A stretch of 48,290 nucleotides of DNA from a virus. Every line of letters starts with the position of its first letter. Positions within the stretch are counted from its first letter, which is position 1. A program made the position numbers and the translations under genes. Below are positions 1-48,290 of this stretch, piece by piece. The stretch covers positions 1 through 48,290 of IMG/VR virus record IMGVR_UViG_3300034166_000800. One strand, given 5' to 3'. Under the pieces are notes generated by a model. The model worked only from the letters and a program-made list of their open reading frames with translations, was not told where the DNA came from and made no database searches.

Positions 1-665
1 ATGCCGAGGTACCGCGTCAAGAGGAACGCCCGCCGGATGGCCGGCGCCCGCTGCTTGCTCGCCCGGTCCATGCCATCAAGTATGGCCGGCGCGATCCGCT
101 CAAAGGTGGGCGAGGGGGCACGCATCCCTTTGGTTGTCTTGGCGAACTTCTCCAAGGACTCCGGCAGCGGAAAGCCCTCCCAGTCCAGTGCGTGACAGAA
201 CACGGCGCGGGCCGACACCAGCACGCCCCTCAGCGTGTAGATGCTGCCCTTCCAGTCGGCTAGATACTTGGCCACCAAGGCCGGGGTCAGCACACTCAAT
301 GGCTTGGCGCGCACCTGCTCATTGGTCCCTCCTAGCGTGCCGCGGAGCAGACGCAGTAGGCGGTTGACATTACTCTGCCGACTAGCAATCTTGCTCACCC
401 TCAAATAATGGTCAATCGCCTCACCAATCGACTTACACGTCGCCCGCTGCTGGTGCGCCTGCAGCGCCGCCAGACCCTCGCGGCCGGCGTCGACCAGGAT
501 GCCCTTGGCCTTCTCCTTGGCCATGACCAGGTCGCGCAGGCCGGTCGAAAGCCGCAGCCGCTTTTGAGTGTGGGGGTGCCGGAACTCCAGCTGCCACCGC
601 GGCGAGTCGTTGGCTTGGTAGAGCTTTCCGGTCAGACCGGCCGCCGTGATTTTGTGCGTGTTCAT
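1..665 (-). CDS. int: Tyrosine-type site-specific integrase, N-terminal part (cut by window edge)
   Basis: Reading the minus strand from an ATG at 665 gives 221 codons with no stop before the window ends. The N-terminal ~65 residues (LTGKLYQANDSPRWQLEFRH, then RLRLSTGLRDLVMAKEKAKG) look like an arm-site-binding domain. Residues ~75-175 look like the helical core-binding domain (SIGEAIDHYLRVSKI ... LSVLTPALVAKYLADWKGS). The last residues, RRAFLLTRYLG, match the place where the catalytic domain of tyrosine recombinases begins, just before the first catalytic Arg, so no catalytic residue is inside the window. The start lies beside an attP-like region (692-898), the usual position for a phage integrase. 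Family is assigned from layout and context; direct catalytic evidence is missing. Confidence 0.85.
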   Translation of the reverse strand, partial: MNTHKITAAGLTGKLYQANDSPRWQLEFRHPHTQKRLRLSTGLRDLVMAKEKAKGILVDAGREGLAALQAHQQRATCKSIGEAIDHYLRVSKIASRQSNVNRLLRLLRGTLGGTNEQVRAKPLSVLTPALVAKYLADWKGSIYTLRGVLVSARAVFCHALDWEGFPLPESLEKFAKTTKGMRAPSPTFERIAPAILDGMDRASKQRAPAIRRAFLLTRYLG

Positions 666-691
666 GCCGTAACCAATAGCATGGGCAAAAA

Positions 692-733
692 ACTCTGCCA
701 AGCAGTCTGGCAAACTCTGGCGCAAAGTCTGCC
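692..733 (+). repeat. Four direct repeats, putative integrase arm sites (left arm)
   Basis: Copies read AACTCTGCC-type at 692-699 (ACTCTGCC), 704-711 (AGTCTGGC), 714-721 (ACTCTGGC) and 726-733 (AGTCTGCC), with start-to-start distances of 12, 10 and 12 bp. They lie between the integrase start and the tRNA-like core. The same octamer recurs on the other side of the core in the same orientation. Confidence 0.65.
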
Positions 734-813
734 AGAAAATCGGTCAAACCAAGTGCAATCAGATAGCACTAAATCACAAGATTTGCTCTGTTCTACAGAG
801 AAAAGAGGGATTC

Positions 814-852
814 GGCTAGGTAGCTCAGTTGGCAGAGCAGAGGACTGAAAAT
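814..852 (+). other. 5' half of a tRNA-Phe(GAA) gene (attachment core)
   Basis: The segment starts GGCTAGGTAGCTCAGTTGGC, continues through the D arm (GCTC/GAGC), position 26 and the 5' side of the anticodon stem (GAGGA), and reaches the anticodon GAA at 847-849 followed by AAT. After 852 the sequence no longer pairs with the anticodon stem and no T arm or acceptor 3' strand follows. It is therefore not a working tRNA; it is best read as the part shared between phage attP and a host tRNA-Phe gene. Most phages carry the 3' half instead, so this 5'-half arrangement is uncommon. Confidence 0.75.
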
Positions 853-878
853 GCCCCGACTTACTGTGTCGGATTGCC

Positions 879-898
879 ACTCTGGCGCGGAGTCTGGC
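879..898 (+). repeat. Two direct repeats, putative integrase arm sites (right arm)
   Basis: ACTCTGGC at 879-886 and AGTCTGGC at 891-898, 12 bp apart. The 20-bp block 879-898 matches the block 714-733 at 17 of 20 positions in the same orientation. Confidence 0.6.
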
Positions 899-937
899 TA
901 GGGTACCCCTCTGTATTCCGATGGTGCAACATGACGA

Positions 938-955
938 AGCCCGCCGTAGCGGGCT
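938..955. terminator. Short GC-rich hairpin downstream of the leftmost operon
   Basis: A perfect 7-bp stem (AGCCCGC/GCGGGCT) closes a CGTA tetraloop. It lies about 30 bp past the stop of the 61-residue gene, so it could end the long minus-strand transcript before attP. No real T run follows on either strand, which makes it a weak candidate for an intrinsic terminator. The stretch 666-987 holds only this hairpin and the attachment region; I see no gene in it. Confidence 0.35.
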
Positions 956-987
956 CCGAGGCTCCTACACCGCGCTTGGCGGGGGAG

Positions 988-1173
988 CTAAGATGGCTTG
1001 GCGTCGCGCCGTGGGGAGATGCCGGCTTTTTGAATTCCCAAGGCAACGAACGCGCCATTCTCGCCCAGCTCCTTGCCGATGGTCCAAGCGCCAGGGCGCG
1101 AAAACTTAGCGTTGATGCGGTCAAGCACACGCTGGTGATCTTCCTGTTTTTTCAGAAGTTGTTCTTTCGTCAT
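988..1173 (-). CDS. Small hypothetical protein, last gene of the left operon
   Basis: 61 residues, starting MTKEQLLKKQEDHQRVLDRI. The ATG overlaps the TGA of the 2129-residue gene (ATGA at 1170-1173), which supports translational coupling and hence a real gene. The N-terminal half is charged and helical; the C-terminal half is richer in Gly and Ala. I recognise no family. It is the last gene before the attachment region. Confidence 0.55.
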   Translation of the reverse strand: MTKEQLLKKQEDHQRVLDRINAKFSRPGAWTIGKELGENGAFVALGIQKAGISPRRDAKPS

Positions 1174-4100
1174 GGCGCTGTCTCCAAGTTTCCTAAATAC
1201 CCCAGCAGGCTGGCCGCGTCAATCTCGTCGAGCGCCCTTTGTGGGTCATAGCGGTCAGCAATCTCGGAGCGGCGGCTCCTGATACCTTCTTTCGCGGCCC
1301 TGGAAAACGCCGCTTCTTGGTCTCGCATGGCTTTGGCGGCCTCGCGGGCCTGCTTAATGTATTCGGACACGGACTTCTTGTCTGCCGCCGGCAACGCATC
1401 GTATTTTTTCCGATTGCCGCGGACGTAATCGGAAAACGCGGCCTGCATTTTCTTAGCACCCGGGATCTCCATGGTCTGACCAACACGCGCCAGAGCTTGG
1501 TCCGCAGACATGCTTCCAGATTCGTTGATTGCCTTGGCCAACGCATCCAGATTGTCGCGCCCGGAAAACATGGCTTCGTTTTTCTGTAGGCGGGATTGAA
1601 GATTTGCTGCGACGTTCGCCGGCTGAAGGACCGATGTCGGCGCGTCCGCTGAAATGCCGCTGACCGCCTTGTCGTAAAACAGCTTTTGCACGGCGTCTCG
1701 AAAGGCACTCGGAGCAACTGGATCGGACGAGCGATAGGATGGCACAACCATGTCCTCCACGCTCATCACAGACACGCCGTGCTTTTTCATCGTTGACCGA
1801 ATCGCTGCATCGTGGCCGTCAACAGCCACTGCGAAGTCGCCGTTGTAAAATTGTCCTCCAATAAAAACACCACCATCTGAAGGCGTGTAGCCAGTGAAGA
1901 TGCGGTCGCCCTTGTCGTCGCGAATTTTTGCCAGGTCAGTAACAAACGCCGTGCGCTGCGCCGTCGTCATTTGCGAGGTTTCAAATGATACGACCGGCTG
2001 TTTGTCCACCGCCGGATCATACAGCTCCTTGACGCTTGGCCGGCGGAACAGGTTGCCGCCCTGCTGCTCGACCGCCTCATTGACGACCTGCATCAAATAG
2101 TTTGTGTCGCCCGTATTACCGCGGATCACCGCGGTAATCTGCGGCGTCTCGGTGTAGCTGCCGTCGTCCATCGTAAAGCCGCCAAGATCGGTCTTCACTG
2201 AATCAACCTGCAGCTTCATGCCGTGCTCGGTCGCCAACCCAGTCAACTCGTCGGCCAGGTTGTTGGCGTAGTGCGCCGTCATGCGGGCCAGCGGGTCAGG
2301 GTCTCCGGCGGCCTTCATTGCGGCCAAAGCATTATTGATCGCTGCGGCCGTCCGCCCAGTGCCCACGGTCGCCACCTCAAACGGCATTTCTTGCTTCGCC
2401 ATAGCCGTGTAGGCGCGCTCCATGGCGTCGAGCACCTGCGCCCCGCGGATATTCCGCTGACCGCCCCTATCGGCGATTGCTTCAAGTTCCTGCTTGAGCG
2501 GCTGAATGCTGTCGCCGAATAGCGACAGGTCGTTGTTGGCTTGGATCGGATTGTCCTTTTTTTCGATAGCCCACAAAATCTCCTGCGCGTTGCGGGCGAA
2601 TAGCTTGTCTTTGCCAAACATAGGCGCCAGCCCGCGGCGATTTAGTTCGTCAGCCAAAAGACCGTCGATAGCTTGCTGCGCATCGTAAAGGCGCCCGCCG
2701 CCACCAGGCGAAAGCCCCGCGTCGGTGCTTCCGGTGTAGGTCGTGAAGTCGCCGCCGGCGAACGGCGCGCCGCTATCCACTCGGGTTTTCCATGTCTCCG
2801 CGGTCCAGTCGAAGTTGCCCTCAATGCCCAGCGACCGAGCTTGCTGGTAGCGAAGCTCCGCGGGAGAATTAATGCCAAGCTCCTTGGTAACCTTGGACCA
2901 CCGCGGTGAACCGATAGTGTCTTTGGCCGCCTTTGTTTTTTGCGTCCACTCAAACGGTTGTTTGAGGTCTACGCGCTTTTTGGGATCTAAAATAAACCCG
3001 GGCACCGCCACGCGCTTTGCTGCCATGTCCCACATGTCGATGGTCGCTTTGCCAGCCAAGATGCGCTCGGTCTCTTTGAGCTGTTCCGGCGTTAGCTTTG
3101 GAGCGTTAGGGTCAACGAGCTTCAGCGACTTGGCCGCGCGCGCCTCCAGCATTTCAACTGCCGCAGTGTCGCCGGCCTTGCGGGCCACCTCAATCAGCTC
3201 CGAAAGCCCGTTAATGTAAAACGTGCGCACCTTGTCTTGCACGCCCTTGGTGTCCAGGTTGAAGTGCTTGCCTTCCTTAAAATCGGCTTGCGCTTGGCGC
3301 GTTGCGCGCTGCGCATCTCCGAATCCCATCTTGTAGCCGGCCGTGAAGTCGCCGACCACGCTGGCCGCGGCGCCAGCCGACTTGGTGCTGTTGACTGGTA
3401 CGTTGGTCCGCTGGCTGCCAAGGGCCAAATACCGCAGCATTTCATCGGCGCGATTAAAGCGCGCGGTGCCGGTGGATTGCGGGTCAACAATCTCGGCCAA
3501 GCTAACCGCCTCGTTGGCCATGTCGGAATAAAAGCGAGCGCTCTTTTGCGCAAACGGAACGTCGCGCCTTCCGGTGTCTTCCACGCGATCTGCAAGCAAC
3601 TTTACCAACTCGCGCACCTCGGTGAAATTTCGTGGCATGCCCGGGGCATTGCCAACCAATCCATAGCGAGGTGGAAGAACAACGCTGCCTGGCACTGGAT
3701 TTTGTGGATAGAGCGCAGAGTCGCGGTCTTTGGCCAAAAGCGATTTGTCGTAGACCGCGTGAATCTTTCGGGCCGAATCTTCAATCGGGTCTAGCTGAAC
3801 GTCCGCCGTCGCCTGCGCGTCCCGCGGCAGCCCCGCACCCTCCGGCGGTCTCTCGCTTGGCACAGGGAACTCGCGACGATACTCAGCATCGGCCGCGCGG
3901 AATCCCGAGGCGTCAGCACCCTGCCAGTTGGTTGCGTTGCTGTAGCCGCGGCGGGCGGCCTGTTGGTTCATGTAGGCACTCTTGCGGTCAGTGTCGAATT
4001 GACGCCACTCGTCTAGCGACATCACGCCCACCTCGCGCGGTAGGGCGTTGGTGTTGATCTTGTGGTAGTGCGGAAAGTATCCGGTGCCGAATTGGTCGGC

Positions 4101-7100
4101 GTAATTGAGTCGGTCGAAGCGGAATGTGCGGATGCTGCCCTTGGGGTTCAGATCGCCGTAGAGCGGATTGGCGGCCTTCTGCGTGGGCGTGCCAGTGCCG
4201 AGCAGTCCGTTGAGCAGGTTCTTTTTCTGCGTGCCGAGGTTGGTTTCGCCAGGCAGTCCATCTTCGTGATTTTTGAGCAGAACCTTGAGGCCCGCCTCGA
4301 CTTCTTTGACGCTGTTGCTGAACTCCGGCAGCTCACCGCGGTCCACCGCGCGAATTGCCGCGGCGCGGAATGCATCAAGATCGATGACCTTGGCCAGCAG
4401 GTGGTTCTTGTCCGAAAGCTGCCACCCGAAAGGCACTACCTCGCGAGTGATGGCTTCGACGTTACCATAGTTGGTCACCTTGTAGCTGCCGCTCGCGCCG
4501 GTGCCGACAGCATTGTACGAAACGCGGTAGCTTTGCCCGGTGCGGCGGCCTGCCTCAAATTCGCGCGCTTTGGCCCTCAGCCACTGCGGCACTTGCACAA
4601 AATTGTCAAACTGCAGCGGAAGGTTGGGCCCGCCGACTTCTAAGCGGTTGCCGACCTTGCGCGCGCCCCACTCGGAACTATGCACCGGCACCAGACGTGT
4701 GCGCGTGTTGATCGACTTGAGCGTAGCCGCGCGCGATTTTTCTTGAGTGTCAACTTGCTGTTGCGATTTGGGGATCTGGTTCCCATTGGCGTCCACAATA
4801 AAGATGTCGTTCTCCACAACCGATCCGTTTTGATAAACGCGGTTATGCGGACTGCGCGCCGCCTCGCTGGCCTTACCAGTCGGGGCCACCTTCGTGCCGC
4901 GCCGCTTCGGCGCCGCGTCGCGCTCCATTCCGACTAGATAGCGCTCAAATTGCTGAGTGTAATTCCTCACCGCCCTGCGCATCTCCGGCGTATCAAACAG
5001 TGGGTTCTCCTCGAAAAGACGGTTCGGTGTTTCCAGCCGTCCGTTGCCGCGGAACTTGGCACCCATCATGTCAAAGAGTCCGCTGGCCGCGCCGAGCATG
5101 CCGGCGAGCGGGCCGCCTTGGCGCATGCGCCGGAAATCAATGCCTCCTGACAACCCGGAGAACGTCTCCGCGGCAATCTCGTCCCGAGCCCAGTCCCACT
5201 CCATGTTGCCCTCGGCAAGGTCGCGCTGGTTCTTGTCCTCAATGCGCTCGTCAATCATGCGCTGCCGCATTTGAGGATCTTCCCAGCGGGCGCGCACGAT
5301 ATCTTCCGGCGAAGCACCACCGGTTACCCTTTGCATTTCGGCATCGGTCAGAATCTCCGGCTTAATGCCGGTCACGCCAGCCTCGACCTCTCGCGCCATG
5401 ATGCTGCCCAAATACTCACGTCCGCGGGCCTGCACACCGTCTTGGCCATACTGCACGTTGACCTGGTTGCGCATGTTGTTCTTAATCTCGCCGCCCAAAA
5501 TATTGCTTTTGAGGATGGCGTGCCCGATTTCGTGGCCGGCCACATCGCCCGTGGCGAGCTGGTCAATGTCGAGGAATACGCGCGGTCGATTTCCGTCCGA
5601 GGCATCCACAAAAAGACCCTTTGTGGTTTCGCGACTGGCCGCCGGCATGGCGAGGTTGGCCGCGTAGTCCCGCGCGGACAGCGGAACCCAATCAATTTTG
5701 GATGACACCGCGCCCTGCATCGCCGCTAGTCTGGCCAATTTGTCGTGCGGAAGTTGCGCGAAGTAAGCCGCGTCACCGCCCGACGCATCCACGTCGGCCA
5801 GCATGCGCGCAACATCTGCGTCGATCATCTGCGAGCTGCGCGACACGGGGCCACCGATCAATCCACCCGCGGCACCCATCATGGCGATGGAGCCAAAAAT
5901 CTGCGACTGCTTGTCCTCTGGCGCAATTAGAGCAAAGGGCGAGGCCACCGCGGCGCCCGCCAGCCCACCAGACACGGCGTCATCAGCCAGCCGGAATCCC
6001 TGCGTTACGCCCGTTTTGTCCAGGGCCGCCATCGTCTTGCGCGCCCGCAGCGACATCCCTTCATTCTGCGAGGCCCGCTTGAGGGAGCTTTCCGGCCCCG
6101 AAAAGAATCCACGCATCGCCTCGCGGTAGCGCCCGGGGATAGCCGCGTTATCGGCCAGTTTAGCCGCCGAGTCCGCGCGGAATACGCCTACGCCGCCCAC
6201 GCCCATCTCCTTTACAACCATCTGGCCAGACTGCGCTGCGGACTCCACGCCGCGGAGGATGCCGCCACTTTTGCGAATGGCCGGCAGCACCGCCGCCGCC
6301 AGGGCGATGCCCTTGGCTACGTCATTGTTTTGTGAAAATCCTAGTGCGCCTGAACCGACCGCCACGCCGAAAGATGTCTTGGCCAGGCGGTCGCTTGTCA
6401 GGCCAGCGCGGGCCAGCCGATCTTGCAGGTTCTCAGCCTTGGTCGCCGCCCAACCTGCGCTTTTGGCCACGCCACCCAGCGGCTTGTCGGCCAGAATGGA
6501 AATGCGGCGCAGTGCGCGCATCTTGGAAAGCGCTCCAGCGCCCATAGGCAAAATGCCCAGCGGGTCAAGTGCGAGCATTCCGAATGTCGCCAAGCCCTCG
6601 TCTACCTTGGAGTCATCGATACCGTAAGCGCGCTTCGTCACCGACTCCGCGGTGATCTGTGACGGCTGGCCGCCTACCATCTTGGGACCGAAAACGCTTC
6701 CAGTCTCAATGGGATCGCTGCCCATCGTGAAATTGCCAATGCCCAAAAACTCTTGATCCAGCCCCCGGTCGCGCACAAAGCGGTCGTAAGCCGTCTTGCG
6801 GTCCTCTTGCTCGCCTGCGGCGGTTTGCTCCGGCGTCCTGTTGTAGAGCCCGGCTGCCCTCGCTTCGTTGATCGCTTTCTGGAGGATCGCTTCATCCTGC
6901 TGCGCGTCGCCGGTGAATTTATTCTCCGCGGCGAGTTGCTGGCGTAACTTGTCATTAATGGCCGCGCCGCGTCGGATGTCGCTGCTACTGTCCGCGTAGA
7001 CATCGCCCGCGTAGTTAATCATCTCAGCCAGCCCTACGCCAGAGCGCCGCGCGCCCTCGGCTAAACTATTAACCAGCGTATCATAAGCGGGGCCAAATCC

Positions 7101-7559
7101 CCGGAAAACAAAATCGCCAGGCAACTTGCCCAAGCTCCAGGCCACGCCTCCCAGCGCGGTGGCAATTGACCCGGCGCCTTGGAAAAAGCCATTCACCGCG
7201 CCAGACCGCGACGCCCGTTTTTGGTCCCAAGCATCCCATTCGTCGAACGTCGGGATGTAAGACGGGTCGCGCACCGTCTGGTCCTCCAGCTCATCCATTT
7301 CCCAGTCCGACAGCGGGCGCTGTTCCTGCTCCGGCAGCTGCGGTGCCGCGGGATCAGTTGCCCGGCCGAACGGCGTCTGCTGCAGTGCCGTGCCTGTGCC
7401 AGCGCGCATCTCCGCGGCGCCGAGCTGCGCATCTGAAAGCGGTTCTTGACGCGGCACACCGGACGCCGTGTTCCAGAATGACTCCGACGCCTGCGCTTGC
7501 TGTTCGAGGGCGTTCATCTCCTCGTCAGTGAGAGGGCGCGTTATCGTTGCGGCAGCCAT
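1170..7559 (-). CDS. Giant polyvalent virion protein with HEXXH metallopeptidase motif
   Basis: 2129 residues. Residues 1-95 hold two similar acidic motifs (PLTDEEMNALEQQ and PLSDWEMDELEDQ). Several long hydrophobic Gly/Ala-rich stretches follow (~129-148, ~325-345, ~395-425, ~540-575). Residues 674-682 read AGHEIGHAI, an HEXXH zinc-protease signature at His676-His680. The rest is a very long region of mixed alpha/beta character with no motif I can name, ending in a charged helical tail. This plan, one huge protein following several small ones, is typical of internal virion proteins or large polyvalent proteins of podoviruses that are ejected with the DNA. The protease activity and ejection are inferred. 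The start overlaps the stop of the preceding gene by 19 bp. Confidence 0.75.
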   Translation of the reverse strand: MAAATITRPLTDEEMNALEQQAQASESFWNTASGVPRQEPLSDAQLGAAEMRAGTGTALQQTPFGRATDPAAPQLPEQEQRPLSDWEMDELEDQTVRDPSYIPTFDEWDAWDQKRASRSGAVNGFFQGAGSIATALGGVAWSLGKLPGDFVFRGFGPAYDTLVNSLAEGARRSGVGLAEMINYAGDVYADSSSDIRRGAAINDKLRQQLAAENKFTGDAQQDEAILQKAINEARAAGLYNRTPEQTAAGEQEDRKTAYDRFVRDRGLDQEFLGIGNFTMGSDPIETGSVFGPKMVGGQPSQITAESVTKRAYGIDDSKVDEGLATFGMLALDPLGILPMGAGALSKMRALRRISILADKPLGGVAKSAGWAATKAENLQDRLARAGLTSDRLAKTSFGVAVGSGALGFSQNNDVAKGIALAAAVLPAIRKSGGILRGVESAAQSGQMVVKEMGVGGVGVFRADSAAKLADNAAIPGRYREAMRGFFSGPESSLKRASQNEGMSLRARKTMAALDKTGVTQGFRLADDAVSGGLAGAAVASPFALIAPEDKQSQIFGSIAMMGAAGGLIGGPVSRSSQMIDADVARMLADVDASGGDAAYFAQLPHDKLARLAAMQGAVSSKIDWVPLSARDYAANLAMPAASRETTKGLFVDASDGNRPRVFLDIDQLATGDVAGHEIGHAILKSNILGGEIKNNMRNQVNVQYGQDGVQARGREYLGSIMAREVEAGVTGIKPEILTDAEMQRVTGGASPEDIVRARWEDPQMRQRMIDERIEDKNQRDLAEGNMEWDWARDEIAAETFSGLSGGIDFRRMRQGGPLAGMLGAASGLFDMMGAKFRGNGRLETPNRLFEENPLFDTPEMRRAVRNYTQQFERYLVGMERDAAPKRRGTKVAPTGKASEAARSPHNRVYQNGSVVENDIFIVDANGNQIPKSQQQVDTQEKSRAATLKSINTRTRLVPVHSSEWGARKVGNRLEVGGPNLPLQFDNFVQVPQWLRAKAREFEAGRRTGQSYRVSYNAVGTGASGSYKVTNYGNVEAITREVVPFGWQLSDKNHLLAKVIDLDAFRAAAIRAVDRGELPEFSNSVKEVEAGLKVLLKNHEDGLPGETNLGTQKKNLLNGLLGTGTPTQKAANPLYGDLNPKGSIRTFRFDRLNYADQFGTGYFPHYHKINTNALPREVGVMSLDEWRQFDTDRKSAYMNQQAARRGYSNATNWQGADASGFRAADAEYRREFPVPSERPPEGAGLPRDAQATADVQLDPIEDSARKIHAVYDKSLLAKDRDSALYPQNPVPGSVVLPPRYGLVGNAPGMPRNFTEVRELVKLLADRVEDTGRRDVPFAQKSARFYSDMANEAVSLAEIVDPQSTGTARFNRADEMLRYLALGSQRTNVPVNSTKSAGAAASVVGDFTAGYKMGFGDAQRATRQAQADFKEGKHFNLDTKGVQDKVRTFYINGLSELIEVARKAGDTAAVEMLEARAAKSLKLVDPNAPKLTPEQLKETERILAGKATIDMWDMAAKRVAVPGFILDPKKRVDLKQPFEWTQKTKAAKDTIGSPRWSKVTKELGINSPAELRYQQARSLGIEGNFDWTAETWKTRVDSGAPFAGGDFTTYTGSTDAGLSPGGGGRLYDAQQAIDGLLADELNRRGLAPMFGKDKLFARNAQEILWAIEKKDNPIQANNDLSLFGDSIQPLKQELEAIADRGGQRNIRGAQVLDAMERAYTAMAKQEMPFEVATVGTGRTAAAINNALAAMKAAGDPDPLARMTAHYANNLADELTGLATEHGMKLQVDSVKTDLGGFTMDDGSYTETPQITAVIRGNTGDTNYLMQVVNEAVEQQGGNLFRRPSVKELYDPAVDKQPVVSFETSQMTTAQRTAFVTDLAKIRDDKGDRIFTGYTPSDGGVFIGGQFYNGDFAVAVDGHDAAIRSTMKKHGVSVMSVEDMVVPSYRSSDPVAPSAFRDAVQKLFYDKAVSGISADAPTSVLQPANVAANLQSRLQKNEAMFSGRDNLDALAKAINESGSMSADQALARVGQTMEIPGAKKMQAAFSDYVRGNRKKYDALPAADKKSVSEYIKQAREAAKAMRDQEAAFSRAAKEGIRSRRSEIADRYDPQRALDEIDAASLLGYLGNLETAP

Positions 7560-8488
7560 CCGTCAGGAGTTCTGACCCAAGTTTGGTTTCCGACCTTTTT
7601 AGTTTGTGCCGCCGCGGCGGGCGCAGCTGTGCCGGGGTTTGTCTGCGACGTTTGCTGCTCTGCCTTTTTCTTAAACATGTCGTACATGCCCTCAAAAATC
7701 TGAGAATAAGACTCGTCGTCGCGGCGGTAGCTAAGGCCACCCGTTGCAGCAGAGCGAAGCATCGCGCGCTCAGTCTCTGTAAAGTTGCCCTGCCCTCGGT
7801 TCGCCTGGGCTTCTGCTAATGCAAGCGTGGATTCCAGGGTGTCGTGGTCAATATACCAGCCGGCTCGATCTCCGCTAGTTGCGGCCGGCATAAGACTGTC
7901 AAAAGTTCCAACGCGCCCCAAATACTTTGGCGTCTTTTTTTTAGAACCCTTCTCGCCTTTTTTATATCCACGCAAGCGATCCATCAGCGTAAGAATATCG
8001 TTGGACATCTCCACCGTCTTTTGCGCCTTGTCGGCCTGAGCTATATCAAGCGCCTTGGCCTGCGGGCTTTCGTTTGCCACGCGCGCCCGGTCTTGCATCT
8101 GGTAATACTCCTGAGCTGTTTCAGATGCCCATTTCGGGCTGACCTGCTGGTTGTAGCTGCGGTCGTAGACATGCTGCAGCGCCGGATCAAGCGCATCATA
8201 CATGGCATTGAACTCCTCGTCCGTTGCCGCGTTGTTGAGCTGCTGGATAAATCCGATATTCATGAACGCGCCGGTCGGCTTTAGGTTGGGTTCCGCGCGG
8301 CGGACCTCAGTGCCTTGAGCGACATCATTGACAACGTCCTGCGGGACATCGCTGCCGTAGAGGTCTTGAGCAAACATAGGATCTTCGCCCGGAATTACGC
8401 CTACAGGCGTTGGCTCCTCGCCTGGCTCAAGCGGTGGGAGGTCTGGCTCGACTGGCGGGGGCAGTTGGTTGTTTCGACGTGGGGGCAT
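7541..8488 (-). CDS. Hypothetical structural protein, possible internal virion protein
   Basis: 315 residues from ATG 8488 (MPPRRNNQLPPPVEPDLPPL). I chose this start because it lies one base after the TAA of the preceding gene; a frame-open extension to 8575 would overlap that gene by 86 bp. A Pro-rich acidic N-terminus is followed by helical segments, a basic patch (KKGEKGSKKKTPK) around residues 175-190 and an Ala/Gln-rich stretch before a short C-terminal end that reads WVRTPDGWLPQR. Its place between two small virion-protein candidates and the giant protein suggests a virion role. No family recognised. Confidence 0.6.
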   Translation of the reverse strand: MPPRRNNQLPPPVEPDLPPLEPGEEPTPVGVIPGEDPMFAQDLYGSDVPQDVVNDVAQGTEVRRAEPNLKPTGAFMNIGFIQQLNNAATDEEFNAMYDALDPALQHVYDRSYNQQVSPKWASETAQEYYQMQDRARVANESPQAKALDIAQADKAQKTVEMSNDILTLMDRLRGYKKGEKGSKKKTPKYLGRVGTFDSLMPAATSGDRAGWYIDHDTLESTLALAEAQANRGQGNFTETERAMLRSAATGGLSYRRDDESYSQIFEGMYDMFKKKAEQQTSQTNPGTAAPAAAAQTKKVGNQTWVRTPDGWLPQR

Positions 8489-8489
8489 A

Positions 8490-8933
8490 TTATTGGCGAA
8501 TACGGCGACGTGTTGCGCCGCCAATGCTGCTTCCTCCCTCGCTCGCCACATCCTGCTGGTTGGCCAAACTGGCACGCGCGCCGGGGGAATTCATCATTTG
8601 CCCAGCCTGCTGCACGCCGATACGCTGCTGTCCAAGCTGCGCGTTGATCATCGATGGCAGTATCGGACGCATGCTTTCCATTGCGTAATACAGGTCCATG
8701 TCGTCCATGCCGGACATTTGCTTTAGCTGGTCGTCGCCTATGCCGAGTGCCGACGCGAAAACCGGAAGCGTTTGTTTGTAAGCCTTCCCCGCTCGCTTCA
8801 TGCCTTCCTTTTGGGCGTAGTGGCCAGCGAGATCAGTAAGCGACGAAAATACGTTGCTGGTCATTTGCTGCATGTTCTCACGCTGGTTCTGCTGGTTGCC
8901 CTGCTCGATCTGCCAGAATTGTGCTGGTGTCAT
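8490..8933 (-). CDS. Hypothetical Gln/Met-rich protein, possible internal virion protein
   Basis: 147 residues, starting MTPAQFWQIEQGNQQNQREN, rich in Gln and Met and mostly helical. A good ribosome binding site (AAAGGAGTA) lies 6 bases before the ATG. It sits in the series 282 - 147 - 315 - 2129 residues that resembles the run of internal virion proteins in T7-type phages by order and size only; I see no sequence signature that proves this. Confidence 0.6.
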   Translation of the reverse strand: MTPAQFWQIEQGNQQNQRENMQQMTSNVFSSLTDLAGHYAQKEGMKRAGKAYKQTLPVFASALGIGDDQLKQMSGMDDMDLYYAMESMRPILPSMINAQLGQQRIGVQQAGQMMNSPGARASLANQQDVASEGGSSIGGATRRRIRQ

Positions 8934-8964
8934 AATGGTACTCCTTTGCTTTGTTGGTTAATTG

Positions 8965-9813
8965 TTAGGAAAATGAGCCGCCCGCGGCCCCGGCAACGCT
9001 GCCTAGCAATGCGCCAGGTACTGCTCCTATGCCCCCGGCCGGAGCGCCTGCGAGTGCCCCCATGGCCGCCCCGCTAAGCGCACCCATGCCGGCGCCCATC
9101 ATGTTCATCCCTTGGCCGCTAAACTGCCCTCCGGTATACATTGGGCTTAGCCCCTGCGAGCCCGCAACCATCTGCATCGACTGCGGCGTCAGGTTGGCAA
9201 ACGGCGAGCCAATGCCCATAGCCATGAGGGCTGGGTTGGTGGACATGCTGAAGTTGTAGGCGTCCTGCCCGAGCCCCATCTTCCGCATGCGCTCCTGCTC
9301 AGCGAGTTGGGCGGACTGCCCAAGGATGCCGAGGTCTTGAGCCCTGCGCTGCTGGACAAACCGGTCACGGTTAAGCAACTCGGCACCGATGCCAGCGTTG
9401 CCTGTCGCCATGCCCCGGGCGGCCATGGCCGAGCGCGCCTGCTGGGTAGCGTCCCGGGTGTCCTGCGCGGAAAGCATGCCAGCCCGCTCGCCGACTGCGC
9501 CCTGGAGCTGCTCTTGAAAGCGCGTGTACTCCGGGGCTGCTGACTGCGCGGCGTCAAGCTGACCAAGGAGGCTGCTGCGTCGGCGCATTTCATCGGGCAG
9601 TGCCGCTTCGTAGCTGGCGCGAAGACCTTTGTCGCCAAGGAGCTTGAGGCCGAAGTTGATGTTGCGCCGGCTCTCTTGGCGTGCTGCGTTGCCGGCCGCG
9701 ACCGACATGGCTGGCAGCTGCTCCCGCTGGATGGCGAGCTGTTGCCGTAGCAGACTTGCAGATTGCTCCAGGTCAAGTGTTGGTGCTGTTGGTGATGATC
9801 CTCCCATTCCCAT
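8965..9813 (-). CDS. Glycine-rich putative internal virion protein
   Basis: 282 residues. Residues ~15-195 are helical and rich in Arg, Gln and Ala. The last ~60 residues are a run of Gly, Ala and Met (GAGMGALSGAAMGALAGAPA) that could insert into membranes. Strong Shine-Dalgarno sequence (TAGGAGGA) before the ATG. Such a helical body with a hydrophobic Gly-zipper-like tail is common in phage proteins that are ejected into the cell envelope. Function is inferred from composition and neighbours. Confidence 0.6.
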   Translation of the reverse strand: MGMGGSSPTAPTLDLEQSASLLRQQLAIQREQLPAMSVAAGNAARQESRRNINFGLKLLGDKGLRASYEAALPDEMRRRSSLLGQLDAAQSAAPEYTRFQEQLQGAVGERAGMLSAQDTRDATQQARSAMAARGMATGNAGIGAELLNRDRFVQQRRAQDLGILGQSAQLAEQERMRKMGLGQDAYNFSMSTNPALMAMGIGSPFANLTPQSMQMVAGSQGLSPMYTGGQFSGQGMNMMGAGMGALSGAAMGALAGAPAGGIGAVPGALLGSVAGAAGGSFS

Positions 9814-9825
9814 AATGTTGTCCTC

Positions 9826-10164
9826 CTAATTGTTAAATCGTTTGCTCAGTTTGTCCCAGCGGTGTGCCCGCCAGCGGCCGTCGTTGTTGCGCTGCCAGAC
9901 CAAATACTTGTGGGCGTGCGGAGCAACGCGCATGCCTGCCCGAATGACATCGTGGCCAGCAGCCAGCTTGCAGACCCACGCATTGGGGTCTCCGGCCGTG
10001 ATGCGCCCTTCGGCTTCATTCCAATGTGCCTCCCAGGCCAGCAGGAACAGGTCGCTGCACGAGTAGACCAATCCGTTGGCCACGCAGTCCGCGATGGCCT
10101 CGATGAGTCGCTCGTCCGGGCAGTGATCCTGTTGCCATTGTGCTGCTTTTTCCCATGGGGTCAT
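9826..10164 (-). CDS. Hypothetical protein (112 aa)
   Basis: Starts MTPWEKAAQWQQDHCPDERL at 10164, where ATG overlaps the TGA of the upstream fibre gene (ATGA); an upstream in-frame ATG at 10194 lies inside that gene. It contains four Cys and several Trp and His, and ends in a basic segment (WRAHRWDKLSKRFNN). I do not recognise a family. It lies between a fibre-like gene and the internal-virion-protein candidates. Confidence 0.55.
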   Translation of the reverse strand: MTPWEKAAQWQQDHCPDERLIEAIADCVANGLVYSCSDLFLLAWEAHWNEAEGRITAGDPNAWVCKLAAGHDVIRAGMRVAPHAHKYLVWQRNNDGRWRAHRWDKLSKRFNN

Positions 10165-11012
10165 CGGATGAACATCGCCGTGATCAAGGGGCAAGACGTG
10201 AGCTGCGACCCGCCACCACTAGCTGCCCGGATCACACAGGCGTCTGCTGTCCTCACGTCGCCGGACCTAGCCGTGACGATGGTGTCTTGGAACCCGCTTC
10301 GGGCCGAAAGGCCGGCAATAGCATAGTCCGCGTCTGGAAGTGCTACCGCAAAGTTGACGGCAAATTCCGCGCTCGCCTCGGTGTCGTTCAGCGGAGACAC
10401 GCAGGCAACATTGCCAGAGGCACGCACAGTCCTTCTGCGAAGTGTTCCCGCGCCGGTTGTGTCTGAAGTTTTAAGATCGCCAACGGCATTGAACTTTGTG
10501 TTTTCCGGCCCCACCGCAGTCAGCGTGTAAGCCCTGCTTGTTGGGCGCTGCGCTCCACCGGTTGTAAACTCAAGGTAGACCACATGACCCACTCTAAGGC
10601 CGTGTGCCGAGGCTGTTGTCACAACGACAAGAGTGCCGAGAGTTGAGGTCGTGTAGGTAAAGTCCAAGTTGTTTGCCAACGCTCCGTTGATGTTCACCCA
10701 CGCCCGGGCACCATAGATCGGTGCCGAGCCAGTCTGCGCGCCGTTGAGCTTGGCCGCGGTGACCGCAGCATTAGCGATGCTGGCCGTGGTCACGCTAGTG
10801 TTTGGCAGCGTGACGGCCTTACCGGTTAGGTCCAGCGTGTTGGCCAGCTTGCCGGCGGTGATCCCGGCGCTGGCTGAAAGGTCGGCGTCCACGATGTTGC
10901 TGATTGCCACAACCGGGGTCTGCGCGGCGTTAAGCGTGTCCGGCGTGACCATTTCTCCGGTGACAAATCCGTCCGGTGCGTTGTGTCCTTTGGTTACAGT
11001 GATAGTTGCCAT
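10161..11012 (-). CDS. Tail fibre/spike-like protein
   Basis: 283 residues. The N-terminal ~95 residues are repetitive and rich in Thr, Ala and Asn (DLSASAGITAGKLANTLDLT, TSVTTASIANAAVTAAKLNG), a pattern seen in trimeric phage fibre shafts. The C-terminal third is beta-rich and contains NFAVALPDADYAIAG, resembling the receptor-binding tips of many fibres. It follows the 666-residue tail protein directly, so a host-recognition role is likely. Assignment rests on composition and place. Confidence 0.6.
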   Translation of the reverse strand: MATITVTKGHNAPDGFVTGEMVTPDTLNAAQTPVVAISNIVDADLSASAGITAGKLANTLDLTGKAVTLPNTSVTTASIANAAVTAAKLNGAQTGSAPIYGARAWVNINGALANNLDFTYTTSTLGTLVVVTTASAHGLRVGHVVYLEFTTGGAQRPTSRAYTLTAVGPENTKFNAVGDLKTSDTTGAGTLRRRTVRASGNVACVSPLNDTEASAEFAVNFAVALPDADYAIAGLSARSGFQDTIVTARSGDVRTADACVIRAASGGGSQLTSCPLITAMFIR

Positions 11013-11018
11013 AATGTT

Positions 11019-13019
11019 TTAAGCTGCGTGACGTGTTTCGGTTTGTGGGAGACTGGGAATGGCGGCCTCAATGGAGACATTGCGGATCTCCGGCCGGTTC
11101 GCGTTGGTTAGGATTTCCAGCTCGCAGTAATGCGCCTTGCGCCGGATCGGCAACTTCAAGCTGAAGTCGTTGCCGGAGCCTGTGGTGTTCTCCAGTCCGG
11201 GCACCAAAAGTTCGGTCTTGTCGGGGTTGCGCAGGTTGGCGGTCACGGTGATCGATCCGGTATTGGGCAGCACGGCGTCAGCCAGAGCGCGGGTGAAGCG
11301 CTTGCTGCTCATCGTCCCCATGCCGTAGCGGCGCGTGCGGATCTTGCCGGGCACCGCGATGGTGAGGTTGACCTCGGCGTCCGCGGACTCGTCGCCCGCC
11401 TCAACCTCGTCCATGAGCATCAGCTTGCCGGCCTGGCTGCTGATCATCACGCGGCGGCGGTCGTCGATGTCAGCGACCAAGAAGTCGTTGACGCCCACGC
11501 CGTAGATGTCGCGGGTCTCCCAAGCCTCGTTGAGCTGGTTGTAAATAAAGACTCCGTTGTTGCTGTCAACCGCCGTGGCGAGGGGAACGGCGAGGAAATA
11601 ACGGTTGTCGAAATAGAGTGCCGTGGCGTACTCAACGAGGTCAGCCCGCAGTCCCTGCAGCTGGTCGGCGATGGGGTCAGACAATGGTCTGGTCTCACCG
11701 CGCAGCTTGAGGTCCAGCTTGGTGTCGAGGCGGTAGACACCGGAGTCGCTGAGGAAATAGATGAACTGGCCGGCCGTGCAGATCGTCCGGCGGGCCGCGC
11801 AGCCGATCTCGTCGGTCAGTAGGTCAAGGCGGGTGACTGCGGTGTTGATCGCCACATCGCTGCCGTCCACCGCTGAGGTTTGCGAGATGGTAGCAATCCA
11901 GATGCTTTTGCGGCAGAAGACCAAGACCGCGTTGTCCACCCAGGGATGCACGGCCACGATCTTGTCGTTGCCGCCCACGCCAACCCGGAAGGACTGCCAG
12001 AATAAATCAAAAACATCTGGGTCAAGCACATCGCTGAGCATGACGTTCTGCTTGCCGTCCGGGATGACCAGGCGGTTGCCGATGTAACTGCCCCAAGGCG
12101 CCGAGCGGAGGCGCCGGAAGGTCACGCCAACGTCTGGAACGCCAGCCGTGGAACGGACAAAGCCAGTGGCAGGGTCGCCGGTCCAGTAAAGCGGCGCCTT
12201 CACCCGGCGGACTTTGAGGTTGGCCGAGGCGTCTGAGGCAGTGCCGGTCGGGACGGCGATGGTGAAATCGTTGGTGTTGAGGCTGGCGGCCTCGACTTGG
12301 AACTCATGCCCATCAAAGGCCGCGCTGCTGCTGCCCTCAATGCGCACGCGGGCGCCGGCGGGGTAGCCGTGGTCGGTCACATAGACTGTGGCGACCGTTC
12401 CGGCGACTGAGATGCCGCTCGCTGTGGTGTACTTTTGCTCGTAGCCGGCCCGCGAGGTGTCGGCCTCCCGGAAGAGGTACATGCGGTCGAACGCCTGCAC
12501 CATCGACACGGTGTCTGACGGCTGCACGCTTTCGCCGGAGGGGTAGATGATTGAGGAGGGGAGGCGAGCGATGACCAGCTCTTCGCCGCCGCCGAGGTCA
12601 AGGCTGTCTGTGCCGTCAACGGCCAAGACTCCGCTGGCCCAGGCGGCTGAAAACTGCAGGCTGCCGTCCGTTAGGTAGACGTAGGCGCGGTCAGCGGCGG
12701 CCAGCAGGGTGACCTCCATGCTGTTGGCCTCGTCGGGCGAGCGCATGACGGACGCTGCGAAGATACCGCCATCGTAGCTGTTGCGAACGATGGGGCCGGG
12801 ATCGGTCAAGACGAAGGGCACAGTCAGCGGCACCTCGCCCGGGGAGATATCGTCGGCCAGCCGCTTGAGACCGCGCCGCGTCACGGCAACGCCGCGGTCC
12901 AGACGCATATTCTCGCTTAGCTGGAGCATGCCGGCGGGCAGGGTCACAGGGTTCATCCGGCTGGAGTAGCCGATGAATCCCATGTCGCCGTCGCGCTGGA
13001 CTGGACTTTCTAGGGACAT
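11019..13019 (-). CDS. Large tail protein, beta-propeller-like (tail tube/neck hub of short-tailed phages)
   Basis: 666 residues. The N-terminus (GFIGYSSRMNPVTLPAGMLQ then LSENMRLDRGVAVTRRGLKRL) is a form I know from tail proteins of podovirus-like phages, which begin by listing an object filled with measured values. The middle is beta-rich, with IVAVHPWVDNAVLVFCRKSI and repeated Y-x-L-D blades suggesting a propeller. Its start codon overlaps the upstream TAA by one base (TAATG). The best parallel is tail tubular protein B or a P22 gp10-type stabilisation protein, by style rather than by a diagnostic motif. Its presence with a full siphovirus tail module elsewhere in the window is odd. Confidence 0.55.
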   Translation of the reverse strand: MSLESPVQRDGDMGFIGYSSRMNPVTLPAGMLQLSENMRLDRGVAVTRRGLKRLADDISPGEVPLTVPFVLTDPGPIVRNSYDGGIFAASVMRSPDEANSMEVTLLAAADRAYVYLTDGSLQFSAAWASGVLAVDGTDSLDLGGGEELVIARLPSSIIYPSGESVQPSDTVSMVQAFDRMYLFREADTSRAGYEQKYTTASGISVAGTVATVYVTDHGYPAGARVRIEGSSSAAFDGHEFQVEAASLNTNDFTIAVPTGTASDASANLKVRRVKAPLYWTGDPATGFVRSTAGVPDVGVTFRRLRSAPWGSYIGNRLVIPDGKQNVMLSDVLDPDVFDLFWQSFRVGVGGNDKIVAVHPWVDNAVLVFCRKSIWIATISQTSAVDGSDVAINTAVTRLDLLTDEIGCAARRTICTAGQFIYFLSDSGVYRLDTKLDLKLRGETRPLSDPIADQLQGLRADLVEYATALYFDNRYFLAVPLATAVDSNNGVFIYNQLNEAWETRDIYGVGVNDFLVADIDDRRRVMISSQAGKLMLMDEVEAGDESADAEVNLTIAVPGKIRTRRYGMGTMSSKRFTRALADAVLPNTGSITVTANLRNPDKTELLVPGLENTTGSGNDFSLKLPIRRKAHYCELEILTNANRPEIRNVSIEAAIPSLPQTETRHAA

Positions 13020-13372
13020 TAAGTGGCGATGAGGCCGAGGGTGCGCAGCTTGCCGAGTAGGGCGTTGAGTTGGGTGATGACGCTGGCGGCGTCCGTGGCG
13101 TCGGCCACTGCGGTGGGCTGAATGACCGGCGTGGCGTTGTAAAATCCGAGCTTTTGCGCGGTAGCCGTGCCGACCTTTGTGCCGGTCGTGGTGCCGAGCA
13201 CAAGGTTCACGCCGTCAAACACGGTCTTGTTGCCTGACAGGTTGAGGGCAGCCGATACCAAGTTGCTGACCGAAATCTTCTTGGTCACGCCGCCATCGGA
13301 AATGACAAGGAGGTCGGCGGCTTCCGGTGTTGCGGCAAGTTCGTCGGTGATCTGTGAAATTGTTTTTGCCAT
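13019..13372 (-). CDS. Small tail-associated protein (117 aa)
   Basis: Starts MAKTISQITDELAATPEAAD. The first half (LLVISDGGVTKKISVSNLVS) resembles short fibre or baseplate-associated modules; the end, VITQLNALLGKLRTLGLIAT, is an amphipathic helix that commonly closes small fibre proteins. It lies between the amidase and the 666-residue tail protein. Function uncertain. Confidence 0.55.
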   Translation of the reverse strand: MAKTISQITDELAATPEAADLLVISDGGVTKKISVSNLVSAALNLSGNKTVFDGVNLVLGTTTGTKVGTATAQKLGFYNATPVIQPTAVADATDAASVITQLNALLGKLRTLGLIAT

Positions 13373-13376
13373 ATAA

Positions 13377-13964
13377 TTAGTTCAGTGCTTCTTCCAGTTT
13401 GCTGCGAAAACGTATTGCGTCAGCGGGAGATATGTCCGTCTTTCGGCTCGGGCTGACCTGCTGGTGCGTAACAACCATGCTCATCGGGATGCCCCACTTG
13501 CGCAGTCGCGGGGCCAGATATTCGATGGCGCTGGCCATGGCATCGTCGCCCAAGGGGTAGTCGTAGGTGTTGCCCTCCCAGGCGAGCCCAAGGCTCCAAG
13601 AGTTAAGGTCCGGGCGTCCCATCCAGTTGCTACGGCCGGCGTGCCAGGCGCGCTCGCTGTCGTTGCAGAACACGGTGCGGCGGCCATCGCGGGCGATGAG
13701 AACGTGGTAGGACACTTTAGATGCCGGGTTGGCGATCCACTCGCAGCCTCCCCGGTAGCTGCCGTCGCTGTGGTGCAGGACTACCGCCTCCGGCCGGATC
13801 GCGTTGCTGCCCTTGTTCGGCGTGTGGACCTTTCGCTCGTCGTAGGTGGTCTTGGGCGGCTCGACGGTGAAGCTCGGACTGGATACGGAGACAGAGTTCG
13901 GCGAGGCCGGCGCTAGGGAAGCGTCGGACTTTTTGCCAAATAGATTCAGTAGCCAGTTCCACAT
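13377..13964 (-). CDS. Endolysin, N-acetylmuramoyl-L-alanine amidase (cassette 1)
   Basis: 195 residues with an Amidase_2/PGRP-type domain over ~55-185. Zinc-ligand and catalytic candidates: His64/His65 (VVLHHSDGSY), His108 (RAWHAG), His167 (VVTHQQVSPSRKTD) with Lys175 and Asp177. The N-terminal 50 residues form a Ser/Pro/Thr-rich linker after a short hydrophobic start (MWNWLLNLFG), not a full signal peptide, so release would depend on the holin. It cleaves the bond between muramic acid and the peptide in peptidoglycan. It is clearly homologous to, but well diverged from, the amidase at 46069-46689. Confidence 0.9.
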   Translation of the reverse strand: MWNWLLNLFGKKSDASLAPASPNSVSVSSPSFTVEPPKTTYDERKVHTPNKGSNAIRPEAVVLHHSDGSYRGGCEWIANPASKVSYHVLIARDGRRTVFCNDSERAWHAGRSNWMGRPDLNSWSLGLAWEGNTYDYPLGDDAMASAIEYLAPRLRKWGIPMSMVVTHQQVSPSRKTDISPADAIRFRSKLEEALN

Positions 13965-13967
13965 TGC

Positions 13968-14111
13968 TTACTTAGCGAGTCCCTTGGTGCTTGGGGTCAC
14001 GGTCACGGTTGCCTGCTGCTTCACAAAGTCATAACCCAGCGTCACGCAGCCGGGGAGTAGCAGGTAGCCAGCGAAGACCAAGGCGGCGGCGATAAACTTA
14101 GCCGCGAGCAT
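13968..14111 (-). CDS. Small lipoprotein, candidate outer-membrane spanin (cassette 1)
   Basis: 47 residues translated directly from the sequence, starting MLAAKFIAAALVFAGYLLLP followed by Gly-Cys. The signal peptide ends in a lipobox L-P-G-C (Cys22), leaving a 26-residue mature peptide. Small lipoproteins in lysis cassettes of phages of Gram-negative hosts often act as Rz1-type spanins that help break the outer membrane; no separate Rz gene is evident, so this is an inference. The 46-residue lipoprotein at 46686-46826 holds the same place in cassette 2. Confidence 0.65.
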   Translation of the reverse strand: MLAAKFIAAALVFAGYLLLPGCVTLGYDFVKQQATVTVTPSTKGLAK

Positions 14112-14271
14112 TGTTATCTTTGGCCATCACAAGTCCCCAAGCGGCGGCCAGCGAAGCGGCGATGAGGCCGATGTCGGGCAGGCTGCCGGTGGAGAGAAAT
14201 TCTTTGGCGCCGGTGGCGATTGCGATCAGCGCCGTCAAGACGCCGAGGGTGGTTGTTTTCCAGTTGTTCAT
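14098..14271 (-). CDS. Small membrane protein, holin-like (cassette 1)
   Basis: 57 residues, starting MNNWKTTTLGVLTALIAIAT, with two hydrophobic segments (~8-22 and ~34-49) and a charged C-terminus (AKDNNARG). GGGAG lies 11 bases before the ATG. It overlaps the lipoprotein start by 14 bp. Two-helix proteins of this size beside an endolysin are usually holins or antiholins. Its counterpart in cassette 2 is at 46829-47020. Confidence 0.6.
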   Translation of the reverse strand: MNNWKTTTLGVLTALIAIATGAKEFLSTGSLPDIGLIAASLAAAWGLVMAKDNNARG

Positions 14272-14272
14272 C

Positions 14273-14479
14273 TTATTTGTTCTCCCTTTGTTTCTTCCGA
14301 AGGTCGTGGTAGACCGAAATTAAAGTGATCAGACCTACCGCGAGCCCGACGCAAAGGCCGGCTACCCGCAGGTAAAGCTCAAGGTGGCTGACCATGCTGA
14401 CCGCCGCGCTGCCGAGGGACGCAACGGTTCCGAGCGCGCCGCGTTCGACTGTCGAAAGGTGTTCGTGCAGGAAGCTCAC
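14273..14479 (-). CDS. Small membrane protein, holin or antiholin candidate (cassette 1)
   Basis: 68 residues: an N-terminal helix (HLSTVERGALGTVASLGSAA), one or two hydrophobic segments (~22-34 and ~38-57), and a highly charged end (RKKQRENK). ATGA overlap with the 120-residue gene. Very similar to the 64-residue protein at 47583-47777, including the shared HLSTVERGALGT. The pair of membrane proteins here could be holin and antiholin; which is which cannot be told from sequence. Confidence 0.65.
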   Translation of the reverse strand: MSFLHEHLSTVERGALGTVASLGSAAVSMVSHLELYLRVAGLCVGLAVGLITLISVYHDLRKKQRENK

Positions 14480-14838
14480 GGCATTGCGTCTATTGCCGCC
14501 CAGGCTGCGAGCAGGCCGTCGCGCAACTCGGTGGGCAGGGCTTCGCTGCTGAAGACTACGGAGCGTGATCCGGCGGCTGCGTGGGCGGTGACGGCTGCGG
14601 ATAGTTTGGAGCGGGTGCTGGTGGCATTGCCTTCCTCATCCATGTCGCCAGCAAAGCCGTCCGGCTCGATGAAGACTTGGCCCACGGACTCGCCTTCGAC
14701 GAGTTGGGCTTGCAACCATGCAAGAAGGGTTTGCGCTGTTGTTGCCAGATCGCCGTCTAAGGGGATGCTTGTGGTCGTGGCGTAGGCTCCGCTGCGGCTG
14801 TAGCGGGTTAGCTGGTTGTTTGAGAGGAGGAGTTTCAT
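14476..14838 (-). CDS. Conserved hypothetical protein of the fibre-lysis junction, copy 1
   Basis: 120 residues, starting MKLLLSNNQLTRYSRSGAYA. It lies between the fibre-like gene and the holin. Copy 2 (47774-48136) has the same length and about 90% identical residues by eye, much higher than the rest of the lysis cassette. GAGGTGAAAG precedes the ATG. I recognise no domain; the position suggests a fibre-assembly or lysis-timing role, which is only a guess. Confidence 0.65.
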   Translation of the reverse strand: MKLLLSNNQLTRYSRSGAYATTTSIPLDGDLATTAQTLLAWLQAQLVEGESVGQVFIEPDGFAGDMDEEGNATSTRSKLSAAVTAHAAAGSRSVVFSSEALPTELRDGLLAAWAAIDAMP

Positions 14839-14840
14839 GG

Positions 14841-16304
14841 TTAGTCTTTCACCTCAACCATGCCGTTGTAAAAATAGAGCGTGTTTGCATTTACCGGGGC
14901 GCTGGTTGAGTTGTTTACAGTGACCAAGTCTATAAATGCCCCCACGGCAGTTCCCGAAGGGCCGTTGCTTAAAGTTAGCAGTGGAGTTGTCGATGGGCGC
15001 GATGGAGCCTTGCTCGCTGCTGCATGACTAAAAAATAACTGAATGACACCATTGGTTCCTTTTGAAAGCAGAAGCTGCATCTGCCGCGCCGATGTCATCG
15101 TAAAGTTAGTGCTAAACGAGGACGTTGTGTAGTTGGTTCCGTCGTGACTAAATAAACGCAAGTTTGCCTCGCCAGCTGTCACGCCATCTCTGGTAATTTC
15201 GACGCCGAATCCTCGTCCTGTTAAAGCGTTACTGTTTGCTGGTGTGGGCACTGCACCGTTTCCTCCCACGACTAGTCGGATGGCGTTTTCCGCGCTGGTG
15301 TTGATTGTTGCAAAAGTCATGCCGACAGCAATGCTCTGACTCAAATTTATACCGTTTCCAGTCGCGGGGTTTAGGTTAAGCGCGCTCATTAGGCTGGCCC
15401 TTGCATATCCGTTGGTGGCCGTGCCAGAAACTAGCTGGCTGCTGTTAAAACCTATGACCGAGGTTGATGACGCCGTCCCAGAATTATTTGTCGCGTAAGG
15501 GCCGAGTGTTCGCACGCTTCCGAGCGACAGCAGTGGGTTGTTGTCTACCAAATCCCGCGTCATCAAGCTCGACCCACTGCTCGCCGTCTGGGAAGGCGCA
15601 AGGTTGCCCGAGCCGTTTAGGGTCGCGTTGCCGGTGGCGGTTAGGGTTCCGCTTGCTGTTACGTTGGAGAACGTGACGTCGTTGGTTGCGCCCAAGGCTA
15701 GGTTGGTGCGCGCCGTCGCTGCGGAGAAGGCGGTGTTGTCAGAGCCAGACCAGCCATAAAAAGCTGGCACTGAAGATGAGACGTTCGTGCCGTAGAGTGC
15801 AAACAGTCCGCCTGAGTTGCGACCGACAAAGCCTGTGTCGCCGCCAGCTCCAAAAATGCCTAGTTGAATGTTGCTAAAGGTCACGGTGTTTGTCGCGCCG
15901 AGGCCGAGGTTTGTCAGGGTGGTCGCCGCTGCCGTTGCCCCACCTAAAAAGGGAAAAGAAATAGGGTTAAGCAGTTTTGTCTCATTGGTCGAAAGGGTAA
16001 GCCCCACAAGCCCACCAGAGGTGTTGATCTCCGCGTTCGTGCCAAGGATGGCAACTTGAGCCGCCGCAGTGTTAGTCGCCGTAAAGACCGCATTTCCTAG
16101 CGTAGTCCCGCCGAGGTTGGTGCGGGTGGTTGCTCGGGCGTTGGTCGAAAATTGCAGCGCATTTGTGAAGGTCAGAGAATTGCTGCCGCTGTAAACTATT
16201 TGCCCATTCGTTGTGTTATAGCCCAGCGACTTGATCGTCTGCCCTGCGGCGGGAGAAGCAGCCAGGGCGGCGGCGGCGAGGAGGATGAGGAGGCGAAGTT
16301 TCAT
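14841..16304 (-). CDS. Tail-fibre-like protein with an N-terminal Sec-type signal peptide
   Basis: 487 residues. Residues 1-21 (MKLRLLILLAAAALAASPAA followed by G) form a textbook signal peptide with an Ala-x-Ala-like cleavage region. The rest is Thr/Asn/Ser-rich beta structure with repeats of T-N-L-x-L-G-A-T-N-x-V-T-F-S-N at ~56-73, ~127-145 and ~196-214, like trimeric fibre shafts. The C-terminal ~170 residues look like a globular lectin- or sialidase-like head. A signal peptide on a phage fibre is unexpected, since virions are built in the cytoplasm; the protein may be a decoy, an exported receptor binder, or the peptide may be a membrane-like assembly signal. The 3' end is repeated at the right edge of the window. 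Confidence 0.65.
   Translation of the reverse strand: MKLRLLILLAAAALAASPAAGQTIKSLGYNTTNGQIVYSGSNSLTFTNALQFSTNARATTRTNLGGTTLGNAVFTATNTAAAQVAILGTNAEINTSGGLVGLTLSTNETKLLNPISFPFLGGATAAATTLTNLGLGATNTVTFSNIQLGIFGAGGDTGFVGRNSGGLFALYGTNVSSSVPAFYGWSGSDNTAFSAATARTNLALGATNDVTFSNVTASGTLTATGNATLNGSGNLAPSQTASSGSSLMTRDLVDNNPLLSLGSVRTLGPYATNNSGTASSTSVIGFNSSQLVSGTATNGYARASLMSALNLNPATGNGINLSQSIAVGMTFATINTSAENAIRLVVGGNGAVPTPANSNALTGRGFGVEITRDGVTAGEANLRLFSHDGTNYTTSSFSTNFTMTSARQMQLLLSKGTNGVIQLFFSHAAASKAPSRPSTTPLLTLSNGPSGTAVGAFIDLVTVNNSTSAPVNANTLYFYNGMVEVKD
14866..14992. repeat. 127-bp exact direct repeat, internal copy
   Basis: Identical base for base to 48164-48290, the last 127 bases of the window. Upstream on the + strand (14841-14865) the copies already differ (G14865 versus A48163, and one more difference at 14844). 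It lies inside the 3' end of the fibre-like gene. 127 is a k-mer length commonly used by short-read assemblers. Confidence 0.97.
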
Positions 16305-16314
16305 TGGGCTTTCG

Positions 16315-16842
16315 TTATTTGGTCGCTGTCAAAATTCCATCGTTGTCCACTGTGATCGTCCAAAGGCTTGAGTCTGCCGACAGCAGCTTGAAGGAGGCCG
16401 CTGCCGTAACAGTCGGCACACCTTCGCCGCCACGGATTACGTCATTGTAAATGGTCGCGGAGGTCGGCAGCGTGGAGGAGGTCGTGCCGGATTCGGTCCA
16501 CTCAATTTCGACCTTGGCCGATATGCTGTCCTCGGTGTCATGCGGGAATTCGGCGTTGAGGTTGGTGGTATTTAGGTTGAGGTCGAACTGATAAACGGTG
16601 GTTGTCCCCGTTCCTGTCTTGGTAAACGCGGCGTCATTGGCAAGAAATGAGCCAGCAAAGGTCTTTTTAAGCCCCATCTGGCCCGTCGCCCCGGCTGCCA
16701 ATTCGACCACCGTGCCGCCGCGAACGAACTGGACTTGCACCGGCACAATGTCGCGGCGGGTAAAAAAGAGCGTGCTGACCCGCTGAAGAAGAACCGGGCT
16801 GACCACAAATTCGCGGGAATCCAAGTTGACGTAGACCTTCAT
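16315..16842 (-). CDS. Phage tail-associated beta-rich protein (175 aa)
   Basis: Starts MKVYVNLDSREFVVSPVLLQ. Predominantly beta, Thr-rich, resembling upper-baseplate or fibre-attachment proteins. Its end (LWTITVDNDGILTATK) matches the end of the 70-residue protein at 47017-47229 (FALSVDDDGMLTTTRL), so both carry the same short C-terminal module. It sits between the glycan-gene cluster and the fibre. Function not established. Confidence 0.55.
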   Translation of the reverse strand: MKVYVNLDSREFVVSPVLLQRVSTLFFTRRDIVPVQVQFVRGGTVVELAAGATGQMGLKKTFAGSFLANDAAFTKTGTGTTTVYQFDLNLNTTNLNAEFPHDTEDSISAKVEIEWTESGTTSSTLPTSATIYNDVIRGGEGVPTVTAAASFKLLSADSSLWTITVDNDGILTATK

Positions 16843-16869
16843 CCTTGACCTCGCGCCTGTGTCAAAGGG

Positions 16870-17322
16870 TTAGCGGCTGGCTATTTCCCAAGAGAACGGA
16901 AACGCATCTGGCCTGCGGCGGTCCTCATCTGGATCGGCAGGGTCGTATTCGTGACTCGGCAAGTTAAGAATGGATGCCTCGCGGTGGCCGTGGCAGGGCG
17001 TGAACCCGTGGAACAAGCCAGCCGGGATGACCAAAAGCTGCGGGTGGTCGGCGGCAAGGATGATCGTCTCGCCGCGCATGGCTTGCGCGTCCCAGATGCC
17101 GACCTTGGCCGCGCCGGCCACGCAATACCAGCGGTCTACTTGCAGCCGGTGGCGATGCCAGGCTTTGACCACGCCCGCCGAGGCCGTGGTGATGTATGCT
17201 TGGCCGAACCCGTGCGCGTCATCCGATGCCCGGTGGATCTCGGTCAGGCGGCCTCTCTCATCGAGGTGGGCGGTGAGTGGGCGGATCTGGGCTAACATGG
17301 GCATCCCAAAATGTTCCACCAT
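16870..17322 (-). CDS. RmlC-like cupin, dTDP-4-dehydrorhamnose 3,5-epimerase-related
   Basis: 150 residues (an alternative ATG at 17298 would give 142). RmlC hallmarks: DERGRLTEI at 21-29, VVKAWHRHR at 51-59 with the likely catalytic His56, IPAGLFHGF at 99-107, and a C-terminal EYDPADPDEDRRRPDAFPF, close to the Y-D-x-x-x-P-D-E-x-R ending of that family. Full-length RmlC has about 180 residues, so this is a compact relative. It could epimerise a nucleotide sugar or only bind one. It overlaps the DUF3431 gene by 31 bp and probably supplies or modifies a sugar for the neighbouring glycosyltransferases. Confidence 0.75.
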   Translation of the reverse strand: MVEHFGMPMLAQIRPLTAHLDERGRLTEIHRASDDAHGFGQAYITTASAGVVKAWHRHRLQVDRWYCVAGAAKVGIWDAQAMRGETIILAADHPQLLVIPAGLFHGFTPCHGHREASILNLPSHEYDPADPDEDRRRPDAFPFSWEIASR

Positions 17323-17981
17323 GTCCGCTCAAGGATTTCGCCGCTCCGATCCGTTTTGCGGGATAGGGCTTGAACGTCCTTATACCACTGAAGCGGCCTG
17401 CCACGGATTGTCTCTCGGCTGGCGGCAAACTGCGCGCCCGGCTTCCACCAAACCTTTTGCATCTCCACTTGGCCCAGTTGCTTCCAGAATTTGCCACAAA
17501 ACTCGGCCTCCCCGGCAATGAGTGATGGCGCGTCTGTTCTTGGAAGGGTGCAAAAGGTTACAGCGCCGAGGCTTTCGACCACCTCTTTGAAGTCGTGGCA
17601 ATGGTCGTGCGGGTGGCCCTGTAGAAAGACGGTGACCTCGGCCAGCGTGTCGTATCGCCAGATAATGTGATTTAGCCACTGCTCGGCCTCTCTCCCTTTT
17701 GGACAGTTTGCCGCGTCCTTTTCGGCGTGTGCGCTAATTTCCTTGGTCGGATCTGGCTGCCGCGAAATTTCTGCCATCTCTCGCACAAACGCCATGACGG
17801 CGCGCATTCGGTCAAGCTGGGCATAGAGGTCTTCCCCGTGGTGATGCTGACCGCGATTAGCTTTGTGTGCGCTGGCTTGCGTAGGCTCGCCGCAGCGGTA
17901 AATGGTGACCATAGGCCGCCAGTGGTCGGGCAGCCAATCAATGCGCTCGCGGTGGGCTGCGATAACGATTTCTTTTTGCAT
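17292..17981 (-). CDS. DUF3431 family protein, possible glycosyltransferase
   Basis: 229 residues from ATG 17981, one base after the TAA of the upstream gene; a longer open frame to 18047 overlaps that gene. Features: VIAAHRERIDWL at 6-17, GREAEQWLNHIIWRYD at 96-111, and VTVFLQGHPHDH at 116-127, the FLQGxPxDH motif typical of DUF3431. That family is linked to glycosyltransferase-like proteins in bacteria and fungi but has no proven reaction. Translational coupling to the 340-residue glycosyltransferase gene suggests they act together. Confidence 0.7.
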   Translation of the reverse strand: MQKEIVIAAHRERIDWLPDHWRPMVTIYRCGEPTQASAHKANRGQHHHGEDLYAQLDRMRAVMAFVREMAEISRQPDPTKEISAHAEKDAANCPKGREAEQWLNHIIWRYDTLAEVTVFLQGHPHDHCHDFKEVVESLGAVTFCTLPRTDAPSLIAGEAEFCGKFWKQLGQVEMQKVWWKPGAQFAASRETIRGRPLQWYKDVQALSRKTDRSGEILERTWWNILGCPC

Positions 17982-17982
17982 A

Positions 17983-19005
17983 TTAGCAGGGCATCCAAGT
18001 CTGCTGCCGCTGCCGAAGGTGGCCCCGATATTCCTCTTCGGTTTCATGGTAGGCCCGATGGTGGACTACCTCCCCCTTGGCGTCCCTTTTTACATGGTCC
18101 GCCGCCGTGTGCGGGATGGCCGCAATGCGGAGCCCGTTGGGGTTCCACCTGTGCCAGCAAAGGAAAAGATCCTGAGTCCCCTGCCCCGCATAGCCTTCAA
18201 AGGTCGCCAAGGCCAAGGCTCGCGCCGACATAAGCGTGCAACCGAGGCCGCACCAATCGCTCGGGACGATGGCCCCCCTGCCAATTCCAGGATAAGCGAA
18301 GTCCATCCATCCCCTGCGCCTCCAGCCGTGCTTGCCGCTCACCTCAAACACGTTGCCGTCTGGCGGGCATTTCTTCACCCGCTCGGCCAGCCGCCCTAGC
18401 CGCTTGCTCTCTTTTTCTCCGATAACTTTGTCTTGGCAGTCCTTCAGCCGGGCGCGGCAGGCTTCCAAGGCGCGGACTAGGCGCGGCGGGAGCTTGCGCT
18501 CTTTTTCGGTAAAGTCTTCAGCAATGGGATTCTGCGGCGTGCCGTTGCCTCCCAAGAACAGGCCGTTGGGGTAAGTGACCGCTGCCACATGATAGTAGGG
18601 CGACCCGTCTTCAGTCGGCATCTGCAAAGCCCACTCGGCCACGCGCAGGGCATCCGGCGGGACAAGGTTATCGGCCTCCACGCTCCACAAGGCCGTGGCG
18701 CGGATCTTTCTGGCAGCGGCAAAGGCAGCGCCCTGCAAGGCGGCAATCCGCATTTGCGCTGGCTCCTTGTAGTCCTTGCCCTCCACCCCGCCGTCCTCCA
18801 TTGGCAACTGCACGGCCTGTATGCGCCAGCCCTCGGGCAATTCGACCTTGGCCGCTTCTACCGCAGCCTTGGCCTCGTCGCTCTGGTCAGTAGCCAGGAT
18901 AAAGTGAGCCTCGGCGTGGTGGCCAGCGGCGGCGGCGATGCGCCTCAAGAACTGGGGCCAACAGTGGAAATACGAACGGGTTGCGTAGGTTGCGATGGCT
19001 AACAC
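17983..19005 (-). CDS. Glycosyltransferase-like protein (GT-A type fold)
   Basis: 340 residues, GTG start at 19005. The N-terminal MLAIATYATRSYFHCWPQFL and the acidic ALWSVEADNLVPPDAL at 106-120 fit a GT-A nucleotide-sugar-binding domain in which EAD takes the place of the usual DxD. A basic helical insertion (~175-225) is followed by GWMDFAYPGIGRGAIVPSDW and GTQDLFLCWHRWNPNGLR, similar to the acceptor-side half of such enzymes. It lies 18 bp after a gene for a Ser/Thr-rich protein, its most obvious candidate substrate. Family number and sugar cannot be read from sequence. Confidence 0.65.
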   Translation of the reverse strand: MLAIATYATRSYFHCWPQFLRRIAAAAGHHAEAHFILATDQSDEAKAAVEAAKVELPEGWRIQAVQLPMEDGGVEGKDYKEPAQMRIAALQGAAFAAARKIRATALWSVEADNLVPPDALRVAEWALQMPTEDGSPYYHVAAVTYPNGLFLGGNGTPQNPIAEDFTEKERKLPPRLVRALEACRARLKDCQDKVIGEKESKRLGRLAERVKKCPPDGNVFEVSGKHGWRRRGWMDFAYPGIGRGAIVPSDWCGLGCTLMSARALALATFEGYAGQGTQDLFLCWHRWNPNGLRIAAIPHTAADHVKRDAKGEVVHHRAYHETEEEYRGHLRQRQQTWMPC

Positions 19006-19023
19006 TCGCGGGCGGGCGGCGTG

Positions 19024-20853
19024 TCAAGCGTTGGGCGGCATGGTCGGCGGCAGCGCCGTGCTGTTTCGCGCCTCGGTCCAGTAGCCAAATGAGGGACGAG
19101 TTTCAACATCTTGGCCCAACGGCGGCCCAAAGCCTTGGATGGGAAAAAACGAAGAAAGCGGCAAACTGCTGGAAAATGTCGTGGCCCCACGCCGAAAGGA
19201 TGATGTTTCGCCGCCGATGCGGTTGCGGTAAGCGCCATCTATGCCAGCCACGTTGGCAAAGGTTTCGCCCGATGCCGGTGATCCGCCCCACACACCGATA
19301 GGGCCGCTGGACATTGTGGTCGTGGTTGATGCTCCAGCCACTTGAAGAATGGCGCTGGACGTGATCGTGGCCGGCTGCCCAGAAATTAGGGTGGACTTGG
19401 TAAAGGTCACGCTGTCGCTGTTGTAGGTTGCAACCGTTGCAGTGGTCGGCATGACCGTGGTCAAAGGCGAGCGGGCCTGTTGCGCGTAGGTCACATCAGT
19501 GATCGTGTCCGATGCATTTAGCTCAAACCAATAGCCGCTGGCCGTTCCGATCTTGGCTGCCTTTGGGACAAACTTGGATTGCGACAGGGGGCCACCGATG
19601 GTTAGCCCACAAATGGGCGGCTGCGGCAGATATGTGTTTTGATCTATGGTTTTGCCGCTGGTGTATCCGCCCTTTGATTCAAAAAAACTTTCGGCGGTGT
19701 CACCGGGAACGTCTGAATAAGTAGTTTGGCCGGAAACTGTATAGGAACTTGAGCTTTGAGATGCCTCACACAAAGCAATCGGCGCGGTGGTCGTCAGCGA
19801 GTAGGCCGTTGTCGTTGGGCGTGGCGCGTCCCAAGTTAGCAGGGAGCCACTGTAAAATGTGCCAGGAGTTGCATTATCCGACACGGTGGCCAAACTCAAG
19901 ACGCGGGTGGTCGCATCCGTGGCCTCCACGTTGCTTGCATCGCTGTAAAAGAGGGTCACGCCAAACGATGCCGTGCTTGATATTGCGATGGTTGGCGTAA
20001 AAGTCAGCGTTTCGTTAGGCAAATCTCCAAGAAGCACAGAGGTGCTAATGGTGCTAGTGGCCGCAGTTGTTGTGTATTGGCTCTGGTATGTGCTGTCTGC
20101 GTAACTGTAGCTGTGCGATGAATTGCCCGCCACCCCGGTTGAGCTTTGGCTAGTGCTGGCAGTGACCTTTGGCAATGCCGTTAAGACCACCAGTGGCGAG
20201 ATGGTTAGCCGGGTAGTTGATGTGGCGCGGCTGGTGGCGGCAGTTATTCCGCTCCACTCGGTGATTGAACTGTAATACCAAATGACCTCGGAAGCGGCCG
20301 CTTGCAGAATTGTGTCGGCCAGCCCTCCGTAAAGAACTGTTCCGCTTTCGGTTGTGGCATCAACTGTGACAGTCCCTGTTTGCGCGCTTGTCGTGTTTTC
20401 GGTTGTCCCTGTTGAAACTGTAAAAAAACTGCTGCCGCTATAAGACCATCCCGAGCCAGTGGTGGCCGTGGTAAGACTAACCGCAAATGTGTATTCGTAG
20501 GTTTCGGTAGTGCTGGTTTGTGCAACGTAAGAAAACAAAGAGGATGTGCTTATTCCGCTTGAGGAGGTGGCGAAGGATTCTGAAGAAGATGTCGGGTCGT
20601 AGAATGGCGAGTCGCTTGTTCCAGCTGTTGAGTAGCTAGAGAAAAAGCTAAAGTAAGTCGTGGACCCAGTTGCGCCGTGGCTTGTGTAAGAAATTCCGCT
20701 TGTTGTCGTGGTTCCAGACGCACGAAAACTAGCAGTAAATCCATTTGCCGTTATGGTTCGCCCCTCGCCCGCAGTGCTGCTGGCTGAGTCGCCAGCCGTC
20801 TCCTCGGTGTAGCCGGTCAGCACTTTTGCCCGTGGGATTGTCCAGGCGATCAT
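19024..20853 (-). CDS. Extremely Ser/Thr-rich tail protein, possible O-glycosylation target
   Basis: 609 residues; about 40 of the first 100 are Ser or Thr, and the bias runs to ~residue 420. Low-complexity stretches such as TTTTSGISYTSHGATGSTTY alternate with beta-like segments. Only the last ~190 residues (from TYLPQPPICGLTIGGPLSQS) look like a normal domain. No signal peptide. ATGA overlap with the upstream tail gene, so it is part of the late tail operon; likely a tail tip, fibre or decoration protein. Its downstream neighbours encode a glycosyltransferase, a DUF3431 protein and a sugar-epimerase-like cupin. Confidence 0.6.
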   Translation of the reverse strand: MIAWTIPRAKVLTGYTEETAGDSASSTAGEGRTITANGFTASFRASGTTTTSGISYTSHGATGSTTYFSFFSSYSTAGTSDSPFYDPTSSSESFATSSSGISTSSLFSYVAQTSTTETYEYTFAVSLTTATTGSGWSYSGSSFFTVSTGTTENTTSAQTGTVTVDATTESGTVLYGGLADTILQAAASEVIWYYSSITEWSGITAATSRATSTTRLTISPLVVLTALPKVTASTSQSSTGVAGNSSHSYSYADSTYQSQYTTTAATSTISTSVLLGDLPNETLTFTPTIAISSTASFGVTLFYSDASNVEATDATTRVLSLATVSDNATPGTFYSGSLLTWDAPRPTTTAYSLTTTAPIALCEASQSSSSYTVSGQTTYSDVPGDTAESFFESKGGYTSGKTIDQNTYLPQPPICGLTIGGPLSQSKFVPKAAKIGTASGYWFELNASDTITDVTYAQQARSPLTTVMPTTATVATYNSDSVTFTKSTLISGQPATITSSAILQVAGASTTTTMSSGPIGVWGGSPASGETFANVAGIDGAYRNRIGGETSSFRRGATTFSSSLPLSSFFPIQGFGPPLGQDVETRPSFGYWTEARNSTALPPTMPPNA

Positions 20854-21476
20854 GGCCCGAGCAGATAATAGATGTCGTAGGGCGACTCGCCCGGGGCCGC
20901 CACGGGGTCGGCGCTGGTCACTAGCCAGGTGCGGGTCGGCAGGACAATTTGCCCCGCCCCAATCACCCGATAAACTTGGCCCTCGGAGAACAGGCCAAAC
21001 AGATATTCCACCGATGCGGCAATGCCAAACTCCACCGGCTCCTGCAATGTGGGCGGTGTCTGATCGATCTCAATAGTCACGCCAGTAATGGCCTCGCCGT
21101 CCGTGGCAATCACGGCCTTGGCGTAAAACAAGCCTGTGGCTGCGCACTCCTCCTCGATGTCCCAGTTGGTTGGCAGGATGCCATTGAGCGTGCCGGGGCG
21201 AACGCGCACTAGGTAGGGCGGGTTCGGGTTCTCGGGGTCGGCGTCGGGGTCGACGCGGGCCTGCAAGTCCCAAGGTTGGATGGTAGCGGGCGTGCCTCCT
21301 CCGCTTTGCGGTGCAACCACGATCTCTGTCCCGCCAGGCAACTTCTTAAAAGTGCCGTTGACCACCCGGGTGATGCGTAGGCTTTCCAACTCCCGCAGGA
21401 TACGGTTGAGCGTGTCGGAACTAAGCTGGCGATCCAGCGGTTGCCGTGGGCGAAACTCGCGGATGCCGTGTTGCAT
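20850..21476 (-). CDS. Minor tail protein (208 aa)
   Basis: Starts MQHGIREFRPRQPLDRQLSS at 21476, two bases after the TAA of the previous gene; an upstream in-frame start at 21551 would run into that gene. The N-terminal half is charged and helical (RILRELESLRITRV); the C-terminal half is beta-rich. The size, and its place two genes after the tape measure, fit a distal-tail or baseplate protein of a siphovirus. No diagnostic motif. Confidence 0.55.
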   Translation of the reverse strand: MQHGIREFRPRQPLDRQLSSDTLNRILRELESLRITRVVNGTFKKLPGGTEIVVAPQSGGGTPATIQPWDLQARVDPDADPENPNPPYLVRVRPGTLNGILPTNWDIEEECAATGLFYAKAVIATDGEAITGVTIEIDQTPPTLQEPVEFGIAASVEYLFGLFSEGQVYRVIGAGQIVLPTRTWLVTSADPVAAPGESPYDIYYLLGP

Positions 21477-21478
21477 GG

Positions 21479-22168
21479 TTATTCGTAGATGGCAAAGTCG
21501 GCATTCCAACCACGCGGGCCGCTGGCCAACCATTCGCGGGTGACGCGCCAAAAACTTGTATCGGTGTCCGGTTCGTAAATCTTGTTGGCGCGCAAACTGA
21601 TTTGCAGCCAGTTGCTGCCTTCGCGCAAAGACGGCGCATCGGTGGGCGGGCGATCAACCGAGCAAAGCTCGTTAAGGTTGGGTTTTACAGTTTCGTCAAA
21701 AGTCTCGGAATAAGTGACGCCGCTCGGTGTGTAGTAATGCGTCACGCCTTTTAGCATGAGAGCATAAAGATTTTGCGCTGCGGTCAAATTGAGCCCGGTG
21801 CCGCTAAAAGATGGCGCGCTGCCGCTGCCCAATGATGCCTTAATTGCGGCAAGATCGGAATCGGTCACCGTGCCAAAGCCCTGCTCTCCGTTAAACTTGG
21901 GATGCGTCTCGATGGGCTCTTGCGCGGCCTGCCCGTTGATCTGGATTTGCGCGTCACCTGGCGCACTGCCGCTCGACTCGTAGGTGAAGACGTAATCGCG
22001 GCCCCCGTCAGGACGGTTGGTAAATTCGGAGGAAACCAAACGCATCCCGACTGGCGTGGTTGGCTTGGTTGCCACCGTGTCGTCTGTGACACTGACAGGA
22101 ATTGAAACAATCTTGCGCCCCTCGGGCGTAATGGTGGTGCGAGAACCGGCTGTTTGGAATGAAGGCAT
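21479..22168 (-). CDS. Minor tail protein (229 aa)
   Basis: Starts MPSFQTAGSRTTITPEGRKI and lies immediately after the tape measure gene, where siphoviruses encode distal-tail components. It is beta-rich in the first half (RDYVFTYESSGSAP) and has a C-terminal segment with several Trp (NWLQISLRANKIYEP, FWRVTREWLASG). No family recognised with certainty. Confidence 0.55.
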   Translation of the reverse strand: MPSFQTAGSRTTITPEGRKIVSIPVSVTDDTVATKPTTPVGMRLVSSEFTNRPDGGRDYVFTYESSGSAPGDAQIQINGQAAQEPIETHPKFNGEQGFGTVTDSDLAAIKASLGSGSAPSFSGTGLNLTAAQNLYALMLKGVTHYYTPSGVTYSETFDETVKPNLNELCSVDRPPTDAPSLREGSNWLQISLRANKIYEPDTDTSFWRVTREWLASGPRGWNADFAIYE

Positions 22169-22172
22169 AAGA

Positions 22173-23789
22173 TTAAGCGGGCATCAGCGAACCGTTGCCG
22201 TTGCGGATGTAGTTGATTCCCTCGGCAATGGCGGCAAGGTAGTTGTTCGATTTCTTTTGCTCGCGGACAGCTTCAGCCGCCGGGTTGGCCGCGTCGGAGA
22301 ACCGAGCAAAAGCCGCGCCCCCACCTACGCTTTGCAGGCTTTGGGCGATAACGCCGGCACTGCTTTTGCCCCCTGCTGCGCTTTCCATGTCTTCCATTAG
22401 CGGAGTCTGGGTTTTGGTGGTCCCAAACTTTGCGCGGACGGTTTGGCGGTTGGCCTCCATTTGCGCGGTGATGTCGTTTACTAAGGCGTCTCTGGCAGCT
22501 TGAAATTTACCTGTGTCAATCTGGCTTGCCCCTTGCATTGCCTCATCAGCGGCAGCAATAGCACTGGTAAAACTTTGCAAAGCCTGTTCGCGCAACTGAT
22601 CAATTGGTCCTTTTAGGTTGGCTGCGGCGGCGTTTTGTAGACCTAACTGTGCTTCACCGGCTGCGTCTGCTGCCCCGATGATGCTATTTAGTGGCGAATC
22701 AAGGACTCCAGCAAGTGCTGGTATTTCTCGCAAAGCGCCCAACAAGTCAGCAACAGACATTGCAATGGCTCGGCCAAAGCTCAATGCCGCAGCAAGAAGG
22801 GCTTGTCCAAGCCCGGCCCAAAATGCCGGCTGCGTAACTACCTGCATGACTTTTAGAAAGTCTGCTGGTATGTCGATAAATCTTTGGACAAGAAATGCGG
22901 TGATGCCAATAAACCCCTTGTAAATTGCGTTGAGCAACTCTCCTGCCGACAGCTTGAATTGGGCGCTTAACAAATTCCCCAAATTCCCCGAGGTAATCAC
23001 CGTCAGGCCAAAGGCAATCGCATTGCCCAGGTCTTGCCCAAGGCCAGACAGGTCGATGCCGTCTGCGGCCTCAAGAAGGGGCATAAGCGCAGGGACCAAA
23101 GTGTCGGCCACCCCGACAAAGAATCCCTGCATCTTGGTGGCCACGCTGCCGAGGATGTCGGATGCCTGGTCAAACAGATTGGCGTTGCGGGTCAGGATGT
23201 CGGCCTGATCGCCCACGCTGCGGGCAGCCTCGGCCATTGCCCCCGAGTTGGCAAAAAGGGTGAGCATCTCGCCGCCAGACTTGCCAAAGATCTGCATGGC
23301 AGCGGCAGCCCGGCCTGCTGGATCGGAAATGGAATTGATGGCTTGCCCGATTGCCGCAAATTGCGATGAGGCGTCCATGCCGCGCAGCCCATCCACCGAG
23401 ATGCCAAGCATCTTAAATGCTTCAGCCGCCGGCCCCGTGCCGTCGCCCGCTTCAACCAGGGCGCGCTGCATTTTGTTGATTGATGGTCCCACCTTCTCGG
23501 CGGATAGCCCGTTGCGGGCAAAGGCTTCTTGCAGGATGCGAAGCTCGCCTGCGGCCACGCCTGTGCGGCTAGAAAGGTCTGAGAGAGCCCCAGCGAGGTC
23601 GAGCGCGCCCTTGATGCCAACGGCAAGGCCAGCGGCTGCGGCTGCGGCAGCGGCAAAGCCAGCGGCCACCCCGCCTAATACGGCAGGCCCGGCAGCGGCC
23701 TTGAATTTGGCCATGCCGTTTTCTGCGGATTTGATCCCTCGGTTAAATCCCGAGGTGTCGAGAGTCAGCTTGGTTGATACCGTGGCCAT
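22173..23789 (-). CDS. Tail tape measure protein
   Basis: 538 residues. Opens with KLTLDTSGFNRGIKSAENGM, a typical tape measure start, followed by a very hydrophobic Ala/Gly stretch (~34-58) and long helical Ala/Gln-rich segments. A further hydrophobic region spans ~290-370. It is placed directly after the tail chaperone frameshift pair and the 212-residue gene, as in lambda-type phages. Tape measures scale with tail length, so 538 residues predict a fairly short siphovirus tail. Strong call from composition, N-terminus and gene order. Confidence 0.85.
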   Translation of the reverse strand: MATVSTKLTLDTSGFNRGIKSAENGMAKFKAAAGPAVLGGVAAGFAAAAAAAAGLAVGIKGALDLAGALSDLSSRTGVAAGELRILQEAFARNGLSAEKVGPSINKMQRALVEAGDGTGPAAEAFKMLGISVDGLRGMDASSQFAAIGQAINSISDPAGRAAAAMQIFGKSGGEMLTLFANSGAMAEAARSVGDQADILTRNANLFDQASDILGSVATKMQGFFVGVADTLVPALMPLLEAADGIDLSGLGQDLGNAIAFGLTVITSGNLGNLLSAQFKLSAGELLNAIYKGFIGITAFLVQRFIDIPADFLKVMQVVTQPAFWAGLGQALLAAALSFGRAIAMSVADLLGALREIPALAGVLDSPLNSIIGAADAAGEAQLGLQNAAAANLKGPIDQLREQALQSFTSAIAAADEAMQGASQIDTGKFQAARDALVNDITAQMEANRQTVRAKFGTTKTQTPLMEDMESAAGGKSSAGVIAQSLQSVGGGAAFARFSDAANPAAEAVREQKKSNNYLAAIAEGINYIRNGNGSLMPA

Positions 23790-23790
23790 G

Positions 23791-24429
23791 TTATTTCGCC
23801 TCCAGACCCGCCTGTTGCGCGGCTTGCTTTTGCACGAAGTCCACTCGCTTGATCATGGCCCAATAGCGTTTCCGCATTGCGGCTTTGACCCCGCGCTCTA
23901 CCCAATTCTTTTGCCCTGAGTAAACCGACTTGTTGGAAAGCTCGACCTCGATGGCGCGCCCTGTGGTCTTGATTTTGCCAAAGCCGGGACTGCTGTGGCG
24001 GGTAATCCAAGTAGGCAGCTTGGCCCCGAGGGTTGACGCGGCGTTTTTCCAGCCGGCGGCCATCTTGCCAACGCGGCCCAGCATCAGCTTGCGATAAGCC
24101 GGCAGGCCAGCGGCTTTGACCTTGGCGATGCCTTTTGGCACGCGGCCCCTACGGTTGCGCGCCGAGGTGTGAACGCGGGAAAGGTTGCGCTCGGCCTTGG
24201 CGGCCTTGGATGACTTAAAGAGTTTGGCCAAGTCATTTTTGACCGTTGTCTCGCCGCCTTTCTTGTTCATCTCAAACTTCTTGTTCGGTGGCGTGACCCC
24301 GACCAATTCGACAACGAGCAGCTTGGCCTGCTGCTTCAAATTGGCCGTGACGCTGCGCTTGCTGTTGGCTTGAAACTTGCGAAGCGCGCCCTGGAAGGCT
24401 TTATCGTCTACTTCAAAACGGGGCTTCAT
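23791..24429 (-). CDS. Basic protein before the tape measure (212 aa)
   Basis: Starts MKPRFEVDDKAFQGALRKFQ. Strongly basic, with many Lys and Arg clusters (RNRRGRVPKGIAKVKAAGLP). Its ATG overlaps the TGA of the frameshifted chaperone product (ATGA at 24426-24429). The opening resembles HK97 gp10-like tail completion proteins, which also start with a short acidic strand followed by a helix; this is a weak likeness. Role in tail assembly is likely from position. Confidence 0.6.
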   Translation of the reverse strand: MKPRFEVDDKAFQGALRKFQANSKRSVTANLKQQAKLLVVELVGVTPPNKKFEMNKKGGETTVKNDLAKLFKSSKAAKAERNLSRVHTSARNRRGRVPKGIAKVKAAGLPAYRKLMLGRVGKMAAGWKNAASTLGAKLPTWITRHSSPGFGKIKTTGRAIEVELSNKSVYSGQKNWVERGVKAAMRKRYWAMIKRVDFVQKQAAQQAGLEAK

Positions 24430-25069
24430 TCTGTCTGAAACCGCTCTGTCAAAGCCGCCATGCGCTCAAAGGCATCGTTGGTTTCCTTGGCCGGTGGCCC
24501 GGGCGGCACGGTCCAAACGTCATTGGCCCGCAGGGCGCAGTGCTGGTATTGCAAAAGGCGGGAAAGCGGAAGCTGCCAAAGGATATAGTCCTCGCTCCAT
24601 CCCGTCTCCCGCGCCAGCGTGAAAGCGAAAGTCGCAATCCACGCTGGCTCAATTAGTTTCCCGGCGGCGATTCCTGCCGCTGCCCACTGCTGGGCTTTTC
24701 GACAATCTCTACTTGGGCCGCTGCGGCCATGTCACTGACGCGCTGGATCTCAACCATGACCTCGGGCAAAATGTTCAGCGGGATAGATAGCTGGTAGCGG
24801 AGAAGCTCGTCCTCGATCTTCTGAGGGTCGCGGATGACTTGCAGGATGCGGTCAATGGGTTCGCAATGCGCCCAGAGGAAACCCGATACCTGGCGCATTT
24901 GCTCAATCTGGTCGAGCGGCTGGTCGGGTGCCTCGCCGGTGAATTGGGTCAGGCCGAGCTTCTTGCAAAGCGGCAGGCTGCCCACGGTGAATGGCCGCAG
25001 CTTAAAGTCGCCGATCTCCCGCAGGCGCGGCTCAAGAAAAGCCTCCTCGGTCAGAGCAGTTTTAGCCAT
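24426..25069 (-). CDS. Tail assembly chaperone, long form made by -1 ribosomal frameshift (gpGT-like)
   Basis: The short chaperone frame is read to GGA (24659-24661); slipping back one base on G-GGA-AAC gives GGG-AAA and then 76 more codons in the -1 frame to TGA at 24426-24428, for 214 residues in all. The extension begins LIEPAWIATFAFTLARETGW and contains SEDYILWQLPLSRLLQYQHC, a conserved-looking, Trp-containing domain that has no start codon of its own in frame and codes sensibly to the exact ATGA junction with the next gene. This matches the G-T/GT arrangement of lambda-type phages, where the T domain recruits the tail tube protein. Frameshift efficiency cannot be judged. Confidence 0.85.
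24653..25069 (-). CDS. Tail assembly chaperone, short form (lambda gpG-like)
   Basis: 138 residues, starting MAKTALTEEAFLEPRLREIG, with a compact helical body (LPLCKKLGLTQFTG, RQVSGFLWAHCEPIDRILQV) and a flexible Ser/Gln/Pro-rich tail that ends GQRQESPPGN. Position two genes upstream of the tape measure is where phages encode G/GT-type chaperones that coat the tape measure during tail assembly. The gene stops at TAA directly behind a slippery heptamer, so this is the main product and a longer form is made by frameshifting. Confidence 0.8.
   Translation of the reverse strand: MAKTALTEEAFLEPRLREIGDFKLRPFTVGSLPLCKKLGLTQFTGEAPDQPLDQIEQMRQVSGFLWAHCEPIDRILQVIRDPQKIEDELLRYQLSIPLNILPEVMVEIQRVSDMAAAAQVEIVEKPSSGQRQESPPGN
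24656..24662 (-). promoter_or_regulatory. Programmed -1 frameshift site GGGAAAC
   Basis: On the minus strand the zero-frame codons are CCG-GGA-AAC-TAA, so G GGA AAC fits the canonical X XXY YYZ pattern and lambda's GGGAAAG is one base different. The stop codon follows the heptamer immediately, which pauses the ribosome and ends the short product there. Confidence 0.85.
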
Positions 25070-25494
25070 TTTGCTTTCTCCGTCTCGGTGGCGTCGGGGC
25101 GGATCTTCAAGACTCGCTGGCCCTTACGCATTAGGATCATTGGCTTGTTGGCGCGGAAGTGCTCCCGCCACAGGCTCGCGTTTTCGTGGTAGTGGCGAAG
25201 GTTGGCGATGGGTGAATCGGCGTGCGCTTCGCACCACTTCAAGTCCATGAAGCGGGTGATGAAGTCTTTGAGGGCCACGTTCTCGCCGGCAATGTTGGCC
25301 GTGCTCAAATCATTGAAGACCCAAAGGGTTTCGCGCTGGGCGCTTTCTTTGGTTTCCTCAACGTAGTCCTCAAAATTTTTGGCCTCGTTCTTGTCGATTA
25401 GCTGATAGCCGAAGGTGAGCGCGGCCACGGCAGACGCAGTCTCAAGGCTTGTGAGCGGGTTGTCGGCCCGCGATTTAACCACTCTTATTTGCAT
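25051..25494 (-). CDS. Hypothetical tail protein (147 aa)
   Basis: Starts MQIRVVKSRADNPLTSLETA; mostly helical and charged, with several Trp in the last third (DLKWCEAHADSP, ASLWREHF). It overlaps the chaperone start by 19 bp and lies between the tube-like proteins and the chaperone, so a tail-assembly role is likely. No known domain seen. Confidence 0.6.
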   Translation of the reverse strand: MQIRVVKSRADNPLTSLETASAVAALTFGYQLIDKNEAKNFEDYVEETKESAQRETLWVFNDLSTANIAGENVALKDFITRFMDLKWCEAHADSPIANLRHYHENASLWREHFRANKPMILMRKGQRVLKIRPDATETEKAKWLKLL

Positions 25495-25500
25495 GAATGC

Positions 25501-25821
25501 TTACGAAGCGCCTGGGAAGTTCCGCATCGTGAACGACCAATCTGCGTAGTCCTCGTTGCGCTCAGTCTGGGAAATGTTCGTGATGATCGAGACGCCACCC
25601 GAGACGCCGGTGATGCTCGCCGTGCCGCCAAGGGTAAGGGCGGGAAGGTCGCCGCGCCCAGAGACTGAAACTTCAAAGGTCGGGTCGAAGGCTTTCCCCT
25701 GCCCGTAGGTGCCGTCTTTCTCGGCAATGTGAAGCTCTTCAACGGTCTTTGTGATCTCAACGCTCTGCGTGAGGGTGTCCGAATAGGCGGTGACGCCAAT
25801 GTCTGTAACGGTGGAGGGCAT
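25501..25821 (-). CDS. Tail tube-like protein A (106 aa)
   Basis: Starts MPSTVTDIGVTAYSDTLTQS. Compact beta-rich protein with strand-turn patterns (FEVSVSGRGDLPALTLGGTA). It shares its opening (MPS-x-x-x-I/T, then VEIxxxxE/D) and general plan with the next gene, so the two look like an old duplication. Two small paralogous beta proteins between the tail terminator and the chaperone are good candidates for tail tube subunits or a tube plus a decoration protein. Confidence 0.55.
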   Translation of the reverse strand: MPSTVTDIGVTAYSDTLTQSVEITKTVEELHIAEKDGTYGQGKAFDPTFEVSVSGRGDLPALTLGGTASITGVSGGVSIITNISQTERNEDYADWSFTMRNFPGAS

Positions 25822-25824
25822 GGC

Positions 25825-26136
25825 TTAGAGGTCGTCTTTGAGAATTGCGGTGATTTCGTAGCTTGGAAAATCGTCGGCGGTCTGCGTGTTGCGAACGGAA
25901 GTGATCTTGGCCGTGCCTTCGCTGATCGCGCCTACGGCAACATCAGCCAGGCTGCCCGCTCCGCGCCCCCGGCGGGTCAGGGTGGTGGTGCCGTATCCCA
26001 GTTTGGTGGCGTGTTTGGTGACGCCCGTCTTGTCGCGGATGGTGACGATCTCGACGCTTTGATCCTTCGTAAACTCCTCAGTGGTGGAGTTGGAGGGCTC
26101 GGCAATGTCGGATAGAGTGATACCGATGGAAGGCAT
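25825..26136 (-). CDS. Tail tube-like protein B (103 aa)
   Basis: Start MPSIGITLSDIAEPSNSTTE at 26136, 16 bases past the previous stop; a longer open frame to 26208 overlaps the upstream gene. Beta-rich with KHATKLGYGTTTLTRRGRG and a C-terminal strand pair (FPSYEITAILKDDL). Three bases separate its stop from the start of protein A, implying coupling. Similar in plan to protein A. Confidence 0.55.
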   Translation of the reverse strand: MPSIGITLSDIAEPSNSTTEEFTKDQSVEIVTIRDKTGVTKHATKLGYGTTTLTRRGRGAGSLADVAVGAISEGTAKITSVRNTQTADDFPSYEITAILKDDL

Positions 26137-26152
26137 ATGCTTGGAACAAGTG

Positions 26153-26578
26153 TCAAACCGTGCCGATACCCACTGCCAAGTCGGCGGCGTTGACCCATGC
26201 GCGGTCACTGGTTGAGGTGCTTAAGGATCGGACGTATCGCCCGTTGAAGACGATGCCTAGGTTCCCGGTGCTGATGGTTGAAGCAAAGGAGGTCGCCATG
26301 TTGGTCTGGTTCTCCAGGGCGTTGGCCACTAGCGTCCAGCGGGCTAGGTGGTCGGACTGGCTGACGGAAAGAGCCGGGCTGCGGAGACTGACGTTGACCG
26401 TGGCCAAATAAAGGCTGCCGCTGGTGTGCTCGGTGCTTTCGGCCTCCACCACGATGGCTGACTTGTTTAGATCCACGTCTTCCGCGCTGATTGACTCATG
26501 CACCGGAATAACGTTGGCAATGCCGGTGACCCCCTCAAGATAGGTGGCCATGCACTTCTCGACGTTCAGCGGGTTCAT
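26153..26578 (-). CDS. Tail terminator/completion-like protein (141 aa)
   Basis: Starts MNPLNVEKCMATYLEGVTGI at 26578, where ATG overlaps the upstream TGA. The pattern of an N-terminal helix with NVIPVHES followed by beta strands and helix (HLARWTLVANALENQTNMAT) fits the small alpha/beta proteins that end siphovirus tails (lambda gpU-like), and the place between the connector and the tube is right. No decisive motif. Confidence 0.6.
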   Translation of the reverse strand: MNPLNVEKCMATYLEGVTGIANVIPVHESISAEDVDLNKSAIVVEAESTEHTSGSLYLATVNVSLRSPALSVSQSDHLARWTLVANALENQTNMATSFASTISTGNLGIVFNGRYVRSLSTSTSDRAWVNAADLAVGIGTV

Positions 26579-26922
26579 GGTGTGCCGACCTCCAAAATCC
26601 ATTCCTGGGCAAGCGGGCTAAAATGCTCCCGCACGGCGAAGATGTAATAGGTTTTGCTGTTGATCGTGATGGCCGACTTGGCCGAGGGCGGCCCCTGGCT
26701 CCAGACGGCAAACGGGTTGCTCTCGGGCAAATCGCTTTTGCGGAGGCGAACGACAAACTCCACCGGCTTCTGGAACCCGCCGGACTCAAGGTTCAATTCG
26801 GGTTCCCCTGTAGATACCACGGCCTGATAATCCACGTCGCCATAGGTCACGGTGCTGCCGTAGAGGGCGTTGAGCGTGTCGGCCATAGCTGTGGCGAAAG
26901 CGGTGATGCCGGCGCGAGTCAT
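26575..26922 (-). CDS. Head-tail joining protein (115 aa)
   Basis: Starts MTRAGITAFATAMADTLNAL. A helix followed by beta strands (VTYGDVDYQAVVSTG, EFVVRLRKSDLPE, SAITINSKTYYIFAVREH) fits the small head-tail stopper class (lambda gpFII-like). ATGA overlaps at both ends. It is the first connector gene after the glycosyltransferase pair. Confidence 0.6.
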   Translation of the reverse strand: MTRAGITAFATAMADTLNALYGSTVTYGDVDYQAVVSTGEPELNLESGGFQKPVEFVVRLRKSDLPESNPFAVWSQGPPSAKSAITINSKTYYIFAVREHFSPLAQEWILEVGTP

Positions 26923-27503
26923 GCCTTTTGGCCACTGTCAAAGATGGGGTCGCCCTTTTTGCTGACGTAGTTGTAAAAATAAAGGGGCTCGTCTCCCGCC
27001 CACTGCTCGGTTTTCAGATGCGGCAAAAGGCCCAGCGCGTAGTTGTAGTCCTCGCCCCACATAAGGTCGGGGAAGCGGCTGCGGGTGGCTAGGCTTCGGC
27101 GCAGCGGGCAAAGGTGGTGCGGAGTGCGATCATGCCCATACCACTGGAAGTTTTCCTTATAGCGCAGACTGTGGCGAAAGATGGGCGAAGGATGGTAATC
27201 CCGTCCGTCCATTGTGACGTGCATGGTGATGCCTACGCAATCTGGCTTGGCTGCCAAGCACGGCATGATTCGGTCAAGGTAGTCCGCGCTGACCACATCA
27301 TCGTCATCGACAAAAGCAATGTAGTCAGCGGTGGCCTTTTCGATCATGCGCTGGCGCTTGACCCCGATACTTCCCTCGCCCGGGTCGATAAAGTAGCTGG
27401 CGGCTCGGTGCCTTGCGATTTGCGGCTCAAGCAATTTGATCAGGCGCAACAGCATGGCCTCGCGGCCAGGCATGGTCGGAATAAGGATCTGGAATTTCAC
27501 CAT
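26919..27503 (-). CDS. Glycosyltransferase family 2-like protein
   Basis: 194 residues. The opening VKFQILIPTMPGREAMLLRL and ATADYIAFVDDDDVVSADYL (~63-82) give the nucleotide-binding start and the DxD metal site of GT2 enzymes. MWGEDYNYALGLL (~157-169) supplies the ED catalytic-loop motif. It is short for the family (usually 230-300), a minimal GT-A domain. It overlaps the 568-residue glycosyltransferase by 7 bp, so the two are co-translated. Likely acts in the cytoplasm, since no membrane segment is present. Confidence 0.8.
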   Translation of the reverse strand: MVKFQILIPTMPGREAMLLRLIKLLEPQIARHRAASYFIDPGEGSIGVKRQRMIEKATADYIAFVDDDDVVSADYLDRIMPCLAAKPDCVGITMHVTMDGRDYHPSPIFRHSLRYKENFQWYGHDRTPHHLCPLRRSLATRSRFPDLMWGEDYNYALGLLPHLKTEQWAGDEPLYFYNYVSKKGDPIFDSGQKA

Positions 27504-29203
27504 CCGGCGGCGACGGCATCGGGAGCCACCCGCTCAAAGACTGCGCGGCCACGGCGCTCGGCTTCGGGATTTTGTTGCCGCATATACTCGGCGTCCGACT
27601 TGGCCCCCGTAAAAAGCGGGTGGTCGTGGTAGAAATTGATGTGCCTGCCGTCCTTAACCACGCCTTCCTTGTAAGCCCGCCAACTCCATTCAGTGTCCGA
27701 CCAGTAGCCGTCGAACTCAGGGTTAAAGAGCCATTTGCGGCCCGCCCAGTAGGACCAGTTAAAGCAGGGCATGACCATGATCTGATCTTTGCGGAATCCA
27801 TCAAAAACGTGCAGGACAGTGGGCTTGCCCTTGTTTGGTTCCATTGCCTGAACAATCTGCTCGTCCCACCCGTGCGGCGGGTAGCAATCGTCCTGGGCGA
27901 TGAGGATAATCTTGGCCGACTCGGCTGCGGCCTTGGCGGCGGCGTTGTAGTTGGCCACGGCAGATGAGTGACCTTCCGGCACGGCGGCACTGACAGCGTG
28001 GGGAAAATGCTTAATGCCCTCGACCACGGCTTGGTCGGCCTCGTTGACTCCAAACCAATACGAGACAAGCTCGGGGCGTGCGGCCCGCTCCAAATAAAGC
28101 TCCCGCATTTTAATGGCCTGCTCGGGTCGGCACGTCGGGTGTCCCACGGCAATGCGTGGCCGGTGCCGGCGGTGGTATTCGCGGCGGATCTTGTTGGCCT
28201 GCTCAGTTCGCCCCGCCTTGGCCAGTGCCGCACACTTCAAATCGTGCGCCCGCCATCCGTAAAGGCTGGCATCGTGAATCCATGAGGCATCGTCGGGATC
28301 TTCGTGCGCTTCCATGTTGGCACACCACGCCACGGCCTTGGCGGCATCCCCTCGGGCCAGATGCACCTTGGCCAGTTCAGCATAGCCTTCCCTGCGGTGC
28401 GGCATGAGGCGAATGGCCTCAAGCAGTGGGCGCTCGGCCTCCTCAATGTCCTTGAGCCAGCGGCCAATGGACAGATAGGCCAAATACTTTTCCTCCTTGG
28501 CCAAATCGTCCCGCCCGGTAGCCACCACGGCGGCGGTCAAAGCTCCAGTGATGTCGCCCTGCATTTCGCACTCGCGGAAAAGGAACCACCACTCTCGGCC
28601 CGTGCGCTCGGCCTCGGGGATTGCGGTCAGGATGCGTTTGTTGCGCTCCACGCTGCCACGCTTGTTGACCGCCGGCATATGCACCACTTGAAGCTCTTGG
28701 CACCACGCGGCGTGGGTGTCTGGCTTGACCTCGATGTCTTCATGGATGCAGTTGATCCATTTGTCGAAAACCTCGCGGTGGACGAGGCGGATTCGCCTGG
28801 CATAGCTGCCCTGCATGGACGTGACGTAGGGCGCGTATACGGCCTCTTTTGCGTCCAGCTTGCCTGCTCGTATCTCGGCCAGCACCTTCTCGCCTGTAGG
28901 GGCCAGCAAATCGTCGCAATCGGCCCACATAAGCCAGTCGGCATCGGCGGGTGCCAGGGCAAAGGCCGCGTTGCGGGCGGCACAGAAAGAATCGACGTGC
29001 GGCCAGTCGTTGCCCGGGTCGTTAAAATACTCACCAACGGTGCATCCCCGCCCCTTGGCAATGTCTAAGGTGCCGTCGGGCGGCTGGTTGCCGATGGCGC
29101 GGACCACGCTGATTGAGTCAACGTGCGGTTGGAACGAATCAAGAAAGCGGGTGATGTAGTCCGCTTCGTTTCCACAAATTATCCCGAGGTGAATTTTCGG
29201 CAC
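27497..29203 (-). CDS. Two-domain glycosyltransferase with TPR-like middle
   Basis: 568 residues, GTG start. Domain 1 (1-~205): family 2-type, with IHLGIICGNEADYITRFLDS and ADWLMWADCDDLL (DxDD at 95-98). Middle (~215-350): helical repeats (YLAYLSIGRWLKDIEEAERP, GYAELAKVHLARGDAAKAVA) resembling TPRs. Domain 2 (~370-560): a second GT-A-like domain with KIILIAQDDCYPPHGWDEQI and YWSDTEWSWRAYKEGVV. Two catalytic-type domains in one chain suggest two sugars added in turn or a repeating glycan. It lies 110 bp behind the major capsid gene, past two terminator hairpins. Confidence 0.8.
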   Translation of the reverse strand: MPKIHLGIICGNEADYITRFLDSFQPHVDSISVVRAIGNQPPDGTLDIAKGRGCTVGEYFNDPGNDWPHVDSFCAARNAAFALAPADADWLMWADCDDLLAPTGEKVLAEIRAGKLDAKEAVYAPYVTSMQGSYARRIRLVHREVFDKWINCIHEDIEVKPDTHAAWCQELQVVHMPAVNKRGSVERNKRILTAIPEAERTGREWWFLFRECEMQGDITGALTAAVVATGRDDLAKEEKYLAYLSIGRWLKDIEEAERPLLEAIRLMPHRREGYAELAKVHLARGDAAKAVAWCANMEAHEDPDDASWIHDASLYGWRAHDLKCAALAKAGRTEQANKIRREYHRRHRPRIAVGHPTCRPEQAIKMRELYLERAARPELVSYWFGVNEADQAVVEGIKHFPHAVSAAVPEGHSSAVANYNAAAKAAAESAKIILIAQDDCYPPHGWDEQIVQAMEPNKGKPTVLHVFDGFRKDQIMVMPCFNWSYWAGRKWLFNPEFDGYWSDTEWSWRAYKEGVVKDGRHINFYHDHPLFTGAKSDAEYMRQQNPEAERRGRAVFERVAPDAVAAGW

Positions 29204-29220
29204 TTGCTACAAAAAGGAAG

Positions 29221-29245
29221 GGCCACGGTGAGTGGAACCGTGACC
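29221..29245 (-). terminator. Intrinsic terminator between capsid and glycosyltransferase genes (distal)
   Basis: Minus-strand stem of 9 bp with one G-T wobble (arms 29221-29229 and 29237-29245, 7-base loop), followed by CTTCCTTTTT. The T run ends about 8 bases before the GTG of the glycosyltransferase gene, so only read-through transcripts, or a promoter hidden in this stretch, would express it. Confidence 0.65.
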
Positions 29246-29270
29246 CCTTGGGTCGAAACCCTAAGTGAAA

Positions 29271-29299
29271 CTCCCGGCGGGCCACTCAACCGCCGGGAG
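29271..29299 (-). terminator. Strong hairpin after the major capsid gene (proximal)
   Basis: Perfect 10-bp GC-rich stem (CTCCCGGCGG/CCGCCGGGAG) with a 9-base loop, 15 bp past the capsid stop. On the minus strand TTTCACTT follows. Hairpins directly behind the capsid gene often stabilise its 3' mRNA end and limit transcription into later genes. Confidence 0.7.
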
Positions 29300-29313
29300 G
29301 TGAACACACGAAC

Positions 29314-30165
29314 CTAGATGATGAGAGCCATCGTGCTGCTGGTCAGACCGGCGTTGGCACCGAACATGACCTCGATGCTGGCATTGACCTGGCGGTTGCC
29401 AGTGCTGCCCCAGACGTTCCAGTAAACCGACATTCCGAGTTGCTCCAGCGTGACCACTTGGTCGCTGATGGCGAACTGCGAGGAGACGCCGGGATCAATG
29501 GCGGGCTTGGCCGAGGCCACGCAAATCGCTTCGCGTGAGCAGGCAAAGCCATCGAGGCCGGTGACCGCACCACTGAAGGTGTTTGCGTAGTAGACGCCCT
29601 GGTCGAAGCCGTAGGCTCCGTTGTTGAGCGGGAGGAAGTCGGCGTTGGTCGGGATGAGACGTGAATAGATCTCAGGCGTGACAACCAAGCCCTTGTTCTG
29701 CGACTTGCTGATCGTGCTCCAGAGAGTGGCCAGATGGCCGCTGCCAGGGGTGATGGTGGTCGTGGTGACAACCGCCGCGCCGAAGTTCGTCGTGGTGATG
29801 GGCGTGATCGCCAAGCTCCAGAGCTTGTCGGCCAGCGCGGCCACGTTGATGGCAACTAAGGTTTCAAGGCGATGACCCAGGGCGAGGTCGCTTTGGCTGA
29901 TGCCGAAGAACTGAACAACGTGATCGAGAGTGACGGTGGCTTTGCCAACGGTCACGTCCGAGCCGGGTTCAAAGTTGGTGGGGTTGACGGAAGTCGCGTT
30001 GGTCGCGGACACAATCGGAACTTGGATGGTGTCTTTGGGTTTCTTGACTTCGTTGCTGAAGTCTGTGGTGAACAAACGCAGGGGCGCGAGTCGGTTAGAC
30101 AAGACCGTCTGGATTTGCTGAGAAATGGTGGATACCACCAGTCCGCTGTCGAATACGTTAGCCAT
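29314..30165 (-). CDS. Major capsid protein
   Basis: 283 residues, starting MANVFDSGLVVSTISQQIQT. The pattern TIQVPIVSATNATSVNPTNF, VTLDHVVQFFGISQSDLALG and the C-terminal MSVYWNVWGSTGNRQVNASI fit an HK97-fold coat protein of the smaller type. It directly follows the protease-scaffold gene, the canonical place, and is closed by a strong terminator. No obvious N-terminal delta domain, consistent with the scaffold-like tail on the protease. Likely the most abundant late product. Confidence 0.85.
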   Translation of the reverse strand: MANVFDSGLVVSTISQQIQTVLSNRLAPLRLFTTDFSNEVKKPKDTIQVPIVSATNATSVNPTNFEPGSDVTVGKATVTLDHVVQFFGISQSDLALGHRLETLVAINVAALADKLWSLAITPITTTNFGAAVVTTTTITPGSGHLATLWSTISKSQNKGLVVTPEIYSRLIPTNADFLPLNNGAYGFDQGVYYANTFSGAVTGLDGFACSREAICVASAKPAIDPGVSSQFAISDQVVTLEQLGMSVYWNVWGSTGNRQVNASIEVMFGANAGLTSSTMALII

Positions 30166-30206
30166 ATTTTTGGTTGGTTAGTTGGGTTGTTTTGGGTTGG
30201 GATTCC

Positions 30207-31292
30207 TTAGCTGGTGGCTTTGGAAAGTTTTTCGCGGGCGGCCCAGATGGCGCGCTTGTGCTTGGCGTAGAGGTCGCCGGCGGCGGCGTAGTCCTTGCGC
30301 TCGATGGCGTCCATCCACTGGGCCACGGGGTCGGACCTGTCTTCGCTGGCGACAGTCGGCACCACGGTGGCGGCGGCCACGCCTGCCCCTTTTTCAAGGG
30401 CTGCAAAGGCTTCTTTGACTTTGGAAAGTTCGGTCTCGGCGGCAGTGGCGCGGGCTTCAACTTCGGCCAACTTGCTGGCCATGTCGGAAATTTTGGCGAC
30501 GAGCGAGTCGGCGGTGACGGCGGCCTGCGGCTCTTCGGCAACAGGCGATTCCTCGACAACGGCTTCAGCTTCTTCGGCCACTGGCGCGTCGGTGACAGAA
30601 TCGACGGCCTCAACGGCCACAGGGGTTTCCTCGACCACGGGATCTGCGACAGGCGCGGAAACCTCGGCGGCTTCGGAGATAACGGTATTTTCCATCTTGG
30701 CCTTGGCGAAATTGTCAAATCGCGCCCGCATTTCTTTGGCGCTGGCGGCGGCAGGAATGCCGTCTTCAATCGCATCGACAAAGCCGAGGGCCACGGCTTC
30801 AACCGCATCGAGCCAAGTTTCCTCGTCCATCAGCTTGGCGATGGCTTTCTCCTCCATGCCGCTTTTCTTCTGGTAAGCGCGGATGAGGTTGGACTTCATG
30901 GTGTCCAACAGGTCGGCCTGCTTGCGGAGGTCTTTGGCCTCACCGGCTGCAAGGGTCCACGGGTTGTGGATCATCAAAAGCGCGTTGTCCGCCATGTAGA
31001 CAGGGTCACCTGACATGGCGATGACGCTGGCCATGCTCGCGGCCAGGGCATCGATGTGAACAGTCAGCCCGCCTTTGTGGCGCGTCAGCGCGTTATAAAT
31101 CGCGCTGCCTTCGACAATTTCTCCACCGGGAGAATTGATGCGGAGGTGGATGTGCTCGTCTTTGTGCTCTTTGAGTTCGGCAATGAACTCTTTTGCGCCG
31201 ATGCCGAACGAACCGATTTCGTCGTAGAGAGAAAGTTCAACCTCGCCGCTTTTGTCGGGAGCGTTCTTAAAAGCATACCAGTTTTGGGCCAT
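30207..31292 (-). CDS. Head maturation protease (ClpP/S14 type) with fused scaffold-like tail
   Basis: 361 residues. Residues ~1-200 are a ClpP-like serine protease: HLRINSPGGEIVEG at 49-62, catalytic Ser86 in DALAASMASV, His109 in LLMIHNPW, with the third residue probably an Asp near 155. Residues ~205-361 are acidic, low-complexity (many Glu, Ala, Val, Pro) and then helical coiled coil (AKISDMASKLAEVEARATAA). This looks like the protease and scaffold fused, as in lambda gpC/Nu3. The protease clears the scaffold during head maturation. The coding sequence has a Pro/Ala bias in the linker, which gives long shadow frames on both strands. Confidence 0.88.
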   Translation of the reverse strand: MAQNWYAFKNAPDKSGEVELSLYDEIGSFGIGAKEFIAELKEHKDEHIHLRINSPGGEIVEGSAIYNALTRHKGGLTVHIDALAASMASVIAMSGDPVYMADNALLMIHNPWTLAAGEAKDLRKQADLLDTMKSNLIRAYQKKSGMEEKAIAKLMDEETWLDAVEAVALGFVDAIEDGIPAAASAKEMRARFDNFAKAKMENTVISEAAEVSAPVADPVVEETPVAVEAVDSVTDAPVAEEAEAVVEESPVAEEPQAAVTADSLVAKISDMASKLAEVEARATAAETELSKVKEAFAALEKGAGVAAATVVPTVASEDRSDPVAQWMDAIERKDYAAAGDLYAKHKRAIWAAREKLSKATS

Positions 31293-31307
31293 GCCTGGCC
31301 CCGAGTG

Positions 31308-32843
31308 TCAAAGCGCGCTAGAGTCAGCCGGCGGCTCGGCTTCCGTTTCTTCGTATTCCTCGTCGTGCTCTTCGGGCTTGGGCGCTGGCTGCATAGGAGC
31401 CGGTGATCCTGGCGCGGGAGGAAAGACATCAGTGACAGCCAACCCTGCGGCCTCGCATTTGTTTTTGCGGCGAACAGCGGCAGCAATCGCCGCATCTTCC
31501 TCGGCCTCTTCGTCCAGCCCGTGCATCTCGGCAAAGCGGCGGGTGGACATTGCGCCCGTGCGGACGATCTCAAGCAGTGCCTTGGTGTCGCGGCCAAAGT
31601 CTACCGTGGCCCTGGCAGGCGGGATGAAGTCCACTCTCCACCAATCCTCGCGCAGCGGCAGGCGTCCCGCTTGGATCTCCGACCAGACCCAATACTTCCA
31701 AAAGCGGCGGCAGAATTGGTTGATCAACCATTCTTGCAACTCGGAGAAAAAGACCTGGGCGTCGGCCAGCACATATCGGGTATTGGCCCCGCCAATGCCG
31801 GCCACACTCCACAGCATCTCGGGGGAAAGGCCGATGCCCCACGAAATGTCGCGGGCAAGAAAGTCTAGGAAGGCTTGGAAGTTGTTGCCCGGGTGCTCGT
31901 TCTTAAACTGTTGAAGCTCGGTGCCAGGCGGAAGCTGAACCACGCCGCTGCCGCCGTAGAGCTTGTCGAGGGTCACGCTGCCGGTAGAGGCGTCCTGCTT
32001 TTTAAGCGCGGCCCCCATGCCAACTTGCATGGCGTCAGGGCTCTTGATGATAAAAGCAGGTTGCGAGGCCAACTTAAAGGTCTGCTTTGTAAACGCCACG
32101 ATGTCGGCCATGTCGTGCAAATGCAGGGCAGCGCGGGAGAGCCAGGATGGGCTGCGGGTGTAGCCGATGCGCGCTGGGCGGTGGAAATGCAGGATGTCAT
32201 CGGCGGCCACATCGGTGAAGGTGCGGCTCGTCTCGTCGGCCAGCAGGCGATACTGGGTCGGCTTGCCCATCGAATCGACGCGCACGCCATCCTGCCATTC
32301 GTCTTGAGCGAGGCCGGTGGTGGCATTGCCGACTGACTCACCACCAATGAAGCGCATTAGGGCGCGACCATCGTTGCTCTTTACGAACTGGCCAAAGAAG
32401 TCGCCGTCAATGGCAACGTGCTTGCAGATAAAATGCTGCGCCTCGTAAAAATTGACCTGGCCCGCCGCGTCGAATCCAAAGGCTTCGCGGCCACAGGTGT
32501 CCTCAAACATCTCCTCTGCTTGACGGTTCCACGCGGCGTCAGAGGATCGGGCTGCCGGAATGATGCCAGTGCCACAGGTATAGCGCGCCACACCGTCCAC
32601 GGCTCGGGCGGCAAGGCCCACATTGTTGTAAAGCCAGCGCGCCTTTCGCATGATGTTGGTGCGCGTCCCGCTCTGAAACTCCTGCCTCGCCTGAACCGTG
32701 GGCATATAGATGAGCGTGCGCCCTGGCTGATAAAGTTCGGCAGCTTCAAAGGCTGCATTTTTGGCGTCCGCTTTCTTGGGACGCCCCGCTCCCGGGCGAT
32801 ACCCGCCGCGTTTTGATTTGCCCTTGATTTCCGCCACGCTCAA
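31308..32843 (-). CDS. Portal protein (lambda gpB family)
   Basis: 511 residues. Features of lambda-type portals: RTNIMRKARWLYNNVGLAAR near 60-79, CGREAFGFDAAGQVNFYEAQ, HVAIDGDFFGQFV, DILHFHRPARIGYTRSPSW, and PPGTELQQFKNEHPGNNFQA. The end (residues ~445-511) is a Glu/Pro-rich flexible tail. The N-terminus has GGYRPGAGRPKKADAKN, a basic motif usually seen at the start of small terminase subunits; here it may contact DNA or come from a gene fusion. Gene order TerL - joiner - portal - protease is that of lambda. Confidence 0.9.
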   Translation of the reverse strand: MSVAEIKGKSKRGGYRPGAGRPKKADAKNAAFEAAELYQPGRTLIYMPTVQARQEFQSGTRTNIMRKARWLYNNVGLAARAVDGVARYTCGTGIIPAARSSDAAWNRQAEEMFEDTCGREAFGFDAAGQVNFYEAQHFICKHVAIDGDFFGQFVKSNDGRALMRFIGGESVGNATTGLAQDEWQDGVRVDSMGKPTQYRLLADETSRTFTDVAADDILHFHRPARIGYTRSPSWLSRAALHLHDMADIVAFTKQTFKLASQPAFIIKSPDAMQVGMGAALKKQDASTGSVTLDKLYGGSGVVQLPPGTELQQFKNEHPGNNFQAFLDFLARDISWGIGLSPEMLWSVAGIGGANTRYVLADAQVFFSELQEWLINQFCRRFWKYWVWSEIQAGRLPLREDWWRVDFIPPARATVDFGRDTKALLEIVRTGAMSTRRFAEMHGLDEEAEEDAAIAAAVRRKNKCEAAGLAVTDVFPPAPGSPAPMQPAPKPEEHDEEYEETEAEPPADSSAL

Positions 32844-32860
32844 GCGGGAGTGTCAAAGGC

Positions 32861-33154
32861 TCAGAGGTGAATCAGCGCCTCGGAATAGTCGGCATAGATC
32901 ATCCCCGCCCCACTGGTTTTGACGGGATCAGTAGGCGGATCAAGTTCGGCAATGAGGTCTTCGACAATGTTGAGAATGTCGCCTTTGGAATACTTGCGGG
33001 CTTGGCCTGACGTGGTGCCGCCCTCAAAGCCGGCGTTGGTAATAACGACCTCCGAGTCGGCAATGGCGTATAAGTCATTGGAGAGCACTTCAAGCTGAGA
33101 CAGCGTTTTTGTGCGCTTGAGATATTTGCGAATGCCAGCCAACTCAGAGGTCAT
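32861..33154 (-). CDS. Head-tail joining protein, gpW-like
   Basis: 97 residues, starting MTSELAGIRKYLKRTKTLSQ. A helical protein between the large terminase and portal genes, the same place lambda W occupies. Slightly longer than lambda W (68). ATGA overlap with the terminase stop. Helix patterns (LSQLEVLSNDLYAIADS, GDILNIVEDLIAELD) fit; no signature motif. Confidence 0.65.
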   Translation of the reverse strand: MTSELAGIRKYLKRTKTLSQLEVLSNDLYAIADSEVVITNAGFEGGTTSGQARKYSKGDILNIVEDLIAELDPPTDPVKTSGAGMIYADYSEALIHL

Positions 33155-34881
33155 GCTTTTGCTGGCTCTGTCAAAGGTTCGGGCGAGTCTTGCTCAAAGT
33201 GCGCTCGCATCACCCACCACGTCACTAAATGCAGTTTGGTGCAATCGCCATAGTGGTCACCGGCCACCTTTTTCCAAACGCGCCCCTTGGTTTTTTCGCT
33301 CTCAATGATCTTCTGGCCCATATGGCCAAGCAAAAAGTCTTCGGAGGCATCGCTGGGGAAATGCATTTGTGGTGGTGACTTTTTGGAGATGCGCTCGATG
33401 TAGAGCGCCACCTTGGCCGAAAAGTCCACATAGCGGTAAAGCACCAGCGTTGGGTAGTCCTTCAAGTGCGAGGCGTCCCAAGTTCCTGCCTGCGCTGCCG
33501 ATCCTTTGGACGGAAAGAACACGCCGCCCGCTCGGGCGCACGTTGCATAGACCCGCTCGGTGAAGTCGCCCGAGTCGATTAACCCGCACGTCACGCGCAC
33601 CGGCTCGTCGCGGCCTTCAATCTTCCACTCCATGCGCGAGGCCAGCGCAATCAAGTCTTCAATGGCGAAGGTTGTGCCGTAATCGACAACATAGCCCTCG
33701 CCTTGATCTGTCCACGCCATGACTGACCAATGCGTTTGCATTTGCCCAGGATCGGCGCAAAACGTGACGAGTGCCGGGTTAACGGGCATTTGGCCGCGCT
33801 TGTAACTCGGGTCGCGCATCGCCACCACCGAATCGTCTGAAACGTGCGCCGTGCGGTCCTCCCACCGCTGCGCCATGCGCTTTTGCAGAAACTGCTTGCG
33901 CGGCTCGCGGTCGCCGCGCTGCCACGCTTCCTCGGCCCGCACCCACTCGGCGGCAAGTTTGCCCCAGCCAATCCACCAGACGGCCAGCGCGTTCCAGTTA
34001 AAAGCCAACCGCCCGGCCACGCCATCAGCCACTTTGATGTAATCGCTTGAAGCCGACAACTGGCGACGTGTCTCAGCGGTATCCTGAAAGCGCGCATCGC
34101 ATCCGGCGCACAGCATATGGGTGGAGGCGGCCAATCGCTCCCAGTCGATTCCGCCGGCAGCCTTCCGCTCGCGCTCAAAGCGCACCAACTCAAATCGCCA
34201 CGGTTGCCGGCGCTGGCAATGCGGACACTGCCATTGCCACTGCCACTGCTCGCAAAGGTCTTGGGCCGCATGAAAATCGTCTCCCTCCTCCCCGCCCTGG
34301 CTGACCAGCACCACCCGCGAGTTCCAGCGGTCGTGCGTGCGGCGGCGGAATTCTTCGACCATGCCGTGCTTCCATCGCCACACCTCGTCACCAATGCACC
34401 AGCGAATCGACTTTTCTTGAAGGTTGCTAATGTTGGCCCCGCCAATGAAAAGCGGCATATGGGGAAAAAGGATTTCGGTTTTGCGCTTGGCGTGGCGGTC
34501 GCGGGGAAAGAGCCGAGCCACAGGTGCCGACGCCTCAAAGACGGGGCCAAGCCTTGTCTCTGCCCATTCCTTTGAGAGTTCGTCAGTCTGGCCCGCAAAC
34601 AGTGACGGCCCTGGAGCCTGCGCCACCACCCACGCCAAAAGACATTCAAACAAGGTAGTCTTGCCCGACCCCACCGGCGCGCAAACCACGACCTCGTCGT
34701 TGGTGTCCTTTGCGATTTCTTCAAGCGGACGGTTTAGCCACGGCGCGGTTTCTCGGCGGAAGCGCGGGTTGCGGGCCGAGTGCGGCAACTCTACGTTGCG
34801 CTCGATCCACTCTACAATGCCAAGGCGGTCGCCCGTCTTGACGCTATCACTAAAGCCCGGCGCAAGCATCGGCCATTGCAC
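33151..34881 (-). CDS. terL: Large terminase subunit (lambda gpA-type)
   Basis: 576 residues. Walker A at 68-75 (APVGSGKT) after an N-terminal segment with LPHSARNPRFRRETAPW; a following ATPase with SLFAGQTDELSKEW. A Cys pair set CPHCQRRQPW and CAGCDAR may bind zinc. The nuclease part opens with VTFCADPGQMQTHWSVMAWT and includes GLIDSGDFTERVYATC. It packages DNA through the portal. The length is near that of gpA-type terminases (~640). It overlaps the small subunit gene by 32 bp; a second ATG at 34869 is also possible. Confidence 0.93.
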   Translation of the reverse strand: MQWPMLAPGFSDSVKTGDRLGIVEWIERNVELPHSARNPRFRRETAPWLNRPLEEIAKDTNDEVVVCAPVGSGKTTLFECLLAWVVAQAPGPSLFAGQTDELSKEWAETRLGPVFEASAPVARLFPRDRHAKRKTEILFPHMPLFIGGANISNLQEKSIRWCIGDEVWRWKHGMVEEFRRRTHDRWNSRVVLVSQGGEEGDDFHAAQDLCEQWQWQWQCPHCQRRQPWRFELVRFERERKAAGGIDWERLAASTHMLCAGCDARFQDTAETRRQLSASSDYIKVADGVAGRLAFNWNALAVWWIGWGKLAAEWVRAEEAWQRGDREPRKQFLQKRMAQRWEDRTAHVSDDSVVAMRDPSYKRGQMPVNPALVTFCADPGQMQTHWSVMAWTDQGEGYVVDYGTTFAIEDLIALASRMEWKIEGRDEPVRVTCGLIDSGDFTERVYATCARAGGVFFPSKGSAAQAGTWDASHLKDYPTLVLYRYVDFSAKVALYIERISKKSPPQMHFPSDASEDFLLGHMGQKIIESEKTKGRVWKKVAGDHYGDCTKLHLVTWWVMRAHFEQDSPEPLTEPAKA

Positions 34882-35260
34882 TCCTTGCTTTGTGGACCTC
34901 CTTCTCGATCACGGGAGCCATCTGCGCGGCCACCAGTCCCTCCAACTGCCCGGGGAGAACTGACACTAGGGCATCGAGGCAAGCGGCCACAACTGCACCA
35001 AGTTTTATCCCCTGCTCTCGGACTTCGTCGCGGGCTATGTATTTGCCGCCATCAACTTCAAGTTGGCGAGCGATCCGCTGGCATTCCAGTTTGACCTTCA
35101 GCAGCTTCGCTTCGGCCAAGTCCTTTACCTTGGAGATGTCGCCCACCTCGCCGGCTAGCTTGAAAGATTGGCTGCGGCCTACGCCAGTGCTCTTGCGGAT
35201 GGCAGAGGCAACTTCGGCTTTTTCGCCCCGCTTAGTCCGATTTGTTTTAGGAAAACTCAT
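34850..35260 (-). CDS. terS: Small terminase subunit
   Basis: 136 residues, starting MSFPKTNRTKRGEKAEVASA. A basic N-terminus (possible DNA-binding) leads into long amphipathic helices (KLLKVKLECQRIARQLEVDG, KLGAVVAACLDALVSVLPGQ), the layout of DUF1441/Nu1-type small terminases. It is directly upstream of TerL with which it overlaps. It would recognise the packaging site. Confidence 0.8.
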   Translation of the reverse strand: MSFPKTNRTKRGEKAEVASAIRKSTGVGRSQSFKLAGEVGDISKVKDLAEAKLLKVKLECQRIARQLEVDGGKYIARDEVREQGIKLGAVVAACLDALVSVLPGQLEGLVAAQMAPVIEKEVHKARSAMADACAGL

Positions 35261-35316
35261 AAATTAGCACCAAATGACGCCTAAACCCCATTGGTTCAGC
35301 GAGTTAAGGAGACTCC

Positions 35317-35952
35317 TTACCGGGGGGGTGCCTTCTCGGCCATGTTTAAGAGCCACGAATAGCATTCGGCCATCTCCTTCATCGTCTCGGCCACATCGAG
35401 GAAGTCTTGCCGCGTCCATTCTTGCCATGCCTCGCCCAACTCTTTTCTCCATGCGCGATACTCAGCGCGAGCAGCATATGGTGAGGGTAAAGATACCTGG
35501 CGCTTCTCCATCTCAATGCGGATCACCTCATGCGCTCGGATGCTGGCCTGCAATTCCCTTGGGCTAAGTCCCTCGCTTTGTGCCGTGAATAGCCACGTCT
35601 CCCTCTCCTTGTCGTTGTCGAGCCTTTTGGCTGCGATCAGGTAATGCTCGGAGGTAAGCGCCTCATGCCTGTGCGCCGGCTGCACCTCACCCAACAGGTT
35701 AAGTCTTTCGCGCTCCTTCAGGTCAAAGGTCATCTGCACCAGCGTTTTTTCAACAAACTCAGTCTCAAAGTTGGCCCTGCCATAGCTCAACCAGTCGGCC
35801 TTCCAGACGCCCAAAGACTTCTGTGCCGCTTGTAGGTATTCGCCACAGGCTGCCCACTCTTCGGGCTTCATGCCCGAGGGTAGAACCAGCGCCGTTTTGG
35901 TTGCCTTCATCCCTTGCGGGACCGTGTATTCCATCAGTTGTGTGTTTTTCAT
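35317..35952 (-). CDS. Hypothetical protein before the terminase genes (211 aa)
   Basis: Starts MKNTQLMEYTVPQGMKATKT at 35952, 7 bases past the previous stop. Helical and charged; contains EGLSPRELQASIRAHEVIRI, a short segment that resembles helix-turn-helix-like parts of ParB-related or phage regulator proteins. A perfect 15-bp palindrome (TAAGGAGACTCCTTA, 35305-35319) overlaps its stop codon. It could regulate late genes or help packaging; no firm call. Confidence 0.5.
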   Translation of the reverse strand: MKNTQLMEYTVPQGMKATKTALVLPSGMKPEEWAACGEYLQAAQKSLGVWKADWLSYGRANFETEFVEKTLVQMTFDLKERERLNLLGEVQPAHRHEALTSEHYLIAAKRLDNDKERETWLFTAQSEGLSPRELQASIRAHEVIRIEMEKRQVSLPSPYAARAEYRAWRKELGEAWQEWTRQDFLDVAETMKEMAECYSWLLNMAEKAPPR

Positions 35953-35959
35953 GGTAAAA

Positions 35960-36655
35960 TCATGCCGCTCTTGTTTTGCGGACAAACGCCTTGCGTGCCG
36001 CTGAATACTTAACCCTCGCCTGGTCGGTCTTGGCGTAGGTCAGATCGTGAAGCTCAAGCTCCTTCTCCCAGACCTTCTGCCAGTAGCTCATCAGCGCCCG
36101 GGTCACGCCCAATTCCTTGGCTTTGCTGTTTGGGTTATGACTGGTCAGGTGCCGTGCCACGCCGCTTTGGAAGGCCAGCGCCCAGAACATCGTGTTGGCG
36201 TCAGCCGTCTTCTCCCCCAAGAATTGCCCCAAGATGGCCCCAAGCACCTTGGCCTGCATTGACCTTGCTGCCGTGTGCTCCCGCCGGTTGGCCCACTTTG
36301 CCACGGCTTTGGCCTGTGCGTCGTGCAGGCCGAACTGTTCCATCAGAATTTCATGCTCGGAGTCAATGGCCGCAGCCATGTCAGGCGTCTCGCTTTGCCG
36401 GCGTAAATTAGCCAGTGGATCGACAAACTCGCGGATGCCCTCGATTTCGGCCACGTCCCTGTCTTGCCCCGTTGGCTTATGGTCATTGGTAAGCCTTGGC
36501 AGCCCCTCGACGAGCTTGCGTTCCTTTTCGGGCAATGTCTTGGCCCAGTCGGCCACCAGTTGATCCTGCCGCCTCTCGGCGCTTAATTGCGGCGGGCAAG
36601 CCGCAGACGGTTCCATCCCCCACCAACATTTGTCAATTTGCGGGCGTTTTTTCAT
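35960..36655 (-). CDS. Hypothetical early protein (231 aa)
   Basis: Starts MKKRPQIDKCWWGMEPSAAC. Helical throughout, with GVTRALMSYWQKVWEKELEL resembling a helix-turn-helix and a strongly basic end (KYSAARKAFVRKTRAA). I do not recognise its family. It lies between the replication block and the terminase genes, so a DNA-binding or transition role is possible. Confidence 0.5.
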   Translation of the reverse strand: MKKRPQIDKCWWGMEPSAACPPQLSAERRQDQLVADWAKTLPEKERKLVEGLPRLTNDHKPTGQDRDVAEIEGIREFVDPLANLRRQSETPDMAAAIDSEHEILMEQFGLHDAQAKAVAKWANRREHTAARSMQAKVLGAILGQFLGEKTADANTMFWALAFQSGVARHLTSHNPNSKAKELGVTRALMSYWQKVWEKELELHDLTYAKTDQARVKYSAARKAFVRKTRAA

Positions 36656-36668
36656 CGTCTGCCTAAAA

Positions 36669-36863
36669 TCAAGCCGCCCTCCCTGTCTCAGCCAGCCGCA
36701 GCGTCACGCCATCTGCCTCAATGCAGCCAGCGGCAAACAATACAGCCGCCTCGGCCACATCTTGGCCCACTGCGGCAACCAGCCATTCTGCCGGTTGGCC
36801 ATTGTTGAGGGTTGGCCTGCCCTCTCGTAGTTCGGCCAGCTTTGCTTTGCGTGTCTTTTTCAT
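36669..36863 (-). CDS. Small basic protein (64 aa)
   Basis: Starts MKKTRKAKLAELREGRPTLN and has an Ala/Val-rich helical middle (EWLVAAVGQDVAEAAVLFAA). It is separated by 166 bp with two inverted repeats from the replicative ATPase gene. Unknown function; the size and basic start fit a small regulator. Confidence 0.5.
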   Translation of the reverse strand: MKKTRKAKLAELREGRPTLNNGQPAEWLVAAVGQDVAEAAVLFAAGCIEADGVTLRLAETGRAA

Positions 36864-37029
36864 TGGTTTTTTTGCCCAAATTGACGGCCGACAACAGTCT
36901 TAAGACGGACAGGACTTTTCTGTCTGTCCTTAAGACCGTTTGTAGCTTCATTCATCACTTTTTTACTTAGTGATGATGAATGTAGCTGAACTGCTTTATC
37001 AGTTTGTTTGTTCACGACATTTAGTAGGC
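36864..37029. promoter_or_regulatory. Non-coding stretch with two large inverted repeats
   Basis: Inverted repeat 1 spans 36897-36936: GTCTTAAG and GACAG on the left match CTGTC and CTTAAGAC on the right, with a 3-base bulge; it contains the 10-bp palindrome GTCTTAAGAC. Inverted repeat 2 spans about 36945-36981: CATTCATCACT pairs with AGTGATG(ATG)AATG. This is the only sizeable gap in the minus-strand early operon, so it may hold an operator, an origin element or a terminator followed by a promoter for the terminase-side genes. Confidence 0.45.
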
Positions 37030-38229
37030 CTAAAATGGATCATTATTGAGCCTAAAGACGGCTTCTTTTGTGCTGTCCTTGACTCTCTCAATTCCGTACT
37101 CGGCCAAACGGTTAATGTGGCGATTGATGGCCTGCTTCCAAGCGGCCAAACCGTGGTTGTCTTTGGTGATAGCTTTGGCCCTGACGATCAATTCTGAGGC
37201 CGGCAAAGCCCTCCCCGCCTCTTGCAGCGCCTGCCGCATGGCCTCACCTCGAGGGCCAAACGTGTCCACAATCTTCCCTGGCTGCCTAAGTTTGGCCGGA
37301 TCAAGGTCCACGCGGGGATTCATCAGCGGTGCCTCCCATTGCAGCACCACAGGGGCCATAGGCGGGAACTCCCGCAGAATGGCGTCCATCGTGTAGCAAT
37401 CCTCCTGTTCGTGGCTGGTGAAGGTCATTATGGCGTCAGGATCACGCGCCATGACCCCGCTGCCCGAAATGCGGTCCATCGCCTCCTTGCCCGACTGGTT
37501 GCCCTTGCTGAAGTGAGCCGCAAAGGCAATGGCCGCATTGCACTCGTCGGCAAACCGCTCGATCTCCAGCATCAGGGCCGCCATGTCGCCGGCCGAGTTC
37601 TCGTCCTTGTCCCCGTAGGTTTTGTAGATCGGGTCCAAGATGATTAGGGAGAACTTGGGGGCGTCCTTGTCCCTGAGTCGCTGCCGCGCCGTCGAAAGCA
37701 TCATCACTAGGTCGTAGCACTGCCCGCGCAGATTCCATGTCTGGATGGCCGAGGCCACCTCGGGCCGGATGGCCAGCCCTTGCATTAGGCCGCGCTTCTC
37801 CGCAATCCACCGCACCCGGCGGCCGGCGGTGTGTCGCCTTAGCTCGAGGTTGACGTAAAGGACGTTGCCTTGGCGGCATTGAAAGTGTCCGAGCCACTTG
37901 CCGCCCGACGCCACGGCCAAGGCCAAATCAACCAGGCACCATGTCTTGCCCATCTTCGAGCCGCCGCCGACCACTAGCTTGGAGCCACGGCGCAGGACGC
38001 CGCCCTCCTCCTCGCCGTCAGGGCCGCAAATCAATACCTCTGGTGCCTCGTCTTCGTAGCCGATCAGGGTGTTGCCGTCCACCCACTCGGGCAGTCCGTC
38101 TACCAAGTCCTCGGGATCATCGGCTACCTTCAGCGTATGAATTTTCGCCGCTTGGCCCTCGTCCATGTGCTCGGTTTCTTTGAGGGCATCCGCCCCAATA
38201 GCTTGTGCATTTTTTGATTTATGCGGCAT
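37030..38229 (-). CDS. RecA-fold replicative ATPase (RepA/AAA_25-like helicase)
   Basis: 399 residues from ATG 38229, preceded by GGAG 7 bases upstream; it overlaps the primase stop by 11 bp. Walker A GGSKMGKT at 89-96 after a beta strand KLVVGG; the strand SLIILDPIYKTYGDK is the Walker B region (DP); a downstream FAAHFSKGNQSGKEAMDRIS is typical of RepA-type hexameric helicases and DnaB relatives. The C-terminal 80 residues include a winged-helix-like segment (AKAITKDNHGLAAWKQAINR). It would unwind DNA at the phage fork together with the primase. Confidence 0.82.
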   Translation of the reverse strand: MPHKSKNAQAIGADALKETEHMDEGQAAKIHTLKVADDPEDLVDGLPEWVDGNTLIGYEDEAPEVLICGPDGEEEGGVLRRGSKLVVGGGSKMGKTWCLVDLALAVASGGKWLGHFQCRQGNVLYVNLELRRHTAGRRVRWIAEKRGLMQGLAIRPEVASAIQTWNLRGQCYDLVMMLSTARQRLRDKDAPKFSLIILDPIYKTYGDKDENSAGDMAALMLEIERFADECNAAIAFAAHFSKGNQSGKEAMDRISGSGVMARDPDAIMTFTSHEQEDCYTMDAILREFPPMAPVVLQWEAPLMNPRVDLDPAKLRQPGKIVDTFGPRGEAMRQALQEAGRALPASELIVRAKAITKDNHGLAAWKQAINRHINRLAEYGIERVKDSTKEAVFRLNNDPF

Positions 38230-39106
38230 CGAAAAACTCCACTCGTTGAATTGTTCCATCCTCCCGCTGCCCGTTGGGCAGCCGGACAAATTGTGACTTC
38301 AGCCAAGTCTTGGGGTCGCCGCCCAGGCGCACGGCCTCCTCCATGAATTTGCGGTCATCGGCCTCGTCCTTGGCCTGATACCAGCCGTGCAATGACTTGC
38401 TGCCGCTAAAGACCACCATCCGCAGCTTGCGGTATTCGGACAGCCAAATATGCCTGGCTGCCTGTTCATCCGGCGTGGCCCCGTCATCGAACTCCACGAC
38501 TATGTTCTGGCGTGGCCCCGTGTTGTCCAAGGTATGCGCGGAAAGTTCGCCGTCCGACTTGCGCTTGCCCTGGAGGGCCGACATGGCGTTCGGCACGACA
38601 AACTCCCACAAGTGAAGCTGTCCGCGCACCTCCTCGAGCGGCAACGTCTGAAACTTGGCCACGCCCTGGCCAATGCAAACCAATGCGCCCTGGCCGATCA
38701 TTGCGGCTAAATAAAACCACGGCTCGGCCTGTGCCGCGTCGGCCTCGGTCAAGGACGAAGCCTCCCGCAACTTCTCCAACGTCCAGCCTCTCGCCTTCGA
38801 CAGCCGGCGACACTCGCCTTGCAGTGTGCGGTTCGGCACCGGCCACGGCCTTGTGCGTGGCGTGCCGGTGGAGGGCGTTACCTCGTAGGAATACTGAATG
38901 GCCGAAAGGACTTCCCGATCCGGCACAAAACGCGCACCGGCCTCCCGCTCTGCGTCCAGCATACGGCGGATAATGTAATATGCCCGTGCGTGGCCGACCC
39001 CATCGTCCCGCAGCAGACACGCCCAAAAATAGATTTGACCGTGGATGCTGTTCCAGTCGCGCTTGCGGCGGTTCGGGTTGCGGCACCAAGCGAGGAATTT
39101 GCTCAT
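38219..39106 (-). CDS. Primase, archaeo-eukaryotic-type-like
   Basis: 295 residues from ATG 39106 (ATGA overlap). The C-terminal half carries NIVVEFDDGATPDEQAARHI, MVVFSGSKSLHGWYQAKDEA (SxSLH), DPKTWLKSQFVRLPNG, motifs typical of AEP-type primase cores: an acidic pair, a Ser/His nucleotide-binding strand and a final R-L-P. The N-terminal half is helical with Trp and Cys residues. It pairs with the downstream RecA-fold ATPase as in many phages that lack a DnaG-type primase. Confidence 0.7.
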   Translation of the reverse strand: MSKFLAWCRNPNRRKRDWNSIHGQIYFWACLLRDDGVGHARAYYIIRRMLDAEREAGARFVPDREVLSAIQYSYEVTPSTGTPRTRPWPVPNRTLQGECRRLSKARGWTLEKLREASSLTEADAAQAEPWFYLAAMIGQGALVCIGQGVAKFQTLPLEEVRGQLHLWEFVVPNAMSALQGKRKSDGELSAHTLDNTGPRQNIVVEFDDGATPDEQAARHIWLSEYRKLRMVVFSGSKSLHGWYQAKDEADDRKFMEEAVRLGGDPKTWLKSQFVRLPNGQREDGTIQRVEFFDAA

Positions 39107-39294
39107 GCCGCATCCTTCTGATTCCAAGAGCGAATGAACAAATCCCGACGCGCCCGCGCTTCCTCAATATTCCTCGTTCCTAACGTCTGCCGAATGCGCG
39201 GATGCTTGATGACCCGATCGTAAGGCGTCCAATGCAGCCAATAGGTTCCATTGTTGTTCCAGATGAACTGGTTCGGGTTGTGCTCCTTATTCAC
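39103..39294 (-). CDS. Small protein with integrase-arm-like fold (63 aa)
   Basis: GTG start at 39294, overlapping the end of the preceding gene. Reads GTYWLHWTPYDRVIKHPRIR then QTLGTRNIEEARARRDLFIR: a strand-strand-strand-helix pattern with R-x-x-L-G-T-R-x-x-x-E-A-x-x-x-R that matches the N-terminal arm-binding domain of phage integrases. It may be a stand-alone DNA-binding protein. The longer open frame upstream of 39294 is Arg-rich and is an unlikely extension. Confidence 0.6.
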   Translation of the reverse strand: MNKEHNPNQFIWNNNGTYWLHWTPYDRVIKHPRIRQTLGTRNIEEARARRDLFIRSWNQKDAA

Positions 39295-39601
39295 TCGGCA
39301 CCTCCGGCAGTTCCATCCAATGCGTGATATGGCTGTCGATCTCGTCGGACGTGTGTGCGTTGCTCCACCCAGCCGGATCGGCGCACAGCGCCTCGTAGCA
39401 CGCGATGAAATGCGCCTCGCCATCGGTCGCCAGCACGCAGCGCGGGTTGCCCGGCAGTTCCTTGTCGGCGGGTATCCACTCACTAATTAAAGACACAGTT
39501 GCCGCGATGATCTTAGCGTCGGCAGCGTCGTCTTCGTCGCGCTGGCGCTCAATCTGTTCGCGCTCCAACTCCTCAAGCAGCATTGTTTTAGTCGCGCCCA
39601 T
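39287..39601 (-). CDS. DUF551-like small protein (104 aa)
   Basis: Starts MGATKTMLLEELEREQIERQ at 39601 (TAATG with the upstream gene). An acidic helix is followed by WIPADKELPGNPRCVLATDG and later ITHWMELPEVPSE; the W-I-x-x-x-x-x-L-P ... V-L ... HWM-x-LPE layout is that of DUF551, a small phage family of unknown function. Confidence 0.65.
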   Translation of the reverse strand: MGATKTMLLEELEREQIERQRDEDDAADAKIIAATVSLISEWIPADKELPGNPRCVLATDGEAHFIACYEALCADPAGWSNAHTSDEIDSHITHWMELPEVPSE

Positions 39602-39795
39602 TACTCGCCACCCTCCTTCCATTCCCTGGAGGCCCGAATGAACTGATAGTAGGCCGCATTGACCGTCTGCTCGTCCATGTGTCCGCCGCCGGCCGGCAAG
39701 GCCCAGAACAACTGCTTGGCCAAGTTGCGCGCCTCGTTGCGTTCTTTAGCTAGGCGCAGGATGGCGCTGTCGAGGGTGGGTTGGGAGGCGGTCAT
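39601..39795 (-). CDS. Small hypothetical protein (64 aa)
   Basis: Starts MTASQPTLDSAILRLAKERN at 39795 (ATGA overlap). Helical, ends in YQFIRASREWKEGGE. Unknown; one of a run of small coupled early genes. Confidence 0.5.
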   Translation of the reverse strand: MTASQPTLDSAILRLAKERNEARNLAKQLFWALPAGGGHMDEQTVNAAYYQFIRASREWKEGGE

Positions 39796-40109
39796 TTCAC
39801 CGGCCTCCAATCGGATTCTTGCTCCGGCTGATAGTCGTGAATTTCCAGCACCGGCTGATTAAAAGCTGCGCCGTCAATAAACTCTTCGGCTTCTTGTTTG
39901 CTTTTAAACCGAATAACTTGAATGCCTCGACCACGCGCAGGAGTAAGTAAGCTAAAATCCTGCCAGCAGCTTCCAGCGTCCGCGCTTCGCCATTGAGGAG
40001 TGAATGTCCATTCGAGAAGTGTTTTAAACTCACGAACGCGAAAGCGTCCTCCGTTCATTGTGTTCATCAGGGGCGGCCAAATGACCGACTCCCATGCAGT
40101 AAAGCTCAT
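39792..40109 (-). CDS. Hypothetical early protein (105 aa)
   Basis: Starts MSFTAWESVIWPPLMNTMNG, ATGA overlap with the exonuclease stop. It contains many Trp and a middle segment KSKQEAEEFIDGA. Its first residues could also be linker. No family recognised. Confidence 0.5.
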   Translation of the reverse strand: MSFTAWESVIWPPLMNTMNGGRFRVREFKTLLEWTFTPQWRSADAGSCWQDFSLLTPARGRGIQVIRFKSKQEAEEFIDGAAFNQPVLEIHDYQPEQESDWRPVK

Positions 40110-40942
40110 GCCGCCTCCTTCATCTCAGTCTGGGGCCTCGGGTCATACCCCTTGCGAAAGCGCCAGATCGCACACATCTGGCAAAACGCCTCATAGGCTG
40201 CGACCATCTTTTCCTTGTCGTGCTTGACCACCTCGAGGCGGCCCGGCTCGGTGCTGCTAATGAACAGATTCGCCGCGACAACGTGCTGCAACTGGCCAGC
40301 GCCGTAATGCGTGGCCGCGTAGGCCGCCAACTGCAAAAGGTGTTCGTCGTAGGCTTCGACCTTCTCGCCCTCCTTCGTTTTCTTCGTCTTGAAGTCGAGA
40401 ATGCCCATCTTCCCAAAGCCGTCGCCCCAGGTAAACAACGCATCCACTCGGCCGGCGAAGCCATGCACCGCATTGACCAGGACAATTTCCGAGTGAGTAA
40501 CCTTGACGCCGACTGAGCGCATCCATTCCAGCACCGGCTTGACGTAAGGCTGCATCTCTTTGCTCGGTTCCTCGGCAGATCCGCGCATCAGATTCTCGAT
40601 AGCGTTGTGGATCTTAGTCCCGAGGTCTGCCGCCTCGCCCACCTGGCTCATGGCGTGTGCGATGGCCCGATCAGCAAACCTCTCGAGCGGCTCCTCGCCC
40701 TGCGGCCCCGGGATGGCAATGGCCGCCTTGGCCGCCTCGCGCATCTTCCACTTGGTCAGTTGCGGTTTGTCCAGAATGCCAATGATCGTCGTGACCGAGG
40801 GCAAAAGGTTTAGTTTGCGCGCATCCCGCAGCGTGGTCGTGCGCGTCCCGTCTCCGTCCTTGTTCGGCACCGTGTGACAAGGTTTGCCGTCCAAGGAATA
40901 CCAGTGACTCGACCCGAGGGTCGGCTTCGTTATGATAGCCAT
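40106..40942 (-). CDS. PD-(D/E)XK exonuclease, RecB/lambda-Exo-type
   Basis: 278 residues. LGTKIHNAIENLM at 108-120 has the conserved His112 of RecB-type nucleases; HGFAGRVDALF at 160-170 supplies Asp167; MGILDFKTKK at 179-188 supplies Asp183 and Lys185; LLQLAAYAAT at 202-211 is the Q-x-x-x-Y motif. These are the ordered motifs of phage recombination nucleases that resect double-strand ends. With the SSB-like gene (41023-41544) and the resolvase it forms a recombination module; no clear annealing protein is visible. Confidence 0.83.
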   Translation of the reverse strand: MAIITKPTLGSSHWYSLDGKPCHTVPNKDGDGTRTTTLRDARKLNLLPSVTTIIGILDKPQLTKWKMREAAKAAIAIPGPQGEEPLERFADRAIAHAMSQVGEAADLGTKIHNAIENLMRGSAEEPSKEMQPYVKPVLEWMRSVGVKVTHSEIVLVNAVHGFAGRVDALFTWGDGFGKMGILDFKTKKTKEGEKVEAYDEHLLQLAAYAATHYGAGQLQHVVAANLFISSTEPGRLEVVKHDKEKMVAAYEAFCQMCAIWRFRKGYDPRPQTEMKEAA

Positions 40943-40960
40943 TGCAATCGTAAGGGTTGC

Positions 40961-41016
40961 GGGGCGGAGGGGCTGCGGCTTCCCGTCGAAAGTTGGCCGC
41001 GTTGCCTCCCCGCCCC
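40961..41016 (-). terminator. GC-rich inverted repeat between SSB-like and exonuclease genes
   Basis: GGGGCGGAGG at 40961-40970 pairs with CCTCC(CC)GCCCC at 41005-41016, leaving a 2-base bulge and a 34-base loop. It fills most of the 80-bp gap between the two genes. It may stabilise or attenuate the message; no T run follows. Confidence 0.35.
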
Positions 41017-41022
41017 TATTCC

Positions 41023-41544
41023 TCAGAACGGATCTGCGCCCTTGACCGGCCCGAGCACCTCGAGGTCCGAGTCATCTGACACATTCCCGCCGACCTTGGC
41101 GAAGGCGTTGACCGCCGGCACCTTGTCCGCGTAGTCCTCCAACACCGGGGCAATGCCCGTGATGTTGTTGTAGGTCTTTCCGTTGCGGGCCTCCTCGGCC
41201 GACACGGTGATCTGCGCGCCCTGGCCCTTGAGGGATTCGGTGTCCCAACCAGCTTTTGGCACCTCGCCCGTCCATGCTTTGATGAACTTGGTCAGGTTAG
41301 CCTTCGGCCCACTGGTGATCTTCATCTCGCGGGTGGCGATTTTGTGGAGTTGGCCGCTTTTCGTTTTCACGCCGAAGACAAAGCGCGTCACGTCCACCTT
41401 CTCCATTTCCTCGGATTCATACTTCTTGCGATCCACCCCGTAGAGGTCGATCACGTCGGTGCAAACTGCGAGGTAGGTTCCGGCCGGTGGTGGTGGCCCC
41501 ATGTCTGCGAGTCCGCCGCCGCTTGATTCTGGTATCTTTGCCAT
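41023..41544 (-). CDS. Single-stranded DNA-binding-type protein
   Basis: 173 residues. Beta-rich OB-fold-like pattern (AGTYLAVCTDVIDLYGVDRK, DVTRFVFGVKTKSGQLHKIA, GKTYNNITGIAPVLEDYADK) and an acidic C-terminus ending VKGADPF, similar to the D-x-x-P-F tip that bacterial SSB uses to bind partners. It lies beside an exonuclease and a resolvase. Not a canonical SSB sequence; could be a DUF669-like or gp2.5-like protein. Confidence 0.65.
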   Translation of the reverse strand: MAKIPESSGGGLADMGPPPPAGTYLAVCTDVIDLYGVDRKKYESEEMEKVDVTRFVFGVKTKSGQLHKIATREMKITSGPKANLTKFIKAWTGEVPKAGWDTESLKGQGAQITVSAEEARNGKTYNNITGIAPVLEDYADKVPAVNAFAKVGGNVSDDSDLEVLGPVKGADPF

Positions 41545-41582
41545 GTGTGTTCTCTTTTCTATTGGTGCTTAGTTTATTTCAG

Positions 41583-41960
41583 CTATCCGGCGCACCCGGC
41601 GGATTGCTGTTGTGCGTCAGCCGGCAGCACTTCGGCGGCCTTGAGCTTCTGCAAAATCAAAAGAAAATCTTCCCCTGCCATCGTCACTAGCCACGGCTTG
41701 CTTGAGGTCTTGTGCGCCACGGCCGGCGGCTGATCGAAAGCGGCAGCCGTAGCCGCCTGCTCGTAGGCCTGGCGCACGTTGAGCTTTTCGACGAACTTGA
41801 CCTCCCACCAAAGACCGCTGTTGTCCTCGACATCCGCGCCACCACCGCCAAAGGCTGCCTGCTTGTAGCCGGCGCGCTCGGCCACAAAGCCGTAAGCGCG
41901 CAGCACGTCACGCCACAGACGCTCGCCTCGTTTGCCTTTGTCTCGGCTCATCTTACTCAT
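41583..41960 (-). CDS. Holliday junction resolvase-like endonuclease (Hjc/PD-(D/E)XK)
   Basis: 125 residues from ATG 41960, with GGAGG 6 bases upstream; a longer frame to 42086 overlaps the previous gene. GKRGERLWRDVLRAYGF (Glu13), GGADVEDNSGLWWEVKFVEK (Asp43, Glu53, Lys55) is the E...D...E-x-K pattern of Hjc-type resolvases. Length matches Hjc (~120-140). It would cut branched DNA made during phage recombination or packaging. Confidence 0.78.
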   Translation of the reverse strand: MSKMSRDKGKRGERLWRDVLRAYGFVAERAGYKQAAFGGGGADVEDNSGLWWEVKFVEKLNVRQAYEQAATAAAFDQPPAVAHKTSSKPWLVTMAGEDFLLILQKLKAAEVLPADAQQQSAGCAG

Positions 41961-42243
41961 CTTGGCCTCCTCCAAATTCATACTCGGGGTCGTATTTCTC
42001 CCGCACCGAATCCCTGACTTCTTCCAGCGTTGCGCCCCGTGCGCCGGCCATGAGCTTGACCCGCAGAATTTCGCGCTCGGCCTCAAGCATTGCTACGGTG
42101 GCCCGTAGTTCGTCGGCCTCACACTCAAGGCGCACAATGCTCGCGGCCATTGAGTCTTCGACGGAATAGCCAACCGAGGCGGCTTTTGCGAACCCCCCAA
42201 GGTCCACCGCCCCGGCTGGCATTCTCCCTACGAGAGTGCTCAA
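41953..42243 (-). CDS. Coiled-coil hypothetical protein (96 aa)
   Basis: TTG start overlapping the upstream TGA (TTGA); ATG at 42222 is an alternative. Residues ~30-75 are a strong heptad-type helix (RLECEADELRATVAMLEAER). Acidic C-terminus. Similar in style to the 58-residue coiled-coil gene that precedes it. Unknown function. Confidence 0.55.
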   Translation of the reverse strand: MSTLVGRMPAGAVDLGGFAKAASVGYSVEDSMAASIVRLECEADELRATVAMLEAEREILRVKLMAGARGATLEEVRDSVREKYDPEYEFGGGQDE

Positions 42244-42416
42244 AGTGTTTCCTCCTGGTTGCCGCCACGATATTTGCGGGCGATGGCAAGCGCCTCGTCG
42301 AGCGCCAACGTCAAACGGCTGTTCTGCTCGCGCAGGGCTTGGTTCTGCTCTTCAACAATGGCCACCTTGCGCTTCATGTCTGCGAGGTAGTCCTCCATCT
42401 CCATTTCGTGACTCAT
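42240..42416 (-). CDS. Small coiled-coil protein (58 aa)
   Basis: Starts MSHEMEMEDYLADMKRKVAI, found by translating the gap; it links the genes on both sides by ATGA/TTGA overlaps. Leucine- and Gln-rich helix (VEEQNQALREQNSRLTLALD). Possibly dimeric, unknown role. Confidence 0.6.
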   Translation of the reverse strand: MSHEMEMEDYLADMKRKVAIVEEQNQALREQNSRLTLALDEALAIARKYRGGNQEETL

Positions 42417-42835
42417 GGCCGGCCTCCTGCTTGATGCTTAACCGTGCTTTCAAAGATTTCCGCAGCGGGCAGATTGCACCCAATAAGGTCGCAAAATATT
42501 TGCGCTTCGCCGCTCAAGAACCACGCCCGCAACTGCCGGTGTTCATGCGGGCCAGTGCAGCAAGTGATTTGGGCTCGCGCTTTGTGGTTAAAACATTCCA
42601 GCCGCCCGCGCTGCATTTTGAACCGCCGCCGCATTTCATACGGCCACGGCCCACAGTTCCCCTGGGGATCAATCAGGCCATAGCGGCAATAGGTGGCCAG
42701 ATCATCAACGGCTTGCTCCAAAATTGCCCAGGCAAGCAATTCCCAGCCGCTGCGCTCGGGCGACTTATGCCCGGTCGCCATGATCGGCTTGCCGTTAATG
42801 GCCGACCCTGTAAGTCCTTCAAGGTTGGAAATCAT
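42413..42835 (-). CDS. Hypothetical Cys/His-rich protein (140 aa)
   Basis: Starts MISNLEGLTGSAINGKPIMA at 42835 (ATGA). It contains several Cys and His in the second half (LECFNHKARAQITCCTGPHE then HRQ), which could bind metal. A segment RSGWELLAWAILEQAVDDLA is helical. No family recognised. Confidence 0.5.
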   Translation of the reverse strand: MISNLEGLTGSAINGKPIMATGHKSPERSGWELLAWAILEQAVDDLATYCRYGLIDPQGNCGPWPYEMRRRFKMQRGRLECFNHKARAQITCCTGPHEHRQLRAWFLSGEAQIFCDLIGCNLPAAEIFESTVKHQAGGRP

Positions 42836-42909
42836 TTGAGCAGTTGAAGCAAGGCGTTGACGCTCCAGGCGCACCCCAGCGCCAGCGCGCAGAGGATGAG
42901 CATGGCCAT
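42832..42909 (-). CDS. Putative 25-residue membrane peptide
   Basis: From ATG 42909: MAMLILCALALGCAWSVNAL then LQLLK, a single hydrophobic helix. The stop is coupled to the next gene (ATGA). Supported by the coupling and the clean membrane helix only; it may instead be the tail of a longer non-coding frame. Confidence 0.35.
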   Translation of the reverse strand: MAMLILCALALGCAWSVNALLQLLK

Positions 42910-42935
42910 CAGTGACTGATCTGGAGGGTGTGGGG

Positions 42936-43100
42936 TCACTGGCAAATGCGTGCGCGGAGTTGAGTCAAGGCGGCGACCACGCGGTCCTTGAGCGAAGGCG
43001 TTTCGCCTTGAGCCAGCCGCTCGCACACGGCGAGAAGCGCGCCTGTTGGCAGACAGGGCCGCTCACCGCGACGGTCAATCACGCTCGGGCGTATGCTCAT
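42936..43100 (-). CDS. Small hypothetical protein (54 aa)
   Basis: Starts MSIRPSVIDRRGERPCLPTG; two Cys in the first half and a helix (LKDRVVAALTQLRARICQ) at the end. ATGA overlap with the 62-residue gene. Not recognised. Confidence 0.5.
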   Translation of the reverse strand: MSIRPSVIDRRGERPCLPTGALLAVCERLAQGETPSLKDRVVAALTQLRARICQ

Positions 43101-43285
43101 TTGCGGTTCCTCCTGCGTGGTGCGCGGCGGTTTTCCCGCTCGAGGAGCGCGTTGACGCGATGGTCTGCCAGCCGGCGCTCGGTGGTAATCCCGGCTTTCC
43201 GGCCATATTCGTGGCCCGACATAAATGCGAGCCCGATGAGAGCGGCCAGTGCCGACGTTCCTGCGATGATGTTAATAGGGTCCAT
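43097..43285 (-). CDS. Small membrane-anchored protein (62 aa)
   Basis: Starts MDPINIIAGTSALAALIGLA: one N-terminal hydrophobic helix, then a very basic tail (RENRRAPRRRNRK). Could be an inner-membrane anchor with a cytoplasmic nucleic-acid-binding tail. Unknown role. Confidence 0.5.
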   Translation of the reverse strand: MDPINIIAGTSALAALIGLAFMSGHEYGRKAGITTERRLADHRVNALLERENRRAPRRRNRK

Positions 43286-43291
43286 GTTTTA

Positions 43292-43492
43292 TTATTTCTT
43301 TTGGTGTATTGGCGCGTCATACTGACCGCGCAAAAATTTAGGGGTGGCTTTCGCCTTGCCCAAGACCAGCCAGGCTCTTAGAACCTGACTGGCCCCACCT
43401 CGCACAAATTCCCCCTGTTGCCGAGCTTCCTGCACCACGTCAGCGGGTAGCCGAACCGAAACAGGGAGGAGTATTTGCGCGTGCTTGGGCAT
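43292..43492 (-). CDS. Ribbon-helix-helix-like small regulator (66 aa)
   Basis: Starts MPKHAQILLPVSVRLPADVV: a strand (PVSVRLPADVVQEARQQGEF) followed by two helices (GASQVLRAWLVLGKAK) as in CopG/Arc-type DNA-binding proteins. Early operon position. Likely dimeric repressor or activator; target unknown. Confidence 0.55.
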   Translation of the reverse strand: MPKHAQILLPVSVRLPADVVQEARQQGEFVRGGASQVLRAWLVLGKAKATPKFLRGQYDAPIHQKK

Positions 43493-43503
43493 ATTACGGA
43501 GTC

Positions 43504-43743
43504 TTATTCAGATTGCATGACGAACTCAGCGCAACCGACAAGAACGGAAAGGGCGCAAACATCTAATTCTGTGCATCTTTCGTCGAGCCAAGCGGCTAGT
43601 TCTGGAGACACTTCCACGGAGGTGGCAGTCTCTTTATATGTCATGACTAATTGAATATTGGAGCTTTCCCACGCTGTATTATTTTGTTGATGTTCCCGCT
43701 GAACTGCAGCGGCTGGACACTGTTCGCTTGTTATTACGGACAT
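43504..43743 (-). CDS. Small regulator-like protein (79 aa, start uncertain)
   Basis: The conserved-looking part is MTYKETATSVEVSPELAAWL (from ATG 43644), again a strand plus helix that would fit a CopG-like fold; the 33 residues before it may be real or non-coding. The C-terminus is rich in Cys and Val. Low-confidence start. Confidence 0.4.
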   Translation of the reverse strand: MSVITSEQCPAAAVQREHQQNNTAWESSNIQLVMTYKETATSVEVSPELAAWLDERCTELDVCALSVLVGCAEFVMQSE

Positions 43744-43764
43744 AAGGTGGGTTATGACGCGCCG

Positions 43765-44037
43765 TTAGTATTCGATGCGGCTCATGCGTCGCTGCCATTC
43801 GGCGGCAAACTGCTCGTCACGGTCTTGCAGGGTCGGCAAGATCCAATCGCGGAGCATGGTGGACACGCTCATATCGCGGTTTCTGGCGCGGCGAACGATT
43901 GCGTTCTTCATAATGCGTGGGAGTGAAATGCAAAGGACGGTGGCCTCCGGGCTGCGTTCTTTGCGTAGGTTAATACTGGCTTTGGTTTCGTTATTTTGCA
44001 TTGGGGTGCGTTTGTTCATGTAGCGTGATACAAGCAC
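43765..44037 (-). CDS. Ribbon-helix-helix (Arc/CopG-type) regulator
   Basis: Up to 90 residues; ATG at 44019 or 44001 are shorter alternatives. TVLCISLPRIMKNAIVRRAR then NRDMSVSTMLRDWI is a classic ribbon-helix-helix: a strand followed by two helices with a turn at RDMSVS. It is near the divergent promoter region, so it may control the early or plus-strand operon. Confidence 0.65.
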   Translation of the reverse strand: MLVSRYMNKRTPMQNNETKASINLRKERSPEATVLCISLPRIMKNAIVRRARNRDMSVSTMLRDWILPTLQDRDEQFAAEWQRRMSRIEY

Positions 44038-44044
44038 ACTTGCA

Positions 44045-44398
44045 TTACGTCAACCACTTTTTTGTCTTTTTGTAAAAAAACTTTTCGTCTCTACTGACGC
44101 GCACAATTCCTTTGCCCTCCAGCCATCGCTCGATGCGATTCATTGTGCAGGGGCCGATTCCCTTGGTCTTGACCGTCACCAGATTTTCGTAAAGCGCCTT
44201 GGCGATGGCCTCGGGCGCACCCGCCATCCCTGCCGCCGACAGGGCTTTCTTGGCCTGGGCGGGCAGGCCGGCCAGCGGGTCAGGCTCCCGCAGCATTCGG
44301 GCAATGGCCCCCCTCACCCGCCCTAAAGCCTCGCCATTCTTGCGCCATTCGGGCTGCTCGGGCGGGAGTTGTTGTCCGCAGCAGGGGCAATTCGGCAT
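44045..44398 (-). CDS. Zinc-ribbon/winged-helix-like regulator (117 aa)
   Basis: N-terminal MPNCPCCGQQLPPEQPEWRK has a C-P-C-C-G knuckle that could bind zinc. The C-terminal half (KGIGPCTMNRIERWLEGKGI followed by VRVSRDEKFFYKK) looks like a winged helix: recognition helix and a beta wing. It is the first minus-strand early gene, divergent from the phosphoesterase, the usual place of a phage regulator. Confidence 0.55.
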   Translation of the reverse strand: MPNCPCCGQQLPPEQPEWRKNGEALGRVRGAIARMLREPDPLAGLPAQAKKALSAAGMAGAPEAIAKALYENLVTVKTKGIGPCTMNRIERWLEGKGIVRVSRDEKFFYKKTKKWLT

Positions 44399-44485
44399 AG
44401 GGCAATCAATAGGGCGTTTGCGCCATAAGGCAAGCCAGTTTGTGAAATTGTATAGTCAGTCTTTTTTGACATAGCGCGCCGCTTC
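44399..44485. promoter_or_regulatory. Divergent intergenic region between the two early transcription units
   Basis: 87 bp that separate the minus-strand early genes from the plus-strand operon, so it must supply promoters both ways or lie near them. A TTGACA hexamer sits at 44466-44471 on the + strand and TATAGT at 44451-44456, but neither is paired with a good partner box at 16-18 bp. I cannot assign promoters with confidence. Confidence 0.4.
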
Positions 44486-45220
44486 GTGGCGAGCGTAACC
44501 CGAAAATTTCGCCGTGGTCTGGCGATTTCATGCACTCATGGCCATGAGGCCGACCCCAAGGCGCTGGCCGCCATGCTCAAGATGCGGCAGTTGTGGAAGC
44601 CCGATACGGTGCTGCACCTAGGCGACTTTACCGACATGGCCGCATTGCGATCCTCGGCCAAGCCTGACGATCCCGACCGCGCAGAGTCGATGGCAGACGA
44701 TTTGTTGGCTGGCCTGTCTTTTCTTCGGGAGCTTGAGCCAACGCACGTCCTAATGGGTAACCACGAGCACCGGCTGGTCGGCCTGGCTCACAGCGGCAAT
44801 GCCGTGGTCAGCTACGCCGCCGGCAACGTGCTCGGGCGGATCTCCGATGCCGCCAAGGAGATGAAGGCCAAGCTCATCCCCTACGACGGCCTGCGCCCCT
44901 CCGCTTGCGTCCAGCTTGGCAACGCACTTTTCCTGCATGGGGTGATGTATAACGTCAGCGCGGCTCGGGACCACGCCGAGGCACTAGGGATGTCTTGCGT
45001 CTTTGGCCACACCCATCGAGTCGCCCAAGAGCAGGGCCGCACCCAGCGCCCGGTGGTCGGCTACAACGTAGGCTGCGGCATCAAGCTGGATGTCGGTTAT
45101 GCCCAGACTCGCCGGCAGACCCTTGGCTGGGCGCACGGCCTCTGCTGGTTTGAGTATTCGGACAACCTGACCATCGTGCGCCTAGAGACTTTGTCGCCGC
45201 ACTACCGGCTCCCGCTATGA
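44486..45220 (+). CDS. Calcineurin-like metallophosphoesterase with a changed first motif
   Basis: 244 residues, GTG start. Motifs in order: ISCTHGHEAD (15-24), LGDFTD (45-50), GNHEHR (91-96), and a later FGHTHR. This is the GD...GNHE...GHxH signature of metallophosphoesterases. The first motif, normally D-x-H, reads C-T-H (Cys16-His18), so a usual metal-binding Asp is replaced. Phage relatives are often proposed to act on nucleotides or nucleic acids; the substrate is unknown. First gene of a four-gene plus-strand operon, all coupled by overlaps. Confidence 0.8.
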   Translation: MASVTRKFRRGLAISCTHGHEADPKALAAMLKMRQLWKPDTVLHLGDFTDMAALRSSAKPDDPDRAESMADDLLAGLSFLRELEPTHVLMGNHEHRLVGLAHSGNAVVSYAAGNVLGRISDAAKEMKAKLIPYDGLRPSACVQLGNALFLHGVMYNVSAARDHAEALGMSCVFGHTHRVAQEQGRTQRPVVGYNVGCGIKLDVGYAQTRRQTLGWAHGLCWFEYSDNLTIVRLETLSPHYRLPL

Positions 45221-45486
45221 GTCACAAAAAGTCAGCAAGGAATGTGACGGCTGACCCTGACCTGGCCCAATGGTGCGCGGCCCTGGCAGCGATCACCACG
45301 CCAACCGATGTCGTGCCTCCCGGCTGGCAGACCATTCAGCAAATTTCGGACAAGACCAAGGTTCCCACGCCAACGCTTCAGCAAAAGCTCAATCGTCTGG
45401 TGGCCTCTGGCCAAGCCGAGCGCAAAAAATTCAGCATTCGCCTGGCTAAAAACACGCGGCCTGTTCCGCACTACCGCCTCAAATAA
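45217..45486 (+). CDS. Winged helix-turn-helix protein (89 aa)
   Basis: Starts MSHKKSARNVTADPDLAQWC, ATGA overlap with the phosphoesterase. GWQTIQQISDKTKVPTPTLQ then QKLNRLVASGQAERKK is a helix-turn-helix followed by a wing, as in MarR/DtxR-like small regulators. It could autoregulate the plus-strand operon. Confidence 0.65.
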   Translation: MSHKKSARNVTADPDLAQWCAALAAITTPTDVVPPGWQTIQQISDKTKVPTPTLQQKLNRLVASGQAERKKFSIRLAKNTRPVPHYRLK

Positions 45487-45487
45487 G

Positions 45488-45832
45488 ATGCCAAAGGCTG
45501 CCAGCACCCCGCGTAAGCGCAGGAAAGGGCCGCCCTCGATGCGGTTCAAGTTTGACGGTCAATGGTGGACGGTCAAGGTGCAGCGCCCGCCGAGCAAAGA
45601 ACTTTGCGAGGGCATGGCCCACTACAAAAAGCGCACGGTGTTTCTTCACCCTGCCGCTCTGAAGGGCAACTTGCTCGGCATCTGCGCCCACGAGCTCGCG
45701 CACGTCACCATGCCGTGCGTGGCCGAGGAGAACGTGCGTGATCACGAACGTCTGGTGTCTGTCGTGGTGCGCTGGGCGGCTAGTCTGAACGATGGCAAGG
45801 TGACCATTGGCCAGCACCGGGCAGACAAATGA
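45488..45832 (+). CDS. Small zinc metallopeptidase-like protein (HELAH)
   Basis: 114 residues from ATG 45488. ICAHELAHVTMPCVAEENVR at 65-84 carries His68-Glu69-x-x-His72; a downstream Glu80/Glu81 or His86 could be the third zinc ligand. The N-terminus is very basic. It is reminiscent of SprT- or ImmA-type phage proteases, which cleave regulators or repressors, but the family cannot be fixed. It overlaps the next gene by ATGA. Confidence 0.65.
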   Translation: MPKAASTPRKRRKGPPSMRFKFDGQWWTVKVQRPPSKELCEGMAHYKKRTVFLHPAALKGNLLGICAHELAHVTMPCVAEENVRDHERLVSVVVRWAASLNDGKVTIGQHRADK

Positions 45833-45975
45833 CCTTCTGGCCCCTGCTTGCTTGCACCGGGCTGTATGTGCTGACGGCCTGCGGCTTTGCCCGCGACGGC
45901 AACGGGCCAATGGCGGTGGCGTTTGGCGGCTATGCCCTGGCTAATGTAGGCTTTCTTTGGCTGACCTGGCGCTAA
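45829..45975 (+). CDS. Small two-helix membrane protein (48 aa)
   Basis: Starts MTFWPLLACTGLYVLTACGF; hydrophobic segments at ~3-19 and ~28-46 separated by a short polar loop (ARDGNGP). ATGA coupling with the metallopeptidase gene. The first segment contains TAC, which is not a good lipobox. Could be a superinfection exclusion protein or an extra holin; no proof. Confidence 0.55.
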   Translation: MTFWPLLACTGLYVLTACGFARDGNGPMAVAFGGYALANVGFLWLTWR

Positions 45976-45985
45976 TGTCGACGCC

Positions 45986-46012
45986 TTAGACACATCCCGC
46001 CAACGTGTCTAA
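45986..46012. terminator. Hairpin between converging operons
   Basis: Perfect 8-bp stem TTAGACAC/GTGTCTAA with an 11-base loop, 10 bp past the end of the plus-strand operon. No T run on either side, so it is a moderate terminator candidate. TAGACA recurs at 46027-46033 (CTAGACA). Confidence 0.45.
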
Positions 46013-46049
46013 AAATCACAGAAATCTAGACAGATGCTTTTTGTGCAAT

Positions 46050-46070
46050 AGTTCAAGCGTGGCTTGAACT
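46050..46070. terminator. Hairpin at the end of lysis cassette 2
   Basis: Perfect 8-bp stem AGTTCAAG/CTTGAACT with a 5-base loop; it overlaps the stop codon of the amidase (46069-46071). It may end the minus-strand lysis transcript where it meets the plus-strand operon. Confidence 0.45.
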
Positions 46071-46689
46071 ACTCAGCACTTTGTATGCGCTTGGACAAAT
46101 ATTCCTTGAAGCGCGCCAGTTCACTCGGAGCCAGATCGTCCTTTCGCCCCGGGCTGACGGTGCGGTGGTCCGTAACGTCGGCCAGCGTAAGGCCGTATCG
46201 TTTCATTAGCGGAAGAAGGTATTCAGCCATCGAGGCCATCTCGGCCTCGCCAAGTTGGCGGGTGTTGGTGTCGCCCTCAAACGCCGCACCGATGGCCCAA
46301 CTATTTAGATCCCGCTTCCCACGCCAGGACGAAACGCCAGCGTGCCAGGTGCGCTCGTCAGGGTCGGCCAGCACCGTCCTGCGCCCGTCTTTGGCGACGA
46401 TGATGTGGTAGCTGACCTTGCTTGCTGGGTCCATGCACCACGCCACGCTTCCGGCATAGCTTCCTGCCGTATGGTGCAGCACTACGGCCTGCGGCTTGAT
46501 ACGGCGACCAGCCGAGACATTCGGCGTGTTAAGCAGCTTTTCTTTGAACCTTGGGGCGTTTGGCTTCGGCTTGATGCTTTGCCCTGTCGTGGAGGATGCG
46601 CTGGATGGCAATGACGATTTCAGCGAGGTCGGTGCTGGGCCATTTTGCGAGGCCCCGGATAAAGCTCTTAACCATTGGATCAGTTTCAC
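46069..46689 (-). CDS. Endolysin, N-acetylmuramoyl-L-alanine amidase (cassette 2)
   Basis: 206 residues, Amidase_2-type. Zinc and catalytic candidates His72/His73 (VVLHHTAGSYAG), His116 (RTWHAGVSSW), His175 with Lys183 and Asp185 (VTDHRTVSPGRKDD). N-terminal ~60 residues form a Ser/Pro/Lys-rich linker. About half the catalytic domain matches the amidase of cassette 1 by eye. ATGA overlap with the lipoprotein gene. It degrades the cell wall at the end of infection. Confidence 0.9.
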   Translation of the reverse strand: MKLIQWLRALSGASQNGPAPTSLKSSLPSSASSTTGQSIKPKPNAPRFKEKLLNTPNVSAGRRIKPQAVVLHHTAGSYAGSVAWCMDPASKVSYHIIVAKDGRRTVLADPDERTWHAGVSSWRGKRDLNSWAIGAAFEGDTNTRQLGEAEMASMAEYLLPLMKRYGLTLADVTDHRTVSPGRKDDLAPSELARFKEYLSKRIQSAE

Positions 46690-46826
46690 TTCTTGAGGCC
46701 AGCTTCAAGCGGCTTTTCGATCTGAAGGAAAAACTGCTTGGCTTGCACGTTGTAGCCCATGCCCACTTTCATGCCCGCGCAGCCGGCCAAGGCCAGCGCG
46801 ACCAGCGCCAAAAGAAGTTGGCGCAC
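46686..46826 (-). CDS. Small lipoprotein, candidate spanin (cassette 2)
   Basis: 46 residues from GTG 46826, two bases after the previous stop; the longer frame to 46952 is an unlikely basic extension. MRQLLLALVALALAGCAGMK is a signal peptide with lipobox L-A-G-C (Cys16). The mature part ends QIEKPLEAGLKK. Counterpart of the 47-residue lipoprotein in cassette 1. Confidence 0.65.
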   Translation of the reverse strand: MRQLLLALVALALAGCAGMKVGMGYNVQAKQFFLQIEKPLEAGLKK

Positions 46827-46828
46827 GA

Positions 46829-47020
46829 TTAGCCCTTGCGGAATACGTTGATCAGTCCGACCAAGCCGAGCGCGGCGGCAATGATTGCCTCGTTGTGGCT
46901 TTCCGAAAGCTGCCACCCAAGCGCACCCGCCAGGAGAATGAGGCCGCGCCAAGTTGAAGATTGCCCGAGTTGCTCGATGACTTTTTCCATAGACTCACGC
47001 CTAGGTGTCAAAGGCGTCAT
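46829..47020 (-). CDS. Small membrane protein, holin-like (cassette 2)
   Basis: 63 residues from ATG 47020 (ATGA overlap) or 53 from ATG 46990. Two hydrophobic segments (STWRGLILLAGALGW and EAIIAAALGLVGLINVF). Corresponds in place and plan to the 57-residue protein of cassette 1. Confidence 0.6.
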   Translation of the reverse strand: MTPLTPRRESMEKVIEQLGQSSTWRGLILLAGALGWQLSESHNEAIIAAALGLVGLINVFRKG

Positions 47021-47229
47021 AGACGCGTGGTCGTCAGCATCCCGTCATCGTCCACAGATAGCGCAAACTCGGCCCCGGTGGCCGTGCGTAGCGTGACGCT
47101 GGTCACTCCATTAGCCAGGACAGCCGACGCCCCTTGCGGTCCTGTTGCGCCGATCTCAAGGACGCTGGCCTGGCTAACCTCCAAGATGAGGGTGGCCGTG
47201 CTTGCCTCGATGACGAGTTCAGCCGCCAT
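47017..47229 (-). CDS. Small tail-associated protein with collagen-like motif (70 aa)
   Basis: Starts MAAELVIEASTATLILEVSQ and contains IGATGPQGASA, a short Gly-x-y motif, then a C-terminal module FALSVDDDGMLTTTRL that matches the end of the 175-residue tail protein. Likely a fibre or baseplate accessory. Absent from cassette 1. Confidence 0.55.
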   Translation of the reverse strand: MAAELVIEASTATLILEVSQASVLEIGATGPQGASAVLANGVTSVTLRTATGAEFALSVDDDGMLTTTRL

Positions 47230-47233
47230 GACG

Positions 47234-47581
47234 TTACCTTGTGACGTTGCGGGAAATGGTGGCCACGCCTTGCAAAAGCCTTGTGACGATGCCCGAGCCG
47301 CTTACCAATTCAAGGTCGTAAACCCCTCGCCCGGCGGTCAGGCCGGCGGTGTCGGTGGCCGAGATGGTCAAGGTGATCGTGCCTGCGGCCCCGCCCAGGG
47401 CAATTCTGCCATTGGCCGTGGTCAACTCGACAACCGTGGTGGCCGATTCAAGCGTGCTGCGCACTTGCATCCGCGCCGTATAGCCAATGAGGTTTACGGC
47501 CACGCCGTTGTCCTTGTAGGTGATGACCTGGCTAAAGGTCGCGCCCTGCTCAATGAGAATGTCGTAGGTCGTGGCGGCCAT
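47234..47581 (-). CDS. Beta-rich tail-associated protein (115 aa)
   Basis: Starts MAATTYDILIEQGATFSQVI, with strands (MQVRSTLESATTVVELT, GTITLTISATDTAGL) and YDLELVSGSGIVTRLLQGVA near the end, a pattern of small phage baseplate proteins that bind sugars or anchor fibres. It lies between holin and the 70-residue gene, a cassette-2-only insertion. Two bases from the holin stop. Confidence 0.55.
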   Translation of the reverse strand: MAATTYDILIEQGATFSQVITYKDNGVAVNLIGYTARMQVRSTLESATTVVELTTANGRIALGGAAGTITLTISATDTAGLTAGRGVYDLELVSGSGIVTRLLQGVATISRNVTR

Positions 47582-47582
47582 G

Positions 47583-47777
47583 TTATTTCTTGCGTTGGTA
47601 GTCGCGCCAGACGGACAGCAAAGTTATCACGCCGATGGCCAGACCGAGGATCAAGCCGCCGATCCGCAGATATAGTTCAAATTGGGCCATAAAGCTGACG
47701 GCCACTGATCCAGTAGTCGCCAACGTGCCGAGCGCGCCACGTTCAACGGTGGACAAGTGTTGATCCAAGACGCTCAC
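47583..47777 (-). CDS. Small membrane protein, holin or antiholin candidate (cassette 2)
   Basis: 64 residues, starting MSVLDQHLSTVERGALGTLA, one or two hydrophobic segments and a basic end (WRDYQRKK). Clear relative of the 68-residue protein of cassette 1. ATGA overlap with the 120-residue gene. Confidence 0.65.
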   Translation of the reverse strand: MSVLDQHLSTVERGALGTLATTGSVAVSFMAQFELYLRIGGLILGLAIGVITLLSVWRDYQRKK

Positions 47778-48136
47778 GGCATTGCTTCTAATGCCGACCA
47801 GGCGGCGAGCAAACCGTCCCGCAGTTCGGTGGGCAGGGCTTCGCTGCTAAACACTACGCTGCGCGATCCGGCGGCAGCGTGCGCGGTTACGGCTGCGGAG
47901 AGCTTTGCGCGGGTCAAGGTGGCGTTGCCTTCCTCATCCATGTCGCCAGCAAAGCCGTCTGGCTCGATGAACACTTGGCCGACACTTTCGCCTTCGACTA
48001 GTTGCGACTGGAGCCATGCGAGAAGGGTCTGCGCGGTTGCGGCCAGGTCGCCGTCTAGGGGGATGGCGGTGGTGGTGGCGTAGTCGCCGCTTTTTGCGTA
48101 GCGGGTTAGCTGGTTGTTGGAGAGTAAGAGTTTCAT
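47774..48136 (-). CDS. Conserved hypothetical protein of the fibre-lysis junction, copy 2
   Basis: 120 residues, starting MKLLLSNNQLTRYAKSGDYA. About 11 residue differences from copy 1 (14476-14838). It keeps VEGESVGQVFIEPDGFAGDM and the C-terminal ALPTELRDGLLAAW unchanged. Located directly after the repeated fibre 3' end. Confidence 0.65.
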   Translation of the reverse strand: MKLLLSNNQLTRYAKSGDYATTTAIPLDGDLAATAQTLLAWLQSQLVEGESVGQVFIEPDGFAGDMDEEGNATLTRAKLSAAVTAHAAAGSRSVVFSSEALPTELRDGLLAAWSALEAMP

Positions 48137-48138
48137 GG

Positions 48139-48290
48139 TTAATCTTTCACCTCAACCATGCCATTGTAAAAATAGAGCGTGTTTGCATTTACCGGGGCGC
48201 TGGTTGAGTTGTTTACAGTGACCAAGTCTATAAATGCCCCCACGGCAGTTCCCGAAGGGCCGTTGCTTAAAGTTAGCAGTGGAGTTGTCG
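48139..48290 (-). CDS. Tail-fibre-like protein, C-terminal end (cut by window edge)
   Basis: 50 codons end in VEVKD and a TAA at 48139-48141. The protein sequence is the same as the last 50 residues of the 487-residue fibre (14841-16304), with only two base differences in the last 25 bases of the gene and none in the other 127. The rest of this copy lies outside the window, or, if the window end reflects an assembly overlap, is the gene already seen at 14841-16304. Confidence 0.85.
   Translation of the reverse strand, partial: TTPLLTLSNGPSGTAVGAFIDLVTVNNSTSAPVNANTLYFYNGMVEVKD
48164..48290. repeat. 127-bp exact direct repeat, terminal copy
   Basis: Identical to 14866-14992 and reaching the last base of the window. 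Inside the fibre 3' end. Confidence 0.97.

Follow-up and report, generated by a model that had tools for sequence, protein, structure and literature searches.

A 48-kb virus record as a probable rho-shaped assembly chimera of two unrelated phages sharing a fibre-gene tip

Chimeric contigs usually make up less than 5% of the large contigs in simulated viromes (PMC5610896), and unrelated phages are already known to exchange their receptor-binding parts (PMC8265664). The stretch of DNA analyzed here, referred to as the window, comprises all 48,290 bp of the IMG/VR record IMGVR_UViG_3300034166_000800, which IMG/VR classes as linear. Based on sequence comparisons, we consider it about 95% probable that this record is a rho-shaped assembly chimera, in which a fragment of a second phage is followed by a 33,298-bp siphophage circle. 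The coordinates of the features are collected in Table 1.

The sequence-only reading had claimed that the last 127 bases of the window repeat an internal segment base for base, directly after a mismatch, and that 127 is a common assembler k-mer size. Self-comparison of the window reproduced the match, with 127 of 127 bases identical and differing bases immediately 5′ of it (A at 48163 vs. G at 14865), while the k-mer size agrees with the JGI metaSPAdes assemblies, which use k = 33, 55, 77, 99, and 127, with 127 as the top k-mer (PMC10604447). The exact run reaches the end of the contig at 48290 and is therefore truncated at 127 bases. The match closes a gap-free 690-bp homology (14303–14992 vs. 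47601–48290) with 82.3% identity, and a chance match is therefore excluded. Identity along this homology was approximately 62–66% at 14300–14400 and approximately 85% in much of 14500–14700, dipped to approximately 75% at 14700–14800, and was 100% from 14866 on. By this profile, the homology is not a simple recent duplication, but consists of two diverged versions that are identical only while the contig lasts. A 35-bp run on this diagonal was the only further exact repeat of at least 25 bp in the window, and neither the exact 127-mer core nor the window start was found in the other viral contigs searched.

Relatives of each window part were gathered by protein searches of viral contigs. Four independent siphophage relatives (G016, 32.3 kb; G017, 28.4 kb; G018, 37.1 kb; G003, 39.3 kb) each contained, on a single contig, homologues of the tail genes at 17983, 16870, and 16315, followed by the fibre region and then by homologues of the genes at 47774, 46961, 46686, 46069, and 44486. 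They continued from the 46-kb genes to those at 44–37 kb wherever the contig extended that far. The fibre-like homologue at the fibre region was resolved in G016, G017, and G018; in G003 it was weak, a 36% match along part of the homologue, and several ORFs of fibre type intervened there. The break point of contig G003 lies at another place, with the homologues of 34850 and 35317 on either side, and each module occurs once in this contig. Since the fibre region of these relatives leads to the right end of the window (46–48 kb), the proposed circle, and not the linear window, represents the natural order. The overlap that closes the circle is exact and one k-mer (127 bp) long, the closure joins genes that are neighbors in all four relatives, and the 487-aa fibre-like gene stays intact with an identical protein sequence. 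The earlier proposal that 14866–48163 closes into a coherently ordered 33.3-kb circle thus matches the gene order of these contigs. The circle contains the siphophage set of a terminase pair, portal, head maturation protease, major-head-protein match, and tape measure in one copy each, as well as a primase/helicase, an exonuclease, a RusA-like resolvase, a metallophosphoesterase, an endolysin, and glycosyltransferases. Two of the glycosyltransferase genes (26919–29203) adjoin the major head protein gene. This unit is very probably a complete circular genome that was mislabelled as linear, and it should be treated as a separate record.

The relatives of the left part follow a different order. 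The contigs G023 (39.7 kb) and G024 (31.7 kb) run from a homologue of P0001 and carry, in the same order, homologues of the 2129-aa, 666-aa, endolysin, 120-aa, fibre-like, 256-aa, and portal-like genes before reaching their own SU10-type major capsid gene, and no siphophage structural genes were found in either. A further contig, L079/G025, matches window positions 10696–14838 unbroken at 87% identity, and beyond this match it carries its own fibre-like gene, 256-aa gene, and 745-aa portal-like gene. Since the left-part relatives lead into their own capsid genes without a siphophage structural module, 1–14865 belongs to another phage, as had been suspected when this part was described as another genome entering the same k-mer. 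The two parts of the window were thus found in different genomes in independent assemblies. Tetranucleotide similarity was 0.82 within the siphophage part, 0.74 between the parts, and 0.70 within the second part, and gave no clear separation.

The second phage is probably short-tailed, to judge from the SU10-type capsid and the missing tape measure in its relatives; SU10_MCP (Pfam PF17236) was also present in L033 and G009. The 2129-aa protein is probably an internal virion or ejection protein, and its HExxH motif reads GHEIGH, which is metallopeptidase-like. Several other proteins without family are also encoded in 1–14865. The 745-aa gene was labelled portal-like from its position and size, and no family match was found for it or for the 256-aa gene. 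No solved structure matched the fibre-like, portal-like, or 666-aa protein, and the AlphaFold pLDDT was 32 for the fibre-like and 34 for the 745-aa portal-like protein. The second-phage relative G009 (3300044644_001692) carries an integrase at 24344–25495, and at least some members of the group may be temperate.

Table 1 Coordinates of the features in the 48,290-bp window
Feature	Position	Strand	Remarks
Partial genome, second unrelated phage	1..14865		Relatives L011–L017, G023, G024, G025
2129-aa giant protein, HExxH motif	1170..7559	-	Without PHROG/Pfam family; homologues in SU10-type relatives
666-aa tail/connector-like protein	11019..13019	-	Weak PHROG tail and head-closure matches; 98% identical in G025
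Endolysin, N-acetylmuramoyl-L-alanine amidase, second phage	13377..13964	-	Pfam Amidase_2, E = 7e-20
Second-phage homologous flank, holin-like ORF and 120-aa gene	14303..14865	-	~80% identical to 47601–48163
120-aa gene, second-phage copy	14476..14838	-	Product 91% identical to 47774–48136 product
487-aa fibre-like gene, siphophage	14841..16304	-	Last 25 bases (14841–14865) from the other phage in the contig
Shared 127-mer, internal copy	14866..14992		3′ end of fibre-like gene; proposed de Bruijn branch point
Fibre-tip DNA, apparently exchanged	14993..15938	-	94% identical to second-phage contig L033, end abutting 14993
Siphophage genome unit, circular or circularly permuted, 33,298 bp	14866..48163		Single structural set; order reproduced in G003, G016, G017, G018
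Tape measure protein, siphophage	22173..23789	-	PHROG 9483, E = 1.4e-20
Terminase large subunit, siphophage	33151..34881	-	PHROG 15
Endolysin, siphophage	46069..46689	-	PHROG amidase/endolysin; 45% identical to second-phage endolysin
Siphophage homologous flank	47601..48163	-	Continuous with siphophage fibre-like gene in L034/G016, L035/G017
120-aa gene, siphophage copy	47774..48136	-	3′ of fibre-like gene in G016, G017
Shared 127-mer, terminal copy	48164..48290		Equals 14866–14992; contig end; proposed return to branch vertex

The proposed mechanism starts from a siphophage and an unrelated second phage that would both carry the same fibre-gene tip, and this common tip would be the reason why the assembler joined them. 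In a de Bruijn graph with k = 127, a single 127-mer vertex (14866–14992) would be common to both phages. We infer that assembly proceeded along the second phage from 1 to 14865, passed into this vertex, completed a single turn of the siphophage circle, and halted when the vertex recurred at 48164–48290, so that the continuation of the second phage is missing from the record. An end of exactly this kind is left by a path that joins a circle at a common k-mer and terminates once it comes back to it. The second-phage contig L033 (3300034166_000742, 6.4 kb) ends exactly at 14993, one base past the shared 127-mer; its identity to the window is complete up to 15104 and 94% over 14993–15938. This contig looks like the missing continuation, cut back at the shared vertex. 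Trimming of contigs at a shared vertex is a behavior of such assemblers.

The same signature was found in the siphophage relative G018 (IMG/VR 3300044974_000662), whose last 127 bases equal its positions 3493–3619 exactly and sit in a terminal repeat of approximately 3 kb with 78–92% identity. Among 13 contigs rebuilt in full, the exact 127-bp signature occurred in G018 and an imperfect terminal duplication in G009, and no others were found when 121 loci, of which many covered a contig only in part, were screened for an end-to-internal repeat. The ends of G009 (1–2209 and 39838–42318) are 82–97% identical and lie beside the fibre locus, possibly reflecting two merged strains or an assembly end effect. 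The second-phage contig G027 (3300042882_000845) ends beside the endolysin and within the 256-aa gene, with the fibre locus missing, and assemblies seem to break at this locus.

The record could also be read as one genuine mosaic phage, at least 48 kb in size, in which the fibre/120-aa/lysis region is duplicated; the sequence-only reading had offered a mosaic of this kind as its alternative. The contig is continuous, its main genes all run in one direction, and both lysis regions are intact, but none of the relatives has both halves, the halves adjoin different neighbors in independent contigs, and the relatives of the left half carry their own capsid genes. Moreover, for a true duplication, a length of precisely 127 bp up to the end of the contig would have to be accidental, and the same accident would have recurred in G018. 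This alternative is therefore extremely improbable. We regard as very unlikely a chimera formed in two steps, in which the assembly would have left the second phage near 14.3–14.5 kb for another siphophage strain before entering the 33.3-kb siphophage at 14866. Such a path would fit the resemblance of 14303–14484 to both lineages (L017, 82.8% over 14117–14372; L035, 71% over 14287–14484), but the unbroken match to L079 at 87% identity indicates that the 120-aa region is native to the second phage.

In principle, a real recombinant or cointegrate could also have arisen by homologous recombination through the shared tip, with the fibre gene of the second phage as the insertion site for the whole siphophage. 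This would need two genomes, roughly at least 73 kb, to be packaged, no relative shows such an arrangement, and the contig ends at exactly k, so that this explanation is barely credible. The chimera of a second-phage fragment and a siphophage circle agrees with the finding that each half is continuous with different neighbors in independent contigs. These comparisons strongly support the chimera, and the "mosaic phage" of 48 kb is an assembly artefact.

The segment shared by the two phages appears to be more than an assembly coincidence. The C-terminal part of the 487-aa fibre-like protein is 92% identical to a protein of L033, and the N-termini of the fibre-like proteins are lineage-specific, reading MNRLLTILLLAAG..GQIDNPPTS in the second phage and MKLRLLILLAAAA..GQTxKSLGYNTTNG in the siphophage. 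C-terminal tips together with the downstream genes were common to both lineages in at least three pairs, namely the window and L033, L034 and L073 (84.7% DNA identity over 1109 bp, including the 120-aa gene), and L035 and L072 (86.6% over 449 bp, with 82% over 651 bp and 81% over 542 bp downstream). In these three pairs, high DNA identity was confined to the tip and its flank, on unrelated backbones. As judged from the alignments, both lineages carry the shared segment as a fibre-tip cassette that has genuinely been exchanged. The protein is a putative receptor-binding fibre, based on its repeats, its position, and the head-fibre PHROG match of the L033 protein. A signal-peptide-like N-terminus was observed on the fibre-like proteins of both groups (window 14841–16304 and homologues), which is unusual for a virion fibre.

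The C-terminal tips would be exchanged repeatedly between the two phage groups, along with the 120-aa and holin-like genes downstream, and the conserved flank most likely enables homologous recombination to swap the tip when the two phages are present in a single host. We lean slightly toward a broader model in which two unrelated lineages with different virion plans and probably common Verrucomicrobiota hosts draw their tips from one pool, with the 120-aa and holin-like 3′ genes as the recombination anchor. If this is true, the fibre locus is where cassette swapping would concentrate both chimeras and breaks in assemblies.

The host group is tentatively assigned to Verrucomicrobiota. The closest named relative of the siphophage terminase was that of Akkermansia phage Moulinsart (ON453896), with 29% identity at 94% cover, and two Verrucomicrobia phage records were among the terminase matches. 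Moulinsart is too distant from the siphophage for the same genus, and no matching DNA was found in the named-phage collection. A search of 84,980 species genomes with the 2129-aa and portal-like proteins found no host genome. The two phage groups probably infect the same kind of host.

Left as it stands, the 48-kb record would give the impression of a striking mosaic that carries two lysis cassettes, and taxonomy, gene-sharing networks, and genome-size statistics that use it come out wrong. A simple test for a contig end that repeats an internal segment over exactly k bases uncovered a second record among the relatives. At the same time, the shared tip shows that a putative host-recognition module has genuinely been exchanged by unrelated phages.

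As in the chimeric virome contigs described previously (PMC5610896), a short-read assembler apparently joined two distinct genomes here where they share a region; unlike in those chimeras, one partner is a closed circle and the rho-shaped path ends in exactly one k-mer. The tip sharing is a fresh case of an already known exchange. In the distal-tail and fibre exchange among phages of one host (PMC8265664, with the T4/lambda tip cited there), unrelated backbones likewise carry common receptor-binding tips behind lineage-specific N-terminal parts. Unlike in that case, the partners here are uncultivated and possibly phages of Verrucomicrobiota, the tip travels with the 120-aa and holin-like genes, and both N-termini are signal-peptide-like.
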